64,000 bases of DNA from Jannaschia seosinensis (GTDB lineage: Bacteria > Pseudomonadota > Alphaproteobacteria > Rhodobacterales > Rhodobacteraceae): NCBI RefSeq assembly GCF_001408515.1, contig NZ_CYPR01000196.1, positions 1 through 64,000 of the forward strand, in the 5' to 3' direction. The notes beneath the pieces were generated by a model, which did no database searches, was not told where the DNA came from, and saw only the letters and a program-made list of their open reading frames with translations. Positions 1-64,000 of this stretch are shown in pieces. Made by a program: the position numbers and the translations under genes. Positions within the stretch are counted from its first letter, which is position 1. The number at the start of each line of letters is the position of its first letter.

Positions 1-200
1 AGGCTATGCTGAACTTTCGCCGGGTCACGCGGATCGCGCAGGCAATCTGCGAGCCGCTGCGCCAGACCCGCCCTGCGCTCGATCTCGCGCAGCAGGGTCA
101 GGCCGGCGTCGGAGCTCATGTCGGCGCCGTCAAACCCGAGTAGGACCGGCTTACCGTTAACGGGTGACAGGCGGGGCGTGGAGCACGTAGACTGGGTCAT
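1..200 (-). CDS. IS1380-family transposase, N-terminal fragment (runs off the window)
   Basis: Reading the minus strand from the ATG at 200 gives about 66 residues beginning MTQSTCSTPRLSPVNGK, then GFDGADMSSDAGLTLLREIE and RLADCLRDPRDP. This resembles, from memory, the start of IS1380-type DDE transposases, in which an SSDAG-type segment lies near the N-terminus. The frame is open to the window edge, so the DDE catalytic core lies outside and integrity cannot be judged. An IS4-family element begins about 34 bp upstream of the start codon, so the IS1380 end may have been disrupted by that insertion. Family assignment rests on this N-terminal similarity only. Confidence 0.7.
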   Translation of the reverse strand, partial: MTQSTCSTPRLSPVNGKPVLLGFDGADMSSDAGLTLLREIERRAGLAQRLADCLRDPRDPAKVQHS

Positions 201-233
201 GGCGGAGGTCGTCCTGCTGAAATCTGAATCTTT

Positions 234-1408
234 CACACTACACGACTCCGCAGGGCTTTCGTGCTTCTGGGTTGATCCTCTGCCACGACGCGATGGCGTC
301 GAGGGGATCGGATCTGAGGCGGCTTCGGATGTGGTCGAAGCCGGTTCGAAACCAGGATCTGGCGTAGTGGCCGTGGCTTTTGCGCGGCGGCGCGCGCTTG
401 CCGAGAAGGTCTGCGGCGGCGCGACCGGCCCAGGCAAGGGCAAGCGCGACAAGGGACATGAGCAGAGCGAGTTTGCGTGGATCGGTGAGACGTGTGTCCT
501 CGAGGTTGAGGCCACGCGTCTTGGCATCGCCGAACAGACATTCGATCGCCCAACGTTTGCGGTAGGTTTCGAGCGCGGTGCGCGGCGCGACGTTGGTAAC
601 CACGATCAACCACTCTCCCTTGAGCGGCTTGGCCGCGACGTTCAGGAGCGGCGTATTGCTGGCGGCTGCGTCCTCGCGTGTGCCGAGGCGGGCGCGAAAA
701 GCCCGGCCACGGCGGGCCAGGCGCAGCCTTGCGCGCAAGGTAAGGTCGTGACCGTCCTCGGTCGTAATGCGAAGATTTTCCCTTACGCGGATAGCAAAGG
801 GGATATTGTTTTTACTAAGAAATTCCATCCAGCCTGCGCCGACAAACTCACGATCGGCAAGCAGCAGACGGATGGTCGTCGCGGGAAAATTCGCGAGATA
901 TCGCTCCATCAGGGCGATGCGCATGTCGGTGTCGGAACACCCGCGGCCTTCGATCAGGCTCCAGACCAGGGGGACGCGGAAACGACGGGTGACGACTGCG
1001 AGCACGAGAAAGTTCACCTCGGTCTTGCCGATCTGCCAGTTGGTGCGGTCGAGCGCGAGCAGCCACGATTTGTTCAGGCCCAACAGCCGGACCAGAAGCG
1101 GGAGCGACCAGTCCTCGTCGAGATGGACGTGCTGGAAGAAGCGTTGCAACCGACGGTATGTTGACGAGGTCAGGGCCGATCCCGGTCGTTCGCAGGCAAG
1201 ATGGCCGAGGTTCACGCTGCGCGCGCTGACCATGCCGATGACGATCATGCAAAGCGTCTCCAGACGGCTCTTGCTCAAGTCGAGATCTGGACGCAGAATA
1301 TTCGTGAGGGCGGAGATGGCGTGGTGAAGCATCGGACGTTTCCTTGGTCGGAGTCGTCCAGTTGAATCCATCCAGCCGCCCTCAGCCAGCACTGTGTCGT
1401 GTAGTGTG
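234..1408 (-). mobile_element. IS4-family insertion sequence, about 1.18 kb
   Basis: A 13-bp perfect inverted repeat, CACACTACACGAC, lies at 234-246 and inverted at 1396-1408. It brackets a single transposase gene, and the transposase stop codon lies inside the left repeat. Beyond the 13 bp the two ends diverge. No target-site duplication could be found in the immediate flanks, so the true tips could lie a few bases further out, or the element may have rearranged after insertion. Confidence 0.8.
238..1332 (-). CDS. IS4-family transposase
   Basis: DDE transposase of 364 residues that would cut and paste the surrounding IS. The first catalytic Asp is D95 (LLALDRTNW) and the second is D160 (LLLADREFVG). 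The C-terminal signature Y257-x2-R260-x3-E264-x6-K271 is the exact YREK spacing of the IS4 family and supplies the catalytic Glu. A start 28 codons upstream is possible, but the ATG at 1332 is preceded by AAGGAAA at 6-nt spacing and begins MLHHAISALTNIL, so it was chosen. The gene appears intact and fills the element. Confidence 0.85.
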   Translation of the reverse strand: MLHHAISALTNILRPDLDLSKSRLETLCMIVIGMVSARSVNLGHLACERPGSALTSSTYRRLQRFFQHVHLDEDWSLPLLVRLLGLNKSWLLALDRTNWQIGKTEVNFLVLAVVTRRFRVPLVWSLIEGRGCSDTDMRIALMERYLANFPATTIRLLLADREFVGAGWMEFLSKNNIPFAIRVRENLRITTEDGHDLTLRARLRLARRGRAFRARLGTREDAAASNTPLLNVAAKPLKGEWLIVVTNVAPRTALETYRKRWAIECLFGDAKTRGLNLEDTRLTDPRKLALLMSLVALALAWAGRAAADLLGKRAPPRKSHGHYARSWFRTGFDHIRSRLRSDPLDAIASWQRINPEARKPCGVV

Positions 1409-1665
1409 GCCAGCATACGAATATCGCCAGGAAGGAACCGGAAATCAGTGGTTTAGCCCAATGGACCCCGGCTGGAACCTTCGCTGGACCCCGGAAGCCA
1501 GCGGCGCGGCCTCTGCCTGCGCGCTCCTCTCCCGAGTATGCCATGAGTGATAGACTAGGACGCGCCTCGCGTCTCGCTCTCCGATGTCTCATCGAAAAGT
1601 GTCTCACGAAGGCGATTTCGCTTGACGGCGGGTCGGGCAATCTCAGCGGTGGGAGCGCCGTTCAC
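1409..1665. other. No gene supported; IS-flanking DNA
   Basis: About 250 bp between the IS4 element and the hydrolase. Short open frames on both strands have no recognisable product or ribosome site. It is probably debris from earlier insertions. Confidence 0.4.
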
Positions 1666-2451
1666 TCACGAAGTTGCGCCCGTTTCGTCAAGGATGAGCC
1701 GAGCGGTCTCTTTCGGCTGATCCCACATCGGAAAATGCCCGCAGTTCTCGAACCAATGCAGCCTGGCGGATGGAAACGCCTCCTTCGCCCGGGCGGCCTG
1801 GCGCGGCAGACACAGACGATCCTGGCGACCCCATCCGATGACGACGGGGCGGGATGTCCCCGCCGCCGGTCCCTCCTGTTCCGGAGCGGTGGCGAGGTCG
1901 CGCACGAGTTCGTCGAAAGTCTTGGTCGCGGCAAAGCTCTTCAGTTCGGTCGTCACGACGTCACCGTCCAGCTTCCAGGGACGTGCCGACAGCTGCGCCA
2001 GGAGCATGCTACGGGTCACAGCGGATCGGGAGAGGGTCGGCAGTGTAGGCCCGAGACCGCGCACGAGCCGGATCGACGCCAAAAGCGTAGAGCGGAAGTA
2101 TGTCCGTTCCCAGCCCCGCCAGAAGCCGCCGGGATCGAGAGCGATCGTGGCGCCGACTTTCCCGCGGCGCGCCATCTCGAGCACGATCCGTGCGCCGAGC
2201 GAGCTGCCGACGATGTCAATGCCGTCAAGCCCCTGTTCGCCGATGAAGGCCTCGACGCTGTCGGCGAGCCCCGTGAAGGTGCTGCTGCTGGTATCCCCCG
2301 GTGTTGCGCCATGGCCCGGCAGGTCCAGCGCCACGACCTCGCGCGTCTCGGAGAGCGCAGCAAGGATGGTCGTCCATGAACGCCACGAGCCTCCGAGGCC
2401 GTGCACGAGGAGAAGTGGAGGGCCCGCGCCCTCACGTATGAAATTCAGCAT
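1666..2451 (-). CDS. Alpha/beta hydrolase
   Basis: Protein of 261 residues with the alpha/beta-hydrolase fold signature. An oxyanion-side HG motif is at 17-18 (LLLVHGLGG). The nucleophile elbow is GSSLG at 82-86 with Ser84. The acidic member is probably Asp211 (GWGRQDRL) and the catalytic His is His239 (NCGHFPMW). No signal peptide or membrane segment is seen, so a cytoplasmic ester or related hydrolase is likely; the substrate cannot be inferred. The ATG at 2451 was chosen over upstream starts because GAGAAAGG precedes it by 5 nt. It has no obvious functional link with the IS on one side or the phage operon on the other and may be host DNA or passenger. Confidence 0.85.
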   Translation of the reverse strand: MLNFIREGAGPPLLLVHGLGGSWRSWTTILAALSETREVVALDLPGHGATPGDTSSSTFTGLADSVEAFIGEQGLDGIDIVGSSLGARIVLEMARRGKVGATIALDPGGFWRGWERTYFRSTLLASIRLVRGLGPTLPTLSRSAVTRSMLLAQLSARPWKLDGDVVTTELKSFAATKTFDELVRDLATAPEQEGPAAGTSRPVVIGWGRQDRLCLPRQAARAKEAFPSARLHWFENCGHFPMWDQPKETARLILDETGATS

Positions 2452-2559
2452 CCAAGCCTTTCTCGGTCCCATGCGGGGTGCGACAAGCTGTCGCCTTGGG
2501 CGCACCGTAAGTTTGATGACAACGCGGAGATCAACAACTTGATCCTCACGCCGGCCCGG

Positions 2560-2988
2560 TCACCCAGCCCGCGCCCTGCCGATCACGTAGCTCATAGAGC
2601 GCGTTGTAGGTGGAATTTTGCCATTCAGCCGCCAGACGATCACTGCAAGCCCGTACTGGTAACGCCGGTCTGCCGTCGCACGACTGATCCTCAGTTCCCA
2701 GCATATCGGCTTCCACGGCGTCCCATTGGCCCGCAGCCAGACAAGCCGCGCATCGTCCTTTTCCAGCCAGCGCAGCCAGAGCATCGCCTCCTCGGCCTGC
2801 GTGATCTGTCGCGGGCTGGGCCTCGGGCGACGCATCTGCGGCTCCTGGGCGACCTTGTCGGCGAAGCTGTGGAAATACTCGGGCCATGCGTTGAAGAAGC
2901 CCTGCGGCATCACGCCCGGCATCTGCCGCATCACGCCGGCCGCAAGCTCCAGCCGGTCCTGCACCTGCGCTGTGGTCCAATCACCCAT
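2560..2988 (-). CDS. DUF6362-like phage early protein
   Basis: Protein of 142 residues beginning MGDWTTAQVQDRLELAAGVMRQMPG, with a basic central part (RRPRPSPRQITQAEEAMLWLRWL) and a later segment LRISRATADRRYQYGLAVI that resembles a helix-turn-helix. I recognise the overall pattern as DUF6362, a family seen in rhodobacterial prophages; biochemical function is unknown. A DNA-binding or regulatory role is inference from the HTH-like segment. It is the last gene of the minus-strand early operon, and its start overlaps the stop of the upstream 67-residue gene by 8 nt, suggesting translational coupling. Confidence 0.7.
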   Translation of the reverse strand: MGDWTTAQVQDRLELAAGVMRQMPGVMPQGFFNAWPEYFHSFADKVAQEPQMRRPRPSPRQITQAEEAMLWLRWLEKDDARLVWLRANGTPWKPICWELRISRATADRRYQYGLAVIVWRLNGKIPPTTRSMSYVIGRARAG

Positions 2989-3184
2989 GACGCGCCTCCC
3001 GTTCCCGCTTGCCGTAGAGCCGCTCGCCGAGTTGACGGATCAGCTCGCGCTCCGGCCAAGTCAGGCGATCATCGTCGACAGCCACCGCCAGCAGCCCCTG
3101 TTCCTTCCAGCCGTCGCGCTTGACCTCGTCGGGGTTGCGGCGGTGACCGCCGTAGCCCTTGGGCGTGAATCGCATGCCGCTCAT
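2981..3184 (-). CDS. Small hypothetical phage protein (67 aa)
   Basis: Short basic protein beginning MSGMRFTPKGYGGHRRNPDE and ending YGKREREARHG. It has no known catalytic motif. A central acidic-hydrophobic segment (LAVAVDDDRLTWPERELIRQL) looks helical. Its ATG overlaps the TGA of the RuvC-like gene (ATGA), and its own stop overlaps the next gene's start, so it is locked in a coupled operon. That arrangement is the main evidence that the gene is real. Confidence 0.7.
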   Translation of the reverse strand: MSGMRFTPKGYGGHRRNPDEVKRDGWKEQGLLAVAVDDDRLTWPERELIRQLGERLYGKREREARHG

Positions 3185-3699
3185 TGCACACCTCCCCGGG
3201 TCTCCAGCGCCCAGAGCAGGATCGCGATGGCGTCGGCCTCGTTGTCGTCGGCGGGCGAGAAGCCGCGCGCGCGGGCGGCCGCCATCATGGCGTCCTTGTT
3301 CGCGTTGCCCTTGCCGGTGGCGTGGCGCTTGATGGTGCCGACCGGCACGCCCTGATAGGCGACGCCCGCGTTCTCCGCCCACAACGTCAGCGTGGCCATC
3401 AGCCCGCCATACACATGCGCCGCGTCGGTCCCGACATGCCTGCGCACCTCCTCGAAATGGATGGCAGTGATGGCTCCGGCGTCGTGGGCCAGCTGCTCGA
3501 GCCAGCCCCGGAACCGCAGGTAGCGCATGCCGCCGCCGTCGTAGCGGCTGGGCCGGAATGACACGGTGCCGCTGGTGATCAATCCGTCCGCGGCCTGCAA
3601 GGCCCAGCCGGTCGTGGTGCCGAGATCGAGGGCGAGAAGGACAGGCAAGCCGGGGCAGGGGGCGCTCATGGCTGTTGGGGTGAGAGATGCGTGGGCCAT
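3181..3699 (-). CDS. RuvC-like Holliday-junction nuclease, phage type
   Basis: Protein of 172 residues with an RNase H-like nuclease fold signature. Strand one is LLALDLGTTTGWAL with Asp25, the central acidic motif is HFEEVRR (Glu83/Glu84), and a C-terminal acidic cluster is ADDNEADAIAI (Asp151/Asp152, Glu154, Asp156). This pattern of carboxylates is expected for metal-dependent RuvC-type resolvases. The likely role is resolving branched DNA during phage replication or packaging. The ATG at 3699 follows AAAGGAG at 6-nt spacing, which decides it over an upstream in-frame ATG. It overlaps the next gene by ATGA. Confidence 0.85.
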   Translation of the reverse strand: MAHASLTPTAMSAPCPGLPVLLALDLGTTTGWALQAADGLITSGTVSFRPSRYDGGGMRYLRFRGWLEQLAHDAGAITAIHFEEVRRHVGTDAAHVYGGLMATLTLWAENAGVAYQGVPVGTIKRHATGKGNANKDAMMAAARARGFSPADDNEADAIAILLWALETRGGVQ

Positions 3700-3755
3700 G
3701 ATTGGCTCCTTTCCGGTTTGATGTTCGATAGGGTGACGGGCAGGACATGCGGGGC

Positions 3756-4325
3756 TCATGGATCGAGCTCCCGCAGCCAATCGGGGACGGGTGAACCTCG
3801 GGAACCTTTCGCGGGAGGTTCACACGGAGGTTCACACCGACAAGGTTCTGAATTCACGGGGCTTTGTGAACCTCGCGAACCTTGTGAACCTTTTCCGGCA
3901 TCATCCTTCGCATGTGCGTGCGCGCGCGCGTGCGTAAGGGTTGGTAGAGGTTCACAAGGTTCACAAGGTTCACATTTGCAAGCCCGATCAATGGCTTGAT
4001 CGTGTGAACCTCGGTTTTGGAGGTTCACACCCGCGCCCCGAGGTTCACACGCATCAGACCCTCGCGCGTCAGATTGCGGACGCGATGGCTGCTCCGAGAC
4101 CTTCAGCTGCCATTTGACCGCCCGCCGAAACGTGCCAGCCTGGACCAGCCTGAGCGTCAGATCGCCCACCTGGAACACGCGGTCCCGCATCTTCTTGATG
4201 GCGATCCCGAAGCTGGTCTTCTGCGCGCGGTCCGTGTGACAGGTGATGGGGGGCGCCGGATCGTAGAACAGGGCCACGTCGAAGAGGTCGGCCGCGCCCA
4301 CCTCGGCAGTCCCGAAACGATCCCA
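3756..4325 (-). pseudogene. Severed C-terminal part of the primase/helicase, downstream of an amber codon
   Basis: The frame of the upstream primase/helicase continues without break after its TAG at 4326-4328, giving WDRFGTAEVGAADLFDVALF and about 170 more residues. The first 80 residues look like a structured C-terminal domain (SFGIAIKKMRDRVFQVGDL, AVKWQLKV), as expected for the winged-helix end of such proteins. The remainder is a low-complexity tail with CEP and GSQGS repeats encoded by the GGTTCAC repeats. The only candidate start is a GTG at 4301 with poor ribosome-site spacing. Most likely this is the tail of one ancestral gene cut by a TGG-to-TAG change. Alternatives are read-through, an amber-suppressing host, or re-initiation at 4301. 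Confidence 0.65.
3791..4048. repeat. Cluster of ten GGTTCAC/GTGAACC repeats, candidate iterons
   Basis: GGTTCAC occurs at 3817, 3829, 3949, 3958, 3967, 4022 and 4042, and its complement GTGAACC at 3791, 3866, 3884 and 4004; one more degenerate copy (GCGAACC) lies at 3875. The copies at 3949, 3958 and 3967 are spaced exactly 9 bp. The blocks around 3866-3890 and 3949-3973 are inverted relative to one another and could form an imperfect hairpin of about 26-bp arms. A separate palindrome GATCAATGGCTTGATC is at 3986-4001. The repeats lie in the C-terminal tail-coding region of the primase/helicase. Confidence 0.75.
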
Positions 4326-6683
4326 CTAGGCGGCGATGAAGGCGCTCCAGCCCGCGCCCTCGCTGTCAGAGGCCTCCATCATCTCCTCGAGATTGCCGAG
4401 AAAGCCGGGAATGCCCGCGACCTCGAGCACGCCGCCGACGACATGCGCCCAATTCTCGAAGGAGCCGATGGTGCGCGCGCCGCGCGGCTTTCCGGCGGCG
4501 ATCCACGCCTGGCAGAGCGTGAGGCAGGCGGCGACCAGCCGGGGGCGGTTGGCACGCACCCATGTCATCAGATCGGGATGGCGGAAGCCGGTGCGCTGCC
4601 AAAGACGCTCCTCGTGGGGATCGAGCCGGATGCGCAGGAGGCGGCGCGCCATCTCGTTGGAGAACTCGGGGTTGTTGCCGGTGGCGATCCAGAGACAGCG
4701 GATCGGCAGCCGCGTCATTTCCGATGCGCCGAGGATCCGGTCCTCCCAGAACGGCGCGGTCAGGGCGGCCGCGACGGCGGAGCTGTCGAGCTTGGCGCGC
4801 AGGTTGTCGATCAGCACGATGGCGGGGATCTGGCGCAGCTTGGCGGTGACGCGCTTGCGCCATTCGTCGTCGTCCCGCCCTTCGGTCATGACGCTCGCGC
4901 CCGAGCCGGTGAGGATGGTGGCCACGGCATCGACCATCAGCGTGGCGCCGGAGCCGGGGCTGGGCTTCTCGATCAGGTGCAGCGGCGTCGGCCCGTCGAT
5001 CATGCCGCGCAGGAAGCCGAGCAGCAGCAGCGCGATCACATGCGCCATCTCGGCGGGACCGACGAAGGGGAAGTCGCCGAGCAGATCCTCGCACAGCAGA
5101 TTGCGGGCGGCGGCAACCTCGGCGGCTGACGGCTTGGCCGGAATGGTCGGCACCACGAACCCGGGCGTCGGGGCATAGAGAAGCCGCGCGTCGGGATGAT
5201 AGCCCGGCGTGGTCAGCAGCGTGCCGCCGCGACCGAATACCGGCGTGTTGACGATGCCTACCAGCACGGGCAGCGCCGGATCGGGCGTGGCCAGCACGGA
5301 TTTGACCACGGCTATTGGCGGCGGGGCCGCGATCAGCTCGCCCTTGCCATTCAGCTTCTTCCAGTGCGCAAGCCGCGCCAGCATGTGACGCAGCCGTTCC
5401 TCGGTGATCGCGGTGGCGACCGGACGGCCCTCGTCATCGGGCACCACCCATGTCGGCTGCCCGGCGAAACGGAACACCCATGGCGTCCGGTTCGAGGCCA
5501 TCAGCAGACTCCAGACCCGCTCGACCGAGCGGGCGAGATCGCCCTCGTCGGCGCGCAAGGTGGGGATGGCCTCGCCGCTGCCCTGATAGTTGACCGGCCG
5601 GTGCTGCCCGATCAGCAGTGTGGGTTCTGCCTCGGTGATGGCCTCCGCATCGACGATCAGGGCGGCGATGGCCTCGGGCCCTTTGCGCAGCAGCAGGTCG
5701 TTGAAATCCTCACCCTCCTCGGGCGGCAGGACGACGGCCACGTCGCGCCCCTGCGCGCGCAGGCGCCGGGCGGCGGCCTCGGCGGCCCGCAGACCGGCCC
5801 CGGAGGTGTCGTTGTCGGCCAGGATCAGCACGCGCCGGACGCCAGGCGGCAGATCGACCTGTTCGAGGCCCGATGTCGACAACGTCGCCCAGACCGGCAG
5901 ATCGGGGCATGCGGTCATCACCGCGAGACCGGTTTCGATGCCTTCCGAGAGCGCCAGCCGATCGCCGTCGCCGAGCGCGGCCAGACGCACGGCGCCACCC
6001 GCCACCCGGCCGAGCATCTTCTTCGCCTTGTCGAGGGGCGCCTTGCTGACTGACTCGTCCTCGATGGCGAGGTAGCTGCGATGCAGCCCGATGACCGCGC
6101 CATCGCGGTCGCGGACCTGGCCAAGCATGGCCGGATAGCCGGTCTTCGTCTCCCAATGGGTCAGGTCAGGGTGAAACAGCAGATCGGCGGCCTCGGGCAC
6201 CATCAGGCCGCGTCCGGTCAGATACCGCGCGACCGGAGAGCCCGTGATCGTCTCCGCACCCGTCAGGATGTGCGCGATCTCGAGCGCGGGATCGCGCTTC
6301 AATGGGGGCGGCGTCGGCGGCGCGCGGCGTTCCGGTGCGCCGGGCGCGATGCCCGCGATCTCGGCCGCCTCGACGATCAGGGCCCGGCCGTCGAGCCCGG
6401 TCGCTTCCTCGATGGCGCTGATCGGGCCGCCGCCCTGATTGCCGTCGAAGTCGATCCAGTCACCAGCATGCGCGCCTCGAAGGGTGATGACGCAGGAGCC
6501 AGTGTTCCGCGGCGCGTCGCCCCGGATGTTGGCGAGCCGCCACTCGTCGCCCGACCTGCGCCCGCGCGGAAACAGGCGTGGCACCCAGACTTCCGCGGTC
6601 TCGCGAAGGCGCGCCACCACCAGGTCGAGATCGTAGCGCAGAGGCTCGCCGCCGAGCGGTTTGGCATCGTTGAGGTCAAGCAA
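4326..6683 (-). CDS. Phage primase/helicase-like protein with Toprim domain, truncated by amber codon
   Basis: Protein of 785 residues. The N-terminal region (about 30-110) resembles a primase-associated domain. A Toprim domain follows, with SEGIETG (Glu247, Glu250) and ILADNDTSG (Asp290, Asp292), the metal-binding set of primases. The C-terminal half is ATPase-like: residues 574-582 (PSPGSGATL) sit where a P-loop is expected but lack the Lys, and IPAIVLIDNL near 625 looks like a Walker B strand. The role is presumably priming and unwinding at the phage origin. The start is TTG at 6683, overlapping the helicase stop, with GAAAGG upstream. The end at TAG 4326 is probably premature, because the frame continues for 190 codons with domain-like sequence. 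Confidence 0.75.
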   Translation of the reverse strand: MLDLNDAKPLGGEPLRYDLDLVVARLRETAEVWVPRLFPRGRRSGDEWRLANIRGDAPRNTGSCVITLRGAHAGDWIDFDGNQGGGPISAIEEATGLDGRALIVEAAEIAGIAPGAPERRAPPTPPPLKRDPALEIAHILTGAETITGSPVARYLTGRGLMVPEAADLLFHPDLTHWETKTGYPAMLGQVRDRDGAVIGLHRSYLAIEDESVSKAPLDKAKKMLGRVAGGAVRLAALGDGDRLALSEGIETGLAVMTACPDLPVWATLSTSGLEQVDLPPGVRRVLILADNDTSGAGLRAAEAAARRLRAQGRDVAVVLPPEEGEDFNDLLLRKGPEAIAALIVDAEAITEAEPTLLIGQHRPVNYQGSGEAIPTLRADEGDLARSVERVWSLLMASNRTPWVFRFAGQPTWVVPDDEGRPVATAITEERLRHMLARLAHWKKLNGKGELIAAPPPIAVVKSVLATPDPALPVLVGIVNTPVFGRGGTLLTTPGYHPDARLLYAPTPGFVVPTIPAKPSAAEVAAARNLLCEDLLGDFPFVGPAEMAHVIALLLLGFLRGMIDGPTPLHLIEKPSPGSGATLMVDAVATILTGSGASVMTEGRDDDEWRKRVTAKLRQIPAIVLIDNLRAKLDSSAVAAALTAPFWEDRILGASEMTRLPIRCLWIATGNNPEFSNEMARRLLRIRLDPHEERLWQRTGFRHPDLMTWVRANRPRLVAACLTLCQAWIAAGKPRGARTIGSFENWAHVVGGVLEVAGIPGFLGNLEEMMEASDSEGAGWSAFIAA

Positions 6684-7959
6684 GGATCACCAGACCTTTC
6701 TCGGCCCGCGTGATCGCGGTGTAGAGCCAGCGGTTGCGGTCGGCGGCGCTGCGCCCGAAGCCGTCGTCGAACACGACGACGTTCTCCCATTGCGAGCCCT
6801 GCGACTTGTGGCAGGTGATGGCGTAGCCCCAGCTGGACTCGATCAGCCCGCGCCGGATCTGCCATTCTCGCCGCCCGCGTTCGGGATCGTAGGCGACATG
6901 ATCGGCATATTCGCCGCGCCAGAAACTCTGTCGCCCGCCAAGGCTCACCCCGTCCTCGGTCTCGACCATGGCGCTGAAGGCGAAGGCGTCGTCCGGATCC
7001 TGCCGCACCTCGGTGAGGGCCAGGAACATGCCGTTGATCAGCCCGAGATCGTGGCGGTTCTTTAGACAGATGATCTTCTCGCCGCCGCCTGTCGGATAAT
7101 CGGCGCCGAACCCGGCCGCGCGTTTCATGGCGGTGTTCAGCCAGCGCCGCGTCGCGTTGGTGCCGCAGATCACCTGGCCACCCTGCAGCATCTGCGCGGG
7201 ACCGACCTCGTGGCGCGACATCTTCCAGACATGGTCGTCACGCGCGCCGGGCGGGATCGGCAGTTCCTGGCGGGCCAGCGTCGCAAGCCGCAGGATAGCG
7301 CTGTCGGCCGCCTGGCGGTGCACCTCGGTCAGCATCACGTCCGGCACGGTCTCGGTGAAAAAGCCCGTGTCCTTCACGGGCGGCAGCTGGCCGGGATCGC
7401 CCAGCACGAGGATCGGCTTGCCGAAGGCCAAGAGATCGTGGGCCATATCCTTGCCCACCATCGACACCTCGTCGAGCACCAGGAGGTCCGCGTCGCGCAG
7501 GATCGACTGCTCGTTGATCAGGAACTTCGGCTGGTGGATGTCCTTGAGGCGCAGCTCGAGCTGGGCGATGCGCGTCATCGCGAAGCCCCGCTCGGCCGGG
7601 CCCATGCGCGGCAGGTCGCGCCGCAGCGCCAGCAGATCCTCGGTCGCGCGCGCGATCTCTTCGGGCGTCGCCTCGGAGACGCGGTAGATCAGGCTGTGGA
7701 TGGTCTGCGCGGGCGTGCCCTTGCGCGTCATGACGAGCGCCGCCTTGCCGGTGAAGGCGGCGAAGAGCACGCCGCCAAGCCCGCCCGGGGTCATCGGTTC
7801 AAGCCCCAGCGCCTCGATCGCCATGGCGGTGATCGTGGTCTTGCCGGTCCCGGCATAGCCGAACAGTCGGAAGATCTGCTGGTCGTGCCGCCGCGTCTCG
7901 TACCAGTCGCGGATGGCGGCGATGGCGCGGCCTTGGGTATCAGAAAGGGTGATAGTCAT
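6676..7959 (-). CDS. RecD/Dda-type DNA helicase
   Basis: Superfamily 1B helicase of 427 residues. The P-loop is GYAGTGKTT (34-42), Walker B is LLVLDEVSMV, and a QLPP element (ILVLGDPGQLPPV) follows. The C-terminal helicase domain ends with YAITCHKSQGSQWENVVVF and a YTAITRAE motif, typical of the UvrD_C_2/RecD group. Unwinding at phage replication or recombination intermediates is the likely role. The gene starts with ATG at 7959 overlapping the upstream nuclease stop (ATGA), and its own stop overlaps the primase start. A nuclease, a helicase and a primase therefore form one translationally coupled block. Confidence 0.88.
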   Translation of the reverse strand: MTITLSDTQGRAIAAIRDWYETRRHDQQIFRLFGYAGTGKTTITAMAIEALGLEPMTPGGLGGVLFAAFTGKAALVMTRKGTPAQTIHSLIYRVSEATPEEIARATEDLLALRRDLPRMGPAERGFAMTRIAQLELRLKDIHQPKFLINEQSILRDADLLVLDEVSMVGKDMAHDLLAFGKPILVLGDPGQLPPVKDTGFFTETVPDVMLTEVHRQAADSAILRLATLARQELPIPPGARDDHVWKMSRHEVGPAQMLQGGQVICGTNATRRWLNTAMKRAAGFGADYPTGGGEKIICLKNRHDLGLINGMFLALTEVRQDPDDAFAFSAMVETEDGVSLGGRQSFWRGEYADHVAYDPERGRREWQIRRGLIESSWGYAITCHKSQGSQWENVVVFDDGFGRSAADRNRWLYTAITRAEKGLVILA

Positions 7960-8729
7960 GCCCGGTCCTCCCAGCAGCGGACGGCGAAGGGGCAGAACCG
8001 GCAGAGGAAGAAGTCGGGGCTGGTCGCGATGCGGGGCAGCAGATCGCCCGCGTCCGCGGCGCGCAGCACGTCGACCGCCTTGTCCGACAGCGCCTGCGCG
8101 GCGGCCGGATCGAACGACACATGCTCGTGGTAGAGCTCGCAGGTGTCCTTGTTCAGCGCGGTAAAGAGCGCGGACCCGAGGCCCATATAGGCCATGTAGA
8201 TCTGCATCTGGCCGAAATAGACGGGCTTCGAGAGCTGCACGCCTTTCTTCGCCGTGTCCGACCAGGACGAGGCTTTCAGCGCCTTGTGTTCCCAGAGCAC
8301 GGGCCAGGCGAGACCGATCTCCGGGCCGCCGATGATCACGCCGTCCACATGGCCGCGTATGCGTCCGCCCGCCGTCTCGAAACCGAACTGGCCGCCAGCC
8401 TGCGTCTGCGTGCGCAGATCGAATCCGGCCTGCCGGAGCCAGCGGATCGCCAGATCCTCGAAGACATGCCCGGCCGCGAAGATGCGAAGAACGCGCCCCT
8501 CGAAATCCTTGCCGGGATCGGGCGGCGTGTGGGTGACCTCGTAGACCAGCCGCCGCGCGCAGGGTTCGCCGATGCGGCTGGCGCCCAGATAGCCGCGCGG
8601 GCGTTGGCCCTCGCGTTCGGCCTCCAGCGCGGCATCGATGCGGCCGTTGATCCGCGCGCCGAGGGGTTCCGGTTCAGAGGCGTCGCGGCCATAGACACAG
8701 CCGGATCCGTGATTGAAATCGACCAGCAT
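7956..8729 (-). CDS. PD-(D/E)XK nuclease, Cas4/RecB-like with probable iron-sulfur cysteines
   Basis: Protein of 257 residues. The nuclease core comprises AAGHVFEDL (Gly87-His88), IRGHVDGVI (Asp129) and VLWEHKALK (Glu147, Lys149), the order of RecB/Cas4-type exonucleases. Cys57 (GEPCARR) together with Cys243, Cys246 and Cys252 (LCRFCPFAVRC) matches the split four-cysteine arrangement that holds a 4Fe-4S cluster in Cas4 and AddB. A role in end resection or phage recombination beside the helicase is inferred. A GTG two codons upstream is possible, but the ATG at 8729 has GAGGGGG five nt before it. No cas1 or cas2 is nearby, so this is not CRISPR adaptation. Confidence 0.82.
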   Translation of the reverse strand: MLVDFNHGSGCVYGRDASEPEPLGARINGRIDAALEAEREGQRPRGYLGASRIGEPCARRLVYEVTHTPPDPGKDFEGRVLRIFAAGHVFEDLAIRWLRQAGFDLRTQTQAGGQFGFETAGGRIRGHVDGVIIGGPEIGLAWPVLWEHKALKASSWSDTAKKGVQLSKPVYFGQMQIYMAYMGLGSALFTALNKDTCELYHEHVSFDPAAAQALSDKAVDVLRAADAGDLLPRIATSPDFFLCRFCPFAVRCWEDRA

Positions 8730-8739
8730 CCGCACCCCC

Positions 8740-9168
8740 TCAGAACGGCACGTCGCCGTTGTCGGACTGGCGCTGCATCGAGGCTTGAAAGCCGTCGACG
8801 CAGGCCTCGATCACGCGGTCGATGTCCGCGGCCGGGCGGTCGAAGAAGGGCTCCATCAGGCCCATCTCCGTCAGCGCCTCGGCGAGCATCCGGCGGGCCT
8901 CCACGATGGCGCGCGTCTCCATGTCGGTCTTGTCGATCATGCCGTGGTTCCTTTTGGCGTTGGCCGAGCCCGCCATCAGGCAAGCCATCGAGCAGAAGCG
9001 GTAATGAGGGTGACGGTCCCAGCGCAGGCCGTGGCAGTAGCCGAAGCCCCTGGCCTCGCGACCGCACTGGGCGCAGGGCACGCGCCGGGCGAGATTGGCG
9101 TGCGAAGGAGGGCTCCGCCCGTTCGCGGCTGAAACGCTCCCCCGGAGCCTTTCCGAGACGCCGCTCAC
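8740..9168 (-). CDS. DUF6511-like zinc-finger protein
   Basis: Protein of 142 residues. After a basic N-terminus it carries VPCAQCGREARGFGYC followed by YRFCSMACLM, a set of paired cysteines expected to bind zinc. The C-terminal half is helical (MIDKTDMETRAIVEARRML). I recognise the pattern as DUF6511, seen in rhodobacterial prophages; function is unknown. The GTG start at 9168 overlaps the TGA of the preceding gene, which fits the coupling of the whole operon and decides it over much longer readings with atypical composition. Confidence 0.7.
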   Translation of the reverse strand: MSGVSERLRGSVSAANGRSPPSHANLARRVPCAQCGREARGFGYCHGLRWDRHPHYRFCSMACLMAGSANAKRNHGMIDKTDMETRAIVEARRMLAEALTEMGLMEPFFDRPAADIDRVIEACVDGFQASMQRQSDNGDVPF

Positions 9169-9398
9169 CCCATGAGCAGCAGGTCCAGCGCGTCGCGCTC
9201 CTCCTTGTCCGGGGCGGCGGTCCGGCGCTCGGAGGACAGCACGATGGACCGGCTGATGGCGTTCGAAGCCATGCATTCCAGATCGCGCCGGGTCAGGCTG
9301 GCGATGGGGCGGTCGAGACGCCCGCGCGCCTCGAGCCAGCGTCCCATCGCCAGTGCCGCCTCCGTGGTGACATGCGCCTGCCATTCGTCCGGGCTCAC
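9165..9398 (-). CDS. Small hypothetical phage protein (77 aa)
   Basis: Begins at a GTG at 9398 that overlaps the TGA of the upstream gene (GTGA) and ends overlapping the next gene. The sequence starts VSPDEWQAHVTTEAALAMGR and ends KEERDALDLLLMG. It is helical and charged, with no catalytic motif. The overlaps on both sides and consistent frame support it as a real gene; no function is proposed. Confidence 0.65.
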   Translation of the reverse strand: MSPDEWQAHVTTEAALAMGRWLEARGRLDRPIASLTRRDLECMASNAISRSIVLSSERRTAAPDKEERDALDLLLMG

Positions 9399-10120
9399 GG
9401 GTTCAGCCAGGTCGGGCCGTTGCCGGGTTTGGCGGCGGGCGGTGTCTGGGTGGCGGGCTGGGCGGGAGCCGTCGGCGCACCCCAGGCAGGCGCCGCGGGC
9501 GCGGAGGCCGACTGCGGCTGGCCCCAAGCCGGGGTCGCGGGCTGCGCGGGTGCTGCGGCGGGCCGGGGCTTGTTCGAGGGCTGGGCGGGCACGGGCTCGC
9601 CCGCCATCACCTTCTGCCATTCGGGCGCGGTGGGCAGCACGACATGGTCGAGCTTGTTGGCGTCCTTGTAGGCGGGGTTGCGGCTCGGCTCGATCTGGAT
9701 CTTGGCGACGAAACTGATCCCGTCGAGATCGGCGAGCCCACGCAGCACCCGCTTGACCTTCGCCGCCTCGCTCATGTCCTCGGGGTTCAGCCCGAGCGCG
9801 CTGTCGATCATGGCGCGGAAGGTCGATTTCGAGATCTTCCAGCCGATCGACTGGCCCAGCTCGTCGAGCTTGCCGCCTTGCACGGTAAAGTTCTGCCAGA
9901 ACTTGCGCCGGGCATGCGGGCCCTCGGCGACGGTGAACTCGGCGTCGAGCATCAGCACATCGCTGCCGGGCTGGTTCGAGGCCTTGAGCAGCCCGCGATC
10001 CGCGTCGCTCGATCCGTCGGTGCCGCCCTTGCGCAGCGTCATCACGAGCCTGGCGAAGGTGCCGTCCGGGATCAGGTCGCCCGACTGCTGCGGCTCCACG
10101 TCGTTCATGTCGAAGGTCAT
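9395..10120 (-). CDS. Phage recombination/ssDNA-binding-like protein with Pro/Ala-rich tail
   Basis: Protein of 241 residues. Residues 1-160 form a compact domain (MTFDMNDVEPQQSGDLIPDG, then KFWQNFTVQGGKLDELGQS). The remaining 80 residues are a low-complexity tail of Pro, Ala, Gln and Trp ending PGNGPTWLNP. Domain plus disordered tail resembles phage single-strand-binding or DUF669-like proteins, which often sit beside a RecA-like ATPase, as here. That functional reading is inference. ATG 10120 lies just upstream of the ATPase stop and has good spacing from AAAGGA. Confidence 0.55.
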   Translation of the reverse strand: MTFDMNDVEPQQSGDLIPDGTFARLVMTLRKGGTDGSSDADRGLLKASNQPGSDVLMLDAEFTVAEGPHARRKFWQNFTVQGGKLDELGQSIGWKISKSTFRAMIDSALGLNPEDMSEAAKVKRVLRGLADLDGISFVAKIQIEPSRNPAYKDANKLDHVVLPTAPEWQKVMAGEPVPAQPSNKPRPAAAPAQPATPAWGQPQSASAPAAPAWGAPTAPAQPATQTPPAAKPGNGPTWLNP

Positions 10121-10124
10121 GTCG

Positions 10125-10979
10125 TCATCCTTTCCGGGGTTGGTTGATCTTGGTGAGGAGCGCGCCGAGATCGGGCGGCTCGGTCATGTCGAGACGGCCA
10201 GAGCGGTCCTTGGCCGGCAGGCCGAACGGATTGCCGGATTGGCAAACGAGGCGGCGCGCGTTGCCCTTGTCGGGATCGTGACGCCAGGTCGGGGGCGCAT
10301 CGGGGCCCGCGCCGGGATCCTGCGAGAAGAGGCTCATGGTCAGCACCTGATCGACGATGCCGGGGAGCTCGCGGGCGACCTTTCCGCCGTCCATCTGCGG
10401 CTGCCAGGTCACCCGGTTCATGTCGTCGACGACCTTCTCGAGGATGCCGACGAAGACGACGGTGCGGCCGGGCGCATGCTGAAGATGCTTGAGGAGACCG
10501 ATGACCTCGCGCGCCAGCAGGCCGTAGGCGCCGCGCGTGTCGGGTTTGCCGGTGCGTTCCGACAGCGCCTCGGGCCGGGTCTTGGCCCATGCCATGGCCT
10601 GACGCGTCAGGTCGGTGATGCTGTCGACAAAGATGATGCGCTTGGTATCGATCTTCTCGGCCAACTCGGGATGCTGCGCACGCAGATGCGCGTGGTGGGC
10701 CTCCGAGAAATGCTCCTCGGGTTGGGCGGCCGGGTTCGCGCCGCCGATCAGGCAGGCAATGTCGACCGCGTCGGAAAAGCGGCGGATCGGGATGCTGTCT
10801 CCCGGCCAGTCCTGGACGGACTTGAGGCCCGCCTCCAGATCGATGCAGAGCGTCTCGGCGGGTGGCAGCGTCTTCAGCAGCGTGGTCTTGCCCGCGCCGC
10901 TCGGCCCGAACAGCGCCATGGTGGTCTTGCCCTGCGCCTCGCGCAGCCGGTCGTCAGCGGAGATGATGCGCAGGCTCAT
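10125..10979 (-). CDS. RecA/Sak4-like phage ATPase
   Basis: Protein of 284 residues. A P-loop GPSGAGKT is at 25-32 and a Walker B strand is IIFVDSITD, followed by a RecA-like region with conserved polar residues (TVVFVGILEKVVDDMNRVTW). Short RecA-like ATPases of this type (Sak4 group) promote single-strand annealing or recombination in phages, and the neighbouring ssDNA-binding-like protein fits that pairing. The ATG at 10979 begins MSLRIISADD and overlaps the stop of the upstream gene (ATGA). A much longer upstream reading is compositional shadow. Confidence 0.8.
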   Translation of the reverse strand: MSLRIISADDRLREAQGKTTMALFGPSGAGKTTLLKTLPPAETLCIDLEAGLKSVQDWPGDSIPIRRFSDAVDIACLIGGANPAAQPEEHFSEAHHAHLRAQHPELAEKIDTKRIIFVDSITDLTRQAMAWAKTRPEALSERTGKPDTRGAYGLLAREVIGLLKHLQHAPGRTVVFVGILEKVVDDMNRVTWQPQMDGGKVARELPGIVDQVLTMSLFSQDPGAGPDAPPTWRHDPDKGNARRLVCQSGNPFGLPAKDRSGRLDMTEPPDLGALLTKINQPRKG

Positions 10980-11464
10980 TGATCGCCCCCCTGCGGGACG
11001 ATCTCGATCTTCAGCGTGCCGGGCCGTACGGTGCGCGCGGGCTCGAAACCGGCGCGGATTGCATCGGGCCAGGCGGCGTATTTGCGCTCGGGCACCTTGA
11101 ACGCGATGTCGACGTACTGGGCGGGATCGTCCCCGGCGGTGCGGATGCGCTCGACCATGGCGGCGAGGCGATCCTGATCCCAATCGACCCGTTTCGGCAG
11201 ATCGGCGACCACGGTGAAATCACCATCGTCGAACCGGATCGTCCCGGTGTCCTTGCCCGCCGCCTGCCGCTCCTCGGCGGCGCGGGTGGCGTAGCGGACC
11301 GTCAGAGCGCCATCCAGGCGGGCCTTCGCGGCCTTGTCCCGCTTGATGCGCTCATCGACGTCGCGCTGCAGGATGGCCAGCAGTTCGACGGGCAGCTGGG
11401 CGATGTCCTGCAGGCCGAGGCCCGGCAGGTCGTCGACGGTGGGGGTGTTCGCGGGGAACGGCAT
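10976..11464 (-). CDS. Hypothetical phage early protein (162 aa)
   Basis: Begins MPFPANTPTVDDLPGLGLQD at an ATG preceded by GGAG at 8-nt spacing. The protein has a helical charged N-terminal half (LLAILQRDVDERIKRDKAAK) and a C-terminal half ending RPGTLKIEIVPQGGDQ. I do not recognise the family. It lies directly upstream of and overlaps the RecA-like ATPase by ATGA, so it may be a recombination accessory, but nothing in its own sequence proves this. Confidence 0.65.
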   Translation of the reverse strand: MPFPANTPTVDDLPGLGLQDIAQLPVELLAILQRDVDERIKRDKAAKARLDGALTVRYATRAAEERQAAGKDTGTIRFDDGDFTVVADLPKRVDWDQDRLAAMVERIRTAGDDPAQYVDIAFKVPERKYAAWPDAIRAGFEPARTVRPGTLKIEIVPQGGDQ

Positions 11465-11508
11465 GTAAGGGTCTCCATGATCGGCAAAGAGGGATTGGAA
11501 GGCGGTGG

Positions 11509-11898
11509 TCACGCGGCAGCCCGACCACTCGAACCGGTGGCGTGGTCGGGCTGCCCCTGCTCGGCGAGCAGGAGCGCGGACAGCGACACGGCTGCGGCCT
11601 TCGGCTTGGGGCGGGCGACGGCGATGTAGGCGAACTGGTCGGGACCCAAGCGCTCTTGCACCAGGTGCACGAGGCCCCGTTCGGCGGCCCAGAACGCGCG
11701 GGCGCCGAGCCAGGTCAGCCTTGTGCGTTCTTCGGTCGTGAAGCGGGACAATCCCTGACACCGATCGAGCGTCAGAAAGCCGCGATGGTATTCGAGCCGG
11801 TCGCCCGGCACGGCCTGCGCCACCCAGGCGCAGAACTCGATCTCGGTGAGCGGTCGGCGGGCGCGGACCGTGATGAAGGGGGTGGTGCCCATGAACAT
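11509..11898 (-). CDS. Hypothetical phage early protein (129 aa)
   Basis: Begins MFMGTTPFITVRARRPLTEI with AAGGAGGAG close upstream. The body has repeated basic-aromatic stretches (FCAWVAQAVPGDRLEYHRGF, RLTWLGARAFWAAERGLVHL) and a disordered Ala/Gly tail. The segment EERTRLTWLGARAFWAAE could be a DNA-binding helix pair, but no family was recognised. It is the second gene of the early operon, just after the sigma-like protein. Confidence 0.6.
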   Translation of the reverse strand: MFMGTTPFITVRARRPLTEIEFCAWVAQAVPGDRLEYHRGFLTLDRCQGLSRFTTEERTRLTWLGARAFWAAERGLVHLVQERLGPDQFAYIAVARPKPKAAAVSLSALLLAEQGQPDHATGSSGRAAA

Positions 11899-11920
11899 GA
11901 TCTCCTCCTTTCGCCTCTAC

Positions 11921-12514
11921 TCAGGCCGCCGCGAGATCGTCCCAGGCGGGACCGAGACCGTGAGCGGTGAGGACGTGACGGAGATCGGCGAGGCGGCGGT
12001 AGAGCGCGGACCGGCTGCCGAAACCCTCGGTTGCGAGCGCGGTGACCGGGCGATGCGCCAGCGCCGCGCAGAAGCGGCGATCCTCGGCCGGGAGCCGCGC
12101 GAGCGCCGCCTGCAAGGCGTGGTGCAGTTCGGTGACGGCGGCGGCGCAGCAGGGTTGGCCGTGCCAAGAGGCGAGACCGTCGTCCTCAGTCAGCGTGTCG
12201 CCGACCGGCTCGCGGGTACCGGCCAGCGGCACCTCGAGCGAGAGCAGCGATCCACCCTGCGCACGGCGCTGGCGGTGATGGCGCATCGCGATCCGCGAGG
12301 ACTGGTTGCGCAGGACGATGTTGGCGAAGGCGCCGATGCTGCCGCGCGAAGGAACGTAGGCGGGCAAGCGGCGCAGCAGATCGACCAGGAGTTCCTGGCC
12401 CAGATCCTCGCGCTCGCAGAGCGGCAGGCTCAGCTTGCGCCGGAGGCGTTGCGCCGCCGCATCGGCCTCGCGGATGATGGTTTCAATGTCGTCGTGGGAG
12501 AGTTCGATCTGCAT
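11921..12514 (-). CDS. Sigma-70-like (ECF-type) regulator, first gene of the early operon
   Basis: Protein of 197 residues. An N-terminal region-2-like helix pair (REDLGQELLVDLLRRLPAY, GSIGAFANIVLRNQSSRI) and a C-terminal region-4-like helix-turn-helix (RPVTALATEGFGSRSALYRRLADL) are joined by a variable linker. This layout fits small extracytoplasmic-function sigma factors or sigma-like phage regulators. As the first gene of the minus-strand early operon it could direct transcription of the phage genes. The match is of moderate strength; a non-sigma DNA-binding protein is possible. Confidence 0.6.
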   Translation of the reverse strand: MQIELSHDDIETIIREADAAAQRLRRKLSLPLCEREDLGQELLVDLLRRLPAYVPSRGSIGAFANIVLRNQSSRIAMRHHRQRRAQGGSLLSLEVPLAGTREPVGDTLTEDDGLASWHGQPCCAAAVTELHHALQAALARLPAEDRRFCAALAHRPVTALATEGFGSRSALYRRLADLRHVLTAHGLGPAWDDLAAA

Positions 12515-12704
12515 CGCTGTGCGCCTCGGTCATCGTTTCTGATGAGTCCAAGGTGCCGGATGCGGTCGGCGCGCAGGTGGGAACGGGGTGGGAATAAGGT
12601 GGGGGCATGGTGGGTCTGGCCCTTTGCCCAAGGCGACAAGTGTGGCGCTTCACTTGGCCTTCGTGTCCGGACTGCTTATCGCCGGGCGCATTTTTATTTT
12701 CCAC
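12515..12704. other. Intergenic leader of the early operon
   Basis: About 190 bp upstream of the sigma-like gene. On the minus strand it contains two copies of TTCCCACC (around 12570-12590) that could be an operator. No convincing -35/-10 pair was identified. This is where a promoter for the whole minus-strand early operon would be expected. Confidence 0.35.
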
Positions 12705-13991
12705 CTACCCCGGGCGGTAATAGATGGCGTCGAGCATTGCCGCCCGACACTCCCAAAGCTGTCCATCGCCACTTTCGGGCTTGTCGATGTTGTACCACTC
12801 CGATGCGCGGATCACTTCCACGACCCGGTCCCAGTAATTTTCGAGGCTGAGAGTCGACTTGGCGAAGCCCATCCCATTCGCCGCGGCCACAATATTGGGA
12901 TTGGAAATGCAGAGGAATACGTCGGGACGTTTCATGGCAAGCAGACGTGACGCCGTCGCGACGCCCCCAACTCTGCTCGAATTGGTAAACGCCTTCACAA
13001 AAAGGCGCGCAAATCGGTCGAAATGCTCCTTCGTGACCTCTCCCTTTTGTGGAATGCTATCAACGGCGCGAGCTAGGGATCGGTCGTTCTCTGCGATGCG
13101 ATTTTTGAAGTCTCCCGCGCCACGCATGGAGCCGAACCAACCCCAATCTCGATCAAGAGATTTGTGACTCGCCTTTTCTTCAACCCCTATTGCACCTGCA
13201 ATTGCTTTCCTTTGCGGCGTTGTGAGGTCGTGGAAAGAAGGCACGGCAGATAGCCAACCCTGCACAGTTCGGAGCAGGTTCAGACTTTCATCAACGTCGT
13301 GGTGAGCCGACCCTCGCACGGCGCGGACATACTGATCCCAACCCATACCGACCAAGGGGGACGATAGGCTCTTCACGCTTGCAGGCGGCACCCCTGCCAG
13401 CGGATCGCGAGGTGGACCCGGCCTCCTTGCGGCTAGCTTGCATCCCAAACGGTATCGCGCCGCCAAATCTTCTGTTACGCGGTCACCGAGTGAGGCGCTT
13501 CGCGCGGCGAAGGAAAGGGTATCAGCTAGCATCTCGTCGCTGATGGAACCCGTAACCAGGACACAGGCCTCGTGGTTCTTGCCAAGCCCGCCGCGAGTGA
13601 AGTTAGCGCTCCCGATGATTGCAGCAGCCCGTTTCCCAGAACGGAACGCGTAGACCTTTGGGTGGAACGTCCCACCAGGAAATTTCGTGACGACGTAGCA
13701 TCCGTCGACCCCGATGAGAGAGTCGACAAGGTCTGGATCGGTCTGAGCGAACGCGAGCCCGAATGTTACGGCTCTGATTTTTGCCGAATGCGATAGGAGT
13801 TTTCGGGCCAGGGAGGTGGATGTGCCCCAGGCGACCGCCCAATGAAACTCGTCATACTCCGCCACGAGGCCCTCGATGGCATTCTCTACGTCGTTCCCCG
13901 TCAGAAATTCGATTTCCAATTCAATCAATCCCTCACGCCACTTGCAGGACATCAGATGGCCAAAGCATAGCAGGCGCGGATCAGCCCACAA
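12705..13991 (-). CDS. Phospholipase D-like (HKD) nuclease-type protein
   Basis: Protein of about 420 residues. The N-terminal domain contains one PLD active-site half, FHPKVYAFRSGKRAA followed by IIGSANFTRGGLGKNHEA, matching HxKx(n) with GSANFT as in PLD-family nucleases such as the Bfil/NgoFVII type. The C-terminal half (about 200-428) is helical, with a segment VATASRLLAMKRPDVFLCIS resembling helix-hairpin-helix-like partners in restriction proteins. A single half-site implies dimerisation for activity. The exact start is uncertain: the upstream ATG at 13991, an ATG at 13952, or nearby TTG codons. GC is lower than in flanking phage genes. A defence nuclease is inferred, not shown. Confidence 0.65.
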   Translation of the reverse strand: MWADPRLLCFGHLMSCKWREGLIELEIEFLTGNDVENAIEGLVAEYDEFHWAVAWGTSTSLARKLLSHSAKIRAVTFGLAFAQTDPDLVDSLIGVDGCYVVTKFPGGTFHPKVYAFRSGKRAAAIIGSANFTRGGLGKNHEACVLVTGSISDEMLADTLSFAARSASLGDRVTEDLAARYRLGCKLAARRPGPPRDPLAGVPPASVKSLSSPLVGMGWDQYVRAVRGSAHHDVDESLNLLRTVQGWLSAVPSFHDLTTPQRKAIAGAIGVEEKASHKSLDRDWGWFGSMRGAGDFKNRIAENDRSLARAVDSIPQKGEVTKEHFDRFARLFVKAFTNSSRVGGVATASRLLAMKRPDVFLCISNPNIVAAANGMGFAKSTLSLENYWDRVVEVIRASEWYNIDKPESGDGQLWECRAAMLDAIYYRPG

Positions 13992-14023
13992 CTCGTGGTG
14001 AAGGGAGAGAAACCGAAGCGCCG

Positions 14024-14977
14024 CTAGCAGTCGTCGACCACGATCTCCGTTGCCGGGACGCCGAGCCGGTAGCCCCGGTTTCGAACAGTCGCGATCAGGG
14101 ACTTGCTCTCGGCATTGGTGAACCCGGCAGCCTTGAACGCGTCGCGCAGCTCGCGGATCAGATCCTTGGCCTCGCGCGCCGTCGTCCCTTCGACATGGGA
14201 TCGGGAGGCGACCTGATCGCGCGACAGCGCCTTCTCAAGCAGGCGTTCGAACACGGGGAAAATCTGACGCGACAGAATGACGGAGCGACCGTCCCACTGA
14301 ACCTCGGCCGTCGCCCTTCGCACGCGTAGCACGGGTGCCAGTGGGACCGGCGCCAGAGCCGCGATGTCGATTGTGCCGCCGCCGCCATCCGAGGCAGGCA
14401 TCAGCACCGCGTGGGTTTCGACCAGATGAAAGCCCGCATCCTGATAACGCCGGGCGGCCTCCGCTGGTAACTGCGGTGCGAGGATCGTGACGTCGGAGCC
14501 CTGCGCTGCCTGGCGCAACGAAGCGATGATGCCGTCGCCGGTCAGAGCTGCAGACTCAAGCGCAAGAAACACTGCACGTCCGGATCGCGTATCGCCGAGC
14601 CGCCAGACGTTCTCCGCGGCGCGTTTCGGAGCTGTGGCGAACCCTGCCGCGGCACCGATCACGGATGCCAACGCCTCGGCGCCGATGCGAAACACGCGTA
14701 GATCGTCCTCGGTGAGATCTACGTCATTTCGGCGGTCCAGCGGACATTCGGCACGATATCCGTCGCCCGCTTTCCGGATCGGCCGACAGGGGAGTCCGCA
14801 TTCGCAGGCGTCGCAGACCTCCCAATCGGAGAGCGGCGCCTGTTCGACCAGGACACGTTTCGCCAGCAGCCGGTTGAAACCCGGACCAAAGAACGGCGCG
14901 GAAAGCTCGCCGGACAGGATCGCGTCGTCGCCAGCCTCACTCAGCCGCGTCAACAACCTCAAAATCGTCTCGGTCAT
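14024..14977 (-). CDS. Unknown protein with Cys cluster and C-terminal winged-helix-like region
   Basis: Protein of 317 residues. An early cysteine cluster (VCDACECGLPCRP, later AECPLDRR) suggests a zinc-binding element at about 54-80. The C-terminal 100 residues (VQWDGRSVILSRQIFPVFERL to NRGYRLGVPATEIV) look like a response-regulator-type winged helix, with the characteristic VRNRGYRL at the wing. Function is unknown; DNA binding is inferred. It follows the 413-residue gene and overlaps it by 41 nt, so the two are probably co-translated. The same pair appears in my experience next to recombinase/DUF2924 modules, but I cannot confirm this here. Confidence 0.55.
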   Translation of the reverse strand: MTETILRLLTRLSEAGDDAILSGELSAPFFGPGFNRLLAKRVLVEQAPLSDWEVCDACECGLPCRPIRKAGDGYRAECPLDRRNDVDLTEDDLRVFRIGAEALASVIGAAAGFATAPKRAAENVWRLGDTRSGRAVFLALESAALTGDGIIASLRQAAQGSDVTILAPQLPAEAARRYQDAGFHLVETHAVLMPASDGGGGTIDIAALAPVPLAPVLRVRRATAEVQWDGRSVILSRQIFPVFERLLEKALSRDQVASRSHVEGTTAREAKDLIRELRDAFKAAGFTNAESKSLIATVRNRGYRLGVPATEIVVDDC

Positions 14978-16178
14978 TCATCAGCCCGTTCCGTTCGATC
15001 AGCTTCATCACCCGCGCCTCGTGCTGGGTGCGGCGGAACTGCACGACGCCCGGGGGCCGCAGCTTGACCGTGACCTGCGGCTGGCGCTTGCCGTCGCCCT
15101 TAAACAGGATCCGGAACACGAGTTCGCCCAGCCTCCAGGCGCCGCCGAACGAGACCGGTGTGCTGCCGAAATGCTGGAGCGCGTCACCGCCGAGATCCCG
15201 CGACCGCAGCGTGCGCACCACGCGGGGATACCCCTTCTTGCCGGGCGCCATCAGGTCGGCCGCCGCCTCAATGATAAGCACCTTGTCGATCAACGGATCG
15301 TAGGCGGCGTCGAAGGCGAAGCCCGGTCCGGCCAGTTCGACCGGGCGCAGGGTATAGAGGTCCTGCGCATCGTCGCCGTCGAAGAAGCCGGGCCGGTCGA
15401 GGATGATCGAGGCGAAGAGTTCCGCGATCTCGGGCTGATGCGCCTTCCTGATGCGGGCCAGTCGCAGCATGCCGGTGTTCTCGGAGTATCGCAGCACGGC
15501 GTGGGAAATCTGGCGCACGCTGATCACCCGTTCGACCTGGCCCTCGACGACCGGCATGGTCGAGACCATGGAGCCGTGGCTGACCACGAGGTTGATCTCG
15601 TCATCGTCTTCGTAGTCGCCCACCCGGCAGTAGTCCCCGAGAAACGCGTCACGGAAGAGCGCGGCAACGGCCGTCCGGAACGCCTCGACCTTCTCCGCCG
15701 TCAGATCGATCGCGACGCCACGTTCCCGGCCGGCAAATTCATGCAGGCGGTCGGCAGTGAGCATCGCCATGTGGTCAGCGGCCGCATCGAACAGGTCCGG
15801 ATGCTCCAGAAAGACCCGGACGGCGATGTGCTTGGGATCATGCGCCTTGTTCGGCGCGTCCTCGTCGCCGGTCTTTATATCGGGGAACAGATCGACGCCC
15901 TGACGGACTGCCTGCGCCTGGATGATCTCGAGGCCGCGGGCATCGCCCAGTTCCGCGATGCGGTGCAGATCGCCGCGCAGCCCTTCGGGATAGCTGTCCT
16001 CGGCGCCAGTCAGCAACTTCTCCAGCGCCTCGCGGGCGGCATCTTCCTCCTGGTCCAGCAGGTCGACGGAGAAGCCCTTGTACTTGCCCTCGTGCCGCGC
16101 CAGCAGCGGCTTCATCAGGGCGAGATCGATGGTCTTGATGAACCGGGGGTTCACGAACTTTTTCAAATTGCCGGCCAC
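14937..16178 (-). CDS. Large hypothetical protein of a recombinase-linked module (413 aa)
   Basis: Begins MAGNLKKFVNPRFIKTIDLA and is a soluble, well-ordered-looking protein with no recognised motif. Features include an acidic helical N-terminal third (LLDQEEDAAREALEKLLTG) and a histidine-containing central part (HDPKHIAVRVFLEHPDLFDA). The C-terminal region (VTVKLRPPGVVQFRRTQHEA) is basic. It is divergent from the 16316 gene, with 137 bp between them that would hold promoters for both directions. Its overlap with the downstream winged-helix gene implies a shared function. Confidence 0.55.
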   Translation of the reverse strand: MAGNLKKFVNPRFIKTIDLALMKPLLARHEGKYKGFSVDLLDQEEDAAREALEKLLTGAEDSYPEGLRGDLHRIAELGDARGLEIIQAQAVRQGVDLFPDIKTGDEDAPNKAHDPKHIAVRVFLEHPDLFDAAADHMAMLTADRLHEFAGRERGVAIDLTAEKVEAFRTAVAALFRDAFLGDYCRVGDYEDDDEINLVVSHGSMVSTMPVVEGQVERVISVRQISHAVLRYSENTGMLRLARIRKAHQPEIAELFASIILDRPGFFDGDDAQDLYTLRPVELAGPGFAFDAAYDPLIDKVLIIEAAADLMAPGKKGYPRVVRTLRSRDLGGDALQHFGSTPVSFGGAWRLGELVFRILFKGDGKRQPQVTVKLRPPGVVQFRRTQHEARVMKLIERNGLMNDRDDFEVVDAAE

Positions 16179-16315
16179 GACGAATCCCCTTTCCTGAATG
16201 ATAAGTGTTCTTGATACGTTCCCATGCGCGATTCTTCAACCTGTGCGGGATCGGCTGGGACGCTTTCCGACATCGACGAGTAGAGGCCAGAGGAGACGAC
16301 CGCTCCGAGGCCCGC

Positions 16316-16519
16316 ATGAAACGCCCCAATCCGCTCCCGGCCAACCAGATGACGCCCGCAGAACGCCGCGCCGAGTTGTGCGGCCTGCTGGCGCTCGGGC
16401 TGGTTCGGCTGACGCAGAGACAGTCAAGCGAACTATCTGACGGAACCGGAGAAAGTTCGCTACACTATCCGCCCGACCAGAGCGGTCATGCAACCACCGA
16501 GAAACGGAGAACCGCATGA
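16316..16519 (+). CDS. Small hypothetical protein of the recombinase module (67 aa)
   Basis: Begins MKRPNPLPANQMTPAERRAE, then a hydrophobic helix CGLLALGLVRL and an SSLHYPPDQSGH segment. Its stop overlaps the ATG of the DUF2924 gene. From memory this short protein recurs upstream of DUF2924 and recombinase genes in Alphaproteobacteria. No activity can be assigned. Confidence 0.65.
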   Translation: MKRPNPLPANQMTPAERRAELCGLLALGLVRLTQRQSSELSDGTGESSLHYPPDQSGHATTEKRRTA

Positions 16520-16965
16520 CCGACACGATTCCCGCGCGCCTGGCCGCGCTCAAGACCACGCCCACGCCCGACCTGAAGAGGCAGTGGCGGGACCTGTTCG
16601 ACAGCGAGCCGCCGCCCTTCAACCGGCGCTTCCTGGAGTCCCGCCTGGCCTATCGCATACAGGAACTCACCTATGGCGGGCTGAAGCCGGAGACCATCCG
16701 GCGGCTGGAACGAATGGGCGAGGAACTGGACGGCGGCGACAGGACTAAGCGCGGCATCCGCGCCGATCGCGACCGCCCGATCACCGGCACGCGGCTGCTG
16801 CGCGAGTGGCAGGGCGTCGAACAAGTCGTCACAGTGACCGCGGATGGTTTCGAATGGCAGGGGCGGCCCTACAAGTCGCTGTCCGCTATCGCTCGGGCGA
16901 TTACCGGCACGCGCTGGAACGGCTGGACCTTCTTCGGGCTCAAGAACCACAGGGGGCGGACATGA
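16516..16965 (+). CDS. DUF2924 family protein
   Basis: Protein of 149 residues. The first half is helical (LAALKTTPTPDLKRQWRDLF, YRIQELTYGGLKPETIRRLE). The second half contains GTRLLREWQGVEQVVTVTAD and ends SLSAIARAITGTRWNGWTFF, the conserved end of DUF2924. This family is almost always found next to a large serine recombinase and is presumed to be its partner, possibly a DNA-binding directionality or accessory factor; the role is inferred. It overlaps the recombinase start by ATGA. Confidence 0.85.
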   Translation: MTDTIPARLAALKTTPTPDLKRQWRDLFDSEPPPFNRRFLESRLAYRIQELTYGGLKPETIRRLERMGEELDGGDRTKRGIRADRDRPITGTRLLREWQGVEQVVTVTADGFEWQGRPYKSLSAIARAITGTRWNGWTFFGLKNHRGRT

Positions 16966-18287
16966 CGAAGCCGCCGGATAAATCGAAGGTCATCCGCAAG
17001 CTGCGCTGCGCGGTCTACACCCGGAAATCCTCCGAGGAAGGGCTGGAGCAGGAGTTCAACAGTCTGCACGCCCAGCGCGAGGCCTGCGAGGCGTACATCG
17101 CCAGTCAGCGCTCCGAGGGCTGGGTGCTGATCCGCGATCAGTATGACGACGGCGGCATCTCGGGCGGGACGCTGGACCGGCCCGGCCTTCAGCGGCTGCT
17201 GGAGGACATCGAGGACGGGCTGGTCGATGTGGTGGTGGTCTACAAGATCGACCGTCTCAGCCGCTCGCTGGCGGATTTCGCCAAGCTGGTGGAGGTGTTC
17301 GACAGGAACGGCGTCACCTTCGTCTCGGTGACGCAGTCCTTCAACACCACCACCTCAATGGGGCGGCTGACGTTGAACATCCTGCTCTCCTTCGCCCAGT
17401 TCGAGCGGGAGGTGACGGCCGAGCGCATCCGCGACAAGGTCGCCGCCAGCCGGAAGAAGGGTATGTGGATGGGCGGGGTGCCGCCCTACGGATACCGGGT
17501 GGAGAACAGGAAGCTGCTGGTCGACGAGGACAACGCCGCGCATGTGCGCTGGATCTTCGCCCGCTTTCTCGAGATCGGGTCCTGCACCGAACTGGCGCGT
17601 CAGGTCGGCACGCGCGGCCTCCGGACGCCGCGTGGCAACCGGATCGACAAGAAGTACCTCTACCGGATGCTCAACAACCGCGCCTATATCGGCGACGCGG
17701 TTCACAAAGGGGAGAGCTACCCCGGCGAGCACGACGCGATCATCGACCGCGAGATATGGGACCGCGTCCATGCCATCCTGCAGGAGAGCCCGCGCAAGCG
17801 CGCCGCGCGCACCCGCGCCGACACCCCGGCGCTGCTGAAGGGGCTGCTTTTCGGGCCGGACGGCGCGGCTTTTTCGCCGACGCACACCCGAAAGTGCGAC
17901 AAGCTCTACCGCTACTATGTCAGCCAGACCGTGCTGAAGCATGGCGCGGGGGCCTGTCCGGTCGGCCGCGTACCAGCAGGCGAGATCGAAGCCGCCGTGA
18001 TCGACCAACTGCGCGCTGTCTTCCGCCAGCCCGAGATCGTGGCAGGTACATGGAAGGCGGCCCGTGCCCACGCCGACGGCATCACCGAAGCCGACGCCCG
18101 GACGGGCCTGCAGCAACTAGATCCGCTGTGGGACGAACTGTTCCCCGCAGAACAGGCGCGCATCGCGGCGCTGCTGGTCGAGCGAGTGGACATCGGCGTG
18201 GACGACCTGAACGTCCGGCTACGCGTGGACGGCCTCAGCGGCCTCGCGCATGAGATGCTGGCCGGCAGGATCGGAGAAGCTGCATGA
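16962..18287 (+). CDS. Large serine recombinase
   Basis: Protein of 441 residues. The N-terminal resolvase domain begins CAVYTRKSSEEG with catalytic Ser23, then YDDGGISGGTLDRPGL and VYKIDRLSRSLADF, all standard for serine recombinases. A Recombinase domain follows (MWMGGVPPYGYRVEN to YLYRMLNNRAYIGD), then a zinc-ribbon-type region with few cysteines (KCDKLYRYYVS, ACPVGRV). It would catalyse integration or excision through a 5'-phosphoserine intermediate. Its overlap with DUF2924 and with the next gene shows one unit. No att sites were identified. It may mobilise the neighbouring genes, or be the prophage integrase. Confidence 0.9.
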   Translation: MTKPPDKSKVIRKLRCAVYTRKSSEEGLEQEFNSLHAQREACEAYIASQRSEGWVLIRDQYDDGGISGGTLDRPGLQRLLEDIEDGLVDVVVVYKIDRLSRSLADFAKLVEVFDRNGVTFVSVTQSFNTTTSMGRLTLNILLSFAQFEREVTAERIRDKVAASRKKGMWMGGVPPYGYRVENRKLLVDEDNAAHVRWIFARFLEIGSCTELARQVGTRGLRTPRGNRIDKKYLYRMLNNRAYIGDAVHKGESYPGEHDAIIDREIWDRVHAILQESPRKRAARTRADTPALLKGLLFGPDGAAFSPTHTRKCDKLYRYYVSQTVLKHGAGACPVGRVPAGEIEAAVIDQLRAVFRQPEIVAGTWKAARAHADGITEADARTGLQQLDPLWDELFPAEQARIAALLVERVDIGVDDLNVRLRVDGLSGLAHEMLAGRIGEAA

Positions 18288-18679
18288 CCCGCGGTACAGC
18301 GGTCCCCGACACGGTGACGCTCCACGTCCCATTTCGGTTTGTGAAGCGTGGCGGGCGGAAGGAAATGCATTTGCCGGAAGGCGCTACGCACTCGCGGCAG
18401 ACCGACAACGCGCTGGTCAAGGCGCTGGCCCGCGCCTTCCGCTGGAAGCGCATGCTGGAGTCGGGGGATTTTACCACCATCGCCGAACTGGCCGAACGGG
18501 AGGGGCTCGCGCCCTCATACATGACCCGCGTCCTGCGCCTGACCCTGCTCGCGCCGGACATCGTCGAGGCAATCCTGGACGGAAAGCAGGGGCCGGAAGT
18601 GACGCTGGCAAGGGTACTTGAGCCGTTTCCGGTGGAGTGGGAAGCGCAGTGTCTCGACATGATCGCCCGCCGTGGTTAG
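18284..18679 (+). CDS. HTH protein of the recombinase module
   Basis: Protein of 131 residues starting MTRGTAVPDTVTLHVPFRFV. A ParB/KorB-like helix-turn-helix is seen at AELAEREGLAPSYMTRVLRL, followed by TLLAPDIVEAILDG, a common companion of that fold. The gene overlaps the recombinase stop (ATGA) and ends near the hsdR start. The likely role is DNA binding, perhaps regulating or assisting recombination; this is inferred from the fold and context. Confidence 0.75.
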   Translation: MTRGTAVPDTVTLHVPFRFVKRGGRKEMHLPEGATHSRQTDNALVKALARAFRWKRMLESGDFTTIAELAEREGLAPSYMTRVLRLTLLAPDIVEAILDGKQGPEVTLARVLEPFPVEWEAQCLDMIARRG

Positions 18680-18740
18680 TTCTTGGGCGGCGCTTCCGCT
18701 CCGAAATTGGCGGCGGCACAACGGCAGATTCGGCGAGAAA

Positions 18741-21707
18741 ATGACAAAAGAATTGGAAATTGAGAAGGAGCTGATAAATAAACTTGAGGGACTCAAGTAT
18801 GTTCTGAGAGACAATATTAGGGATCGCGGCGCGCTTGAGAATAATTTCCGCGAAAAGTTTGAATCACTAAATCGAGTCCAGCTCACAGACAACGAGTTTG
18901 AGCGCCTTCTCGAGAAAATGGTAACGCCTGACGTGTTTGAAAATGCTGAGCGGCTCCGTAATCGCAATACCTTCGAGCGGGAAGACGGTACTCCACTTCA
19001 TTACCAGCTCGTGAACCTGAAAGACTGGTGCAAGAACACATTTGAGATCGTCAACCAGCTGCGCATCAATACCAAGAGCAGCCATCATCGCTACGACGTC
19101 ATACTCCTGGTCAACGGCCTTCCGCTCGTTCAGATCGAACTGAAATCGTTGCAGGTCTCACCACGGCGCGCGATGCAACAGATCATCGATTACCGCAATG
19201 ATCCGGGGAACGGCTACACGAACAGCCTCCTCTGTTTCATGCAGCTGTTCATTGTCAGCAATCGCAGCCAGACTTGGTATTTCGCAAACAACAACAACGA
19301 GCATTTCTCATTCAATGTCGAAGAGCGGTTCCTGCCGATTTATCGCTGGGCCACTCGTGACAACAGGAAGGTCCAGAACCTCGCCCAGTTCGCCGACCAG
19401 TTCCTGACCAAATGCACCCTGGCGGAGATGATCAGCCGCTACATGGTGCTCATCCAGAACGAGCGAAAGCTCATGATGATGCGCCCCTACCAGGTCTATG
19501 CGGTCAAGGCGATCGTCGACTGCATCCATGAGAACCGCGGCAACGGCTACATCTGGCACACGACCGGCTCGGGCAAGACGCTAACTTCGTTCAAGGCGTC
19601 AACGCTCTTGAAGGACAATCCCGACATCGAGAAATGTTTGTTCGTCGTCGACCGCAAGGACCTAGACAAGCAGACCCGCGAGGAGTTCAACCGCTTCCAA
19701 CCGAATTGCGTCGAGGAGAACACCAATACCGAAGCACTGGTGAGGCGCCTTCTGTCTGAGGATTACAAGAACAAGGTTATCGTCACCACGATCCAGAAGC
19801 TGGGCCTCGCGCTGGACGGGACGAACAAGCGCCAGTATCGCGAGCGGCTCGAGCCTCTGCGCGACAAGCGCGTGGTCTTCATCTTCGACGAATGCCACCG
19901 CTCGCAGTTCGGCGAAAACCACAAGGCAATCAAGGAGTTCTTCCCCAACGCTCAGCTCTTTGGCTTCACCGGCACGCCGATATTCGAAAAGAACGCCAAC
20001 GCGGTTCGGGTCGAGGGCGAGGAAGCGCGACTGATGACGACGCAGGAGGTCTTTCAACAGGAGCTCCACGCCTACACGATCACCCACGCCATCGAAGACG
20101 GCAACGTGTTGCGCTTCCATGTGGACTACTTCAAGCCCGAGGGCGCACCCATCAAGCCCGGTGAGACGCTGGCCAAGCGGGCGGTGGTCGAGGCAATCCT
20201 CCACAAGCACGACGCCGCCACCAACCAGCGCAAGTTCAACGCTCTCTTCGCTACCGCCAAGATCGACGACGCGATCGAGTATTTCCACCTGTTCAAGGAA
20301 ATCCAGGCCGAGCGCGCCGCGGCGCTCGAGGACTTCATCCCCCTCAACATCGCCTGCGTCTTCTCACCCCCGGCCGAGGGCAACCGCGACGTCGCCCAGT
20401 TGCAGGAGGACCTGCCGCAGGAGCTGAAAGACAACAAGGTCGAGCCGAACCGCAAGAAGGAGGCGCTGGCCGAGATCATCGACGACTACAACGCCCGCTA
20501 CGGCGCCAACCACCGGATCACGGAATTCGACAGCTACTATCAGGACGTGCAGCAACGGATAAAGGATCAGAAATATCCCAACTCCGACCTGCCGCGCGAC
20601 AAGAAGATCGATATCACCCTTGTCGTCGACATGCTGCTGACGGGCTTCGACTCGGCCTATCTGAACACGCTCTACATCGACAAGAACCTGAAGTATCACG
20701 GCCTGATCCAGGGCTTTTCGCGCACCAACCGGGTGCTGAACGACTCCAAGCCCTACGGCAACGTGCTCGATTTTCGCGCCCAGAAGGACGCCGTGGACGA
20801 GGCCATCGCCCTCTTCTCGGGCGAGGCGCCGGACCGCGCCCGCGAGGTCTGGCTGGTCGATCCCGCGCCCAAGGTCATCGAGAAGCTGGCTGAGGCCACC
20901 CGCAAGTTCGCCGGTTTCATGGCCTCGCAAGGGGTCGAGCCCCGCCCCGAGGACGTCGCCAATCTCAAGGGCGACGAGGCGCGGGCGGGCTTCATCGAAC
21001 GTTTCAAGGAGGTGCGGCGGCTGACCACCCAGCTCGACCAGTACACCGACCTGACGCCCGAGGATAAGGCGAAGATCGAGGCGTTGATCCCGCGCGACGA
21101 TCTGCGTGCCTTCTCGGCCCAGTATCTGGAGGTCGCGAAACGCCTGCAGGAGCACCAGCACAAGACCGAGGACCCCGACGACCCGATCCAGCAACTGGAA
21201 TTCGAATTCGTGCTCTTCGACAGCGCGCTCATCGATTACGACTACATTATGAAGCTGATCGCGCGCTTCACCAGCCAGCCGCCGGAAAGGCGGAGGATGA
21301 CGCGCAAGGAGCTGATGGGCCTGCTCGCCTCCTCCGCCCGGCTGATGGACGAGCGCGAGGATCTGGAGGCCTATGTCGCCACACTGCACGAGGGCGAGGG
21401 CTTGAGCGAGGAGGAGATCCGCGCAGGCTACGAACGCTTCAAGGCCGCGCGGGAAGAGGAAGAGCTGGCCCGTATCGCCGCGGGGCACGATTTGCCCGTG
21501 GAGGCGCTCAAGGAATTTGTCGCGGGCATCCTGCGCTTCAACATCTTCCACCCCGACGCGCTGACCGAGCTTTTCCGCCCCAAGGGGCTAGGCTGGAAGG
21601 TGCGGAGCCGCGCCGAGCTTGCCCTGATGGAAGACCTGATCCCGCTTCTGCGCAAGAAGGCCGGCGGGCAGGAGATTTCGGGGCTGGAGGTCTATGAAGA
21701 TGCCTGA
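18741..21707 (+). CDS. hsdR: Type I restriction endonuclease, R subunit
   Basis: Motor and nuclease subunit of about 988 residues. The N-terminal nuclease has YDVILLV with Asp119 and QIELKS with Glu133 and Lys135, the PD-ExK pattern. The SF2 helicase contains HTTGSGKT (273-280), DECHRS (383 on) and FTGTPIF. The C-terminal third is helical, as for assembly with HsdM. An upstream GTG at 18672 is in frame, but ATG 18741 begins MTKELEIEKELINKLEG, matches the usual start, and has GAGAAA just upstream. DNA before 19100 is AT-richer than the rest, suggesting transfer. It overlaps hsdS by 14 nt. Confidence 0.93.
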   Translation: MTKELEIEKELINKLEGLKYVLRDNIRDRGALENNFREKFESLNRVQLTDNEFERLLEKMVTPDVFENAERLRNRNTFEREDGTPLHYQLVNLKDWCKNTFEIVNQLRINTKSSHHRYDVILLVNGLPLVQIELKSLQVSPRRAMQQIIDYRNDPGNGYTNSLLCFMQLFIVSNRSQTWYFANNNNEHFSFNVEERFLPIYRWATRDNRKVQNLAQFADQFLTKCTLAEMISRYMVLIQNERKLMMMRPYQVYAVKAIVDCIHENRGNGYIWHTTGSGKTLTSFKASTLLKDNPDIEKCLFVVDRKDLDKQTREEFNRFQPNCVEENTNTEALVRRLLSEDYKNKVIVTTIQKLGLALDGTNKRQYRERLEPLRDKRVVFIFDECHRSQFGENHKAIKEFFPNAQLFGFTGTPIFEKNANAVRVEGEEARLMTTQEVFQQELHAYTITHAIEDGNVLRFHVDYFKPEGAPIKPGETLAKRAVVEAILHKHDAATNQRKFNALFATAKIDDAIEYFHLFKEIQAERAAALEDFIPLNIACVFSPPAEGNRDVAQLQEDLPQELKDNKVEPNRKKEALAEIIDDYNARYGANHRITEFDSYYQDVQQRIKDQKYPNSDLPRDKKIDITLVVDMLLTGFDSAYLNTLYIDKNLKYHGLIQGFSRTNRVLNDSKPYGNVLDFRAQKDAVDEAIALFSGEAPDRAREVWLVDPAPKVIEKLAEATRKFAGFMASQGVEPRPEDVANLKGDEARAGFIERFKEVRRLTTQLDQYTDLTPEDKAKIEALIPRDDLRAFSAQYLEVAKRLQEHQHKTEDPDDPIQQLEFEFVLFDSALIDYDYIMKLIARFTSQPPERRRMTRKELMGLLASSARLMDEREDLEAYVATLHEGEGLSEEEIRAGYERFKAAREEEELARIAAGHDLPVEALKEFVAGILRFNIFHPDALTELFRPKGLGWKVRSRAELALMEDLIPLLRKKAGGQEISGLEVYEDA

Positions 21708-22884
21708 GGCCAAGCCCGGACCGGTGCCCGAATTGCGCTTCCCCGAGTTCCGCGATGCCGGGCCATGGGAGGTGAAGCGGTTGGGGGAGTTGGTCGAAAC
21801 GGTCACGCCGCCCAAGAAGCTACAGACCTCCGAATACCTCCCGAGTGGCAGGTTCCCGATCATCGACCAATCGCCCAGCGACGTTTGCGGGTGGACCAAC
21901 GACGAAACTGCGATGGTCCAGGCGGATTTCCCGCTGGTAGTCTTTGGCGATCATTCCTGCGTCGTGAAGCTGGCGAATGGCCCGTTTGCTCAAGGCGCGG
22001 ACGGGATCAAGATTTTGGCTCCAACTTCCGAAATTGAAGCCAGGTTCCTGTTCCTGTCATTGCAAGCAGACCCCATCGAGCAAAAGGGTTACAAGCGCCA
22101 CTTCTCCACGCTCAAGGAGAAGCAGATACCTTTTCCGCGCAAGGACACGGGCGAACAACAAAAGATCGCCGATTGTCTGCGGTCGCTGGATGATCTGATC
22201 CGGGCCGAGAAGCGGCGGCTCGAGGCTCTCAGCGCCCATAAGACGGGCCTAATGCAATGCCTCTTCCCCGCCATCGGACAAACCACCCCCCGCCTCCGCT
22301 TCCCCGAGTTCGAGGGGGCCGGCCCGTGGGAGGTGAAGCGGTTGGGGGACAGTGAAATTGCGCGGTTCATTCGTGAGCGCGTGGCCGCCGAAGACGTTCC
22401 TCTGGGACATTACGTGAGCACCGTGAACCTGTTGCCCGCTTTCTGCGGCTTGTCGCCGGAGCCTGAGAAACCGCCTGCCGGAAGCGCCATCGCATATCGG
22501 GAGGGCGATATTCTCATGTCGAACATTCGCCCGTATTTGCAAAAGGTTTGGGTCGCCGATCGCTCAGGTGGTGCATCGAATGATGTCTTGGTCGTTCGCC
22601 CAAGCAAGAGCGTCGTGAAGTCGTTCCTTAGCCAATTGCTGATGTCTGAGCGCTTCATTTCGCACGTCATGGGCGGCGCCAAGGGCGTAAAGATGCCTCG
22701 CGGAGATCTCGAGCAAATTCAAGATTTCGAGGTTCCCCTTCCGGCCAGACCGGAACAACAAAAGATCGCCGATTGCCTGACCGCGCTCGACGATCTGATC
22801 CGGGCGCAGGGCGAGACCATCGAGGCGCTCAAGACCCACAAGCGCGGGCTGATACAGAGGCTTTTTCCGCGGGAGGTCGGTTGA
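21694..22884 (+). CDS. hsdS: Type I restriction specificity subunit with two target-recognition domains
   Basis: Protein of 396 residues built as a duplicated unit. Each half opens with RFPEF, then AGPWEVKRLG, and closes with EQQKIADCL followed by a long helix that is expected to set spacing between half-sites. The first unit spans about 15-190, the second about 205-390. The two TRDs differ, predicting a bipartite asymmetric recognition sequence. It overlaps hsdR upstream and is followed by the PrrC-like gene after 3 bp. Flanking 23-bp direct repeats in the conserved segments could let the gene exchange domains. Confidence 0.92.
   Translation: MKMPEAKPGPVPELRFPEFRDAGPWEVKRLGELVETVTPPKKLQTSEYLPSGRFPIIDQSPSDVCGWTNDETAMVQADFPLVVFGDHSCVVKLANGPFAQGADGIKILAPTSEIEARFLFLSLQADPIEQKGYKRHFSTLKEKQIPFPRKDTGEQQKIADCLRSLDDLIRAEKRRLEALSAHKTGLMQCLFPAIGQTTPRLRFPEFEGAGPWEVKRLGDSEIARFIRERVAAEDVPLGHYVSTVNLLPAFCGLSPEPEKPPAGSAIAYREGDILMSNIRPYLQKVWVADRSGGASNDVLVVRPSKSVVKSFLSQLLMSERFISHVMGGAKGVKMPRGDLEQIQDFEVPLPARPEQQKIADCLTALDDLIRAQGETIEALKTHKRGLIQRLFPREVG
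22153..22775 (+). repeat. hsdS: 23-bp perfect direct repeat pair inside hsdS, 600 bp apart
   Basis: The same 23 bases occur at 22153-22175 and 22753-22775, coding for EQQKIAD in each conserved helix. A second pair of nearly the same length occurs at 21766-21788 and 22327-22349, coding for WEVKRLG. These repeats bracket the TRDs and provide homology for deletion, duplication or swapping of specificity domains. Confidence 0.8.
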
Positions 22885-22887
22885 GCC

Positions 22888-24015
22888 ATGGTTGAACCGC
22901 TGGCCTTCGACACGCTCGACGGCCTCGCCGGGCATCTGCGCCAGCAGATCGAGACGACAAACAAGAAGGTCACGCTCATCTTCGCCCATAACGGCACGGG
23001 CAAGACTCGGCTGTCGATGGCTTTCAAGGAGCTGGGCAAGACGCGCAACGGCGACGGCGAGGTGACTGCCCGTGACACGCTCTATTTCAACGCCTTCACC
23101 GAGGACCTTTTCAACTGGGACAACGACCTGGAAAACGACCGTGACCGCGTGCTGCGGATGAACCGGGATTCCGCGTTCTTCAATGGCCTCGACGTGCTGG
23201 AAATGGAAAACCGCATCCGCCCCCTCCTGCACCGGTATTGCGATTTCGAGTTCCAGATCGACTATGACGCGGGCACGGTCCTGTTCTGGCGCGAGACCGT
23301 GAAAGACGCCGACGGCAATGACGTGCCCCTTCCCATCAAGATCTCGCGCGGCGAAGAAAACATCTTTATCTGGTGTTTTTTCCTGGCCGTCGCCCAGCTC
23401 GCCATCGACGGGCAAGAAGCCTATGACTGGGTGAACTACCTCTATATCGACGATCCCATTTCCTCGCTGGACGAGAACAACGCCATCGCCGTTGCCGCCC
23501 ACCTGGCGCGAATGCTGAAGGATCAGGACCGGCTGAAGGCGGTGGTCTCGTCCCACCACACGCTGTTCTTCAACGTGCTGTGCAACGAGTTGAGCAAGCC
23601 GTGGCAGTTCTTCCTGGGTTGCGATGGCAGCGGCTGGCAGCTGCGCAACACGGGCCAGACCCCGCGCTTCTATCATGTCGCCATGCTGAAGGAGCTGCAC
23701 GCGGCCGCGCAGTCCGGCAAGCTCTACACTTATCACTTCACCATCCTGCGCAGCATCATGGAGAAGACCTCGACCTTCCACGGGTTCAACAGTGTTGGCG
23801 ACGTGTTAAAGCGCAACCCGGACGACGAGGATGGCACGCTGCATTTCCGCTATGTGCAGCTTCTGAGTCACGGGAGCTATTCGCTTTTCGAGCCGGTCGA
23901 GATGATCGAGGAGAACAAGCGGATCTTCCGGACAATTTTGGACAACTTCATGAACGATTACCGCTTCAACCCCGATCTGTTCCCGGTGGCTGAGACAGAG
24001 GAGACCGCCGCATGA
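22888..24015 (+). CDS. prrC: PrrC-type anticodon nuclease (tRNA-cutting abortive-infection factor)
   Basis: Protein of 375 residues between hsdS and hsdM. The ABC-like NTPase has P-loop FAHNGTGKT (32-40), the PrrC-like segment YFNAFTEDLFNWDNDLEND, signature SRGEEN (153-158), Walker B YLYIDDPISSLDENN (184-198) and H-loop SSHHT. The C-terminal domain has Arg288-x3-Glu292 and His328, close to the Arg320/Glu324/His356 triad of E. coli PrrC. PrrC normally stays silent in the type Ic complex and cuts the tRNA-Lys anticodon loop when phage blocks restriction. Start ATG 22888 begins MVEPLAFDTL; it overlaps hsdM by ATGA. Confidence 0.83.
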   Translation: MVEPLAFDTLDGLAGHLRQQIETTNKKVTLIFAHNGTGKTRLSMAFKELGKTRNGDGEVTARDTLYFNAFTEDLFNWDNDLENDRDRVLRMNRDSAFFNGLDVLEMENRIRPLLHRYCDFEFQIDYDAGTVLFWRETVKDADGNDVPLPIKISRGEENIFIWCFFLAVAQLAIDGQEAYDWVNYLYIDDPISSLDENNAIAVAAHLARMLKDQDRLKAVVSSHHTLFFNVLCNELSKPWQFFLGCDGSGWQLRNTGQTPRFYHVAMLKELHAAAQSGKLYTYHFTILRSIMEKTSTFHGFNSVGDVLKRNPDDEDGTLHFRYVQLLSHGSYSLFEPVEMIEENKRIFRTILDNFMNDYRFNPDLFPVAETEETAA

Positions 24016-25646
24016 CCGAACAGGACCAGACCAAGCTGGGCAAGACCCTCTGGGCCATCGCCGACCAACTGCGCGGGGCGATGAATGCGGACGACTTCCG
24101 CGATTACATGCTGTCCTTCCTCTTCCTGCGCTATCTCTCGGTCAATTACGAGGAGGCCGCAAGGGCCGAGCTGGGCGCCGACTGGCCTCAGCTTCCGTCT
24201 GGCGACCGCCGTTCGCCGCTGGCCGTCTGGTATGCGCAAAACCCCGAAGATACCGAGGAGTTCGAGAAAGTGATGCGCCGCAAGGTGCATTACGTCATCA
24301 AGTCCGATCACCTCTGGAGCTCCATCGCCGAGATGGCCCGCACTCAGAACGACGAGCTGCTGCACACGCTGCAGCAGGGCTTCAAGTTCATCGAGAACGA
24401 GTCCTTCTCGTCGAGCTTTCAGGGGTTGTTCTCGGAGATCAATCTCGACTCCGAAAAACTCGGCAAGAATTACCCGCAGCGCAACGCGCGGCTCTGCACG
24501 ATCATCCAGAAGATCAACGAGGGGCTTTCCGAATTCTCCAGCGGGCGCGACCTGCTGGGCGACGCCTACGAATACCTGATCGGCCAGTTCGCCGCCGGTT
24601 CGGGCAAGAAGGCGGGCGAGTTCTACACGCCCCAGCGGATTTCCGACATCCTGTCGGAGCTCGTCACGCTCGATAGCCAGGACCCGGCCTCCGGTAAACG
24701 TGACAAGCTGAACCGCGTCTATGACTTCGCCAGCGGCTCCGGCTCGCTCTTGCTGAACGTCCGGCGCCACATGCGCAAGGGCGGCATCGGCAAGCTCTAC
24801 GGGCAGGAGAAGAACATCACCACCTACAACCTCGCCCGGATGAACATGCTGCTCCACGGCGTGCGGGACACCGAGTTCGAGATCCACCACGGCGACAGTC
24901 TGGAAAATGACTGGGACATCCTGCGAGAATCAAATCCGGCGAAGAAGATCGAGTTCGATGCCGTGGTAGCGAATCCGCCCTTCAGCTACCGCTGGACGCC
25001 GACCGAGGAGACGGCGAAGGATTTTCGCTTCAAGAACTATGGCCTGGCGCCCAAGTCAGCCGCCGACTTCGCCTTCCTGCTGCACGGGTTTCATTTCCTC
25101 GCCAAGGACGGAACCATGGCGATCATCCTGCCGCATGGGGTTCTGTTCCGCGGCGGGGCGGAGAAGAAGATTCGCACCAAGCTCATCAAGGACGGCAACA
25201 TCGATACCGTGATCGGCCTGCCGGCAAAATTGTTCTATTCCACGGGCATCCCGGTTTGCATTCTGGTGCTGAAGAAGTGCAAGCGCACCGATGACGTGCT
25301 CTTCATCAACGCGGCCGAGCACTATCAGCCTGGAAAGCGGCAGAACACACTACTGCGCGAACACATCGACAAGATCGTCGAGACGTACAAACAGCGAAAG
25401 GAAGAGGATCTCTATTCGAAGGTCGTCAGCCTTCAAGAGATCGAGGAAGAGCACGACTTCAACCTCAACATTACGCGCTATGTCAGCACGGCAGAGTTCG
25501 AAGAAGAAGTCGACCTAGCTGCTGTCCGCCAGCAACTTGATGACCTGCGAAAACAGGTTCGATCGGCAGCCCAGCGGCACAACGGCTATCTGGAGGAGCT
25601 GGGCGTGCCAATGTTGCCATACGAACTTGAAAATGGATCAGATTGA
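24012..25646 (+). CDS. hsdM: Type I restriction-modification methyltransferase subunit
   Basis: N6-adenine methyltransferase of 544 residues. The N-terminal helical domain (LWAIADQLRGAMNADDFRDY) is typical of HsdM. The SAM-binding motif I is YDFASGSGSLLLNV (about 237-250) and catalytic motif IV is NPPF at 321-324. A C-terminal helical region mediates complex assembly. It starts with ATG 24012 overlapping the prrC stop, so M would be co-translated with the anticodon nuclease. With HsdR and HsdS it completes a full R-S-prrC-M locus, apparently intact. Confidence 0.94.
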   Translation: MTEQDQTKLGKTLWAIADQLRGAMNADDFRDYMLSFLFLRYLSVNYEEAARAELGADWPQLPSGDRRSPLAVWYAQNPEDTEEFEKVMRRKVHYVIKSDHLWSSIAEMARTQNDELLHTLQQGFKFIENESFSSSFQGLFSEINLDSEKLGKNYPQRNARLCTIIQKINEGLSEFSSGRDLLGDAYEYLIGQFAAGSGKKAGEFYTPQRISDILSELVTLDSQDPASGKRDKLNRVYDFASGSGSLLLNVRRHMRKGGIGKLYGQEKNITTYNLARMNMLLHGVRDTEFEIHHGDSLENDWDILRESNPAKKIEFDAVVANPPFSYRWTPTEETAKDFRFKNYGLAPKSAADFAFLLHGFHFLAKDGTMAIILPHGVLFRGGAEKKIRTKLIKDGNIDTVIGLPAKLFYSTGIPVCILVLKKCKRTDDVLFINAAEHYQPGKRQNTLLREHIDKIVETYKQRKEEDLYSKVVSLQEIEEEHDFNLNITRYVSTAEFEEEVDLAAVRQQLDDLRKQVRSAAQRHNGYLEELGVPMLPYELENGSD

Positions 25647-26351
25647 CGTGGCTTCTGGTGCTCTTGTCATGTGACTGGACGCAGGTGTTGTCGAAGATAA
25701 GGTGCAGGCACCGTGCTCACGTCAGCGAACGTCCGACCTCGGTCGTTTCTCCGGAGAAGCCACCGGCATCGAAGTTTTCAGGTTTCGTTACAAAATAATG
25801 ATTTGATTTCAGCGCATTACGACAAATTCACCAAAATGGCGCAGTCATGAGGTTCGGAGAATATCGGCCCGGAGAGACCGCTTCCGGGCCTCCCGGCGCA
25901 GGGGCCGGTGCTCAGCCCATCCCGCATAACCCTCGAATACAACGAGAAAATCCGGCCGCGGCCGGATCGAGAGAACGCTTTCGCAGAGGCAAGTGGCGGA
26001 GGGGACGGGACCGGGGACGAACGTTCTCTGGGTCTTAAGTCATTGATCAGGCGCGAGCCGGAGGGCCAAGGTCCGCATCAGCTATGTTCGACGGGGAGTC
26101 GGTGCAGCAAGAAAGTGTCGCGATCGGGTCCGCACCTTAACAAGGGAGCGCAAGCATATCCGCCTTGACGGCATTCCGGCGCTTCAAGCGGCGACGTCGT
26201 GGGACCGTCGAGGCAAGCGATGAGGAGCGGCGCGCTTCTATGCGGGTATGCAGAAAGCGAAGATCGCGCTAAAATACACGTATGGCCTCCGACGATCGTG
26301 GCTCGGTTCAACGCACCCTCGGAGCGACCAAGACGGAATGGGAAGCACGCC
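25647..26351. other. 705-bp gene-poor stretch, probable mobile-element debris
   Basis: No coding region is supported here. Open frames of up to 158 codons on either strand have no convincing start or product. The section 25780-25850 is AT-rich (a run around ACAAAATAATGATTTGAT) and may be a promoter or degenerate IS end, but no matching inverted repeat was found. Confidence 0.4.
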
Positions 26352-26675
26352 ATGAGCACAGACTATGAACTTTCGCTTTCTTCATCGGACGGTACAACCG
26401 CTCGCATAACCATCGTCGACAGCCTGAACCCTCTGCCTGGAAGCGATACCTGGACAGCAGCAGACAACAGTCAGTGGGAGGTCAACGGCGGAACGGTGAC
26501 GAGTTGGGGATCGGGGGGCGCTTATCTCAGTGGGCCGGTCGGTGTACAGTCAATTTTCCTAGATGGGTTTGAGAAGAGCACAAAAGCGAAGGACACCGGT
26601 GACGGAGAGAAAAACTATGAGGGGGGTACATTCCCGGCGGGTTCCTTCCGCTGGCGCTGTACCTCGACGTCATAA
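26352..26675 (+). CDS. Hypothetical protein (107 aa)
   Basis: Begins MSTDYELSLSSSDGTTARIT with GGAAG upstream. It has a Gly- and Ser-rich, beta-looking body (WTAADNSQWEVNGGTVTSWG) and ends FRWRCTSTS. No family is recognised. It lies just 65 bp before an IS5 element and may have lost downstream neighbours. The open frame and start are ordinary, but independent evidence of function is lacking. Confidence 0.45.
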   Translation: MSTDYELSLSSSDGTTARITIVDSLNPLPGSDTWTAADNSQWEVNGGTVTSWGSGGAYLSGPVGVQSIFLDGFEKSTKAKDTGDGEKNYEGGTFPAGSFRWRCTSTS

Positions 26676-26739
26676 CCACTTTCTTGTGTAGTGCTCGATC
26701 GGCTTACGCTGCTCGGTAGTGCCCCGCGGGATGGTCTAA

Positions 26740-27669
26740 GAGCCCGACCCGAAAAGCGTTGAGCAGTTCAGTGCCTTGTGATTCTGTCCGGTTGCCAGAC
26801 TGGACGGAGGGTCACATGCCTTGGACTGAAACCGCTCGGCTTGAGTATGATCGGCGCGGCGGCCGCTACGCAAGCGATCTGACGGATCGGGAATGGGCGC
26901 TGATCGAGCCTTTCATGCCCTCGCCGCGTCGCATCGGCCGGCCTCGAACGACCGATTTGCGCGAGGTGATGAACGCGATCCTCTACATGGCGTCGACCGG
27001 CTGCCAGTGGGCCTATTTGCCGAAGGACTTTCCACCGCCCTCGACGGTGCAGCGCTATTTCTACGAATGGCGCGACAGCGGCCGGCTGAAGGCAATCAAC
27101 CAATATCTGGTGATGGCGGCGCGCGAGCGCGATGGTCGCGACGCCACCCCTTCAGCCGGCGTGATCGACTGCCAGAGCGTGAAAACCACTGAAAGAGGAG
27201 GGGTTAGCGGCTTCGATGCCGGCAAGAAGGTCAAAGGGCGCAAGCGCCATATCGTCACCGACACGCTCGGCCTGATGGTCGGGCTGGTCGCGCACGCGGC
27301 CGACATCCAGGATCGCGACGGCGCGCCAGCGGTGCTCCAATCCATCCGCCATGCGTTTCCCCGGCTGCGGCACGTCTTCGCCGACGGCGGCTACGCCGGG
27401 CCGAAGCTCCGCAGCGCGCTGGACAAGATCGGCGACTGGACGCTGGAAATCGTCAAGCGCTCCGACGCCGCCAAAGGCTTCGAGGTGCTCCCCCGCCGCT
27501 GGGTCGTCGAACGCGCCTTCGCCTGGCTCGGCCGATGCCGCCGGCTCGCGAAAGACTGGGAGAAAACCATCGCCAGCGCCGAGGCATGGATCACCATCGC
27601 CCACATCCGCCGCGTCACCCGCCATCTCGCAAGGCATTGTCAAACATCATAGAGTTTCGAGTCGGGCTC
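26740..27669 (+). mobile_element. IS5-family insertion sequence, 930 bp
   Basis: Inverted repeats GAGCCCGACcCGAAA at 26740-26754 and its complement with one mismatch at 27655-27669. The element is flanked by a direct TAA at 26737-26739 and 27670-27672, the short duplication expected for this family. It carries one intact transposase, so recent activity is likely. Confidence 0.9.
26816..27652 (+). CDS. IS5-family transposase
   Basis: DDE transposase of 278 residues. The N-terminal IS5 domain is YASDLTDREWALIEPFMPSP followed by GRPRTTDLREVMNAILYM. The catalytic residues are Asp118 (GVIDCQSVKT), Asp190 (VFADGGYAG) and Glu232 (RRWVVERAFAWLGR). The start ATG at 26816 has GGAGGG six bases before it. 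The gene fills the IS and appears complete. Confidence 0.9.
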   Translation: MPWTETARLEYDRRGGRYASDLTDREWALIEPFMPSPRRIGRPRTTDLREVMNAILYMASTGCQWAYLPKDFPPPSTVQRYFYEWRDSGRLKAINQYLVMAARERDGRDATPSAGVIDCQSVKTTERGGVSGFDAGKKVKGRKRHIVTDTLGLMVGLVAHAADIQDRDGAPAVLQSIRHAFPRLRHVFADGGYAGPKLRSALDKIGDWTLEIVKRSDAAKGFEVLPRRWVVERAFAWLGRCRRLAKDWEKTIASAEAWITIAHIRRVTRHLARHCQTS

Positions 27670-27704
27670 TAAGAGCGCTGACCTTCGGAGAGGTCCAGTG
27701 CTGA

Positions 27705-28470
27705 TCAGGTGGCCACGGCGGGCAACTTAATGCCGGGGTTGTCGGTGACACGCGCGAGCGTTTCCATGGACATATAGCGGCGTGCGACGGTTCACTCGTC
27801 GTTTTTTTTTGAGCATCAGCGCGCCGACAAGCTAGACGATGGCTTCGTCGTTGGAGAAGATGCCGATGACATCGGACCTTCGCTTGATTTCCCGGTTCAG
27901 TCGTTCGAGCGGATTCGTGGACGCGATCTGGGCTCAGTGCTCTCAAGGGAAGTCCATGTAGGCCAGAACGTCGTCCCGCGAGGCGTCCATCGGGGTGCCG
28001 AGCTTTGCCTAATTCTGGCGCAACGCGTCGGCCACAACATCCCCACTGGGCTTCCGCGTCCACCTTGCTCTACTGGGCGAAGACCGTCTTCAGCATCGCG
28101 GCCACGGCGGTACGCTACTTGGCTGGGGCATAAGCCAGCGTATTCCGCATCCTGTGAACGCGGCGGCGCTGGTGCGTGGCGTCGAACACCCGCCGCGCGG
28201 CGGCCCGAAGCCCCTTTTGGTCGTCCGCGACCATCAGCTTCACGCCGCGCAGGCCACGGTCGGCGAGAGATCGAGAAAGTCCGTCCAGAAGGTCTCCGGC
28301 TCCGAAGGCCCTGTGACGACGCCGAGAACCTCGCGCTTGCCGAATCGAGCCAGAAATTTGGGCCCGGCCCCTTCCAGCGGGCGAGAGACGAAGGCGTTTA
28401 CCCGCTGGTCGATCTCGACGTAGAGACGGCTAACCTGCGACTTCGACATGCCGCCAAGGCGCAGCCAGAA
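27705..28470 (-). pseudogene. Degenerate IS256-family transposase
   Basis: On the minus strand the segment reads GMSKSQVSRLYVEIDQRVNAF, then EVLGVVTGPSEPETFWTDFL, then after a frameshift RGLRGVKLMVADDQKGLRAA and VFDATHQRR, ending AVAT and a stop at 27705. These are IS256 (mutator-type) signatures. A block with the first catalytic Asp (the WIDATY region) is missing between VSRPLEG and ARFGKREV. Several stops and frameshifts occur. It is therefore a dead copy truncated at its N-terminus near 28470. Confidence 0.85.
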
Positions 28471-28533
28471 ACGACTATCCTGAAACCAAATACCGAGCTA
28501 CGCTTCCTTAGCACTTGCTGCGTGGAGAGCGAG

Positions 28534-28926
28534 ATGGACCAGTCAACCATCAGAGACCTCAGTTACCTGCTCGCCGTTATTGCAATGACGGGAGTCTTGA
28601 TCTGGGGCCTGAAACATGTGTCGCGCGAGCTTGGCCGAGTGAATCCGACTACTAATAGAACACTCATGGCTGAGGCGCTTTCCGAGAAAGAAGGGACTGA
28701 GGCAGGAGTGGACGAAGACACCAGTTTCAGTCGAGTTTCCGGCGCGTTGGGTGCCATTGGGATCGCGGCGACATTCGTCGGAATTGGGTACTGGGCGCTT
28801 CATGGTCTGTTCTTTGGAACTGAGGCTAATCTAGAAAAGATTTCGTCACTATCCACGTACTTCTTGGCGGGATCCGCGTTATTTATCCCCTACGGGTTTA
28901 ACAAGATTTCTAAAATTTTCAATTAG
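28534..28926 (+). CDS. Small membrane protein at the head of the giant-protein locus
   Basis: Protein of 130 residues with three hydrophobic segments: about 9-26 (LSYLLAVIAMTGVLIWGL), 69-94 and 106-120. A charged soluble loop (37-66, rich in Glu and Thr) separates the first and second. The start ATG 28534 follows GGAGAG. No family is recognised. GC is lower than in the giant genes that follow by 157 bp on the same strand. A holin-like, anchor or channel role in the membrane is possible but unproven. Confidence 0.7.
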   Translation: MDQSTIRDLSYLLAVIAMTGVLIWGLKHVSRELGRVNPTTNRTLMAEALSEKEGTEAGVDEDTSFSRVSGALGAIGIAATFVGIGYWALHGLFFGTEANLEKISSLSTYFLAGSALFIPYGFNKISKIFN

Positions 28927-28955
28927 AAGCTAACTGCGATCGGGGCGGTCGTGGT

Positions 28956-29042
28956 GTGGTTAGCATCGCGGCGCTTCTAGGGCTGACCCACGCGGGGTAT
29001 CTCGTCGCCAAGAGGCGGCCAACGGACAAGACACGGAACTGA
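28956..29042 (+). other. Possible remnant of a membrane-protein C-terminus
   Basis: Reading from GTG 28956 gives VVSIAALLGLTHAGYLVAKR and a few more residues to a TGA. The ending LLGLTHAGYLVAK resembles the last helix of bacterial membrane proteins. No start with a ribosome site is seen. It may be debris of a gene lost between the small membrane protein and the first giant gene. Confidence 0.25.
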
Positions 29043-29082
29043 CCAGGACGTGGATCGGGGCCGGAACCGGGGGAAGGACTGC

Positions 29083-32000
29083 ATGGCAGAGATACAAATA
29101 TTCGGTGACGGCGCGGTTACTGTCGTTCTTGTCGCCGAAATTTCCGCCAGCTCCGCCCGCGTCACAGGTCTGATCGTCCGGCTTGCGGGAAACGAGGCGA
29201 CCGTCACTCTCGCCGAAGCGATCGAAAACATTCACGTGAAACTGCTGTTCTTCGAGAACGAGGACGGAAAGTTCGGCCCGCCCCGCGACGAACTGCCTTC
29301 GATCAAGGAGGCGGCCGCACTGGGTCTTGCCGCGGCACGGGCCAAGCTGCGCGCCGAGTTGGCATCCGTCGAGATTCGGGAGAAGGGTATTTTCGGCTTT
29401 CCAGCCGGATTCGCCAAGGCGTCAATGTCAATCCGCTTCGCCGATAGCGCGGACGGATCGCTTGGGTTCCGGCTCGACGCACGGACGCGGCTGGATGTAT
29501 CGGCACAGTTCGCGCTCGAACAATATGCCATGGTTACCGCCAATGCCGAGTTGGAGGCGCGGATTACGGTCGCCTCGGAGGATGTGCTTGCATCGCTCGA
29601 ATTGCTGGTGCCAACGCTCCCGAACCTAGGGTTCAAACTTCGAGATGTGGCCTTACCCACGTTGTCCTTCTACGACCTGAATGGGGTCGACATCAAGATC
29701 GGCTCTCTGACAGCGCTGAAGCTACCCCTGCCCGAATGGCTGCCGAACATCTCCGTCGAAGGTGGCGCGCCATTTACGGTGTCGGCTGATGCTGGCAATG
29801 GAGCCTTCGGTCTGAACGCAACGACCGATATCGATGTTCTGCTGGACTCGAACGAAATCGCGAAGATCGAAGATTTCGCGATCAGTCTCGATGGTGGGAC
29901 GATCAAAGTCGCGGGCAAGGTCACGGCCGAGCACGACACCCCGATTAACAAGCGCTTCGAATTCGGCGGCGGCGACCTGCCCGTCCGCGTGCAGGTGGCG
30001 GTAAAGAATGTGACCGCCGCCTTCGACGGCGGGGCCGGGGCCTTGGCCGTGACATGGACCTTCGAAGAAATCGCCGTCGAGGCGACCGACGATCCCGGCG
30101 CGCGGATCGCCGTCGCACTCGATCTGGTCACGGTAACAACGTTGTCCAGCGGGGAGACAAGCTGGGACGCGGCAAATGCGAAACTTCTGGACCTGGGCGC
30201 TGACGTTACCTTCGAGGTGCCCGACCTCAATATTATCGACGGGTTGATGAACCTGCGGCTTGGCTTTCTGGCCGATGCGGCGGGCGCTTTAGCGGAGTTC
30301 TTGGATCGGCTGGCCCGGCTCTTGGCCGCGGTCTTGCGCTACATGGCGCGCGCCGTGGGCGCGGTGACCGGCCTGTTGTCCGAAGTGGCCAAGGCGCTTG
30401 CCGGCCTGCTCGCGGACGGGCTGCGTAAACTGTTGGAGCTTCTGGACAAGGTCGGCGACGTCGTCACGCTGGAACTGCGCCTGGACGCGGCCACGCTGCG
30501 CCCCTTGCAGGTGGTCGTTCTTCCGGTGAACGCCGACCCGAAGCCCGTCGACATCGGCAGCAGCCTGCTGCGCGTGACAGCGGATCACCGCTTTGTGCCC
30601 GGCATGATTCTCGATTTCGTCAACCACTGGCAGGGGCTCGCGCTGTTGCGTGAACCTGATCTAAACGTCAATCCTCAAGTGACGATATCGACCGACCTTT
30701 GGCTTGGGTCCGATACCGACGAGGCTGGAACGATCCCGGTCGAGTCCCCTGACCCGCTGATCTCGGTCTCGGCGACTGCAAAGGACCCCAATGCCGCTGA
30801 AGCCATCGTGATCGCCGCACTCAGCCGCGGGCGGGGCAAGTTTTTTCAGACTTTCGGGGCAGAGCGAAAGAAGGCGGAGAAAAATAAAAACGGCGTCATC
30901 ACCTTCACCAGTGTCGGCGCCATTTCCGATCTGAAGGCGCTGTCAACAGACAACTTCCTATTCAAGCTGGACGCCGAGCGGCTGAAAAACAAGATCACCG
31001 CTCTGATGCCGCAAGGGCCGCCAGAAAGCGGGAGCGACAAGCTTGCGCAATTCATCGACATTGAAGAGTTCACTTTCGATCCCGACAGCGCGCCTAAATT
31101 CAAAGGCAATTTGAAGGTCCGGATCAGAATTCCGACCACCGGGAATAACGAGATCCTGATCCCGCTGGAAATCTCCGCGGTGCTAGACATAGAGACTCTG
31201 GAACTGACGCTGGATGCCGATGAAGAGATCATCATCCAGAGCAAGGCCATCGACGAAGTGATCTACGGGTTCGGCCTGATCCTCGCGCCGGTCGGGTATG
31301 ACAAGGACAAAACCGTCGTAGGCGACTTGTTCAAGATCGGTTTTAAGAAAGGCGATTTGTCGCTGGAACTTGCCGCCGGTGCCAAGGCGCTTCTATCCTA
31401 TGACCAGTTGTCGGGCGACGGCGCGTCGCTGGCCTTCGAAGCCACGGAATTCGCAATCGATCGCGGCGGACTGGACCTGATCGCAAGGGTCATGGCCGAT
31501 CGCCCCGTGCGGCTGGGCGGACTGGATCAGCCGTTCCGCTTCAATCGCGGCTCAATCTCTATTCAGGGCGGTGTGCTACAGGGCGGGACAATCTCGGGGT
31601 ATGGCCCGATGCCGCCTGCGCTGATCGGCGAGGCAAAAGCCGAGATCGACCTCGTGTTCGGCCGACGCAACGGAAACCTCGCCCTGGTGGCCGCCAACGC
31701 CAAGCTGGAAAAGGAAGGAGAGCCGCTTTATTCCACCGGCACCCGGTTCCGCGTGGTGCTCGACGCGCTCGGCCTTGGTTTCGTCGATCCTGTCGTCGGC
31801 CCGACTCAGTTCTATTTCCAGCTGTGGGGTTCTGCCAGTTTCGAGCCGGAAATCGGCGCCTTTGATGGCGGGCTTCTGGAAAACTTAAAGTCGGTAGCGA
31901 TCCGGCTCGAGGGTGCGCCGCTGACCGGCGACGGGCGCGAGTTGATCAAACACATCAGTTTCCTGGTCGAACTGGACCCGCCGCTGCGTGAAAAGCTGTT

Positions 32001-35000
32001 CGAAATCTTCAAGTTCGAAATTCGCGGCATCGCATTCTATCCGGCCAGCAAGGCCTGGCCCGACAATCCGCCCGCCATCGGGATCGCTGGACAGATCTCT
32101 TTCCTCGAAGCTGGCGATGTCGTCTCCTCCGAAATCAGCTTCCACGAAATCCTGATCGCTTTGCCGGAACCGGGCGGCGATCTTCCGTTGCCGCGGATTC
32201 GCGCGGACGGGCTTTCGATGCTACTGCGCATTGGCGGCGTGGCGCAGGTCGAGGCGACTGCCCTCGCCGTAGATGGCTCGATCCCGTCGCTTTACGCCCC
32301 CGTGGCGCTTCCGGCCGATGTGACAGCCAAGGGCTTTCTCGCCTCCGGTCGGATCGACATCGTCGGGCTTGGCGCCTTTGGCGGCGCGATGGGCGTGCTG
32401 GAGCTGAAAAAGAACAACCAAGTCAAACACGCAATGTTCATCTATGGCCAGGCCGAGAAGCTGACAGAGCGGATCGACACGCCGATCGGCCCGCTGTTCA
32501 TCCGCGAGGTCGGCTTCGGCTTTGGCAAGAATTATACTCTGTCGGCCTTGGCCGGTGCGGACGAGGCCAAGACGCCGCGCGAATTGGTCACGACACTGGA
32601 CCGTTTGTCGAAGGTTCAGGGGAACCTTACGAACTTCAATGCCTGGACACCGCAATTCGACAAGGACGCCCTGACGCTGGCCCTGCGGGGGATGATCTCT
32701 GTCGCGGCCACCTCGACCAGTTCCGCCTCTTACGATGCGGACGGTGAGGCTAAGGTGTCGAACCCGTTGCTGATGGATATCGTCCTGGCGCTGCGCACCG
32801 ATCTGACGTTCTTCGTCAACGTCCGCGGATGGCTCGCCACCAACTACAATGACTGGTTCATCGCCCCGTCGGGGGCAGAGTTCAAGGAACGCCCGACGCT
32901 GCGCGGCTATCTGTATTTCTCGGTGCCGCGCAAAGAGTTCCTGGCGCGCTTCCTGTCCGACCCGACGGGGATCGTCGGCAAGCATCCGGAACTGCCCGAC
33001 GCACTGGTCAAGGCCATTGAGGGCACTCGATTCGCAGCAACGCTGTATATCCGTCCGGGCCTATATCACACCGAACTCGGCTGGCCCTACGAATTGGGGT
33101 TTGAGTTGGGCAAGCCAACGGACAATTTCTATCTCTCGCTGTCCGCTGGTCTCGTGTTCCGGATCGAGGACGCGACAATGCTCTATGGCGTCGCGTTCAA
33201 GGCTTCGGGCCTGATGCAGTTCGGCGGAGAGGTGGGCAACGCCAACTTTGGCGCCAGCGCCACGGCCCGGGCGGATTTCCTGCTGGGCGCTCGCTTTATT
33301 GCCTATCTGGCACCGTTGAACCCCCGGGATACCCTGTTCTACGGCGAGGTCTACTTGGGCCTTACCTTGAAATTCTCGGTATCGGTCTGGCTGTCGTTCA
33401 AGGTGTTCCGAAAGCGGTTCACGCTTCGGATCGGCTTTTCCATCGGCCTGACCATCGAGATCGCCGCCGAGGTTGTGCTGTCCGGCCAGGGGCTGGGTGC
33501 GCGGGTTTATGCGTCGGTGGGTGTGCAAGGCTTCGGCCGGTCACTGTCTGTGGGTGTCGGATTTAGCTTTGGCGACAGCGCGCTGGACCGGGCGCGCGGC
33601 CGGGTCGCGCGGTTCATGCAGCTGGGCCTGGGCATCGACCCGCCGCGCGAAGAGACGCTGCTAGCCCCGGCACCCGCCGCCGAACCGGCACGGAGCGAGC
33701 GGGCGAAAGAAGCGGACCGTTCGATCAGCGAAAGACACCCGCCGCAACCGCCGAATGCGCCACTGCCCGACCCGGTTACTGTGGAGCCAGCGAAGGGCCG
33801 GCAAATCGAGGGCACCGATTTCTGGGCGGTTCTCTTGCACGCCGGCAAGGATCCGAATGGCGAGGACACCTATCTGATCCAGCTCATCCCGCGCGATCAT
33901 TCCGAAAGAGTGCGTGACACCGCCACTTTCTATGCGGAACCGTGGTTCATCAAGGATCAGAAGGAGGGCGCAAAGACGGCCGGGGCAACGAAGGGCCGCA
34001 CCGAGGGCGACTACAAGATAAAGCTGACTACGGATATTGACGGGCTGAAATATTTCGGGCGCCTTGCGGAAGGCGACCCCAAGGCCCCCGCAACGCTGAC
34101 GGCCATCAAGAAAGATGTCGAACTTCAGCTTTTCGCCAATCTTGCGCGTCCGGTCGGGGAAACCGAAAACGGCGACCTGGACCTGAATTTCCTGCTGACC
34201 GAGTGTTTCCTGGCGCATCCCGACAGCGTTCCCGGCGAGTTGGCGGAGTTTGGCTTTGGCGAGTCCCTGCCGGTCCAGCACACGCATCCTGACGCATTCG
34301 TGGACATCCCGCCTCGCCAGTCACGGGACAACCAGGCGCAGCGCTTCGCGGCCACGGATCCCGTCCTGGAGGCTTCGGTGATCGCCGAGGAAAAGCGCAG
34401 CGCGCTGATCAACAAGATCGGCGAAAGCGCCTTTGCGCTGGCTGAACGTGCGCGGGACCGCTCCGGCGCCGAGGACGCGGTTCGACTGGTACAAGAGACC
34501 GAAACGCTGAATGCGGTGGATTTCGGCCTAACCTTCCTTCTCAAGGCGTCAAACCTGGACTTGTTCGAAAAAGACGGCAAGGCCCGGCTGGAGCTTTACA
34601 AGCGGGTTGGGGACTATTCGGCCGGTAACGAGCCGGACTGGGATTTCGTCAAATGCTCTGTTGAACTGCTTAATCATCCCGACGAGTCGTTCGAGGCGAC
34701 CGAGCCCCGGCTGGACGATGCGCGGGTTGAATTGGCCGACGACGGGTATCGTTTGTACTGGGATCTCGAACCGGCGTTCGGGTCTTCTGCCGAGCTTGGC
34801 TTCGCCAAGGACCCCGAAACCCGGCTGGCTTTTTACGAGATAGAGCGCAGTTTCGAAGGCGCGGACATCGCGATGACGGCGCAGTTCCGGACCAAGAGCG
34901 CGACCCCGCAGCAGCACAATTTTGACCCTGTCACCAACACCGTCGTCGTTAGCCGTTCGCGCGCTGCGCTGCATTTGACCGACGATCTAAGCCAGGGCGG

Positions 35001-38000
35001 CGTCCCCGAAGCGCTGCGTGCGCAGCTCTTTGGAACGCCCTTGCCCAAGGGTGCCAGCGCCCGTGCGATCTGGACCGCGGCCTTTGGAGCGTCGCCGCAG
35101 GCATCGGTGGTCTACAAGGTGACGGCCGTGGACGTTCTGGGCACGCGCACAGGGCTGCGAGTGCTGGAACGGACAATCGCGCGCCCGCCCTTGGACGTGC
35201 GTCCGCCGCTGTCCGTCGAATTGGCCGTCAGCTTCGAGGGCGAACTTCCAAAACTGCAACAGGATGCGGACCCACAGATCGACCTGACGCTAATCTATGA
35301 AGATGTCGAGCATTTTGCCGCCGCACAAGATCAGCCGCTGCAATTGCGGGTCCGGTCACACACGCTCTTGGGCGGGGGAGAATACGGTGCCGACGCGGTG
35401 GACGACGCCAAATCGCGTCCTGGCCAGGCGGATATCGATACCAAACGCGAGCGCGACGTAGATCTGTTCTTGGTTCCGGATGGCGGGGGGGCGCTGAAGG
35501 TCAAGCTTGGCTTGGCAGAAGGCGCTTCTTCGAAAGGGCTTCCCAAGGACAGGCGGTACAATCTGACTTTGGTGCCGAACGGCACGGCCGTAGCCGATCC
35601 CGCGCTTGAACTGCGTAGGGCGCTGCACATCCCGAAAACGGCCGGCACCGCCCAGGACCTGCGCGCCTGCCGCGCCTTCCTGCGCAGTTTCGGGAAACTC
35701 TATATCGACCCCACCCCCTGGCTCTATGTCGAAACGCTACTGCGCGCGGAAAAGACCGTTCCGCAGGCCGACAGCGTAGAGGAGGTCAGGGAATTTGCAG
35801 CCGTCGTCGAGGCCCTGGAGACACCGCTGTCGCTTCCGTTCCTTGCGCTCGAACAGAACCAGATCGAGCGCAACGCCGGGCGGCTGGAACTCGTCTATCC
35901 CGTCGAGGGCGCCGAACTAAAACATCTGGCTGAACAAGCTGGGCCGGTGGTGACGCGTCGGCGGCTTGATCCCGAGCGGCGGGCGGCGATTCGCCTGGAC
36001 TTCAACGCCTCCGGCGCCCGGCTTGCCAAAGCCTCCGGAACCCGGCTGGCGTCGCTGGTGGCGGGTTACGACGTGTTTGTTGTCGACCCTGCGCGACTAC
36101 GTTCGCTAGGCGGCAAAGATGGGCCAACTGCCGACCAGGTCGCCGCCGAAGCGCGCAAGCGGACTACGGTCAAGGTCCTGCCCCGCACCCTTGCCGGAAC
36201 CTCGCCGTCTGCCCTGCCCGACACCCGCTCGATCGAGGTGCGCTATCCATCGGACACCGCCCGGACCGATCCCGAGCAGCTCAATGGCCGTACGCACGCG
36301 CCATGGTTCTCTGCCGCGGAAAGCCTCGTCGCCTTCCCGCGCCGCTGCCTGCGGCGGTCGCTGTTCCCCGCGCCGGAAGAGGCGATGATTTCGGAATTGC
36401 TGGCAGAACGGAAGGTGCGGAAGATTGACTTCGCGCTGACGCCGCTTCCAGGCGGTCTGCCGGATGAGCCATTAAGCCGCGCGAAGTGGCTTGCCAATGC
36501 ACCGGTCGAGGTGAAGCGTGACATCGCACATCCCAATGCGGAAAAGCCTGCTCCTAAGGTCAAAGCGACCGCAGAGAGCGACGGCGACATCATCACTTGG
36601 ACCTACGAGAGCGACGATGACATTACCGTAGCCGAGGTGAGGGCCATCCTGCGGGGCTTGGTCATCCAGCCCGATGAAGTTGTCGAAGACGCCTATCGCG
36701 CCTGGCGCGCGAGTGGCTCGAACCCGGGCTTGGCAAATCAGTTCCGGTTGCGCGTGGCGATCACCGCGACGGACGATCAAGGCAGCGCGGCTGAAAGCCA
36801 TACCGAAGTCGATCTGGCCAGCAGCCTGCATCCGGTTCTGGCCGACACGCTCGATGCACTCAACTATATGCCGTACGACGAAAAGACGGCTGGGGCGGTC
36901 TATCGCGCCTTCGAGGTCGTGCGAGAGCCGGTGCCACCCCTGGAGACGGACGGGCTGGACACTTTTCTTGACGCCCGCGCGCCCTCTGCCGATCCCTACG
37001 GCTGGGGCGTTCTGCGCGCGATGGGACTTGCCGAAGGGGTGCGCATCTATGACGTCGACCGGGCGCAATTCCTGAAGGGTCAGGCGCTGTTCGATCATGT
37101 GGACAGGGTTCTGACGGAGGCGCTGAAACGGTACGACGTCGCGCCGCTGGGCCATCCGTTTGTCGAACTTGTCGACGTGCCGGACGATTTCATGGGCATC
37201 AGCTCTTTCGATGGCCGCGCGGAAGCCCCTGCAGAGGACACCCAGCGTATCCGCGCCGGCGATACCTCAATCCTGCAGATCGGCCTGCGCCCCCACGCAG
37301 ACCGGCTGAGCGTGCCAGAGCCACCGGTGCGGTATCTTGTCTGTTCGCGCGTGGACGACAAGGCGCTTGCACCCGAAAAATTGACGTTTCCGGCCGACCA
37401 GGGCTCGGCGCTGATCGATACCGTCGGTCTGCCGCTGGAGCAGGGCGCCGGCGCAGCGCGGTTCGCGGTCGGCAACGCGTCCTCAATCGTATTCCCGGGC
37501 CAACCGGAACTTCGGATCCCAGGTGGCGCGCAGATTTACTATGATCGCCTGTCGCGCCTCGTAAAGGGCCGGCCCGCGGTGCTGATCCGTGTGGCGGCGG
37601 TGGAAACCGGGTTCAAGTTCGGCGCCTTCCGCGACGCGTTGCAGCAGGCCATCGACCCGGCTCGACTGACGATATCGCCGTGGATCGACACGCTGGACGA
37701 TTGGACCGACACGCGAGACAAGGAGGGCACGTTGGGAGGCAACCCGTTCGATGTCTTTCCGCCGCTCGACGGGGCGCTATTGCGCGTCATGCTCGACCTT
37801 CCGATCGCCGGGTCCAGCGACGAAACCCAGGCCTCGCGCTTCAAGTCTTGGCTGCCGCCGCGGCACAATCCGGCCAACGATTCTGCCGCGTTCGACGCGA
37901 CAGCCTTCGCGGCGCGGTTTGGTGCGTGGTCGGAACGGTTCCTGCGGCACGGCGCGGCGATCAAGGGCCGCGGCGCCGCCACGAGTCACATCGGCTTTGC

Positions 38001-40155
38001 CTTTGCCGCGCTGACCACCGGCGAAAGCTATGCCCGCACGCCCGATCAGAACGGTCGCGTCAGCGTGTTCATGATCGACCAGTCCCGCCTTGGCCGCGAG
38101 CGGTATTTCGCGATCCGGCCGTTCGGGCGTTATGTGTCTATCGAACAGGCGGCCAATGGCGGCGGCGAACGTCCCGTCACGCTGGAAGGTGCGCTGCATA
38201 CTGACTGGCAGCGTCAGTTCGCCTCGGTGTCGCTGCCGCGATCTAAGCCCTTGGACCCGCCCGCTATCCTGTCCACCGCCCGCGCCGAGTCCGACGAAAT
38301 CCGGCAAACGCGAGGCGTGGAACTTGTCGTCGCGCGCACCGCCGATCAGATCGTTTCCACCGCGAACCTGCGGGCCGAGCGGGCACTGCAGGGTGCGTGG
38401 ACCGGCCTGGAACTGCGCGCCAGCTACCCCGCGCTGGATATCGCCCGCGCTTTATTGGGGAACAAGGACTTCGAGGCCTTCGAAGACTTTGACGACTGCG
38501 ATTTTGGCGCCGACACGATGAAGCCGGGTGACATGAGCATCATGACGCCCGAGGACCTCGCACGGCTGGGCGAACGCGCGCCCGACGCCTGGCGCGGCGC
38601 GATCCGGTACGAAGTGGCTGGCGCCCCGCCGTTCTTTGATCTGATCGCGATGGTGCACCAGTCGGCGGGTGTCGTGGTCTCGGACGTCTCTGCGGTGCCG
38701 CTGCCTTCGTCCGGTGCCGTGCTGCGCTTGCCGCCGCGCGAGAAGGGCGGCGGCGTGCGGCACCACGTCCCGGCGAAAGTTCCGACGTGGCGTTTCGATT
38801 ACGTCGAGGACGACGGCACGCTGAAGGCACAGGTCACCTTCGACCTTCCCATGGTGCGCAATATCGATCTCATGCCGGACGTCGACATCACCGCCTGGAC
38901 GGGCGACGACCCCGCCAAGGTCGCCACCGTCTACCGGCTGCCGGATGCGCAGGCGAGCTATCGTATCAGCACCCTGGCCCCGGACCTCGCCACAGCCACG
39001 CCGCTTATCGAGGTGCTGCCCGCGCAGGAGGTCAAGAACCCATTGGCCAGTCTCTATCACCCGATGCTCCTGTCCAACAGCTTCGACGCGGTGGCAAAGA
39101 CAGTGACGCTGTCAGGGCAGAAGCCTGAACCTTACTGGAACTGGCGCCTGAGACTGACCGCCACGCTGCCCTCTGGAAAAGCACCGGAGGAGATCCATCT
39201 GCCCGATCCAACTGCCGATGGCAAAGGCGGCTTCACCAACCTTCCGACCGATTTCGACGCAGAGGTGTGGCTGCTTTGGGCCCCGCAGCGGACGTTCGAA
39301 TTCATCGTCGAAGACCTGGATGGAGTGGCCGATCTGGTAAGTGCCCTAACAGCCTATGACGATGTGCCCGGAGTGGCCAAGATGATCACGGACCTGACGG
39401 CCGCGGGCGAAGGGGACAAGATCACCGCGGCCCTCCCGCTCGGTCTGGCGCCAGACGTGTCGGGGGTCACGGGCGCGGGCGCGACCGAGGGCGCGTTCAC
39501 CTTTCCCGACAAGCTGGAGGCCGGGATCCCCGTTTCCGCCGCGCGGCGCAGCCGCGGTTGGGCGGAACACCTGCCCGGCAAGACCCGCGACCTAGTGAAC
39601 CGGATCATGAGGGCCCTTGGTGAGCTTCGCCGCCGGCAGTTGCCGACCGGCAAGTCGGGACTGACCGCCGTCTACCGGCGGACCGAGGTCAGTAGCAAGA
39701 TCAGCGGTCTAGCCGCGCCCTACGCGCATTTCCGGTTGCTGCGCTACAAAGCGGATGACGGCACAGGGATCACGGACTCGCAGTTGCTTACTCTGATCGA
39801 CGCGCTGGAGGCGGCGCCGAGCAGCGACGAGCGCATTCGGGCACGGGCGCTGGACACCCTGGAACTTGCGCAAACGCCCGCCGCCGAGGTGACGATCGTC
39901 TGGCCGGTGGCGGACAAAGCTGTCGCCGTCAAGGACCTGACCAGCGCGGCGGTTTCGGATTCGATCTTCGCCGGTGTTCACTGGCTTCCGGACCGGGCAG
40001 AGCAGGACAACGTGCCCGCAAAGATAAAGGACATCGTGCGTGGCGCCATCCGCGAACGGGTGATCGGCGAAGGCGCGCGGCTGCGGCTATCGGCCTACCG
40101 CGGCAACGCGCAGGCCGACACGGCGCTAATCGACCTGACTCTCGGCACGGAGTAA
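29083..40155 (+). CDS. Giant protein A (3,690 aa), unknown function
   Basis: One uninterrupted gene of 11 kb. ATG 29083 (MAEIQIFGDG) follows GGAAGG. No signal peptide or clear transmembrane segment is seen. Residues 1-1525 alternate short hydrophobic strands and turns, suggesting a long beta-rich structure, and contain no cysteine. An amphipathic helical patch lies at about 397-460 (FLDRLARLLAAVLRYMARAV) and a Gly-rich beta segment near 1430-1497. A Pro/Ala-rich linker spans 1527-1566. Later parts include fibronectin-III-like stretches near 1876-2040 and 2488-2600. No domain could be named. It could be an extended scaffold, a lipid-conduit-like protein or an adhesin. Confidence 0.85.
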   Translation: MAEIQIFGDGAVTVVLVAEISASSARVTGLIVRLAGNEATVTLAEAIENIHVKLLFFENEDGKFGPPRDELPSIKEAAALGLAAARAKLRAELASVEIREKGIFGFPAGFAKASMSIRFADSADGSLGFRLDARTRLDVSAQFALEQYAMVTANAELEARITVASEDVLASLELLVPTLPNLGFKLRDVALPTLSFYDLNGVDIKIGSLTALKLPLPEWLPNISVEGGAPFTVSADAGNGAFGLNATTDIDVLLDSNEIAKIEDFAISLDGGTIKVAGKVTAEHDTPINKRFEFGGGDLPVRVQVAVKNVTAAFDGGAGALAVTWTFEEIAVEATDDPGARIAVALDLVTVTTLSSGETSWDAANAKLLDLGADVTFEVPDLNIIDGLMNLRLGFLADAAGALAEFLDRLARLLAAVLRYMARAVGAVTGLLSEVAKALAGLLADGLRKLLELLDKVGDVVTLELRLDAATLRPLQVVVLPVNADPKPVDIGSSLLRVTADHRFVPGMILDFVNHWQGLALLREPDLNVNPQVTISTDLWLGSDTDEAGTIPVESPDPLISVSATAKDPNAAEAIVIAALSRGRGKFFQTFGAERKKAEKNKNGVITFTSVGAISDLKALSTDNFLFKLDAERLKNKITALMPQGPPESGSDKLAQFIDIEEFTFDPDSAPKFKGNLKVRIRIPTTGNNEILIPLEISAVLDIETLELTLDADEEIIIQSKAIDEVIYGFGLILAPVGYDKDKTVVGDLFKIGFKKGDLSLELAAGAKALLSYDQLSGDGASLAFEATEFAIDRGGLDLIARVMADRPVRLGGLDQPFRFNRGSISIQGGVLQGGTISGYGPMPPALIGEAKAEIDLVFGRRNGNLALVAANAKLEKEGEPLYSTGTRFRVVLDALGLGFVDPVVGPTQFYFQLWGSASFEPEIGAFDGGLLENLKSVAIRLEGAPLTGDGRELIKHISFLVELDPPLREKLFEIFKFEIRGIAFYPASKAWPDNPPAIGIAGQISFLEAGDVVSSEISFHEILIALPEPGGDLPLPRIRADGLSMLLRIGGVAQVEATALAVDGSIPSLYAPVALPADVTAKGFLASGRIDIVGLGAFGGAMGVLELKKNNQVKHAMFIYGQAEKLTERIDTPIGPLFIREVGFGFGKNYTLSALAGADEAKTPRELVTTLDRLSKVQGNLTNFNAWTPQFDKDALTLALRGMISVAATSTSSASYDADGEAKVSNPLLMDIVLALRTDLTFFVNVRGWLATNYNDWFIAPSGAEFKERPTLRGYLYFSVPRKEFLARFLSDPTGIVGKHPELPDALVKAIEGTRFAATLYIRPGLYHTELGWPYELGFELGKPTDNFYLSLSAGLVFRIEDATMLYGVAFKASGLMQFGGEVGNANFGASATARADFLLGARFIAYLAPLNPRDTLFYGEVYLGLTLKFSVSVWLSFKVFRKRFTLRIGFSIGLTIEIAAEVVLSGQGLGARVYASVGVQGFGRSLSVGVGFSFGDSALDRARGRVARFMQLGLGIDPPREETLLAPAPAAEPARSERAKEADRSISERHPPQPPNAPLPDPVTVEPAKGRQIEGTDFWAVLLHAGKDPNGEDTYLIQLIPRDHSERVRDTATFYAEPWFIKDQKEGAKTAGATKGRTEGDYKIKLTTDIDGLKYFGRLAEGDPKAPATLTAIKKDVELQLFANLARPVGETENGDLDLNFLLTECFLAHPDSVPGELAEFGFGESLPVQHTHPDAFVDIPPRQSRDNQAQRFAATDPVLEASVIAEEKRSALINKIGESAFALAERARDRSGAEDAVRLVQETETLNAVDFGLTFLLKASNLDLFEKDGKARLELYKRVGDYSAGNEPDWDFVKCSVELLNHPDESFEATEPRLDDARVELADDGYRLYWDLEPAFGSSAELGFAKDPETRLAFYEIERSFEGADIAMTAQFRTKSATPQQHNFDPVTNTVVVSRSRAALHLTDDLSQGGVPEALRAQLFGTPLPKGASARAIWTAAFGASPQASVVYKVTAVDVLGTRTGLRVLERTIARPPLDVRPPLSVELAVSFEGELPKLQQDADPQIDLTLIYEDVEHFAAAQDQPLQLRVRSHTLLGGGEYGADAVDDAKSRPGQADIDTKRERDVDLFLVPDGGGALKVKLGLAEGASSKGLPKDRRYNLTLVPNGTAVADPALELRRALHIPKTAGTAQDLRACRAFLRSFGKLYIDPTPWLYVETLLRAEKTVPQADSVEEVREFAAVVEALETPLSLPFLALEQNQIERNAGRLELVYPVEGAELKHLAEQAGPVVTRRRLDPERRAAIRLDFNASGARLAKASGTRLASLVAGYDVFVVDPARLRSLGGKDGPTADQVAAEARKRTTVKVLPRTLAGTSPSALPDTRSIEVRYPSDTARTDPEQLNGRTHAPWFSAAESLVAFPRRCLRRSLFPAPEEAMISELLAERKVRKIDFALTPLPGGLPDEPLSRAKWLANAPVEVKRDIAHPNAEKPAPKVKATAESDGDIITWTYESDDDITVAEVRAILRGLVIQPDEVVEDAYRAWRASGSNPGLANQFRLRVAITATDDQGSAAESHTEVDLASSLHPVLADTLDALNYMPYDEKTAGAVYRAFEVVREPVPPLETDGLDTFLDARAPSADPYGWGVLRAMGLAEGVRIYDVDRAQFLKGQALFDHVDRVLTEALKRYDVAPLGHPFVELVDVPDDFMGISSFDGRAEAPAEDTQRIRAGDTSILQIGLRPHADRLSVPEPPVRYLVCSRVDDKALAPEKLTFPADQGSALIDTVGLPLEQGAGAARFAVGNASSIVFPGQPELRIPGGAQIYYDRLSRLVKGRPAVLIRVAAVETGFKFGAFRDALQQAIDPARLTISPWIDTLDDWTDTRDKEGTLGGNPFDVFPPLDGALLRVMLDLPIAGSSDETQASRFKSWLPPRHNPANDSAAFDATAFAARFGAWSERFLRHGAAIKGRGAATSHIGFAFAALTTGESYARTPDQNGRVSVFMIDQSRLGRERYFAIRPFGRYVSIEQAANGGGERPVTLEGALHTDWQRQFASVSLPRSKPLDPPAILSTARAESDEIRQTRGVELVVARTADQIVSTANLRAERALQGAWTGLELRASYPALDIARALLGNKDFEAFEDFDDCDFGADTMKPGDMSIMTPEDLARLGERAPDAWRGAIRYEVAGAPPFFDLIAMVHQSAGVVVSDVSAVPLPSSGAVLRLPPREKGGGVRHHVPAKVPTWRFDYVEDDGTLKAQVTFDLPMVRNIDLMPDVDITAWTGDDPAKVATVYRLPDAQASYRISTLAPDLATATPLIEVLPAQEVKNPLASLYHPMLLSNSFDAVAKTVTLSGQKPEPYWNWRLRLTATLPSGKAPEEIHLPDPTADGKGGFTNLPTDFDAEVWLLWAPQRTFEFIVEDLDGVADLVSALTAYDDVPGVAKMITDLTAAGEGDKITAALPLGLAPDVSGVTGAGATEGAFTFPDKLEAGIPVSAARRSRGWAEHLPGKTRDLVNRIMRALGELRRRQLPTGKSGLTAVYRRTEVSSKISGLAAPYAHFRLLRYKADDGTGITDSQLLTLIDALEAAPSSDERIRARALDTLELAQTPAAEVTIVWPVADKAVAVKDLTSAAVSDSIFAGVHWLPDRAEQDNVPAKIKDIVRGAIRERVIGEGARLRLSAYRGNAQADTALIDLTLGTE

Positions 40156-40160
40156 GAGAC

Positions 40161-43100
40161 ATGAGCCGACCCCTCCGCTCAATCCTCATCATCGGCCCGC
40201 GGTGGAAGGACGGCGCACTTTGGACTTTCGATGCCGATCTGTTCATGGAAGTTCCCAAAGCGAAAAAAGAACCGCTGGTCGAACACACTCCAACCTTGCG
40301 CGGACTTGGCGCACGGATCGAGGCCGAGACACGGGTGATCGGAGATCCGGTCGAACTGCACGAGCCGCCTCTTCTGCGCGGGCGACTGGACCTCGAGAAA
40401 CCCGCCTTCGTTCAGCTTCATGGCCCCAAGGATACGCCGCACGGGTTCCACGATGCCGTGCAGCCGACTGGCACCGGCCGTGCCGATGTGCTGCTCGCCC
40501 AGACAGAGCCATGGCCCAACCCTTGGGACTGGCATCACCAGCAAGAACGACCAAACCCCAAGAAACTGATCGTCGTGCCGGACCAGAGGCTCGTGGCCGG
40601 GCGTATTGCCTTGCGTGTTCCGCGGGCAAAGAAGAATAAAAATGGCCTAGCGGAGTTTCTGCATTACAGCCCGGGCAAACACACGATCTTTCAAGGCCAT
40701 CCTCTGGTCGGAGACGACGCTGGCAAGGGAACTGGGCCCTTGGTTCGCCTCGTCCCGGATGGGATTGAGATCGATGTGCGCCTTCCCCATCCCCTGATCG
40801 ACATTGTCCCGAACGTTCCCGATACGCTTCCGGTGCGAGTCCGCATCGAACCGGACGGCACCACCGGATTCCTCGCACGCCTAGTCGCCATCCTCGACAC
40901 CGATGGCCCGCCGCCAAACCTCTCCGCACTGTGGCAGAGGGCGTTCAACGCGCTCGAGGAGCAGGAGGCACCGCTGCGAGCGCAAGCCGATACCCGCGCC
41001 GCCGTGCCGCCATTTGCCTGGCAGCTGTCACAAGACAAGACTGGTCTGCACCTTTACGCGCTCGACAAGTCGGCGGATTGGCGCATCCGGGTAGATCCGT
41101 CGGTTCTGGCGCTGCGCCTGGAAACCGACACGCCGTTCGGTTCTGAAACGCCCGCCGTGGCGAGGTTGGACAGCCTGGACGCAGCGGGCTCGGCCGATCT
41201 GACATTGTGGCGAAAGGGAAAGAAGACGCATCTGGAGTTCCGGTCCGCCGCCAACCCCGATCCGTCCAAGGATCGGCCGGAAATAACGGCAACCTATGGA
41301 GGGGGCGAGAAATACGAGCTCAAGACGCTGGCCACGCCGTCCTTGGAGGTCTACGTCCCGATCGCCGAGGCAGGCGCCCGCCGCGCCGTGCCGGACACTG
41401 TGCCGGATTGGGCGTTTCTTCCGGTCAGAGACGGGACCCTGCAGATCGCCGCCGCCCCCTTCGTGCCCGAAGAACAGGCCAATCCGCTGCCCAGCGCATC
41501 CTCGCTGATCGGTAATTGTGTCTTCCGTCAGACGCATCTGGCAATGGCAGTCGACGGGGCAGAGGACGTGAACGTTTCGGTCAGTTGGACCGCCACCGCG
41601 GCTGGCGCCATCGCACTGAACTTCGCGGCCCCGTATGGGGCCCTGCGCGAAGCTCTGTGGTCGGCGGAAGAGGCGCCCACCAGCGAGCGGCTGCTGCCGA
41701 CCGGCCGCACTGATCCGGGCCATCTGCGCGAATTACCCGCGAGGTTCGGCTCCGGGATCGCGCGGAACGCCAGCCTTCAGCTGACGCCGACGGGCGGCGC
41801 GTGGAGCCTGACGCTGGACGGGACCATGGCACAGTCGATCCCCGCGATCCACTGGACCGCGATTGTCGGGCTGCCCCTGATCCCGGCCGTCCCGATGCTG
41901 GCCAGCGGCGCCGAGACGCGGCCGTCCGACATGCGGGCGGTGGTGCCCGTGGAACTGGATGGTATCATCCGCCTTGAGTCGGACGGTAGCACCGCGCTGG
42001 CAAAGGTCGCGAACGACCCCGTCAAGACGCCGTCCGTCACCTGGCCTTGGGTCGAAAAGGCGGATCTGCCTGCCTGGGGCGTGCCGTCGGTGAACTTCGT
42101 TTCACCCACGGCGCCGGGGCTTGACTATGCCTGGGCGCCCGGAACACGGCCCGGCCGGGACAGCTTCGACGTCTCTTTGCGCTTCGATCTACCGATCCTC
42201 GACGAGCTATATGCCCAACCCGACCCCGAAGCCGAGGCCGGCACCGCGGCCGACACGCCGCCGCCCCCGGCGCCGGTGACCGGAGTGCTCGATCTTGCGC
42301 AGATATCCCTGCTGTGGTCGCAGCGCGCCTTTGCCCTTGCCACGACGCGCACTCAAGGCGTGCGGGCCACAGCCTGGGCCGGCCACGGCGTGCCCGTGGA
42401 CGGCCCCATCGCACTGGCCGCGCCCTATAGTGCGGACGCCACGGTGACCTTTGTCCGCGACTATGCGTTCCCCTCGGGCAACCTGCCGCTGGGCGGTTAC
42501 AGCCTAACGTGGGATCGCGTGAAACCAACGCCCTTCAGCGGTGAGACGGCGCTGCTTGGCCCGATGGGCGGTGAGGATGAGCCGCTCGCACTGGGCCTCA
42601 CGGAGGAGGACGGGGCCCTGCATCCCAAGGGCGGCAAGGATGTTGCTACGCTGAAACTGGCCGGGTTTGCGCCCGACGCCTATCTCGACAAGAGTCTTGA
42701 GAACGACGATCCCACCAGTCTGTCCGATACGCGTGGCACCGCGATGGCGCGCGCCCGGACAACGAAGGACGGCGTGTCCCGCCCCGCCCGGTTCCGCGAC
42801 CGCGATGGGAACGGCAAGGTCCGGTCCAAAGGGCGCGATCTGGTGACGTGGAACGATGCAATTGTCGTGAAGGGACTTGGATCTGACGCCCTGTTCTGGG
42901 TGCGCGACCTGCCGCATGACGAAGACGGCGTGTTCGACGGCACGAAGAACCCCGTAGAGGGTCGGCTCGGTCCGGACCCGACCCCCTTCGCGGCCAGAGC
43001 CTTGCAGGATGCCTTATACGAATGGCGCCTGTTCGAACGGCGGGCTGAGATGGAGAGCGCCGATTTCTCGATCCGGCACAATGGGCTGACCTTGACGCCG

Positions 43101-46100
43101 CTGCGCCTGCTGCACGTCGGGACGAAGGAAATCTGCGTGCTGTGCCGCGCCAGCCTGGAGGGCCCGCTGACCGACCCGGAAACACGTGAAGCGTTCGGGG
43201 AGGAAACGCCCTACCGCATCGGACCGCTTGTCGAAATTAAATTCGGGCGAAGCGGCGGCAAGCTGGCCCTGGCCAAAGAGGCGCGGATCCGAGCGCTGGA
43301 GTCCGCCGGCGGCCTGGATCTGGTCCTTTCGGACAAGGACCCCGAACGCCTCGAATTTCCGCTGGTTGCCGCGCTGGTCCTGCGGCTGGCCGGGGCCACA
43401 AGCACCGTTGCGGACCCGGTGGGCTTGCGGCTTGCTGCGCAGTTGGGCGAGCTGAGTGACGATCCGGTTTTTCGCAGGATCGAGCTCTCGTTTTCGCTGT
43501 TTAACTACGACGTGACGCTTGCGATGGAGGTCGATGGAAAGGCGGCTCACCCGACCTATCAATTCACGCATCCCGACGCGCGCCCGGCGGACGGGGTCTG
43601 GATCGCCGCCGCCCGGCTGGAACAGGTCGGTCCTGGGACCTCCGGATGGCGACTGGATGTGACCCTCGACGCGCGGGTAGAGATCGGGACGCAAGGGGCG
43701 GATCGGCCGCACGTTTTGGACACGACCGGCGGCATGATCCGCTGGCTTGGCTACGAGGATACAGATCCGCCGGAAATACGGATCGATCACGCGCGCGGCG
43801 CGATCTGGCTTTACCTCGAACCGGGCGGCCTTTCCACGATGGCCAGTCCGATCGAGGGGATGATGCTGACGACAGTCGACGAATGGCGATTTAGCGCGGG
43901 CCTTGTGACCGGGACGGTTGCGGGCTCTGCAATTCCCGTCTGGCCACTCGCCTCCGGCTTGGTTCAGGCGCGCATGGCGGGCGAAGCGAACGGTGTGCAA
44001 GTGGCATTGACAAGCCACACGCGCTGGTCGGGCGAAACCCGCGACAGCGAGGTCCTGCTGACCCGCGAGGCGGTGAAGGACGGTGCGCTGAGGTTCCAGA
44101 AGAGCGGCATCTCCTGGGACCCGGACGGACTTTCGGTCAAGGCGCCCGGAAATCCTGCCAAGGCCGCGCGCGTGGAAACCCGAAACGTTGCGCCGATCCG
44201 GCACGATGTTAGCGTGTCACTGCGCGATAGCCCGATTCCCGTTACCGCGCTTGCCCGGGACGGCGCCACGGTCCGGCTGACGCGGTCCGTAGCGCTGGAG
44301 CTTCAGGTGCGCCACCGGCTGCTGCGCGACAACACCGAACTGGCGGCTTGGCGCAGCTTTGACAATGTGCAGTTGACCTCAGAACAGCTGTGGCAGCAGG
44401 ACTGGACGGGCAAGGCCTTTGGCCCGCGGTTCGAGGGCGGCCGCACGAGCTATCGCGGCGAGATCGACAAACGCCCCGAATATGCTGGCATCGGCGATCG
44501 GTCACTGATGCTCAGCGGATTCGACGATCCGCTGCTGCGCACCGACGGCCACGACACACGGTTGATCCTGGTCGGCGGCGGGACCTGCGTGTTCGTACAT
44601 CACAAGACGACCCATGCCTTCGGCCTGCCCTGGGCGATCGGCATGGACACCGGCGCGTCGGACCTGCCCAAGTCGTTCTGCGATCTGATGGTGTTCGGCG
44701 AAGGCGACGCGTGGAGAGCCCCCGTCGACGATGCGACACCGTTCGAGATTGCCGCCGATGCGTTGCCGCCCCTGGTTCAAGTACCGTCGAGTGTTCTGGG
44801 CAAGGCGGAGCTTGACGCCTTGTTGGCGACGAAACCGGGCATCGGCGGTGCGGCAGACCTCGTCTGGCCCAGCCTGCAAGCCTTTGTCGAACGCGACCCG
44901 GCGGATGCAAAAGTGGGGGACGTCAAGACTTGGCCGCTCTTCCTGCCATCGCTCGTCGCGTTGCAGCAGACGCTGAAGTACATCGATCCCGACAAGCGTG
45001 CGGACTGGCGCATTCTGTCCGTGCGCCACCGCGCCAATGCCTCGGCTGTCGCGCTGGCCTTCCCGCATGAATCGATTGCCGCGCCGCCCGCCGCGCTGGA
45101 ACGGGCAACCAAACTGCACTTGGTGGCGCTGGACAAAGGCAGGGCGCCCCGCTTCTTCGCCCTGAATGTTCCGCCGGATATCGCCGAGATCGACACCGCG
45201 TGGGACCTGCTGGGCCCATCCCGCCTAGCCGACCTAGCCGAGGCGCAGATCACCGATGCCGTGGCGGTCGGCTTGGCGTTGCTGGGCCGCAAGACCGGTA
45301 CCGGCGGCGAAGATGGCAAGGAGCCCGATATCCGGGTGCGCGATGTGCGGCCGGTGCCAATCGACCGCGCGGACAACCCTTTTGGCAGGGAGCAGTCGCA
45401 GCTCTTCGATGCGCATCAGCAGGTCTATCCCTCTCCCGCGCTGGGCTGGCCTGAAGCTGTTGACGCGCAAGGTGCGGCGCGGTTTGCCATGGATGGCCGC
45501 GTCGACGCGCCTGTGATCTCGTCCAAAGCCGGGCTGGCAGGGCGCGTCGCAGTTCTATCGACCGGCTCCGCGGTGGCGACACGGGCCGACAGGGCGCGCT
45601 ACCTCGTCACGCAAGCGCGCGTGGTCTTCCACCATGGCGACGAGTTCGACAAGGTCGCGCTGCGGGCGCCGCCTGCGCGGCATTTGGCGGTTCTGTCCCC
45701 CCGGGCGCGCACTCCGATCCGCGAGGCCCGGGAGGAGGCGCTGCAACAGGCAATGGCCAAGTCTGCCGAAGACGGCAGCACCTCCACCAATTCGCTGCTT
45801 CCCGCGACGATGGGGGTAATTCCCGCGATCTACTCCCGCGCACTGATCGGAGAACGGCCCGGCGTGCATGAGACCTTCATCGACGCTCTCCTCAGCGACG
45901 GCAACCGGTCCGATCTGATCGACCGTGGCGCGCGGGGCGCTGGACGATCGGCGGTCCTATCGCCAGTCTTGGCGCGGCAATTAAGAACCCCGCGCAGTCC
46001 CGCGCTGCCCGAAGATCCAAATTTCGATCTGACTTCGCGCCGGCGCACCTATGTTTCGCTGTTCGACCGTACCGCGCCGGGCGGTCTGGCCCTGCCTATG

Positions 46101-47459
46101 GCCGTCCGATGTGCCGCCTCCTCGCTCTGGCGCTTGGCAGAGACCGACCGCTTCATCCTAGATCTTCAGACCCTCTCGTTGGACCCAGGAAAGGTGCGCA
46201 ACTCGCAGGAGAGGGGGCAACTGTTCCAGTTACGCCTGACGCTGTCACACGCCGGCAAGTCTCCGGTGATGGAGGCGCTGGCACAGAGCGGGTTTCTGTA
46301 TCGCGGAACCAAAGAAGCGCCATACCATCTTCGTGCCTGGCTGTCCCTGGGCGAGACCCGGATCGACGCCTTCCGCCTTGACTGGCACGAGCCCGTCTCG
46401 CAGCCCAGCGTAGGGAAGGTGTCCAGGCATGAGCTAACGCTAGAACTCGCCTTCGCGGGCCGCGACCTCGGACCGTTGCTCAGCGCTTTGGCCGATCCGG
46501 ACCCGAACACGCCAGCCACCCTGCAGATGTCGTTCGCAGACGAACAGAAGGCTGCGCCTTTCGATCCAACCGATGGAACGGCGCTGCTGGCTCAAGGCGA
46601 AGTGTCTGCCTTAATCACCGGCGAGCCCACCGCGCTGTCCTTCCCGATTGGGCGCAAGCCGGCACGACGCCCCACGCTCGATATAGAGCGGCGCAGCTTC
46701 CTGTTCGCCGATCCGGCCTTTGACCGCGCACTGGCGTGCCCCGGCTCCAGTTCCCAGGTTATTCGGAACGACGGCGGATCGCTTGCACTTGTTCTGACTG
46801 CGGACCGAACGCAGTACGCGCTGACGCAGACATTGTACTTTGCCTACGGCTCGATCGAGGACGGCGCCTTTGAGAGGAAGGGGATCGCGGCCAGCCTTAA
46901 ACTGGCGCTGATCCCCAAACGCGGTGACGCGACACCGTCAGCGCCGGTTGAACTGCAGCTCGCGGGCAAGGTTGCCCTGCCGCTTCTCGGCGATGCCCAG
47001 CCGTATGGCCTGCCGCTTGGGCTTCTCGAACCGAAGACGTCGACCGCCCCTAGACCCGCACCCGGTGACCGGCTTTTGATCGAGCTGACGCCCAACGACG
47101 GGTTCAACGGCGGCGCGCTGAGGCTGGAACTGCCGCTCGCTGAACGCGCCGACGACCCGCGCCCCGCGGCGGTCTATTCGGTGATCGCCCTCGGCGCAAA
47201 AGACGCCGATGGACAACCGGTGTCGCGAACCCTGATGCACGCCGCGGCCCCGGCCCCCGACCGGGTCCAGTTCCAAGATCTCCTGAGCGACTTGGCCACC
47301 GGGCACATCCGCAAAAATGCGATCTTTGAGTGGCGCACGACTGACCTGACCGACACGATCGATTGGCCCCATTACACTCTGACCAAAACGGACCGGTCGG
47401 GCGGCGCGCAATTGCCGAAGTACGAAGATGACCTTGTTTCACCGCCGCAGAAAGAGTGA
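40161..47459 (+). CDS. Giant protein B (2,432 aa), unknown function
   Basis: Starts 5 bp after giant A with GGAG upstream of ATG 40161 (MSRPLRSILIIGPRWKDGAL), so it is surely co-transcribed. It has no signal peptide, few cysteines and no transmembrane segment. The first 250 residues are basic and Pro-rich (HEPPLLRGRLDLEKPAFVQL). The rest is strand-rich with many acidic turns (DPVGLRLAAQLGEL, ALELQVRHRLLRDN). A histidine-rich patch GGGTCVFVHHKTTHAFGLPW occurs near 1475. I recognise no family. Co-expression and size suggest it builds a complex with giant A. Confidence 0.85.
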   Translation: MSRPLRSILIIGPRWKDGALWTFDADLFMEVPKAKKEPLVEHTPTLRGLGARIEAETRVIGDPVELHEPPLLRGRLDLEKPAFVQLHGPKDTPHGFHDAVQPTGTGRADVLLAQTEPWPNPWDWHHQQERPNPKKLIVVPDQRLVAGRIALRVPRAKKNKNGLAEFLHYSPGKHTIFQGHPLVGDDAGKGTGPLVRLVPDGIEIDVRLPHPLIDIVPNVPDTLPVRVRIEPDGTTGFLARLVAILDTDGPPPNLSALWQRAFNALEEQEAPLRAQADTRAAVPPFAWQLSQDKTGLHLYALDKSADWRIRVDPSVLALRLETDTPFGSETPAVARLDSLDAAGSADLTLWRKGKKTHLEFRSAANPDPSKDRPEITATYGGGEKYELKTLATPSLEVYVPIAEAGARRAVPDTVPDWAFLPVRDGTLQIAAAPFVPEEQANPLPSASSLIGNCVFRQTHLAMAVDGAEDVNVSVSWTATAAGAIALNFAAPYGALREALWSAEEAPTSERLLPTGRTDPGHLRELPARFGSGIARNASLQLTPTGGAWSLTLDGTMAQSIPAIHWTAIVGLPLIPAVPMLASGAETRPSDMRAVVPVELDGIIRLESDGSTALAKVANDPVKTPSVTWPWVEKADLPAWGVPSVNFVSPTAPGLDYAWAPGTRPGRDSFDVSLRFDLPILDELYAQPDPEAEAGTAADTPPPPAPVTGVLDLAQISLLWSQRAFALATTRTQGVRATAWAGHGVPVDGPIALAAPYSADATVTFVRDYAFPSGNLPLGGYSLTWDRVKPTPFSGETALLGPMGGEDEPLALGLTEEDGALHPKGGKDVATLKLAGFAPDAYLDKSLENDDPTSLSDTRGTAMARARTTKDGVSRPARFRDRDGNGKVRSKGRDLVTWNDAIVVKGLGSDALFWVRDLPHDEDGVFDGTKNPVEGRLGPDPTPFAARALQDALYEWRLFERRAEMESADFSIRHNGLTLTPLRLLHVGTKEICVLCRASLEGPLTDPETREAFGEETPYRIGPLVEIKFGRSGGKLALAKEARIRALESAGGLDLVLSDKDPERLEFPLVAALVLRLAGATSTVADPVGLRLAAQLGELSDDPVFRRIELSFSLFNYDVTLAMEVDGKAAHPTYQFTHPDARPADGVWIAAARLEQVGPGTSGWRLDVTLDARVEIGTQGADRPHVLDTTGGMIRWLGYEDTDPPEIRIDHARGAIWLYLEPGGLSTMASPIEGMMLTTVDEWRFSAGLVTGTVAGSAIPVWPLASGLVQARMAGEANGVQVALTSHTRWSGETRDSEVLLTREAVKDGALRFQKSGISWDPDGLSVKAPGNPAKAARVETRNVAPIRHDVSVSLRDSPIPVTALARDGATVRLTRSVALELQVRHRLLRDNTELAAWRSFDNVQLTSEQLWQQDWTGKAFGPRFEGGRTSYRGEIDKRPEYAGIGDRSLMLSGFDDPLLRTDGHDTRLILVGGGTCVFVHHKTTHAFGLPWAIGMDTGASDLPKSFCDLMVFGEGDAWRAPVDDATPFEIAADALPPLVQVPSSVLGKAELDALLATKPGIGGAADLVWPSLQAFVERDPADAKVGDVKTWPLFLPSLVALQQTLKYIDPDKRADWRILSVRHRANASAVALAFPHESIAAPPAALERATKLHLVALDKGRAPRFFALNVPPDIAEIDTAWDLLGPSRLADLAEAQITDAVAVGLALLGRKTGTGGEDGKEPDIRVRDVRPVPIDRADNPFGREQSQLFDAHQQVYPSPALGWPEAVDAQGAARFAMDGRVDAPVISSKAGLAGRVAVLSTGSAVATRADRARYLVTQARVVFHHGDEFDKVALRAPPARHLAVLSPRARTPIREAREEALQQAMAKSAEDGSTSTNSLLPATMGVIPAIYSRALIGERPGVHETFIDALLSDGNRSDLIDRGARGAGRSAVLSPVLARQLRTPRSPALPEDPNFDLTSRRRTYVSLFDRTAPGGLALPMAVRCAASSLWRLAETDRFILDLQTLSLDPGKVRNSQERGQLFQLRLTLSHAGKSPVMEALAQSGFLYRGTKEAPYHLRAWLSLGETRIDAFRLDWHEPVSQPSVGKVSRHELTLELAFAGRDLGPLLSALADPDPNTPATLQMSFADEQKAAPFDPTDGTALLAQGEVSALITGEPTALSFPIGRKPARRPTLDIERRSFLFADPAFDRALACPGSSSQVIRNDGGSLALVLTADRTQYALTQTLYFAYGSIEDGAFERKGIAASLKLALIPKRGDATPSAPVELQLAGKVALPLLGDAQPYGLPLGLLEPKTSTAPRPAPGDRLLIELTPNDGFNGGALRLELPLAERADDPRPAAVYSVIALGAKDADGQPVSRTLMHAAAPAPDRVQFQDLLSDLATGHIRKNAIFEWRTTDLTDTIDWPHYTLTKTDRSGGAQLPKYEDDLVSPPQKE

Positions 47460-47518
47460 AGAGGCCGCACGTGCCTCGCCGTCCCGCGGCCCAGAAAATT
47501 GACATGAGGAGGTTAAAG

Positions 47519-48337
47519 ATGCCTGCGAAAGAGTCAGTCGATCAAATCAGGACAAGCGAGGCCACCAAATGGGATGCGGTCAAGACAATTACCGGTGCCG
47601 CGCTCGACTTCCACATCACTTTTCTAGGCTGTGCCAAGGGGCAAAAACACGATGAAGCGATTGACGCAACAGCCCGGGCGCGGCTTTTGCGCATTTTGCG
47701 TGCCGTCTCCTGGGTCGAAAGCGCCCATGGAACCGCAGGCGCCAACCAACCAAAGCGTGATCCCATGCAGTCGGGTAATCCCAAGGATGCATGGTGGAAG
47801 GAATTGACCGGTCAGTCCGGTCAAGGCTCGCGTATTGTACGCGGCCCAAGTCTGACAAATCTCTGGGCCAACGAAGTCGCCGCTGCCGCCGCGGCTTTCA
47901 ACGGGTTCGATGCCAATGCGGCCATGGGCAAACTGGGGGACGAGAAGAAGGGGCATGACGACAGCAAGTTCACACCCGCCCACAGCTATTACTGGGGCGT
48001 CGTCTATTTGATTCATCGCATCAATACGAAAGCGGGCGACAAGACCTACCAATGTGGCGACCTTTCACGCGCCCGACTGATTGACGGCGCCGTGGAATAC
48101 AATGGAGGCGGTGTAAAGGACTATAGGGAACGTATTGAAACCGCGCTTGCGCTGATCGGCGACTTGTCGGAACGCGCCGTCGATACCCCAAAGGACGGCA
48201 GTCATCAGCGCCGTTTGGATGCCGTCCTGCTTGCTGAAGAAATGGGCAAACTGAAACTCCGAAACGTGGATTTACGCGCCGTCAAGGCGGAATTTGACAG
48301 GGACGGCAACGTAATCGCGTTATCGGTAGAGTTCTAA
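47519..48337 (+). CDS. Lysozyme/transglycosylase-like protein ending the giant-protein locus
   Basis: Protein of 272 residues. The ATG at 47519 has an ideal AGGAGG with 6-nt spacing; earlier GTG and ATG codons are weaker. The core reads LRAVSWVESAHGTAG with Glu67 in the position of a glycosidase acid, then DPMQSGNPKDAWW and finally AVEYNGGGVKDYRERI (YNGGG 194-198), the general order of lytic transglycosylases and goose-type lysozymes. No signal peptide is present, so cell-wall access would need lysis or a dedicated export route. A peptidoglycan-cutting role is inferred from motif order. Confidence 0.6.
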   Translation: MPAKESVDQIRTSEATKWDAVKTITGAALDFHITFLGCAKGQKHDEAIDATARARLLRILRAVSWVESAHGTAGANQPKRDPMQSGNPKDAWWKELTGQSGQGSRIVRGPSLTNLWANEVAAAAAAFNGFDANAAMGKLGDEKKGHDDSKFTPAHSYYWGVVYLIHRINTKAGDKTYQCGDLSRARLIDGAVEYNGGGVKDYRERIETALALIGDLSERAVDTPKDGSHQRRLDAVLLAEEMGKLKLRNVDLRAVKAEFDRDGNVIALSVEF

Positions 48338-48562
48338 CACCGCATTGACAGTGGGCGAGACCAATCAGGAAGAACATGAAGATGCCCGCTAATTCGCTCG
48401 CAATATCGCGAAGGCCTGTCAGTGCAAGCCTTATATTTGGGAGGTGCAGGCTCGAAGTGCGGCGTCGGCGGTCGCTCAAGCGGGAAATTCGGGTAGCGAG
48501 CGAGATCAAACGTTACCGACGAACGACTGGGCGCTCGCTGCGTTCGACAGAATAGAGTTCGG
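48338..48562. other. Boundary between cargo and phage late operon
   Basis: 225 bp with convergent genes on both sides (lysozyme-like plus strand, tail-fibre minus strand). A 75-codon minus-strand frame at 48282-48509 has no convincing start. No clear terminator hairpin was found, though one is expected between convergent genes. Confidence 0.4.
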
Positions 48563-49639
48563 CTATCCGATCTTGCAGCCCCAGAAGGACGTGTGATCGG
48601 CGGCGAAGTAGCCGTCCGCGACCCGAAAATACCCCTGCAGCTCGACGGTATCGCCGGCCGTCAGCGGGACAATCGTCTGCAGCCAGATGGCGGTGGCGAG
48701 CGAGACGTGGGTGGCGGAGATTTCGCCGAGGGAGCCGCGGATTTCCGTCGTGCCGTTCAGCACGAGCCGTCCGCGCATGCGTGCCGTGGCGCTGGCGTTG
48801 ATCTTGTAGAGCAGCGTCGCGCCGAACAGGTAGGTGCCGTCAACCGGGGCGACGAAGTGGTTGTTCGCGGCGTCGAACGCGCCCTGATCGTTGGTGTCGG
48901 TGTTGTTGAGGCCGATCTTCGTCCAGGTCCCGACGCCGACATAGTTGTCGTAGTTCGTGTAGGCCTTGAAGCGCGGGAGCCGGGGCTGGTCGACGACGCC
49001 GGTGGCGTTGTCCACGCTGAGGCCATCGAAGAAGGTGCTGCCGTCGGCGGAGACCGAGAGGCGGAAGCGGTCCGACCCGAAGAGCCCGACCAGCGCCTTG
49101 GTGACAAAGTTGGTCTGGAGTGTCAGACCGAGATCGTCGCCCGCACCCTCCTTGCTCATGGTGTAGAACAGATCGCCCGTGCCGCCCTCGGCGACGGTCT
49201 TCGCCGTCCAGAGCGCGGCATTGAGCTTGGCTGAGAACGGGTTCGACGCATCCGCGGTGGCGCCGACCCCGAGCAGTGCCATGTTCTGCAGCGCCGCGGG
49301 CGTCGTCCCGATCCAGCCCGCGCCGTCGTAGACCAGCAGGAGGCCCTCGTCCTCGACCCATGCCCGCCAGCCTGTCCGTGGCGGCAGGCGCAGCCACGCG
49401 CCGTCCGTCCAGAGCGCGACATTCAGGTCCCACCCCGCCCAGTCGCCCGTTCCACCCGAGCCGACGATGTAGCGGTCGCCGTCGGCGGGGCTTCCGGGCG
49501 GGCTGGTCAGGTCGCGGTCCAGGACGGAGAGTTGCACTAACCCGTCGAGGATCCGCAGCGCCTCGTTGTGGGTGACATGCTTCTGAGCCTGCGCCGCCAG
49601 GATGTAGGGCAGCAGGAGATGGGTCGTGGCGTCGGACAT
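48563..49639 (-). CDS. DUF2793 tail-fibre protein with C1q-like head
   Basis: Protein of 358 residues. The N-terminal DUF2793 domain (LLLPYILAAQAQKHVTHNEA, then LVQLSVLDRDLTSPPGSPAD) is typical of rhodobacterial phage and GTA tail ends. The C-terminal 140 residues (FKAYTNYDNYVGVGTWTKIG to HTSFWGCKIG) resemble a C1q/TNF-like trimeric jelly roll. Such heads bind host-surface ligands. The ATG at 49639 has GAGGA upstream. This is the distal end of the late operon and the likely host-recognition determinant. Confidence 0.85.
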   Translation of the reverse strand: MSDATTHLLLPYILAAQAQKHVTHNEALRILDGLVQLSVLDRDLTSPPGSPADGDRYIVGSGGTGDWAGWDLNVALWTDGAWLRLPPRTGWRAWVEDEGLLLVYDGAGWIGTTPAALQNMALLGVGATADASNPFSAKLNAALWTAKTVAEGGTGDLFYTMSKEGAGDDLGLTLQTNFVTKALVGLFGSDRFRLSVSADGSTFFDGLSVDNATGVVDQPRLPRFKAYTNYDNYVGVGTWTKIGLNNTDTNDQGAFDAANNHFVAPVDGTYLFGATLLYKINASATARMRGRLVLNGTTEIRGSLGEISATHVSLATAIWLQTIVPLTAGDTVELQGYFRVADGYFAADHTSFWGCKIG

Positions 49640-49646
49640 GGGGTCC

Positions 49647-52600
49647 TCACAAGGTCAGCGTGACAGTTTTCGGCGCGCCCCGCCCAACGAGGGCGGAGAG
49701 CTGGAAGATACGGATGTCGAGCGTGTCGCCGGGGTCGAGCGGCCCGCCCCAATCGGCGGTCTGCTGGGCGACGGTGTAGACGGCGCTGGTGGTGGCCGTG
49801 CTCAGCACGCGCTTAACCGTGGCGCCGTCGAAGATCTCGATTTCGTAGGCTTCCAGTTCCTCGGTCAGCGGCACCTCAAGCCCGCCCCAGCTGTCAGCCG
49901 CGAGCGCGCGGGACCGGCGCGTCCAACGGATGGTCAGATCGCCGGGCGAGCGCGGCGTGCGCCATGGCTGCTCGACATGGGCGACCGAGAACGGCCGCAG
50001 CCCGACGCCTTCGGGCGTGAAGGCCTGCGCGACATAGGTCTCGTCGCTGACCGGGCGGCTTGCTGGGCCGATACGCCAGTTCCACGGGATGCCGAGATCG
50101 GCCTCGGCGATGGGCAGTGACGCAAGCGCGGTGTCCAGAATCACGACCCGCGCGCCAGCAGGCGCCGGGTTGCCCATCGCGCCCTCGGTGCCGCGCTGGC
50201 CGCGCAGGAGCCGGGTCAGGCGATACCGGCCGGGCGCCAGCAGTTCCGCCGCGCCCGCCTGCACGATCTCCCACTGGCCAGTGGCACTTTCCACTGCCAG
50301 CGCGTTGGCGCCGCCGAACAGCGTCAGGTCGGTCACGCTCTCCAGTGTTCCGGTCAGCAGATCGACCACCAGCGCATTCCCGAGGTCGAAGCGCGACGTC
50401 GGCCCCGGGTAGAAGTCGGAGACGAGAGTCCCGATCCGGGCGCGACTGCCAAACGTGGTCAGCAACTCGAACCCGTCCGTTGAAGGGCTGCGGAACACCG
50501 CCATCTCTCCCGGCCACGGCATGGCATGCGCCGCTGCGAAGGGACGATGCGCGGGCTGGTCCTCGGTCAGCTGCGGCAGGTCCATCAGCACCGCCTCGGG
50601 CGCGCCGAACACCACCGCCCGCGTCAGTGACGCCGCGCGGGGATCGCCGGGCGGCAGGTCGTAGGTCGCCCGGTCCTGGCGCACCGCCTCGATGCCGCGC
50701 GCCTCGGCGTCGGCGATGGAGACCAGCCGCAGATCGACCAGCCGCCCGTCATGCGCAAGCCGGATCGCGTCTGCCGGATCGAGCGCGAGACGCGAGGGCG
50801 GCAGACGGAAGGCCGCCGTCTCGCGACCCACCCACGCCTCCATCAGGGCGCGGCGGCAGCGCCGCTCCGCCTCCTCGGGCGGCACGGCCATCGGGAAGGA
50901 CTCCGAGGCGATCCGGGTCGTGTCCACGGTGATGCGCCGCGCCTCGACGAGGGCCGCGTCGTAATCCTCGTCGGCCCGCGCGACCTGCCACTTCAGCGCC
51001 TGCGGCAGTTCCGTCTCCTGGCCGCGCGTCAGCTCCAGCACGTCGCCCTCGCGGGGGGCCACCAAGTCGTCGGGGCTGAGAGTGGCGACAGAGGCCCGGC
51101 CGCGCATGACGAACCGGATCACCCCCTCGGTCTCCACCGCATCGAAGCCGAAGTGGCGCGACAGCGTGGTGATCGACGCGCGCGGGCTTTCCAGCGCCGT
51201 GATTGCGTAACCTTCGACCGCGCCCCAGAGGCCGGTGACGTCGATGCGGGACTCGGGGAGCCCCGCGCGCAGACAGAGGTGCCGGACCAGCGCCGCCAGC
51301 GACACCGCCCCAAGCCGCCCGGTCAGCCAGTGGCCGAGCCGCCAGTTCGCCCCATCCGTCCAGACGTCAGTCAGCGCCGGGAAGAACGGATACGGCCGTG
51401 CGTCCCAGGTCCAGGCGGCGCATTCCGGCACATGCACCATCCGGCCGCCGTAGACCGAGGACAGCGGGTTGTTCGCGGCGTCGCCCCACCAGAGATACGT
51501 CGCCTCGAGATAGGCGCGCTGGATGGCGTCATCGCGCCAGCCCCGCGAGAAATGCGGCGTGAAGCTCTCCGACGACTTCGGGTCGAAGAAGACATTGGGC
51601 TGGTTCGTGCCCCGGTCGATGGCCGGACATCCGAGTTCGGTGAACCAGATCGGCTTGGACTGCGGCGCCCATGCCGTCGGCGCGCCGCTCTCCACCCCGC
51701 CCGGGCGGTTGTAATGCGCGTTCGACCACCAGGCGCGCAGATCCTTGTAGCGGAAGACCCACGGCTTGGCCGCGGCACCATCGGTGATCGGGGTGCGGAC
51801 CTGCGCGGATCGGTCGGCCGCGCTGGCGTAGAACCAGTCGAAGCCTTCGCCGCCCGCGATGTTCGCCTGCAGATAGGCGCGGTCGTAAATCGCGGGCCAG
51901 CCCTCAGCCGCGTCGGCGTGCTCGAAGCCGTCCCGCCAATCCGAAAGCGGCATGTAGTTGTCGATCCCGACGAAATCGATCTCCGGATCGGCCCAGAGCG
52001 GATCGAGGTGGAAGAACACGTCGCCGGAACCATCGCCCGGCTGGTGCCCGAAATACTCCGACCAGTCGGCGGCGTAGCCGATCCTGGTCCCAGCCCCGAG
52101 GATCGAGCGCACATCCGCAAGCAGGTCCCGATACGCCTGCACGGCCGGATAGGTGGACGCGCCCGAGCGGATCGTCGTCAGCCCCGGCATCTCGGTCCCA
52201 ATGAGGAACACATCGACCCCGCCCGCCGCAGCGCAGAGATGGGCGTAGTGCAGCACCATGCGGCGCAGGCCCCAGTCGCCGGGCGTGCCGGTCCAGCTTA
52301 CGCTCTCGCCAGAGATGCTGAAGCTCGCAGGCGTGGCCGCGCCCAACAGCGCCGCCACCTGCGTGGCGGCCGTGGCGGTCTTGTCCACGGTCCCGGCGAA
52401 GCCCGCAGCCGGAGAACAGGTGATCCGGCCCCGCCAGGGGAAAGCGGGCTGGCCGGTCTCGGCGGCGTTGTCGGAATAGGGGTTCGGCAGCGTGTTGCCG
52501 AGCGGCACGTCCATCAGGATGAACGGGTAGAAAGTGACGCGCAGCCCGCGCGCCTTCATCTCCTGGATCGCCTGCACGACGGCGAAGTCCGACGGCGTAC

Positions 52601-53612
52601 CGCCATAGACCGGGCGATCCTGGTCGTCCCCGCTGACGAGGAAGGCGTCGGCGCGGCTGACGCCGTTCACCGACCAGCTGGAGGGCGTGGTCGACTTGGC
52701 CGAGACCTCGACGCCCGGCCGGACCTTGCAGGAGCCCGCGCGCAGGTCGTCACCGAACCACGCCACCACGAGGCTGACGCTCTCGACCGCAGGCGCCATG
52801 GCCTGCAGCCGGTCCAGCGCCTCCACCATGTCGGTGGAGTCGGCCAGCGCGTTCAGGTTTTCCGGCACCGTCGTGCCGCCATCGGTCTTGCGGATCGCCT
52901 GCGTCGCATAGGTGAACTCGCCCGAGGCCGGGATCATGGTGACGGCGCGGGTCAGCCCTTCGGCGGTGTCGGGATCGGCGAGCGGGCGAAACACCTCGAA
53001 GCTGATCTGCGGCAGACGATTGCCGAAGGCGCTGAGGTCGAGTTCTTCAAACACCACATAAGCCGTGCCGCGATAAGCGGGCGTGTTGGCCGCGCCCATC
53101 TTCGCGGCGATGAACGGATCGGCCGTCTGCCCCTCGTCGCCCGGATACCAACGCCAAGTGACGCCGGAGAGGTCCATCGGCTTGCCGTCGGCCCAGATGC
53201 GCCCGATCCCGCTGATCGGTCCCTCGCAAAGCGCCACGGCGAAAGAGGCGTAGTACAGATACTCGGTCGTCTTGACCTTGCCGCCCCCGCCGCCCTTGCC
53301 ACCGCCCTGCGTGGTGGTCTTCGTCTCTTCGCGAAAATCGGTCGCCCAGATGATGTTGCCACCCATCCGCATGCGACCGTAGAGCCGCGGGATCACCGCG
53401 CCCTCGGTGGCCGAGGTGATACGCAGCGTGTTGAGCCGCGCGCCCTCGATGCGCTGGGTGGGCGCCAGCGACGAGATGATCCAGCTGTCGACCACCGAGC
53501 CGATGCTGGAGCCGATGAAGCCGCCGATGGTGGCGGCGCTGACGCCGAGGATCGCGCCGCCGATCGAACCGCCAATGGCGGCGCCGGCCGCGCCGAGGAC
53601 AAGCGTTGCCAT
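49647..53612 (-). CDS. GTA g15-like tail tip protein with TIM-barrel-like domain
   Basis: Protein of 1,321 residues. A glycine-rich hydrophobic N-terminus (AAIGGSIGGAILGVSAATIG) precedes RITSATEGAVIPRLYGRMRM, the conserved start of baseplate hub proteins of gene transfer agents and related siphophages. The centre carries the GTA TIM-barrel-like region (FYPFILMDVPLGNTLPNPYS, then IWFTELGCPAIDRGTNQPN). It forms the tail tip and probably triggers cell-wall penetration. It is followed by the fibre gene and preceded by g14- to g12-like genes, exactly as in the Rhodobacter GTA. Confidence 0.9.
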   Translation of the reverse strand: MATLVLGAAGAAIGGSIGGAILGVSAATIGGFIGSSIGSVVDSWIISSLAPTQRIEGARLNTLRITSATEGAVIPRLYGRMRMGGNIIWATDFREETKTTTQGGGKGGGGGKVKTTEYLYYASFAVALCEGPISGIGRIWADGKPMDLSGVTWRWYPGDEGQTADPFIAAKMGAANTPAYRGTAYVVFEELDLSAFGNRLPQISFEVFRPLADPDTAEGLTRAVTMIPASGEFTYATQAIRKTDGGTTVPENLNALADSTDMVEALDRLQAMAPAVESVSLVVAWFGDDLRAGSCKVRPGVEVSAKSTTPSSWSVNGVSRADAFLVSGDDQDRPVYGGTPSDFAVVQAIQEMKARGLRVTFYPFILMDVPLGNTLPNPYSDNAAETGQPAFPWRGRITCSPAAGFAGTVDKTATAATQVAALLGAATPASFSISGESVSWTGTPGDWGLRRMVLHYAHLCAAAGGVDVFLIGTEMPGLTTIRSGASTYPAVQAYRDLLADVRSILGAGTRIGYAADWSEYFGHQPGDGSGDVFFHLDPLWADPEIDFVGIDNYMPLSDWRDGFEHADAAEGWPAIYDRAYLQANIAGGEGFDWFYASAADRSAQVRTPITDGAAAKPWVFRYKDLRAWWSNAHYNRPGGVESGAPTAWAPQSKPIWFTELGCPAIDRGTNQPNVFFDPKSSESFTPHFSRGWRDDAIQRAYLEATYLWWGDAANNPLSSVYGGRMVHVPECAAWTWDARPYPFFPALTDVWTDGANWRLGHWLTGRLGAVSLAALVRHLCLRAGLPESRIDVTGLWGAVEGYAITALESPRASITTLSRHFGFDAVETEGVIRFVMRGRASVATLSPDDLVAPREGDVLELTRGQETELPQALKWQVARADEDYDAALVEARRITVDTTRIASESFPMAVPPEEAERRCRRALMEAWVGRETAAFRLPPSRLALDPADAIRLAHDGRLVDLRLVSIADAEARGIEAVRQDRATYDLPPGDPRAASLTRAVVFGAPEAVLMDLPQLTEDQPAHRPFAAAHAMPWPGEMAVFRSPSTDGFELLTTFGSRARIGTLVSDFYPGPTSRFDLGNALVVDLLTGTLESVTDLTLFGGANALAVESATGQWEIVQAGAAELLAPGRYRLTRLLRGQRGTEGAMGNPAPAGARVVILDTALASLPIAEADLGIPWNWRIGPASRPVSDETYVAQAFTPEGVGLRPFSVAHVEQPWRTPRSPGDLTIRWTRRSRALAADSWGGLEVPLTEELEAYEIEIFDGATVKRVLSTATTSAVYTVAQQTADWGGPLDPGDTLDIRIFQLSALVGRGAPKTVTLTL

Positions 53613-53621
53613 GTCGAGGTC

Positions 53622-54056
53622 TCAGCGTTGCGGGAACAGGAAAGCGAAGGCGATGCGCCGCCGCCAGCTTTGAGTGAGCGGTTCCTCGATCACGCCAAGG
53701 CGCTCGTAGGCATGGAGGAAGGTGGCGGGGCCGGTCAGGATCCCGACATGCTTGGCGATGGCGCGCGGCTGCATGCGGAAAAGGACCAGCCCGCCGGGAC
53801 TAGCAGCTGCCGTTTCCACCTCGATCATCATGCGCCGCGCGCCCTCGGCCAGAACCTCGCGCGGCCAGGTCTCGCCCCAGTCCCGGCTGTAGGGCGGGAT
53901 CGGGAACGGCTCGGGGCCGACGACCTCGCGCCAGACGCCCCGCGCGAGGCCGAGGCAGTCGCAGCCGACGCCCCGAAGGCTCGCCTGGTCGTGGTAGGGC
54001 GTGCCGAGCCAGGACTGCGCGATGGCGATGACGCGTGCGGGATCGGCGGAGGTCAC
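53622..54056 (-). CDS. NlpC/P60 cell-wall peptidase of the tail tip (GTA g14-like)
   Basis: Protein of 144 residues. The catalytic Cys is Cys34 in GVGCDCLGLARG and the His is His103 in IAKHVGILTG, as in NlpC/P60 gamma-D-glutamyl peptidases. Phage and GTA members cut peptidoglycan at entry. The gene overlaps the upstream hub gene by ATGA and sits just before the g15-like gene, the standard order. Confidence 0.9.
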   Translation of the reverse strand: MTSADPARVIAIAQSWLGTPYHDQASLRGVGCDCLGLARGVWREVVGPEPFPIPPYSRDWGETWPREVLAEGARRMMIEVETAAASPGGLVLFRMQPRAIAKHVGILTGPATFLHAYERLGVIEEPLTQSWRRRIAFAFLFPQR

Positions 54057-54937
54057 AGCACAGACCCCTCGTGCCCGCCGTCCTTCGTGGCGTAGCGGAG
54101 AATCGCGTCCTGGCCGGGGATGTGCGGGAAACCGCGGAAGTTCGCTGTGTTCGCGAACTTCGCGCCGCAGGTCTCGATCCGCTTGTCGCAGCCCGCGCGG
54201 ATCGTGAAGGCATCGCCCCCGGCGATGGTGCGCACCGGGGCTTCGAGCAGGGTCAGCACAGCGATACCGTAGGTGACGTCATGGCCGAGCACCTCGGTGC
54301 GCCGCCCCGCATTCGCGCCGCTCGTCCATTCGAGCGTGCCGAAGGTGAACCAGCCGGATATGAACCCACCGAGGCCCGAAGCGGTGAAGGCCCGGTCCCG
54401 CAGGAGATCGATGACGGTGCCCGTGCCCTTGAACGCCGGATCATCGAGATCGACGCCGCAGCGCGCATCGCCGGGCGCGGCATCGCAGGTCGCCTGGAAG
54501 GTCCGCCCGACCGTCTGGCCAAGGACATGGGCGAGCGAGCGGACCTCGGAGACGAAGGCAAGCCGCCCGCGCCGGATCTGGCCGATGGCCCCGCGCCGCA
54601 TCAGCACGCGTTGCGACGTGTCAGCCCAATTTACCCGCCAGACTTCGACCTCGGCGTTGTCCCAGCGGCCGTCGAGAATGTCGGTCTCGGTGATCCGATC
54701 CGAGGTCAGCACACCCTCGGCATCCTGCGCATCGACGGACAGGTCCGAGCCCGAGCGCACCTCGGACGCCGTCAGCCCGCTCTCGGGCTCGAAATCGAGG
54801 CTGTCGAAGCTGAGCGTCCGGTCGTGATCGGTGAAGCCGAAACTCGTGCCGTCGGCGCGCGCGATCCGCCAGCACCAGGCGAGCGTCGTCGTGCCATCTT
54901 CGAGATGGGCCTGCAGGTCGGGATCAAGGGTCTTCAT
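54053..54937 (-). CDS. DUF2163 hub protein (GTA g13-like)
   Basis: Protein of 294 residues. The N-terminal segment LAWCWRIARADGTSFGFTDH and the C-terminal AGCDKRIETCGAKFANTANF mark DUF2163. The cysteines at CDAAPGDARCGV and the C-terminal pair are the kind reported to bind an iron-sulfur cluster in the GTA hub; here that is by analogy. It connects the distal tail to the tip. Overlaps with genes on both sides (ATGA) show coupling. Confidence 0.9.
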   Translation of the reverse strand: MKTLDPDLQAHLEDGTTTLAWCWRIARADGTSFGFTDHDRTLSFDSLDFEPESGLTASEVRSGSDLSVDAQDAEGVLTSDRITETDILDGRWDNAEVEVWRVNWADTSQRVLMRRGAIGQIRRGRLAFVSEVRSLAHVLGQTVGRTFQATCDAAPGDARCGVDLDDPAFKGTGTVIDLLRDRAFTASGLGGFISGWFTFGTLEWTSGANAGRRTEVLGHDVTYGIAVLTLLEAPVRTIAGGDAFTIRAGCDKRIETCGAKFANTANFRGFPHIPGQDAILRYATKDGGHEGSVL

Positions 54938-55560
54938 CGGCGCAGTTCCAGAAGCGGAATGGAGGTGATCGAGCCGAGCCGCTCGAGGTCGAGTGTCACG
55001 TCGAGCACGTCGGTGTCGAAGCGGACTGGCACGTCGAAGGCGAAGCCCGCGGTGACGGCGACGCCCTCAGCGGGCGCGCTGTCGAAGGTCACGACGCCGG
55101 TGGTCGTGTCGACGGACCAGCCGCCGAGCTGTTCCGCGCCATCGAGCGCGATGACGACCGTGCCGGCGACCGGCTTGGTGATCGTCCGCACCCACACTTG
55201 GCTTCCCGAAGCGTAGTGCTTCACCAGTTGGAAGGCGGTTGTGGCGCCGTCGCCAGTGCCGATCGCCTGGTCTGTCGGCGATGGCGTTCCCGATGGCGGG
55301 CAGGACTTGTGGTCACCCCAGTCCTTGAACCGGAAGCCGTGCAGGCGCCCGTTTCGCGCCTCGAAGAAGGCCACCACATTCGCCAGATCGTCGGCTCGGC
55401 GGATGCCGTAGGCGACATCGTAGCGGCGTCGCGAGTTGGCCCAGCTGGCGTTGCGTTCCTCGTCTCCGCTGGCCAGTTCGACGATCTGCGTGCGCCGTTC
55501 CGGCCCGCCCCGCGCGCCGCGACTGATGTTGTCCGGAAACCGGACCTCGTGGAACGCCAT
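54934..55560 (-). CDS. DUF2460 distal tail protein (GTA g12-like)
   Basis: Protein of 208 residues starting MAFHEVRFPDNISRGARGGP, then RRTQIVELASGDEERNASWA and a C-terminal beta-sandwich (VWVRTITKPVAGTVVIALDG). These are the marks of DUF2460, the distal tail ring. The ATG overlaps the tape-measure stop as TGATG, which is why 55560 was preferred to a GTG one codon upstream. Confidence 0.9.
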   Translation of the reverse strand: MAFHEVRFPDNISRGARGGPERRTQIVELASGDEERNASWANSRRRYDVAYGIRRADDLANVVAFFEARNGRLHGFRFKDWGDHKSCPPSGTPSPTDQAIGTGDGATTAFQLVKHYASGSQVWVRTITKPVAGTVVIALDGAEQLGGWSVDTTTGVVTFDSAPAEGVAVTAGFAFDVPVRFDTDVLDVTLDLERLGSITSIPLLELRR

Positions 55561-57989
55561 CACATGCCCCTCCGCCCGAGCGAGACCGCGCGGGCGATGT
55601 CGGCCGCGACCTGCGTGCGCGATTGCCGGAAGCTCTCGGCGTCGCGGGCCATGATCGTGATGTTGAGCCCGCCGCCCGCGCCGTAACTCTGCGCCTCGCG
55701 ACGCGACAGGACCCGTTCACCGCGTTGCAGGATCGCGGGCACCTCGTCGTGGCGGAGGCCAGCCATGCCGCCGGAATGCATCCGCGGGGCGGCGGCGAAG
55801 GCCATGGCCGGGACCATGCGCGAGGGCCCCGCGGATCCCACCATACCGCCCGCATGCAGGACGTTGGCGAATAGGCCACCCGCGCCGGCGAAAACGCCGG
55901 ATAGCGCATTTGCAATCGGGCCCAGGATGAACCGGCGCGCGGCCAGCTTGGCGAGGTCGGCGATGAGAGAGGTGACGAGGTCGCGGAAGTTCAGCTTGCC
56001 GGTCTTCACGAACTCGCCGACCGCGTTCTCGGCCGACTGGAACGCGCTGACGAGGCTCTGGCCGATATCGCCACCGATCTCGCGGGCCTTGCTGGCGTAG
56101 TCCGACAGCGCGGCCGAAACCGCCTGCCAGCCGGTGACGGCTGCCTCGCTCGCGGGCTCTGCCGCAGCGGCGGCAGCTCCGGCCGCCGCACCGGCGCCTG
56201 TCGCGGCGCGTCCGGCATCGCCGAGCGCCGTCTCCAGCCGCTCGGCAGCGCCGGTGGCCTCGGTCAGCGCATCGGCTCCGTCCTCATCGGTGCCGCGCAT
56301 GGCATCCCGCAGTGCCTGCCAGCTTTCGAGCGGCGCACGGGCCCCTTCGGCCAGATCGCGCGCGGCGCCGCGATAGAGGTTCGCGGACTCGAGCGCGCGG
56401 TTCGCCGCCTCGGTCAGGCCGAGATCGGGCGCAGTGAGCGGGTTGTCCTCGAAGGCCCGGTCGAATGCTGCCTGCGCCGCTGTCGTGGCGGCACTTGCTG
56501 CACCCTCGAAGCGGTTCTCGATCTCGCCAAGGTCGAGATCGGGCACCAGCGAGATGCGCCTCTCGGAGCCGAGAGCTTCGAGTCCCTGGTTGATGCCGCC
56601 GATGAAGCCGTTGATGCGCGAGACCACGCCGTTCAGCATCGCCTCGACGCCGTCGACCAGGCTGTTGGCCGCCTGGAACGCGAGATCGCCGATGGCGGCG
56701 GGCAGCAGGCCCCAGATCGCCTTGATCGCCTCGTAGGCCCCCTCGAACGTGTTCGCCGCCGTGTTGCCGAAACCCACGACGCTCTCGATGGCGCTCTGCA
56801 TGCCCGACGCGGCGTCGGCCTTCAGGTCGAAGAACATCGCCGTGGCGGCCGCGCCCGCCGCAGCCGCGCCCATCCTGATCCGCTCCCAGACCTCGACCGC
56901 CAGGTCCTTCAGGAGCGACATCGCCTCGCCAAAGCCGCCCGCGCCGGACACGAGCCGGGTGAACTGGTAGACGAGCTCGCCCGCGCCAACGATCAGCGCC
57001 CCGATGCCGGTGCGGATCAGCGCGCCGCGCAAAACGACCAGCGCCGTGGCGAGACCGCGCACAGACAGTGCAGCAGCGGCCATGCCAGCCACCCACCGTC
57101 CCGCGAGGAAGGCCGCGAAGGATGAGCCGAAGGCGAATGCATAGGTCGTTAGGCGGCCAATGTTATCGAAGAGGCCGCGGATCGCGACGCCGAGTGGGCC
57201 GGTGCGGCTGGCGACCGCAGCCATGGCGTTGGCGACGGCTTCCAGCGCGGGGGCCGCGGCGACCGCGAGCTGGTTCGACAGCCCGCGCCAGATCAGCCCG
57301 AGCCGGGAGATCGCATCGTTAGTGCGCTCGATCTGGTCGGCATCCTGCTCGGAGACGACGACACCGAAGGCGAGGACATCCTCCGTCGCCTGGCGCAGCG
57401 TTGCCGTGTCGATCCGGCTCATGGCGATGGAGCCTTCCTCGCCGAACAACTGCCCCGCCACGGCGGCGCGTTCTGCGGCGGGCACGAAGCTCTCGATCGC
57501 CGCGTTGATGGCGCCGACCCGCTGGTCCAGCGGCAGGGCGATCAGCTCGTTGGCCGAGAGCCCGAGCCGGTCCAGCGCGTCGGCGGCGGGACCGCTCCCG
57601 GCGGCCGCCTGGCTGAGACGGCGCGTCAGATCCTTGGTAGCCTGCTCGATGCCGGACATCGACACGCCCGCTAGCTCGCCCGCCCGCTCCAGCGTCTGGA
57701 TCGAGGCGACCGTGGTGCCGAGCGACTGCGCGAGCTTCGCCTGCGCGTCGACGGTCTGCAGGCCAGAGCGGATCATCGCCACGCCAGCGGCGGCTGCGGC
57801 GGCCACGGCGGCGGCCGCCGCGACCCGGACTCGCCGTGAAAAGGCCGCGAGCCGTGCGTTCGCCGCCTCCATCTCCCGGCTCAGCCGTCCAAAACCGCGC
57901 GACCCGGCCTCGCCGACACCTTCCAGCTCGGCGCGCACCTGCCGTCCGCCCACGGCCGCGAGGCGGACGCTGACCCTCTTCTCAGCCAT
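55560..57989 (-). CDS. Tail tape-measure protein
   Basis: Protein of 809 residues. The N-terminus (KRVSVRLAAVGGRQVRAELE) and long helical regions are typical. An Ala-rich hydrophobic segment lies near 55-73 and other hydrophobic segments around 250-330 could insert in membranes. Tape-measure length sets tail length; at roughly 1.5 angstrom per helical residue this gives a tail of the order of 100 nm. The C-terminus (FAAAPRMHSGGMAGLRHDEV) resembles lambda-like tape ends. It overlaps the chaperone gene. Confidence 0.88.
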   Translation of the reverse strand: MAEKRVSVRLAAVGGRQVRAELEGVGEAGSRGFGRLSREMEAANARLAAFSRRVRVAAAAAVAAAAAAGVAMIRSGLQTVDAQAKLAQSLGTTVASIQTLERAGELAGVSMSGIEQATKDLTRRLSQAAAGSGPAADALDRLGLSANELIALPLDQRVGAINAAIESFVPAAERAAVAGQLFGEEGSIAMSRIDTATLRQATEDVLAFGVVVSEQDADQIERTNDAISRLGLIWRGLSNQLAVAAAPALEAVANAMAAVASRTGPLGVAIRGLFDNIGRLTTYAFAFGSSFAAFLAGRWVAGMAAAALSVRGLATALVVLRGALIRTGIGALIVGAGELVYQFTRLVSGAGGFGEAMSLLKDLAVEVWERIRMGAAAAGAAATAMFFDLKADAASGMQSAIESVVGFGNTAANTFEGAYEAIKAIWGLLPAAIGDLAFQAANSLVDGVEAMLNGVVSRINGFIGGINQGLEALGSERRISLVPDLDLGEIENRFEGAASAATTAAQAAFDRAFEDNPLTAPDLGLTEAANRALESANLYRGAARDLAEGARAPLESWQALRDAMRGTDEDGADALTEATGAAERLETALGDAGRAATGAGAAAGAAAAAAEPASEAAVTGWQAVSAALSDYASKAREIGGDIGQSLVSAFQSAENAVGEFVKTGKLNFRDLVTSLIADLAKLAARRFILGPIANALSGVFAGAGGLFANVLHAGGMVGSAGPSRMVPAMAFAAAPRMHSGGMAGLRHDEVPAILQRGERVLSRREAQSYGAGGGLNITIMARDAESFRQSRTQVAADIARAVSLGRRGM

Positions 57990-58319
57990 GGGAGTGATCC
58001 ATCTGTTCGTTGAGTTTTGCGACCATCACCGCCTCGATGACCGGCAGCAGTTCGGCCATGGCGAGCGGCGACACGCCGAGCGCGTCACCGAGCGCGAGCG
58101 CCGCCGACATGTCCCAGCCGATCACCGCGCCGGGCAGCACCCGGAGCTGACCTCCGAGGCGGCCGACCAAATCCCAGACCTGCCAACCTTCCGGAGTTTC
58201 CGGACGGTTCAGCCGCGCCGGGCAGTCCGGGCAGGTTTGCTCGCGGTCCTCGCAGGGTGCGCAGGCTTCGCAGTAGCGCTCGCCCCCGCCGAAGGACCAT
58301 TCGGCGAGAGCGCGGAGGC
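57982..58319 (-). CDS. -1 frameshift extension of the tail assembly chaperone (gpT-like part)
   Basis: This frame is open from the slippery site at 58320 to 57982 and contains no ATG or GTG start, so it is reached by frameshifting. It reads RLRALAEWSFGGGERYCEAC, then a five-Cys cluster (CEACAPC, TCPDC), then WQVWDLVGRLGG and a helical end. Combined with the zero-frame N-part the fusion would be about 227 residues. A minor alternative is initiation at a TTG at 58170, giving only 62 residues. The cysteine pattern suggests metal binding. Confidence 0.75.
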
Positions 58320-58664
58320 GTTTTTTTCCTGTTCCAGCAGCAGGCCTTTGGAGACGTAGGTCAGCTGGAAGGCCTCGAAGATCGGCCAGACGTCGAGCAG
58401 CGCGTCGATAGTCTCGGGACTTGGATCGATGGGGTTGCCTTCGGCGTCGCCGATGCCCTCCCAGGCAAGCACGGCCCGTCGCGCCAGTGCTTTCGCGAAG
58501 GCGACGGCGCGCTCCTCGTCGGACGCCTCCTCGGGGAGGGCCTCCACGGCGGGATCGCTGCGCGTCGCCACCATCACCGCGGTGGTGAGCGGGCGCAGCT
58601 GCACCCGGACGCCGGGCGCGAGGTCATGCCAGCGCGGCGCGTTGGTCAGGTCGAGCGTCAGCAT
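58209..58664 (-). CDS. Tail assembly chaperone, zero-frame product (gpG-like)
   Basis: Protein of 151 residues starting MLTLDLTNAPRWHDLAPGV at ATG 58664, which follows GAGG. The first 115 residues form a plausible folded domain. The last 35 after the slippery site are low-complexity Ala/Pro/Lys, consistent with a shadow of the real -1 frame. Tail chaperones coat the tape measure during assembly and are often produced in two forms by frameshifting. It follows the tail-tube gene directly. Confidence 0.82.
   Translation of the reverse strand: MLTLDLTNAPRWHDLAPGVRVQLRPLTTAVMVATRSDPAVEALPEEASDEERAVAFAKALARRAVLAWEGIGDAEGNPIDPSPETIDALLDVWPIFEAFQLTYVSKGLLLEQEKNASALSPNGPSAGASATAKPAHPARTASKPARTARRG
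58277..58326 (-). promoter_or_regulatory. -1 ribosomal frameshift signal: A AAA AAC slippery site plus hairpin
   Basis: On the minus strand 58326-58320 reads A AAA AAC in the register needed for -1 slippage (zero-frame codons AAA AAC). Seven nt downstream, CGCTC (58312-58308) pairs with GAGCG (58281-58277), and CGCCGAA (58306-58300) pairs with TTCGGCG (58293-58287) around a 6-nt loop. The stem is GC-rich. Spacer, slippery heptamer and stem together match known programmed frameshift signals. Confidence 0.85.
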
Positions 58665-58666
58665 CG

Positions 58667-59623
58667 TCAGTACACCTCTATGTCGTTGATCAGGGTTGCG
58701 GTGCACATCCGGCCGACGACGCTGTCCCGCGCGGCCTGCCAGTCGAAGGTGGCCTGCACCCCCTGCGGCCCGGAAATCTCGATCCGCGGGCGCGGCAGGT
58801 AGACGGCGTGCACGGTGAAGGCGAAGCTCTCGCCCGAGGGCAGCACATAGGCGAATTCCATCTCGCAGGCTTCGCCATTGATCGCCTGCGTCACCAACGT
58901 CTGGTCGGCGAAGCGCACCTCGATCCGGCCGGTCAGCGCGGCGATGGACGGGTCCGCCCCGTCGATACGGCCGTCGCTCCGGATGGTCTCGATCCGGTCG
59001 AGGTTGTTGGCATAGGTGATCTCGGCCGAGACCACGTTGCCGAGTGCGGTGCCGTTGCGGGTGATCGCCCCATTGAAATGGCCGAAACGCTTCAGCTCCA
59101 GCGCAGCGGGTGGTGAGGCGGGTTCGCCGAACGCGCTGGTGGTCGTGCCGACCGCCTCGCCCTGCGCCACCAGCCGCGCCGTGGCGGTCAGGAGCCCCGA
59201 GTGCTGCATCTGCCAGGTGATCTGGTCGAGCACGCAGCCGGAATACATCGCATAGCGCGGCACCTCGGGCATGCCGGTCTCGATCGACAGGCTGGGCAGA
59301 GTCCAGGACCCCGACTGGAACTCGTGGCTGTACGGAGCCACCGCGCCGGTCGTCGTGGGTGTGCCGAAGGCCGCCTTCAGCCAGAATCCGAAGGCCTCCG
59401 CGTCGAGCGGCACGACGACATCGCCGTCGGCCGTGACCGCGTCCTTGATCGGCGCCAGCGGATCGCGGCCGTAGCCCAAGAGCTCCGAGTTAAGCAGCGG
59501 CTGCTCCGCCCCCAGCGAGGTGCTGGCGAAGGGCATGCGGGTGAAGCCGCTGGCAGGCGGCGTTCCATAGGTCGTCTCGAACGCAAGCGCCATCAGCGCC
59601 CGCGCCCCCTGGGCTCGTGCCAT
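58667..59623 (-). CDS. Major tail tube protein
   Basis: Protein of 318 residues. It begins MARAQGARALMALAFETTYG and has PRYAMYSGCVLDQITWQMQH and ATFDWQAARDSVVGRMCT, the order of GTA- and siphophage-type tube proteins. It forms the hexameric ring stack of the tail. Position just upstream of the chaperone and just downstream of the terminator agrees with lambda-type tail operons. Confidence 0.88.
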   Translation of the reverse strand: MARAQGARALMALAFETTYGTPPASGFTRMPFASTSLGAEQPLLNSELLGYGRDPLAPIKDAVTADGDVVVPLDAEAFGFWLKAAFGTPTTTGAVAPYSHEFQSGSWTLPSLSIETGMPEVPRYAMYSGCVLDQITWQMQHSGLLTATARLVAQGEAVGTTTSAFGEPASPPAALELKRFGHFNGAITRNGTALGNVVSAEITYANNLDRIETIRSDGRIDGADPSIAALTGRIEVRFADQTLVTQAINGEACEMEFAYVLPSGESFAFTVHAVYLPRPRIEISGPQGVQATFDWQAARDSVVGRMCTATLINDIEVY

Positions 59624-59648
59624 GGTGAAATTCCTTGGTGATCTCTAA

Positions 59649-59798
59649 CAGGCTGCTGAAAAAGAAAATGGACCTCGACGAACTGCATCAGCCGTCTCGA
59701 AGGGATGACAAGATATTGTGCGCAGGCGCTTCCAAAACCGATATGATGTGTCGTCGTAGGAGTCGAAGATGGGCACTCAAGGCTTTTTCAGCAGCCTG
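59649..59798. mobile_element. MITE of 150 bp with 16-bp terminal repeats and CTAA duplication
   Basis: CAGGCTGCTGAAAAAG at 59649-59664 is repeated inverted at 59783-59798. Direct CTAA flanks it at 59645-59648 and 59799-59802. The interior has no open frame. The repeat tips resemble those of larger IS elements that I associate with the IS1182/IS5 types, so it is probably a nonautonomous derivative moved by such a transposase in trans. Confidence 0.85.
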
Positions 59799-59888
59799 CT
59801 AAAAGGAAACCGCCACTGCCTGGTGCGGTTGTGGTTCGAAGGCAGCCAGTGACTGCCGACCTCAAGATGAAGTCCTGATGAGCCCGAG

Positions 59889-60200
59889 ATGGTTGATGAA
59901 AAAGCCCGACTGCATCGTCAGTTCGAAGCGGTTGCCCGGCGAGTGCCAGCGACACGCCGAGTCATTGATCCACTCTTGCACGGACGCCTACAAAAGCTTC
60001 GGTTCCCGATCGCCAGCGCCCTCATCATTGGCAGTTTTTTGTCCATACTTCCGATCTTCGGCCTCTGGATGCTGCCGCTCGGCCTTCTGCTGCTGGCCGT
60101 GGATGTTCCACGCCTCCAGCCAACTATCTCCCGCGTGCTGATATGCGCACGCCGGCGTGGGAAAGTGTGGCGACATCGCGGTTCGTCGAAGCGACGGTGA
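59889..60200 (+). CDS. Small membrane protein on the opposite strand of the tail operon
   Basis: Protein of 103 residues with a basic N-terminus (MVDEKARLHRQFEAVARRVP), a hydrophobic stretch at about 40-72 (FPIASALIIGSFLSILPIFG then LPLGLLLLAVDVP) that could form two helices, and a basic tail. Similar small membrane proteins occur in Rhodobacterales genomes. It lies between the tail-tube and tail-terminator genes against the phage transcription direction, so it behaves like a moron or an intruding host gene next to the MITE. Confidence 0.6.
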   Translation: MVDEKARLHRQFEAVARRVPATRRVIDPLLHGRLQKLRFPIASALIIGSFLSILPIFGLWMLPLGLLLLAVDVPRLQPTISRVLICARRRGKVWRHRGSSKRR

Positions 60201-60211
60201 GTGCTGCTTCG

Positions 60212-60631
60212 TCAGCGTAGCGGATCAGCTAAAACATAATGCAGCACCACCGGGATCATCGCGGCCTTGAGGCTGGCCGCTCCCTCGACAGGCAAATCGA
60301 CCGACCGCGGCGCTTCGGCCTCAACCCAATCGCAGAGACCGCCAAGTGTACGGTCAGCGGCAATGGCCGCGCCGATGCTGGCGGTCAGGGTATCGAAAGC
60401 TTCGTCACGGGCGGTGCCCTGCACGACTGCTTCAATCTCGACGTGGTGCTGGTAGTGGTAACGCAGAGGCGAGAGCGTCACCTCGGGCTCGCCTGGTTCG
60501 CCGTCGCGCAGGATCAGCAGGCCCTCGGCCGGTACGCGCTCAGGCAGCACGTCGCCGCGGAGCGCGGTGGAGGGCAGAGCCGAGAGCCGCGCGTAGAGCG
60601 CGGTGAGGATGGTTTCGCGAAGGGTGGGCAT
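60212..60631 (-). CDS. Tail terminator-like protein
   Basis: Protein of 139 residues starting MPTLRETILTALYARLSALP and containing RYHYQHHVEIEAVVQGTARD, a beta strand and histidine region typical of small tail-completion proteins, then GGLCDWVEAEAPRSVDLPVE. Position between the gp10-like and tube genes supports the tail-terminator role. The assignment is from genomic order and fold impression, not from a diagnostic motif. Confidence 0.65.
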   Translation of the reverse strand: MPTLRETILTALYARLSALPSTALRGDVLPERVPAEGLLILRDGEPGEPEVTLSPLRYHYQHHVEIEAVVQGTARDEAFDTLTASIGAAIAADRTLGGLCDWVEAEAPRSVDLPVEGAASLKAAMIPVVLHYVLADPLR

Positions 60632-61000
60632 GGTTTCACTGTATTGTGCAGGTGCAGAAAAGGTCCGCTTCGAGCCCTATTCTGCCACTTTACAGGCCGC
60701 GGCGAACGTCAGCTTTCGTAAGCCGGCGGACGGCAACCCGTCTCTGCGTCACTGAGCTCCTTCTGTGGCTTCCACGCGGCCTGATCCGCGGAGCGCAGTA
60801 GCGACGCTATCATGTCTGCGGGAACATCGGCTCTGGTGCTGAGTTGACCTTGGAACATGAAGTTGGAGCGTCTTATGTTTCGCCGGCTCGACGTCTTTTC
60901 GGTAGTCCCACACGCGACGCGCATTGCTCGAGAATTCTAATCCGGTCGAAGCACAAGCTGGCTGATAAGCTAATCCGTTTTACCAGAGATGGAGCCCGTA
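60632..61000. other. Insert in the late operon with no supported gene
   Basis: 369 bp upstream of the secreted-protein gene, AT-richer near 60900-61000. A minus-strand frame at 60709-60924 of 71 codons starts at a GTG with no ribosome site and is left out. A promoter for the plus-strand pair probably lies in 60880-61000, but no clear -35/-10 was assigned. Confidence 0.4.
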
Positions 61001-61549
61001 ATGTCGAAAATGTCGAACACGAAAAAAACGACTCTCGCAGCCGGTTTGTTGCTTTCGGGGCTATCTTCCCCAATACAAGCACAGGATACTGCTCAGGACG
61101 AGTCTTCAGCGCAGTCAACCGTCCCGGTGGTGGTTTATGAATTCGCCGCCACGGAAGTCGGAGCGGAGCCAAATCTCGTCGCGGCAATGCTCAACATGGC
61201 CGAAGAACCTCAACTATCTCGCCTTGAGGTAACCGATGTATCCGCGGATACCAGTGGTCTTGAAGGTGCGCTTGTATTTGAAGGGCTCGAGTCCTTTTCG
61301 CTTTGGCGCGAAGACGGCATGCAGAGTTTCTTCGAGCAGCTCGGCGGAGTGGGCTCCTTGGACACTACGCTGCGCATCTTTCGTCCCAATTTAATGGCAA
61401 AAGGCTACTTGGACGGAACCGGCAACGCTCTCGAAGAGGTTTCCGTCAACTATCGCAATTCAGGCAACGATTCGGCCGGTGACGCCGACATTGATGCGGT
61501 CACTGTAGTCTGTCCCGGCGACCATGCCGACTGTAAACCAAGCAACTGA
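61001..61549 (+). CDS. Secreted protein of an inserted pair
   Basis: Protein of 182 residues. Signal peptide: basic MSKMSNTKK, hydrophobic TLAAGLLLSGLSS and likely cleavage after IQA at residue 27. The ATG at 61001 has GGAG seven nt upstream, favoured over a start 4 codons earlier. The mature part has a folded domain, then a tail NSGNDSAGDADIDAVTVVC ending GDHADCKPSN, similar to the end of the neighbouring lipoprotein. It acts in the periplasm or outside. Function is unknown. Confidence 0.75.
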   Translation: MSKMSNTKKTTLAAGLLLSGLSSPIQAQDTAQDESSAQSTVPVVVYEFAATEVGAEPNLVAAMLNMAEEPQLSRLEVTDVSADTSGLEGALVFEGLESFSLWREDGMQSFFEQLGGVGSLDTTLRIFRPNLMAKGYLDGTGNALEEVSVNYRNSGNDSAGDADIDAVTVVCPGDHADCKPSN

Positions 61550-61560
61550 CCGAGGTAGTC

Positions 61561-62031
61561 ATGTCATATACAGTGGGGGCGCTTTCGGTCGGGATGCTGC
61601 TTGCGCTATCGGCTTGTGCGAAGACCGGGACTACTGCACTTCCGGCGTATCAGTTGGCGAATGGCCGCGTTCTCCAGGACGTCGTTACCGTGGCCGCCGA
61701 CACGTCTGGAGGTGCCCCCGTGCTTACCGCACTGACGACCTACGATATTAGCCAACCCGGCAAGACGATTGTGATCGCCCGCGAGTCCGCTTCTTCTCCT
61801 GGAGTCGGATCGGTCATGGCGTCTGGACTCGGCAGCGCCGCGGTTACCTCGGCGGCCATACTGGGTTCTGCGGCGATATTGGACGGTCACAACGATGGCG
61901 ACACCGTCGTGAATGCGAGCTATGCCACGTCTGGAAATACAGCCATGGGAGACGGTGATCCCGGTGACATTGACGCATTGACGGCAGCGGTTGGCGATTG
62001 TGGGAGGGGCGATTGCAGCGCGAGCAACTGA
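61561..62031 (+). CDS. Lipoprotein of an inserted pair
   Basis: Protein of 156 residues starting MSYTVGALSVGMLLALSAC with a lipobox L-S-A-C and lipidated Cys19, so it is anchored to a membrane. It contains a Gly/Ala-rich hydrophobic stretch (GSVMASGLGSAAVTSAAILG). The C-terminal tail GDIDALTAAVGDCGRGDCSASN-like (about 135-156) matches the pattern of the upstream secreted protein. Separation is 11 bp, so the two are co-expressed. Probably a lysogenic-conversion cassette. Confidence 0.75.
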   Translation: MSYTVGALSVGMLLALSACAKTGTTALPAYQLANGRVLQDVVTVAADTSGGAPVLTALTTYDISQPGKTIVIARESASSPGVGSVMASGLGSAAVTSAAILGSAAILDGHNDGDTVVNASYATSGNTAMGDGDPGDIDALTAAVGDCGRGDCSASN

Positions 62032-62241
62032 CGAATCCCCGGAGGATTGGTGACGGCATCCCTGTGCGTCCAATAAGTGCTTTTTTTCCCGCTAAAGCGT
62101 CGGGGCAATTCCAATGGTTGTGCCGCAAAGGTGTATAGCGTCATCGGCCGGACCGTCCGCCGAATGTGCTATTCAGTGACGTTTGCTCTTCTACGGAAAG
62201 CGGACATCCGATGAACGGCAGCTCGGTCCGCATTGCTGGCG
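62032..62241. other. Intergenic between the inserted pair and gp10-like gene
   Basis: About 210 bp. A weak hairpin AATCC-CCGGA-GGATT lies just after the lipoprotein stop but has no T-tract. Nothing else is supported. Confidence 0.35.
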
Positions 62242-62886
62242 CTACAGCTTCCCCCCCACCCACTTCGCGACGATCAGCCCCGGCACGCTGTCGAGCGCCC
62301 GCTCGGCGTCTCCGTCGAGATCGAGCCGCTTCGGCAGCTTAACCTGCGGCACTAGCAGGAAGATCGGCGCAGTCACTTGACCGCGGCCGGTCTTCGATCG
62401 CGAGGCGACCGCTTGGCCGCGTGTGTTTAGCCGCGCCTTGGCGGCCACCAGCAGGCTAGGGCCGCGGCGGCGATAGACGAAGCGCAGGCGAAGCCCTCGG
62501 CGGCGCTCCCACTCACCGGGGGTGATCTTGCCGCCCCGGAGCCCGCGCCCGGCCGCTTCGGTCGGGATCGCGAGCCAGAAACCATTCTTCGAGCGGATCA
62601 GCGGCCCGGTGTCGTGGGCGCCGACGATCACCGGTGCCTTCGACCAGACCAGAGCCGCAGCGTTCAGGCTCTCGCCGGCCTTGGGATAGGTTTGACTCCG
62701 GATCGAGTTCGCCAGCTGCCGGCCGAGCCCGGCGCCTGTGATCTGGCCGCGCCAAGCGGTCTTGAGGCCAGTCCCGGCCTCGCGCATGGCGGCGGAGACC
62801 GCCTTCTCGCCGGCATTCACCTCCGCGGCCATGGCGGCGACGAGATCGGGCGTGGTGTCGAACTTCAGTTTCATCGAGGTCGCCAT
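62242..62886 (-). CDS. DUF6441 / HK97-gp10-like head-tail connector protein
   Basis: Protein of 214 residues. The start MATSMKLKFDTTPDLVAAMA follows AGGAAA. The body has RGGKITPGEWERRRGLRLRF and a strand-rich C-terminus, in a family I recall as DUF6441 and adjacent to gp10. These small proteins help join head and tail. Genomic position between the head-closure and terminator genes fits. An alternate start is five codons later. Confidence 0.7.
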   Translation of the reverse strand: MATSMKLKFDTTPDLVAAMAAEVNAGEKAVSAAMREAGTGLKTAWRGQITGAGLGRQLANSIRSQTYPKAGESLNAAALVWSKAPVIVGAHDTGPLIRSKNGFWLAIPTEAAGRGLRGGKITPGEWERRRGLRLRFVYRRRGPSLLVAAKARLNTRGQAVASRSKTGRGQVTAPIFLLVPQVKLPKRLDLDGDAERALDSVPGLIVAKWVGGKL

Positions 62887-62939
62887 TCAGTTTCCTGCCT
62901 GCATGTGACACACTGGCTTTCTAAAATGAGGAGAAGATG

Positions 62940-63227
62940 ATGAGCGATCGTGACGTGTACGTGGAGAAGATGAAGGCGAAGCTGGACGAGTGGAACGCAG
63001 ACATCGACAAGTTGCAGGCCCAGGCCAAGGCTGCGGAAGCCGATGCCAAGGCGAATAACGAAAAGCAGCTTGCTGAGATGCGCACTCAGCGAGACGAGGC
63101 TCAGGCGAAGCTGAAAGAGGCGCAAAACGCCAGCGATGCGGCGTGGGATGACATGCGCAAAGGAATGGAAAACGCCTGGGACAACATCTCGACTTCGTTC
63201 AAGAGCGCGATGAGACGCTTCCAGTAA
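62940..63227 (+). CDS. Coiled-coil small protein on the opposite strand
   Basis: Protein of 95 residues rich in Lys, Glu and Ala (KMKAKLDEWNADIDKLQAQA, EKQLAEMRTQRDEAQAKLKE), forming a likely continuous helix or coiled coil. The start ATG at 62940 has GGAG at 6-nt spacing. Proteins of this shape are widespread and unnamed. It interrupts the minus-strand head-tail module, so it is probably a moron expressed in the lysogen. Confidence 0.65.
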   Translation: MSDRDVYVEKMKAKLDEWNADIDKLQAQAKAAEADAKANNEKQLAEMRTQRDEAQAKLKEAQNASDAAWDDMRKGMENAWDNISTSFKSAMRRFQ

Positions 63228-63251
63228 CGTGATCCCGGGCGAGCTTCAGCT

Positions 63252-63563
63252 TCATGCCGGCCGCAAATCCACAGTCCAGACGAGCCGCTCGCGGTCGCGG
63301 ACAGGTTCTCCCTGGATGAGGAAGGCCTCGCCCTCGATCTCGATCCGGTCGCCCGGACGCGGGGTCGGGACTTCCGCGACGCGCAGATCGATGCGCGTGG
63401 TCTCCGACCAGAGGCGCGCGTCGCCGAAGCCGGTGGTGTCGTCCGCCCGGCGCGCCACGGCCCGGACGAGGACGGGTGCGCCACCCTCGGGGGTGTAGAC
63501 GGCGTCGCGTGCGACATTGCCATCCGCGAACAGGGCGTCCAACGCCATTGCGACAGCCATCAT
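63252..63563 (-). CDS. Head-tail joining protein
   Basis: Protein of 103 residues starting MMAVAMALDALFADGNVARD, then LVRAVARRADDTTGFGDARL and a beta ladder ending RDRERLVWTVDLRPA. This pattern is typical of small head-closure proteins. The ATG overlaps the capsid gene stop as TGATG. Position directly after the capsid gene agrees with lambda-type order. Confidence 0.75.
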   Translation of the reverse strand: MMAVAMALDALFADGNVARDAVYTPEGGAPVLVRAVARRADDTTGFGDARLWSETTRIDLRVAEVPTPRPGDRIEIEGEAFLIQGEPVRDRERLVWTVDLRPA

Positions 63564-64000
63564 CAGGTCCGCCTTGCCGAGCGCAGAACCTGCGGGCGGG
63601 TGCAGATCGGCAACGGGTTGCTCTCGATCTCGAGGCGCACCCATTCGTCCCGGTCGCGGTCTGGGATCATGCGCGCGTAGAGCGGCAGACCCACCGTGTT
63701 GACTGTCTCGAACGTGTCGGCGGGGGCGTAGTAGATCTCGAACAGCCCCTCGACCCCCTCGGGGTAGAAGTACGCCTTGTCCGTGGACACGCCGAAGCCC
63801 AGCCCGCCCCGATAGCGCCGGAAGGTGATGCCGCCGAAGCTGACCTCCTCGCCCACGCGCCCGCGCAGATCTGCGGCCGCGGCAGTGTTTAGATAGGTCT
63901 CGCGCACCTCCTTGTGGGCGACCAGATCGGCGAAGAAGGCCGAGCCGCATTCGGCGCGCAGCTGCACCTGACCGGCGGCGAGACCGCCGAGGCTGTCCTC
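63563..64000 (-). CDS. Major capsid protein, lambda-E-like (C-terminal part; runs off window)
   Basis: The frame is open to the window edge, with about 145 C-terminal residues seen. LRAECGSAFFADLVAHKEVR, then GGITFRRYRGGLGFGVSTDK and VGLPLYARMIPDRDRDEWVR are marks of lambda gpE-type capsid proteins. It forms the HK97-fold shell. The start lies beyond the window. Confidence 0.85.
   Translation of the reverse strand, partial: EDSLGGLAAGQVQLRAECGSAFFADLVAHKEVRETYLNTAAAADLRGRVGEEVSFGGITFRRYRGGLGFGVSTDKAYFYPEGVEGLFEIYYAPADTFETVNTVGLPLYARMIPDRDRDEWVRLEIESNPLPICTRPQVLRSARRT

Follow-up and report, generated by a model that had tools for sequence, protein, structure and literature searches.

The stretch of DNA analysed in this study (the window) comprises 64,000 nucleotides from Jannaschia seosinensis, whose assembly (G000; 3.83 Mb, 253 contigs) is 98.7% complete. 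The locus of interest consists of four genes on one strand, which encode in order a 130-residue protein, the two giant proteins G1 and G2, and G3 (Table 1). The sequence-only reading of this DNA had described the four genes, their sizes, the short gap between the giants and an ideal ribosome site for G3, and all of these are confirmed by the open frames and by the AGGAGG ahead of the G3 start codon. The ATG is most likely the start of G1; an alternative GTG at 29050 would give a protein of 3,701 aa.

Table 1. Features of the G1-G2 locus in the window
Feature	Position	Strand	Basis or remark
Gene of the 130-aa protein	28534-28926	+	Open frame and hydropathy; upstream of G1
G1, first giant of the conserved pair	29083-40155	+	ATG at 29083; 3,690 aa
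G1 core (aa 700-1530), best conserved part, predicted beta meander	31180-33672	+	
Best DUF6603-like segment of G1 (aa 1038-1197)	about 32194-32673	+	Remote profile similarity
G2, second giant	40161-47459	+	2,432 aa; starts 5 bp after the G1 stop
Predicted beta-sandwich of G2 (aa 2193-2332), just ahead of the C-terminal motif	46737-47156	+	Model
C-terminal motif of G2, KTDRSGGAQLP (aa 2409-2419)	47385-47417	+	Alignment of relatives
G3, third gene	47519-48337 (open frame from 47456)	+	ATG at 47519 after AGGAGG; 272 aa

The 130-aa protein has two to three hydrophobic segments: three had been read from the sequence, and the hydropathy scan gives two clear ones. It has no significant Pfam match and is possibly a membrane companion of G1-G2. 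Upstream of its gene lies a type I restriction-modification operon (18672-25646; HsdR, HsdS, PrrC-like, HsdM), in which a 375-aa gene (22888-24015) scores as PrrC, an arrangement that we take to be like that of the PrrC anticodon-nuclease islands. An IS4/5-type transposase is positioned between this operon and the 130-aa gene, and an apparent second, degraded transposase was judged by eye to lie at about 27700-28500. The minus strand at 4326-6683 encodes a 785-aa protein, a homologue of which is found 7.3 kb upstream of the pair in another locus (L012).

Downstream of G3, the minus strand carries gene-transfer-agent tail genes (48563-54937; DUF2793, GTA_TIM, Rcc01698, BR0599), and this cluster probably continues to position 64000. 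The proposal that the giants are a phage structural add-on was rejected. The PHROGs gave a single row for G1 (E 0.79) and none for G2 and G3, neither G2 nor G3 has a match among 50,697 phage records, and the phage-like genes next to the giants belong to the gene-transfer-agent cluster on the opposite strand. Among the viral contigs of IMG/VR, G1 matches solely the window's own contig, which is most simply explained as being listed there, probably, because of the gene-transfer-agent genes downstream.

The giants had been described as having no nameable domain, and the family searches agree with this. Neither G1 nor G2 gave a Pfam or NCBIfam row at E<=1, and the best PADLOC row of G1 (E 0.047, a specificity subunit) is taken as chance, with none at E<=0.1 for G2 and G3. 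Profiles of G1 and G2, built from 8 and 7 relatives, respectively, found no match at E<=10 among PDB sequences. In a Pfam scan of the 19 aligned G2 members, two single chance-level rows and nothing significant were obtained, and two divergent G1 members yielded one row that was not significant. Comparison of the two profiles with each other revealed no relationship between G1 and G2 (E 0.19). Thus no adhesin, polyketide or tail-fibre family is matched at a significant level in Pfam, NCBIfam or PHROGs. The giants were also said to contain no transmembrane span, which is borne out except for marginal single hydropathy windows (1.61-1.66). For the G1-G2 system, neither a gene for export nor a signal peptide or a domain for receptor binding was identified. 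In the portion of the literature that was accessible, neither the G1-G2 pair nor the partner domains together with giant genes were found described.

Conservation and distribution of the pair

A total of 22 distinct loci were compared (the window, L003, which is on the same plasmid as L018, L004-L008, L012-L017, L019-L022 and L025-L029). Left out were L023 (a 475-aa fragment from Pseudomonas rubra), L024 and L049 (the window itself) and L033 (identical to L017 over a 3.1-kb stretch, L080, that covers the G2 end and its partner). The partner is defined here as a small gene located no more than 1.5 kb from the pair. In 21 of the 22 loci, the window counted, G1 is followed by the second giant on one strand and in the same order, so that the gene order is present in other genomes and adjacency and order are kept in 20 loci besides the window; in L028 the pair is broken into pieces. 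The start of G2 lies between an overlap of 29 bp and a gap of 36 bp relative to the end of G1 (21 loci). G2 is split over two frames in L005 and present as two overlapping genes in L025. Homology of the second giant to G2 is strong in 19 of the 21 loci (by blastp, or by profile at E 1e-52 or better). With a 16-member G2 profile, the second giant was recovered in L026 (E 1e-52), as were both G2 halves in L025 and L005, and the second giants of L027 and L029 were matched weakly (E 6e-6 and 1e-5; the best of 30 shuffles gave 0.25).

The pairwise identities of the G1 core and of G2 are correlated with each other (r=0.89, 19 members). For four close pairs of relatives, dN/dS is 0.17-0.25 in both G1 and G2, and for two more distant pairs it is 0.27-0.47. 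These values point to purifying selection in the pairs tested. From the conserved order, the co-varying identities and the dN/dS values, it follows that the pair is an inherited, mobile unit under selection. Decayed fragments of G1, which show loss of the system, occur in Pseudomonas rubra (L023, 5143-6570), in Undibacterium as a second relic (L025, 11737-12198) and in Neorhizobium (L028).

The pair is found in Alpha- and Betaproteobacteria, in both soil and marine bacteria. A scan of 84,980 species genomes returned 12 loci, a yield that is limited by the two peptide patterns used. In genome samples, own and repeated genomes included, the G1 core was rare, being present in 2 of 385 genomes at the class level, 3 of 398 at the phylum level and, for the family that includes G704, 2 of 391. 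G2 was detected in 2 of 100 relatives of the window genome, its own genome being one of them, and in none of 19 congeners. The nearest relative of the pair that was found is on a contig titled uncultured Tropicimonas. By tblastn, G2 matched 6 plasmids, 5 of which are typed conjugative, and the G1 core matched 11, with 8 typed conjugative. Their hosts are Rhizobium, Sinorhizobium, Mesorhizobium, Bradyrhizobium, Neorhizobium, Undibacterium and Cupriavidus.

In 9 of the 22 loci, the pair is flanked by membrane proteins, which fall into three different types. One type is that of the window, another occurs in L003, L005 and L014, and a third, of ~600 aa, is encoded directly upstream of G1 in L004 (split), L012, L017, L020 and L021. 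The latter has no Pfam match in the two members scanned (L012 and L017). Compared by hhalign, the 130-aa protein and the 317-aa membrane protein of L003 and L005 give E 0.016 over 26 residues, and the 130-aa protein and the ~600-aa family give E 0.1, with one of the four rows (L020) out of frame.

Remote similarity and predicted structure of the giants

The G1 core is remotely related, by profile comparison, to DUF6603 (PF20248). The hhalign alignment reaches E 2-3e-4 in its main segment and 2.4e-3 in a collinear second segment, at a probability of just 40-47% and with few sequences. Its score of 49.1 exceeds those of all controls, which reach at most 22.4 with 25 column-shuffled profiles and 26.9 with the single reversed one. 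Out of 12 targets from DUF6603 clusters, DUF6603 alone matches G1 (the best other E is 0.048). The Pfam DUF6603 model itself gives no row for G1 at E<=1 and has no match in the window genome. G2 was rejected as a relative of the DUF6603-cluster proteins, with no profile match among the 12 targets.

Very large proteins occur in both systems, four DUF6603 frames being 1,565-3,416 aa long. The DUF6603 clusters differ in carrying families of ~720 and ~1,100 aa that match neither giant (nothing below E 0.4 with the G1 and G2 profiles). These clusters were seen in Proteobacteria (Pseudomonadota), Paenibacillus (Bacillota), Streptomyces (Actinomycetota) and the halophilic archaeon Halobellus (L042-L048). 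Both companion families are present in L042, L045, L046 and L047, L043 and L044 share at least the second, and neither was recognised in the Halobellus cluster. The name DUF6603 was found in no paper within the accessible part of the literature.

An AlphaFold2 model of G1 residues 430-1530 consists mostly of long strands, with a mean pLDDT of 54.5 and a pTM of 0.36. Outer-membrane barrels, LptD, DDB1 and ApoB are among the structural rows for the G1 core, and no row amounts to a genuine match. An outer-membrane barrel was rejected, as the Foldseek rmsd is >22 A in the 50 rows shown and the VIA Z of <=8.5 is background. Hydrophobicity alternating in the manner of beta strands is strong at G1 1-430 (z 6.3) and 1251-1530 (z 5.5; 60 shuffles), and it is weaker or absent elsewhere in G1 and in the G2 sequence (z -0.8 to 3.1). 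In the model of G2 1730-2432 (pLDDT 49.5), the beta-sandwich at residues 2193-2332 is better predicted (10-residue block means 60-88). Two resemblances of this sandwich were discarded as background, one to arrestin/VPS26-like folds (best Z 8.2, rmsd 3.3, 113 residues) and one to the type VI secretion system (T6SS) cargo-complex row 9jg8_C (Z 8.0, rmsd 3.7, 112 residues). The strand-rich character that had been attributed to both giants therefore holds for parts of each, in models of low confidence.

Partner enzymes and the C-terminal end of G2

Conservation does not extend to the small gene beside the pair, which is drawn from one enzyme pool. An enzyme partner is present in 15 of the 22 loci (raw count), 12 being of a wall-active type, with the window assigned by motif only, and three being C70 proteases. 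At or above the Pfam cut-off are M23 in L003, YkuD in L008 and L022, Amidase_6 in L017 and Tae4 behind a SLOG domain in L016, as well as the papain-like Peptidase_C70 of L025, L027 and L029, which is a protease family and not a wall-enzyme family. By homology to rows of this level, the partner of L021 was assigned as the same amidase as in L017 and that of L006 as YkuD. Below the cut-off are YkuD in L005 (E 2.6e-4), NlpC/Amidase_6 in L013 (E 0.03), to which the partner of L026 is homologous, and Tlde1 in L015, which falls just under it (E 3.8e-6). The fusion in L016 (27731-28738, Bradyrhizobium sp. WSM1743) joins a SLOG (LDcluster4) domain to the Tae4 amidase. L004 and L012 share an uncharacterised small gene, and L004 additionally has an M12 peptidase 2.1 kb downstream. 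No partner was seen in L007, L019, L020 and L028. Among the 192 features of nine annotated plasmid stretches, the only named wall enzymes, judged by eye, are the M23 and L,D-transpeptidase that adjoin the pair.

Twelve of the 15 partners are positioned downstream of G2, those of L003 and L005 behind the membrane gene; the upstream ones are in L006, L022 and L026. A hydropathy scan found no hydrophobic N-terminus in 13 of the 15, which are all 12 downstream partners and, among the upstream ones, that of L026. Hydrophobic segments are present at the N-terminus of the L006 and L022 YkuD partners, which may therefore be ordinary envelope enzymes. In the loci inspected by eye, no immunity gene was recognised beside the enzymes. 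The amidase of L017 is followed by a gene for a 247-aa protein whose N-terminus is signal-like, an immunity candidate by eye, and no such gene follows the same amidase in L021.

In the window, G3 shows lysozyme-like motifs by eye (E-S at 67, P-M-Q at 82 and Y-N-G-G at 194) and has no hydrophobic N-terminus. Its description as lysozyme-like rests on these motifs. Pfam gives no support for a lysozyme, and the alignment of the motif segment with SLT transglycosylases (8 clean rows), which 2 of 60 shuffles equal in score, is no more than suggestive. G3 is a candidate cargo enzyme, of lysozyme/SLT type by motif. G3 homologues were found in no plasmid or phage, and a search of 190 alphaproteobacterial genomes and of viral contigs returned its own copy only. 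The broader claim that the last protein acts on peptidoglycan gains support at the class level, as the position of G3 is dominated by peptidoglycan-active enzymes.

Exchange of the partner can be followed between closely related carriers. The rhizobial plasmid loci L003 and L005 are 98.1% identical over 21,149 bp spanning G1, G2 and the 317-aa membrane gene. This identity ends 52 bp past the membrane gene, after which L003 has the M23 gene and L005 the YkuD-like gene. Another case is L007 and L008, which are 80% identical until just behind a motif near the C-terminus of G2; past this point, L008 carries a module fused to G2 as well as a YkuD gene, whereas L007 has a weak module remnant (43%, 53 aa). 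The motif, K-x-D-R-x-G-G-x-Q, is found in 16 of 19 aligned members and is absent from G2 of L026, L027 and L029, and G2 ends shortly past it in 13 of the 16 motif-bearing members. Behind the motif, a fused 156-aa module (M1) is present in L014, in L018 (the L003 plasmid) and, by tblastn, in L005, and a fused 123-aa module (M2) in L008. Downstream of the pair, L014 carries free paralogues of both, 67% identical for M1 and 59% identical to the M2 of L008, and no recognised enzyme. M1 and M2 have no Pfam match, and in PLSDB they occur only in records that carry the pair. A free M1 with a lysine-rich leader of ~45 residues is also encoded in Bradyrhizobium sp. 132 (L056, 2131-2736). By comparison of sequences, the small partner is shown to be exchangeable and mostly of wall-active type, and the C-terminus of G2 to be a fusion point.

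Possible functions of the G1-G2 system

The pair and its interchangeable enzyme suggest an unrecognised toxin carrier or self-destruct device. The best explanation, for which the chances appear about even, is that G1-G2 is a mobile polymorphic effector system, in which the two proteins are a carrier for cell-wall toxins. G1 and G2 would be produced jointly and assemble into a carrier of very large size that is rich in strands. G2, the probable cargo-bearing protein, would dock the partner at its C-terminal end, where a module may also be fused, and G1 would provide a membrane-active or shell-forming part, its beta meander making contact with a membrane or forming a shell. The replaceable small enzyme, usually a peptidoglycan hydrolase or L,D-transpeptidase-type protein, would come from a gene close by, in most cases the adjacent one; the replacement is read from the sequences, and the enzyme would serve as the cargo. 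The downstream enzymes, with no hydrophobic N-terminus, would therefore be harmless in the cytoplasm of the producer. The most likely use would be carriage of the enzyme into the periplasm of competing bacteria.

Such a carrier fits no described kind found in the accessible part of the literature, and the logic of its exchange resembles that of polymorphic toxins. The likeness includes a conserved carrier, a variable tail past a boundary motif, free module genes and a toxin-like gene swapped between near-identical carriers (L003 and L005). Unlike polymorphic toxins, G1-G2 has no known trafficking domain in Pfam and NCBIfam and no recognised immunity gene. Tae4 and Tlde1 are antibacterial effector domains delivered by type VI secretion against rivals. 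They link the pair to T6SS effectors as partners in two loci, Tae4 above the cut-off and Tlde1 just below it, whereas G1-G2 matches no T6SS family in Pfam. Tc toxins and Rhs cocoons are presumably also comparable, being giant and rich in strands with an enzymatic cargo that varies at one C-terminus, although G1 and G2 match no such Pfam family.

The sheath protein VipB of the T6SS is absent from the window genome, a 98.7%-complete assembly; among the eight carriers searched, the window included, it is absent in four and present in four. The phage-type sheath PF04984 is likewise absent from the window genome and is present in one of the eight carriers. Dependence on its own T6SS or phage-type sheath is unlikely for the window genome. 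A bolder form of the carrier explanation is put forward tentatively, as one that could well be wrong. Here the two giant chains would be a new delivery machine, a strand-rich shell or pore that loads interchangeable wall toxins at the G2 C-terminus, takes them into other bacteria and works without a T6SS, an eCIS or a known secretion domain, and that may hint at the function of the DUF6603 clusters.

The strongest alternative, although an unlikely one, is intracellular lysis or abortive infection. On sensing a phage or a different kind of attack, G1-G2 would admit a wall enzyme from the cytoplasm to the cell's own periplasm, via the amphipathic strands of G1 or a membrane companion, so that the infected cell lyses. 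This would be in keeping with the type I restriction-modification operon and its PrrC-like gene directly upstream in the window, with AbiEi/AbiEii, Avs1c, CHAT, caspase or FRG genes within the annotated stretches of seven other loci, L004-L007 and L025-L027 (raw count), and with the flanking membrane proteins of three types in 9 of the 22 loci, and it requires no immunity gene. PADLOC, however, gave no convincing match for G1, G2, G3 or the partners of L013 and L016. Between a weapon and a lysis device, the weapon is favoured because Tae4 and Tlde1, domains of T6SS type, are antibacterial and the exchange of C-terminal modules is like that of polymorphic toxins; the anti-phage reading is retained because no export route or immunity gene was recognised.

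A less probable alternative is an envelope-spanning surface or conjugation-linked assembly, in which the enzyme would open the producer's own wall for assembly or exposure of the giants. VirB1-type transglycosylases open the wall of the producer for other machines in this way. Conjugative typing of 5 of the 6 plasmids with a G2 match and 8 of the 11 with the G1 core would suit it, as would enzyme genes that are mostly close behind G2. Yet the downstream enzymes lack a hydrophobic N-terminus, C70 proteases and a SLOG-Tae4 fusion are odd for wall remodelling, the enzyme class differs between nearly identical carriers, and no transfer gene was found among the few window neighbours scanned. Giants that bind lipids or small molecules in BLTP- or ApoB-like grooves, the neighbour gene being unrelated, are highly improbable: the long alternating strands and the weak Foldseek rows for LptD and ApoB100 would fit, but the model is unreliable (pTM 0.36, rmsd >22 A in all 50 rows shown), and the recurrent enzyme pool and cassette exchange are left unexplained.

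A system of about 20 kb is a burden for its hosts, and its preservation intact by selection across scattered soil and marine bacteria implies a benefit. If the giants do carry wall toxins, this would be a delivery route beyond the numbered secretion systems, and cargo exchange could readily be tested on the two plasmids that are nearly identical but differ in cargo. If true, the carrier explanation would also give the first functional lead for the DUF6603 family.
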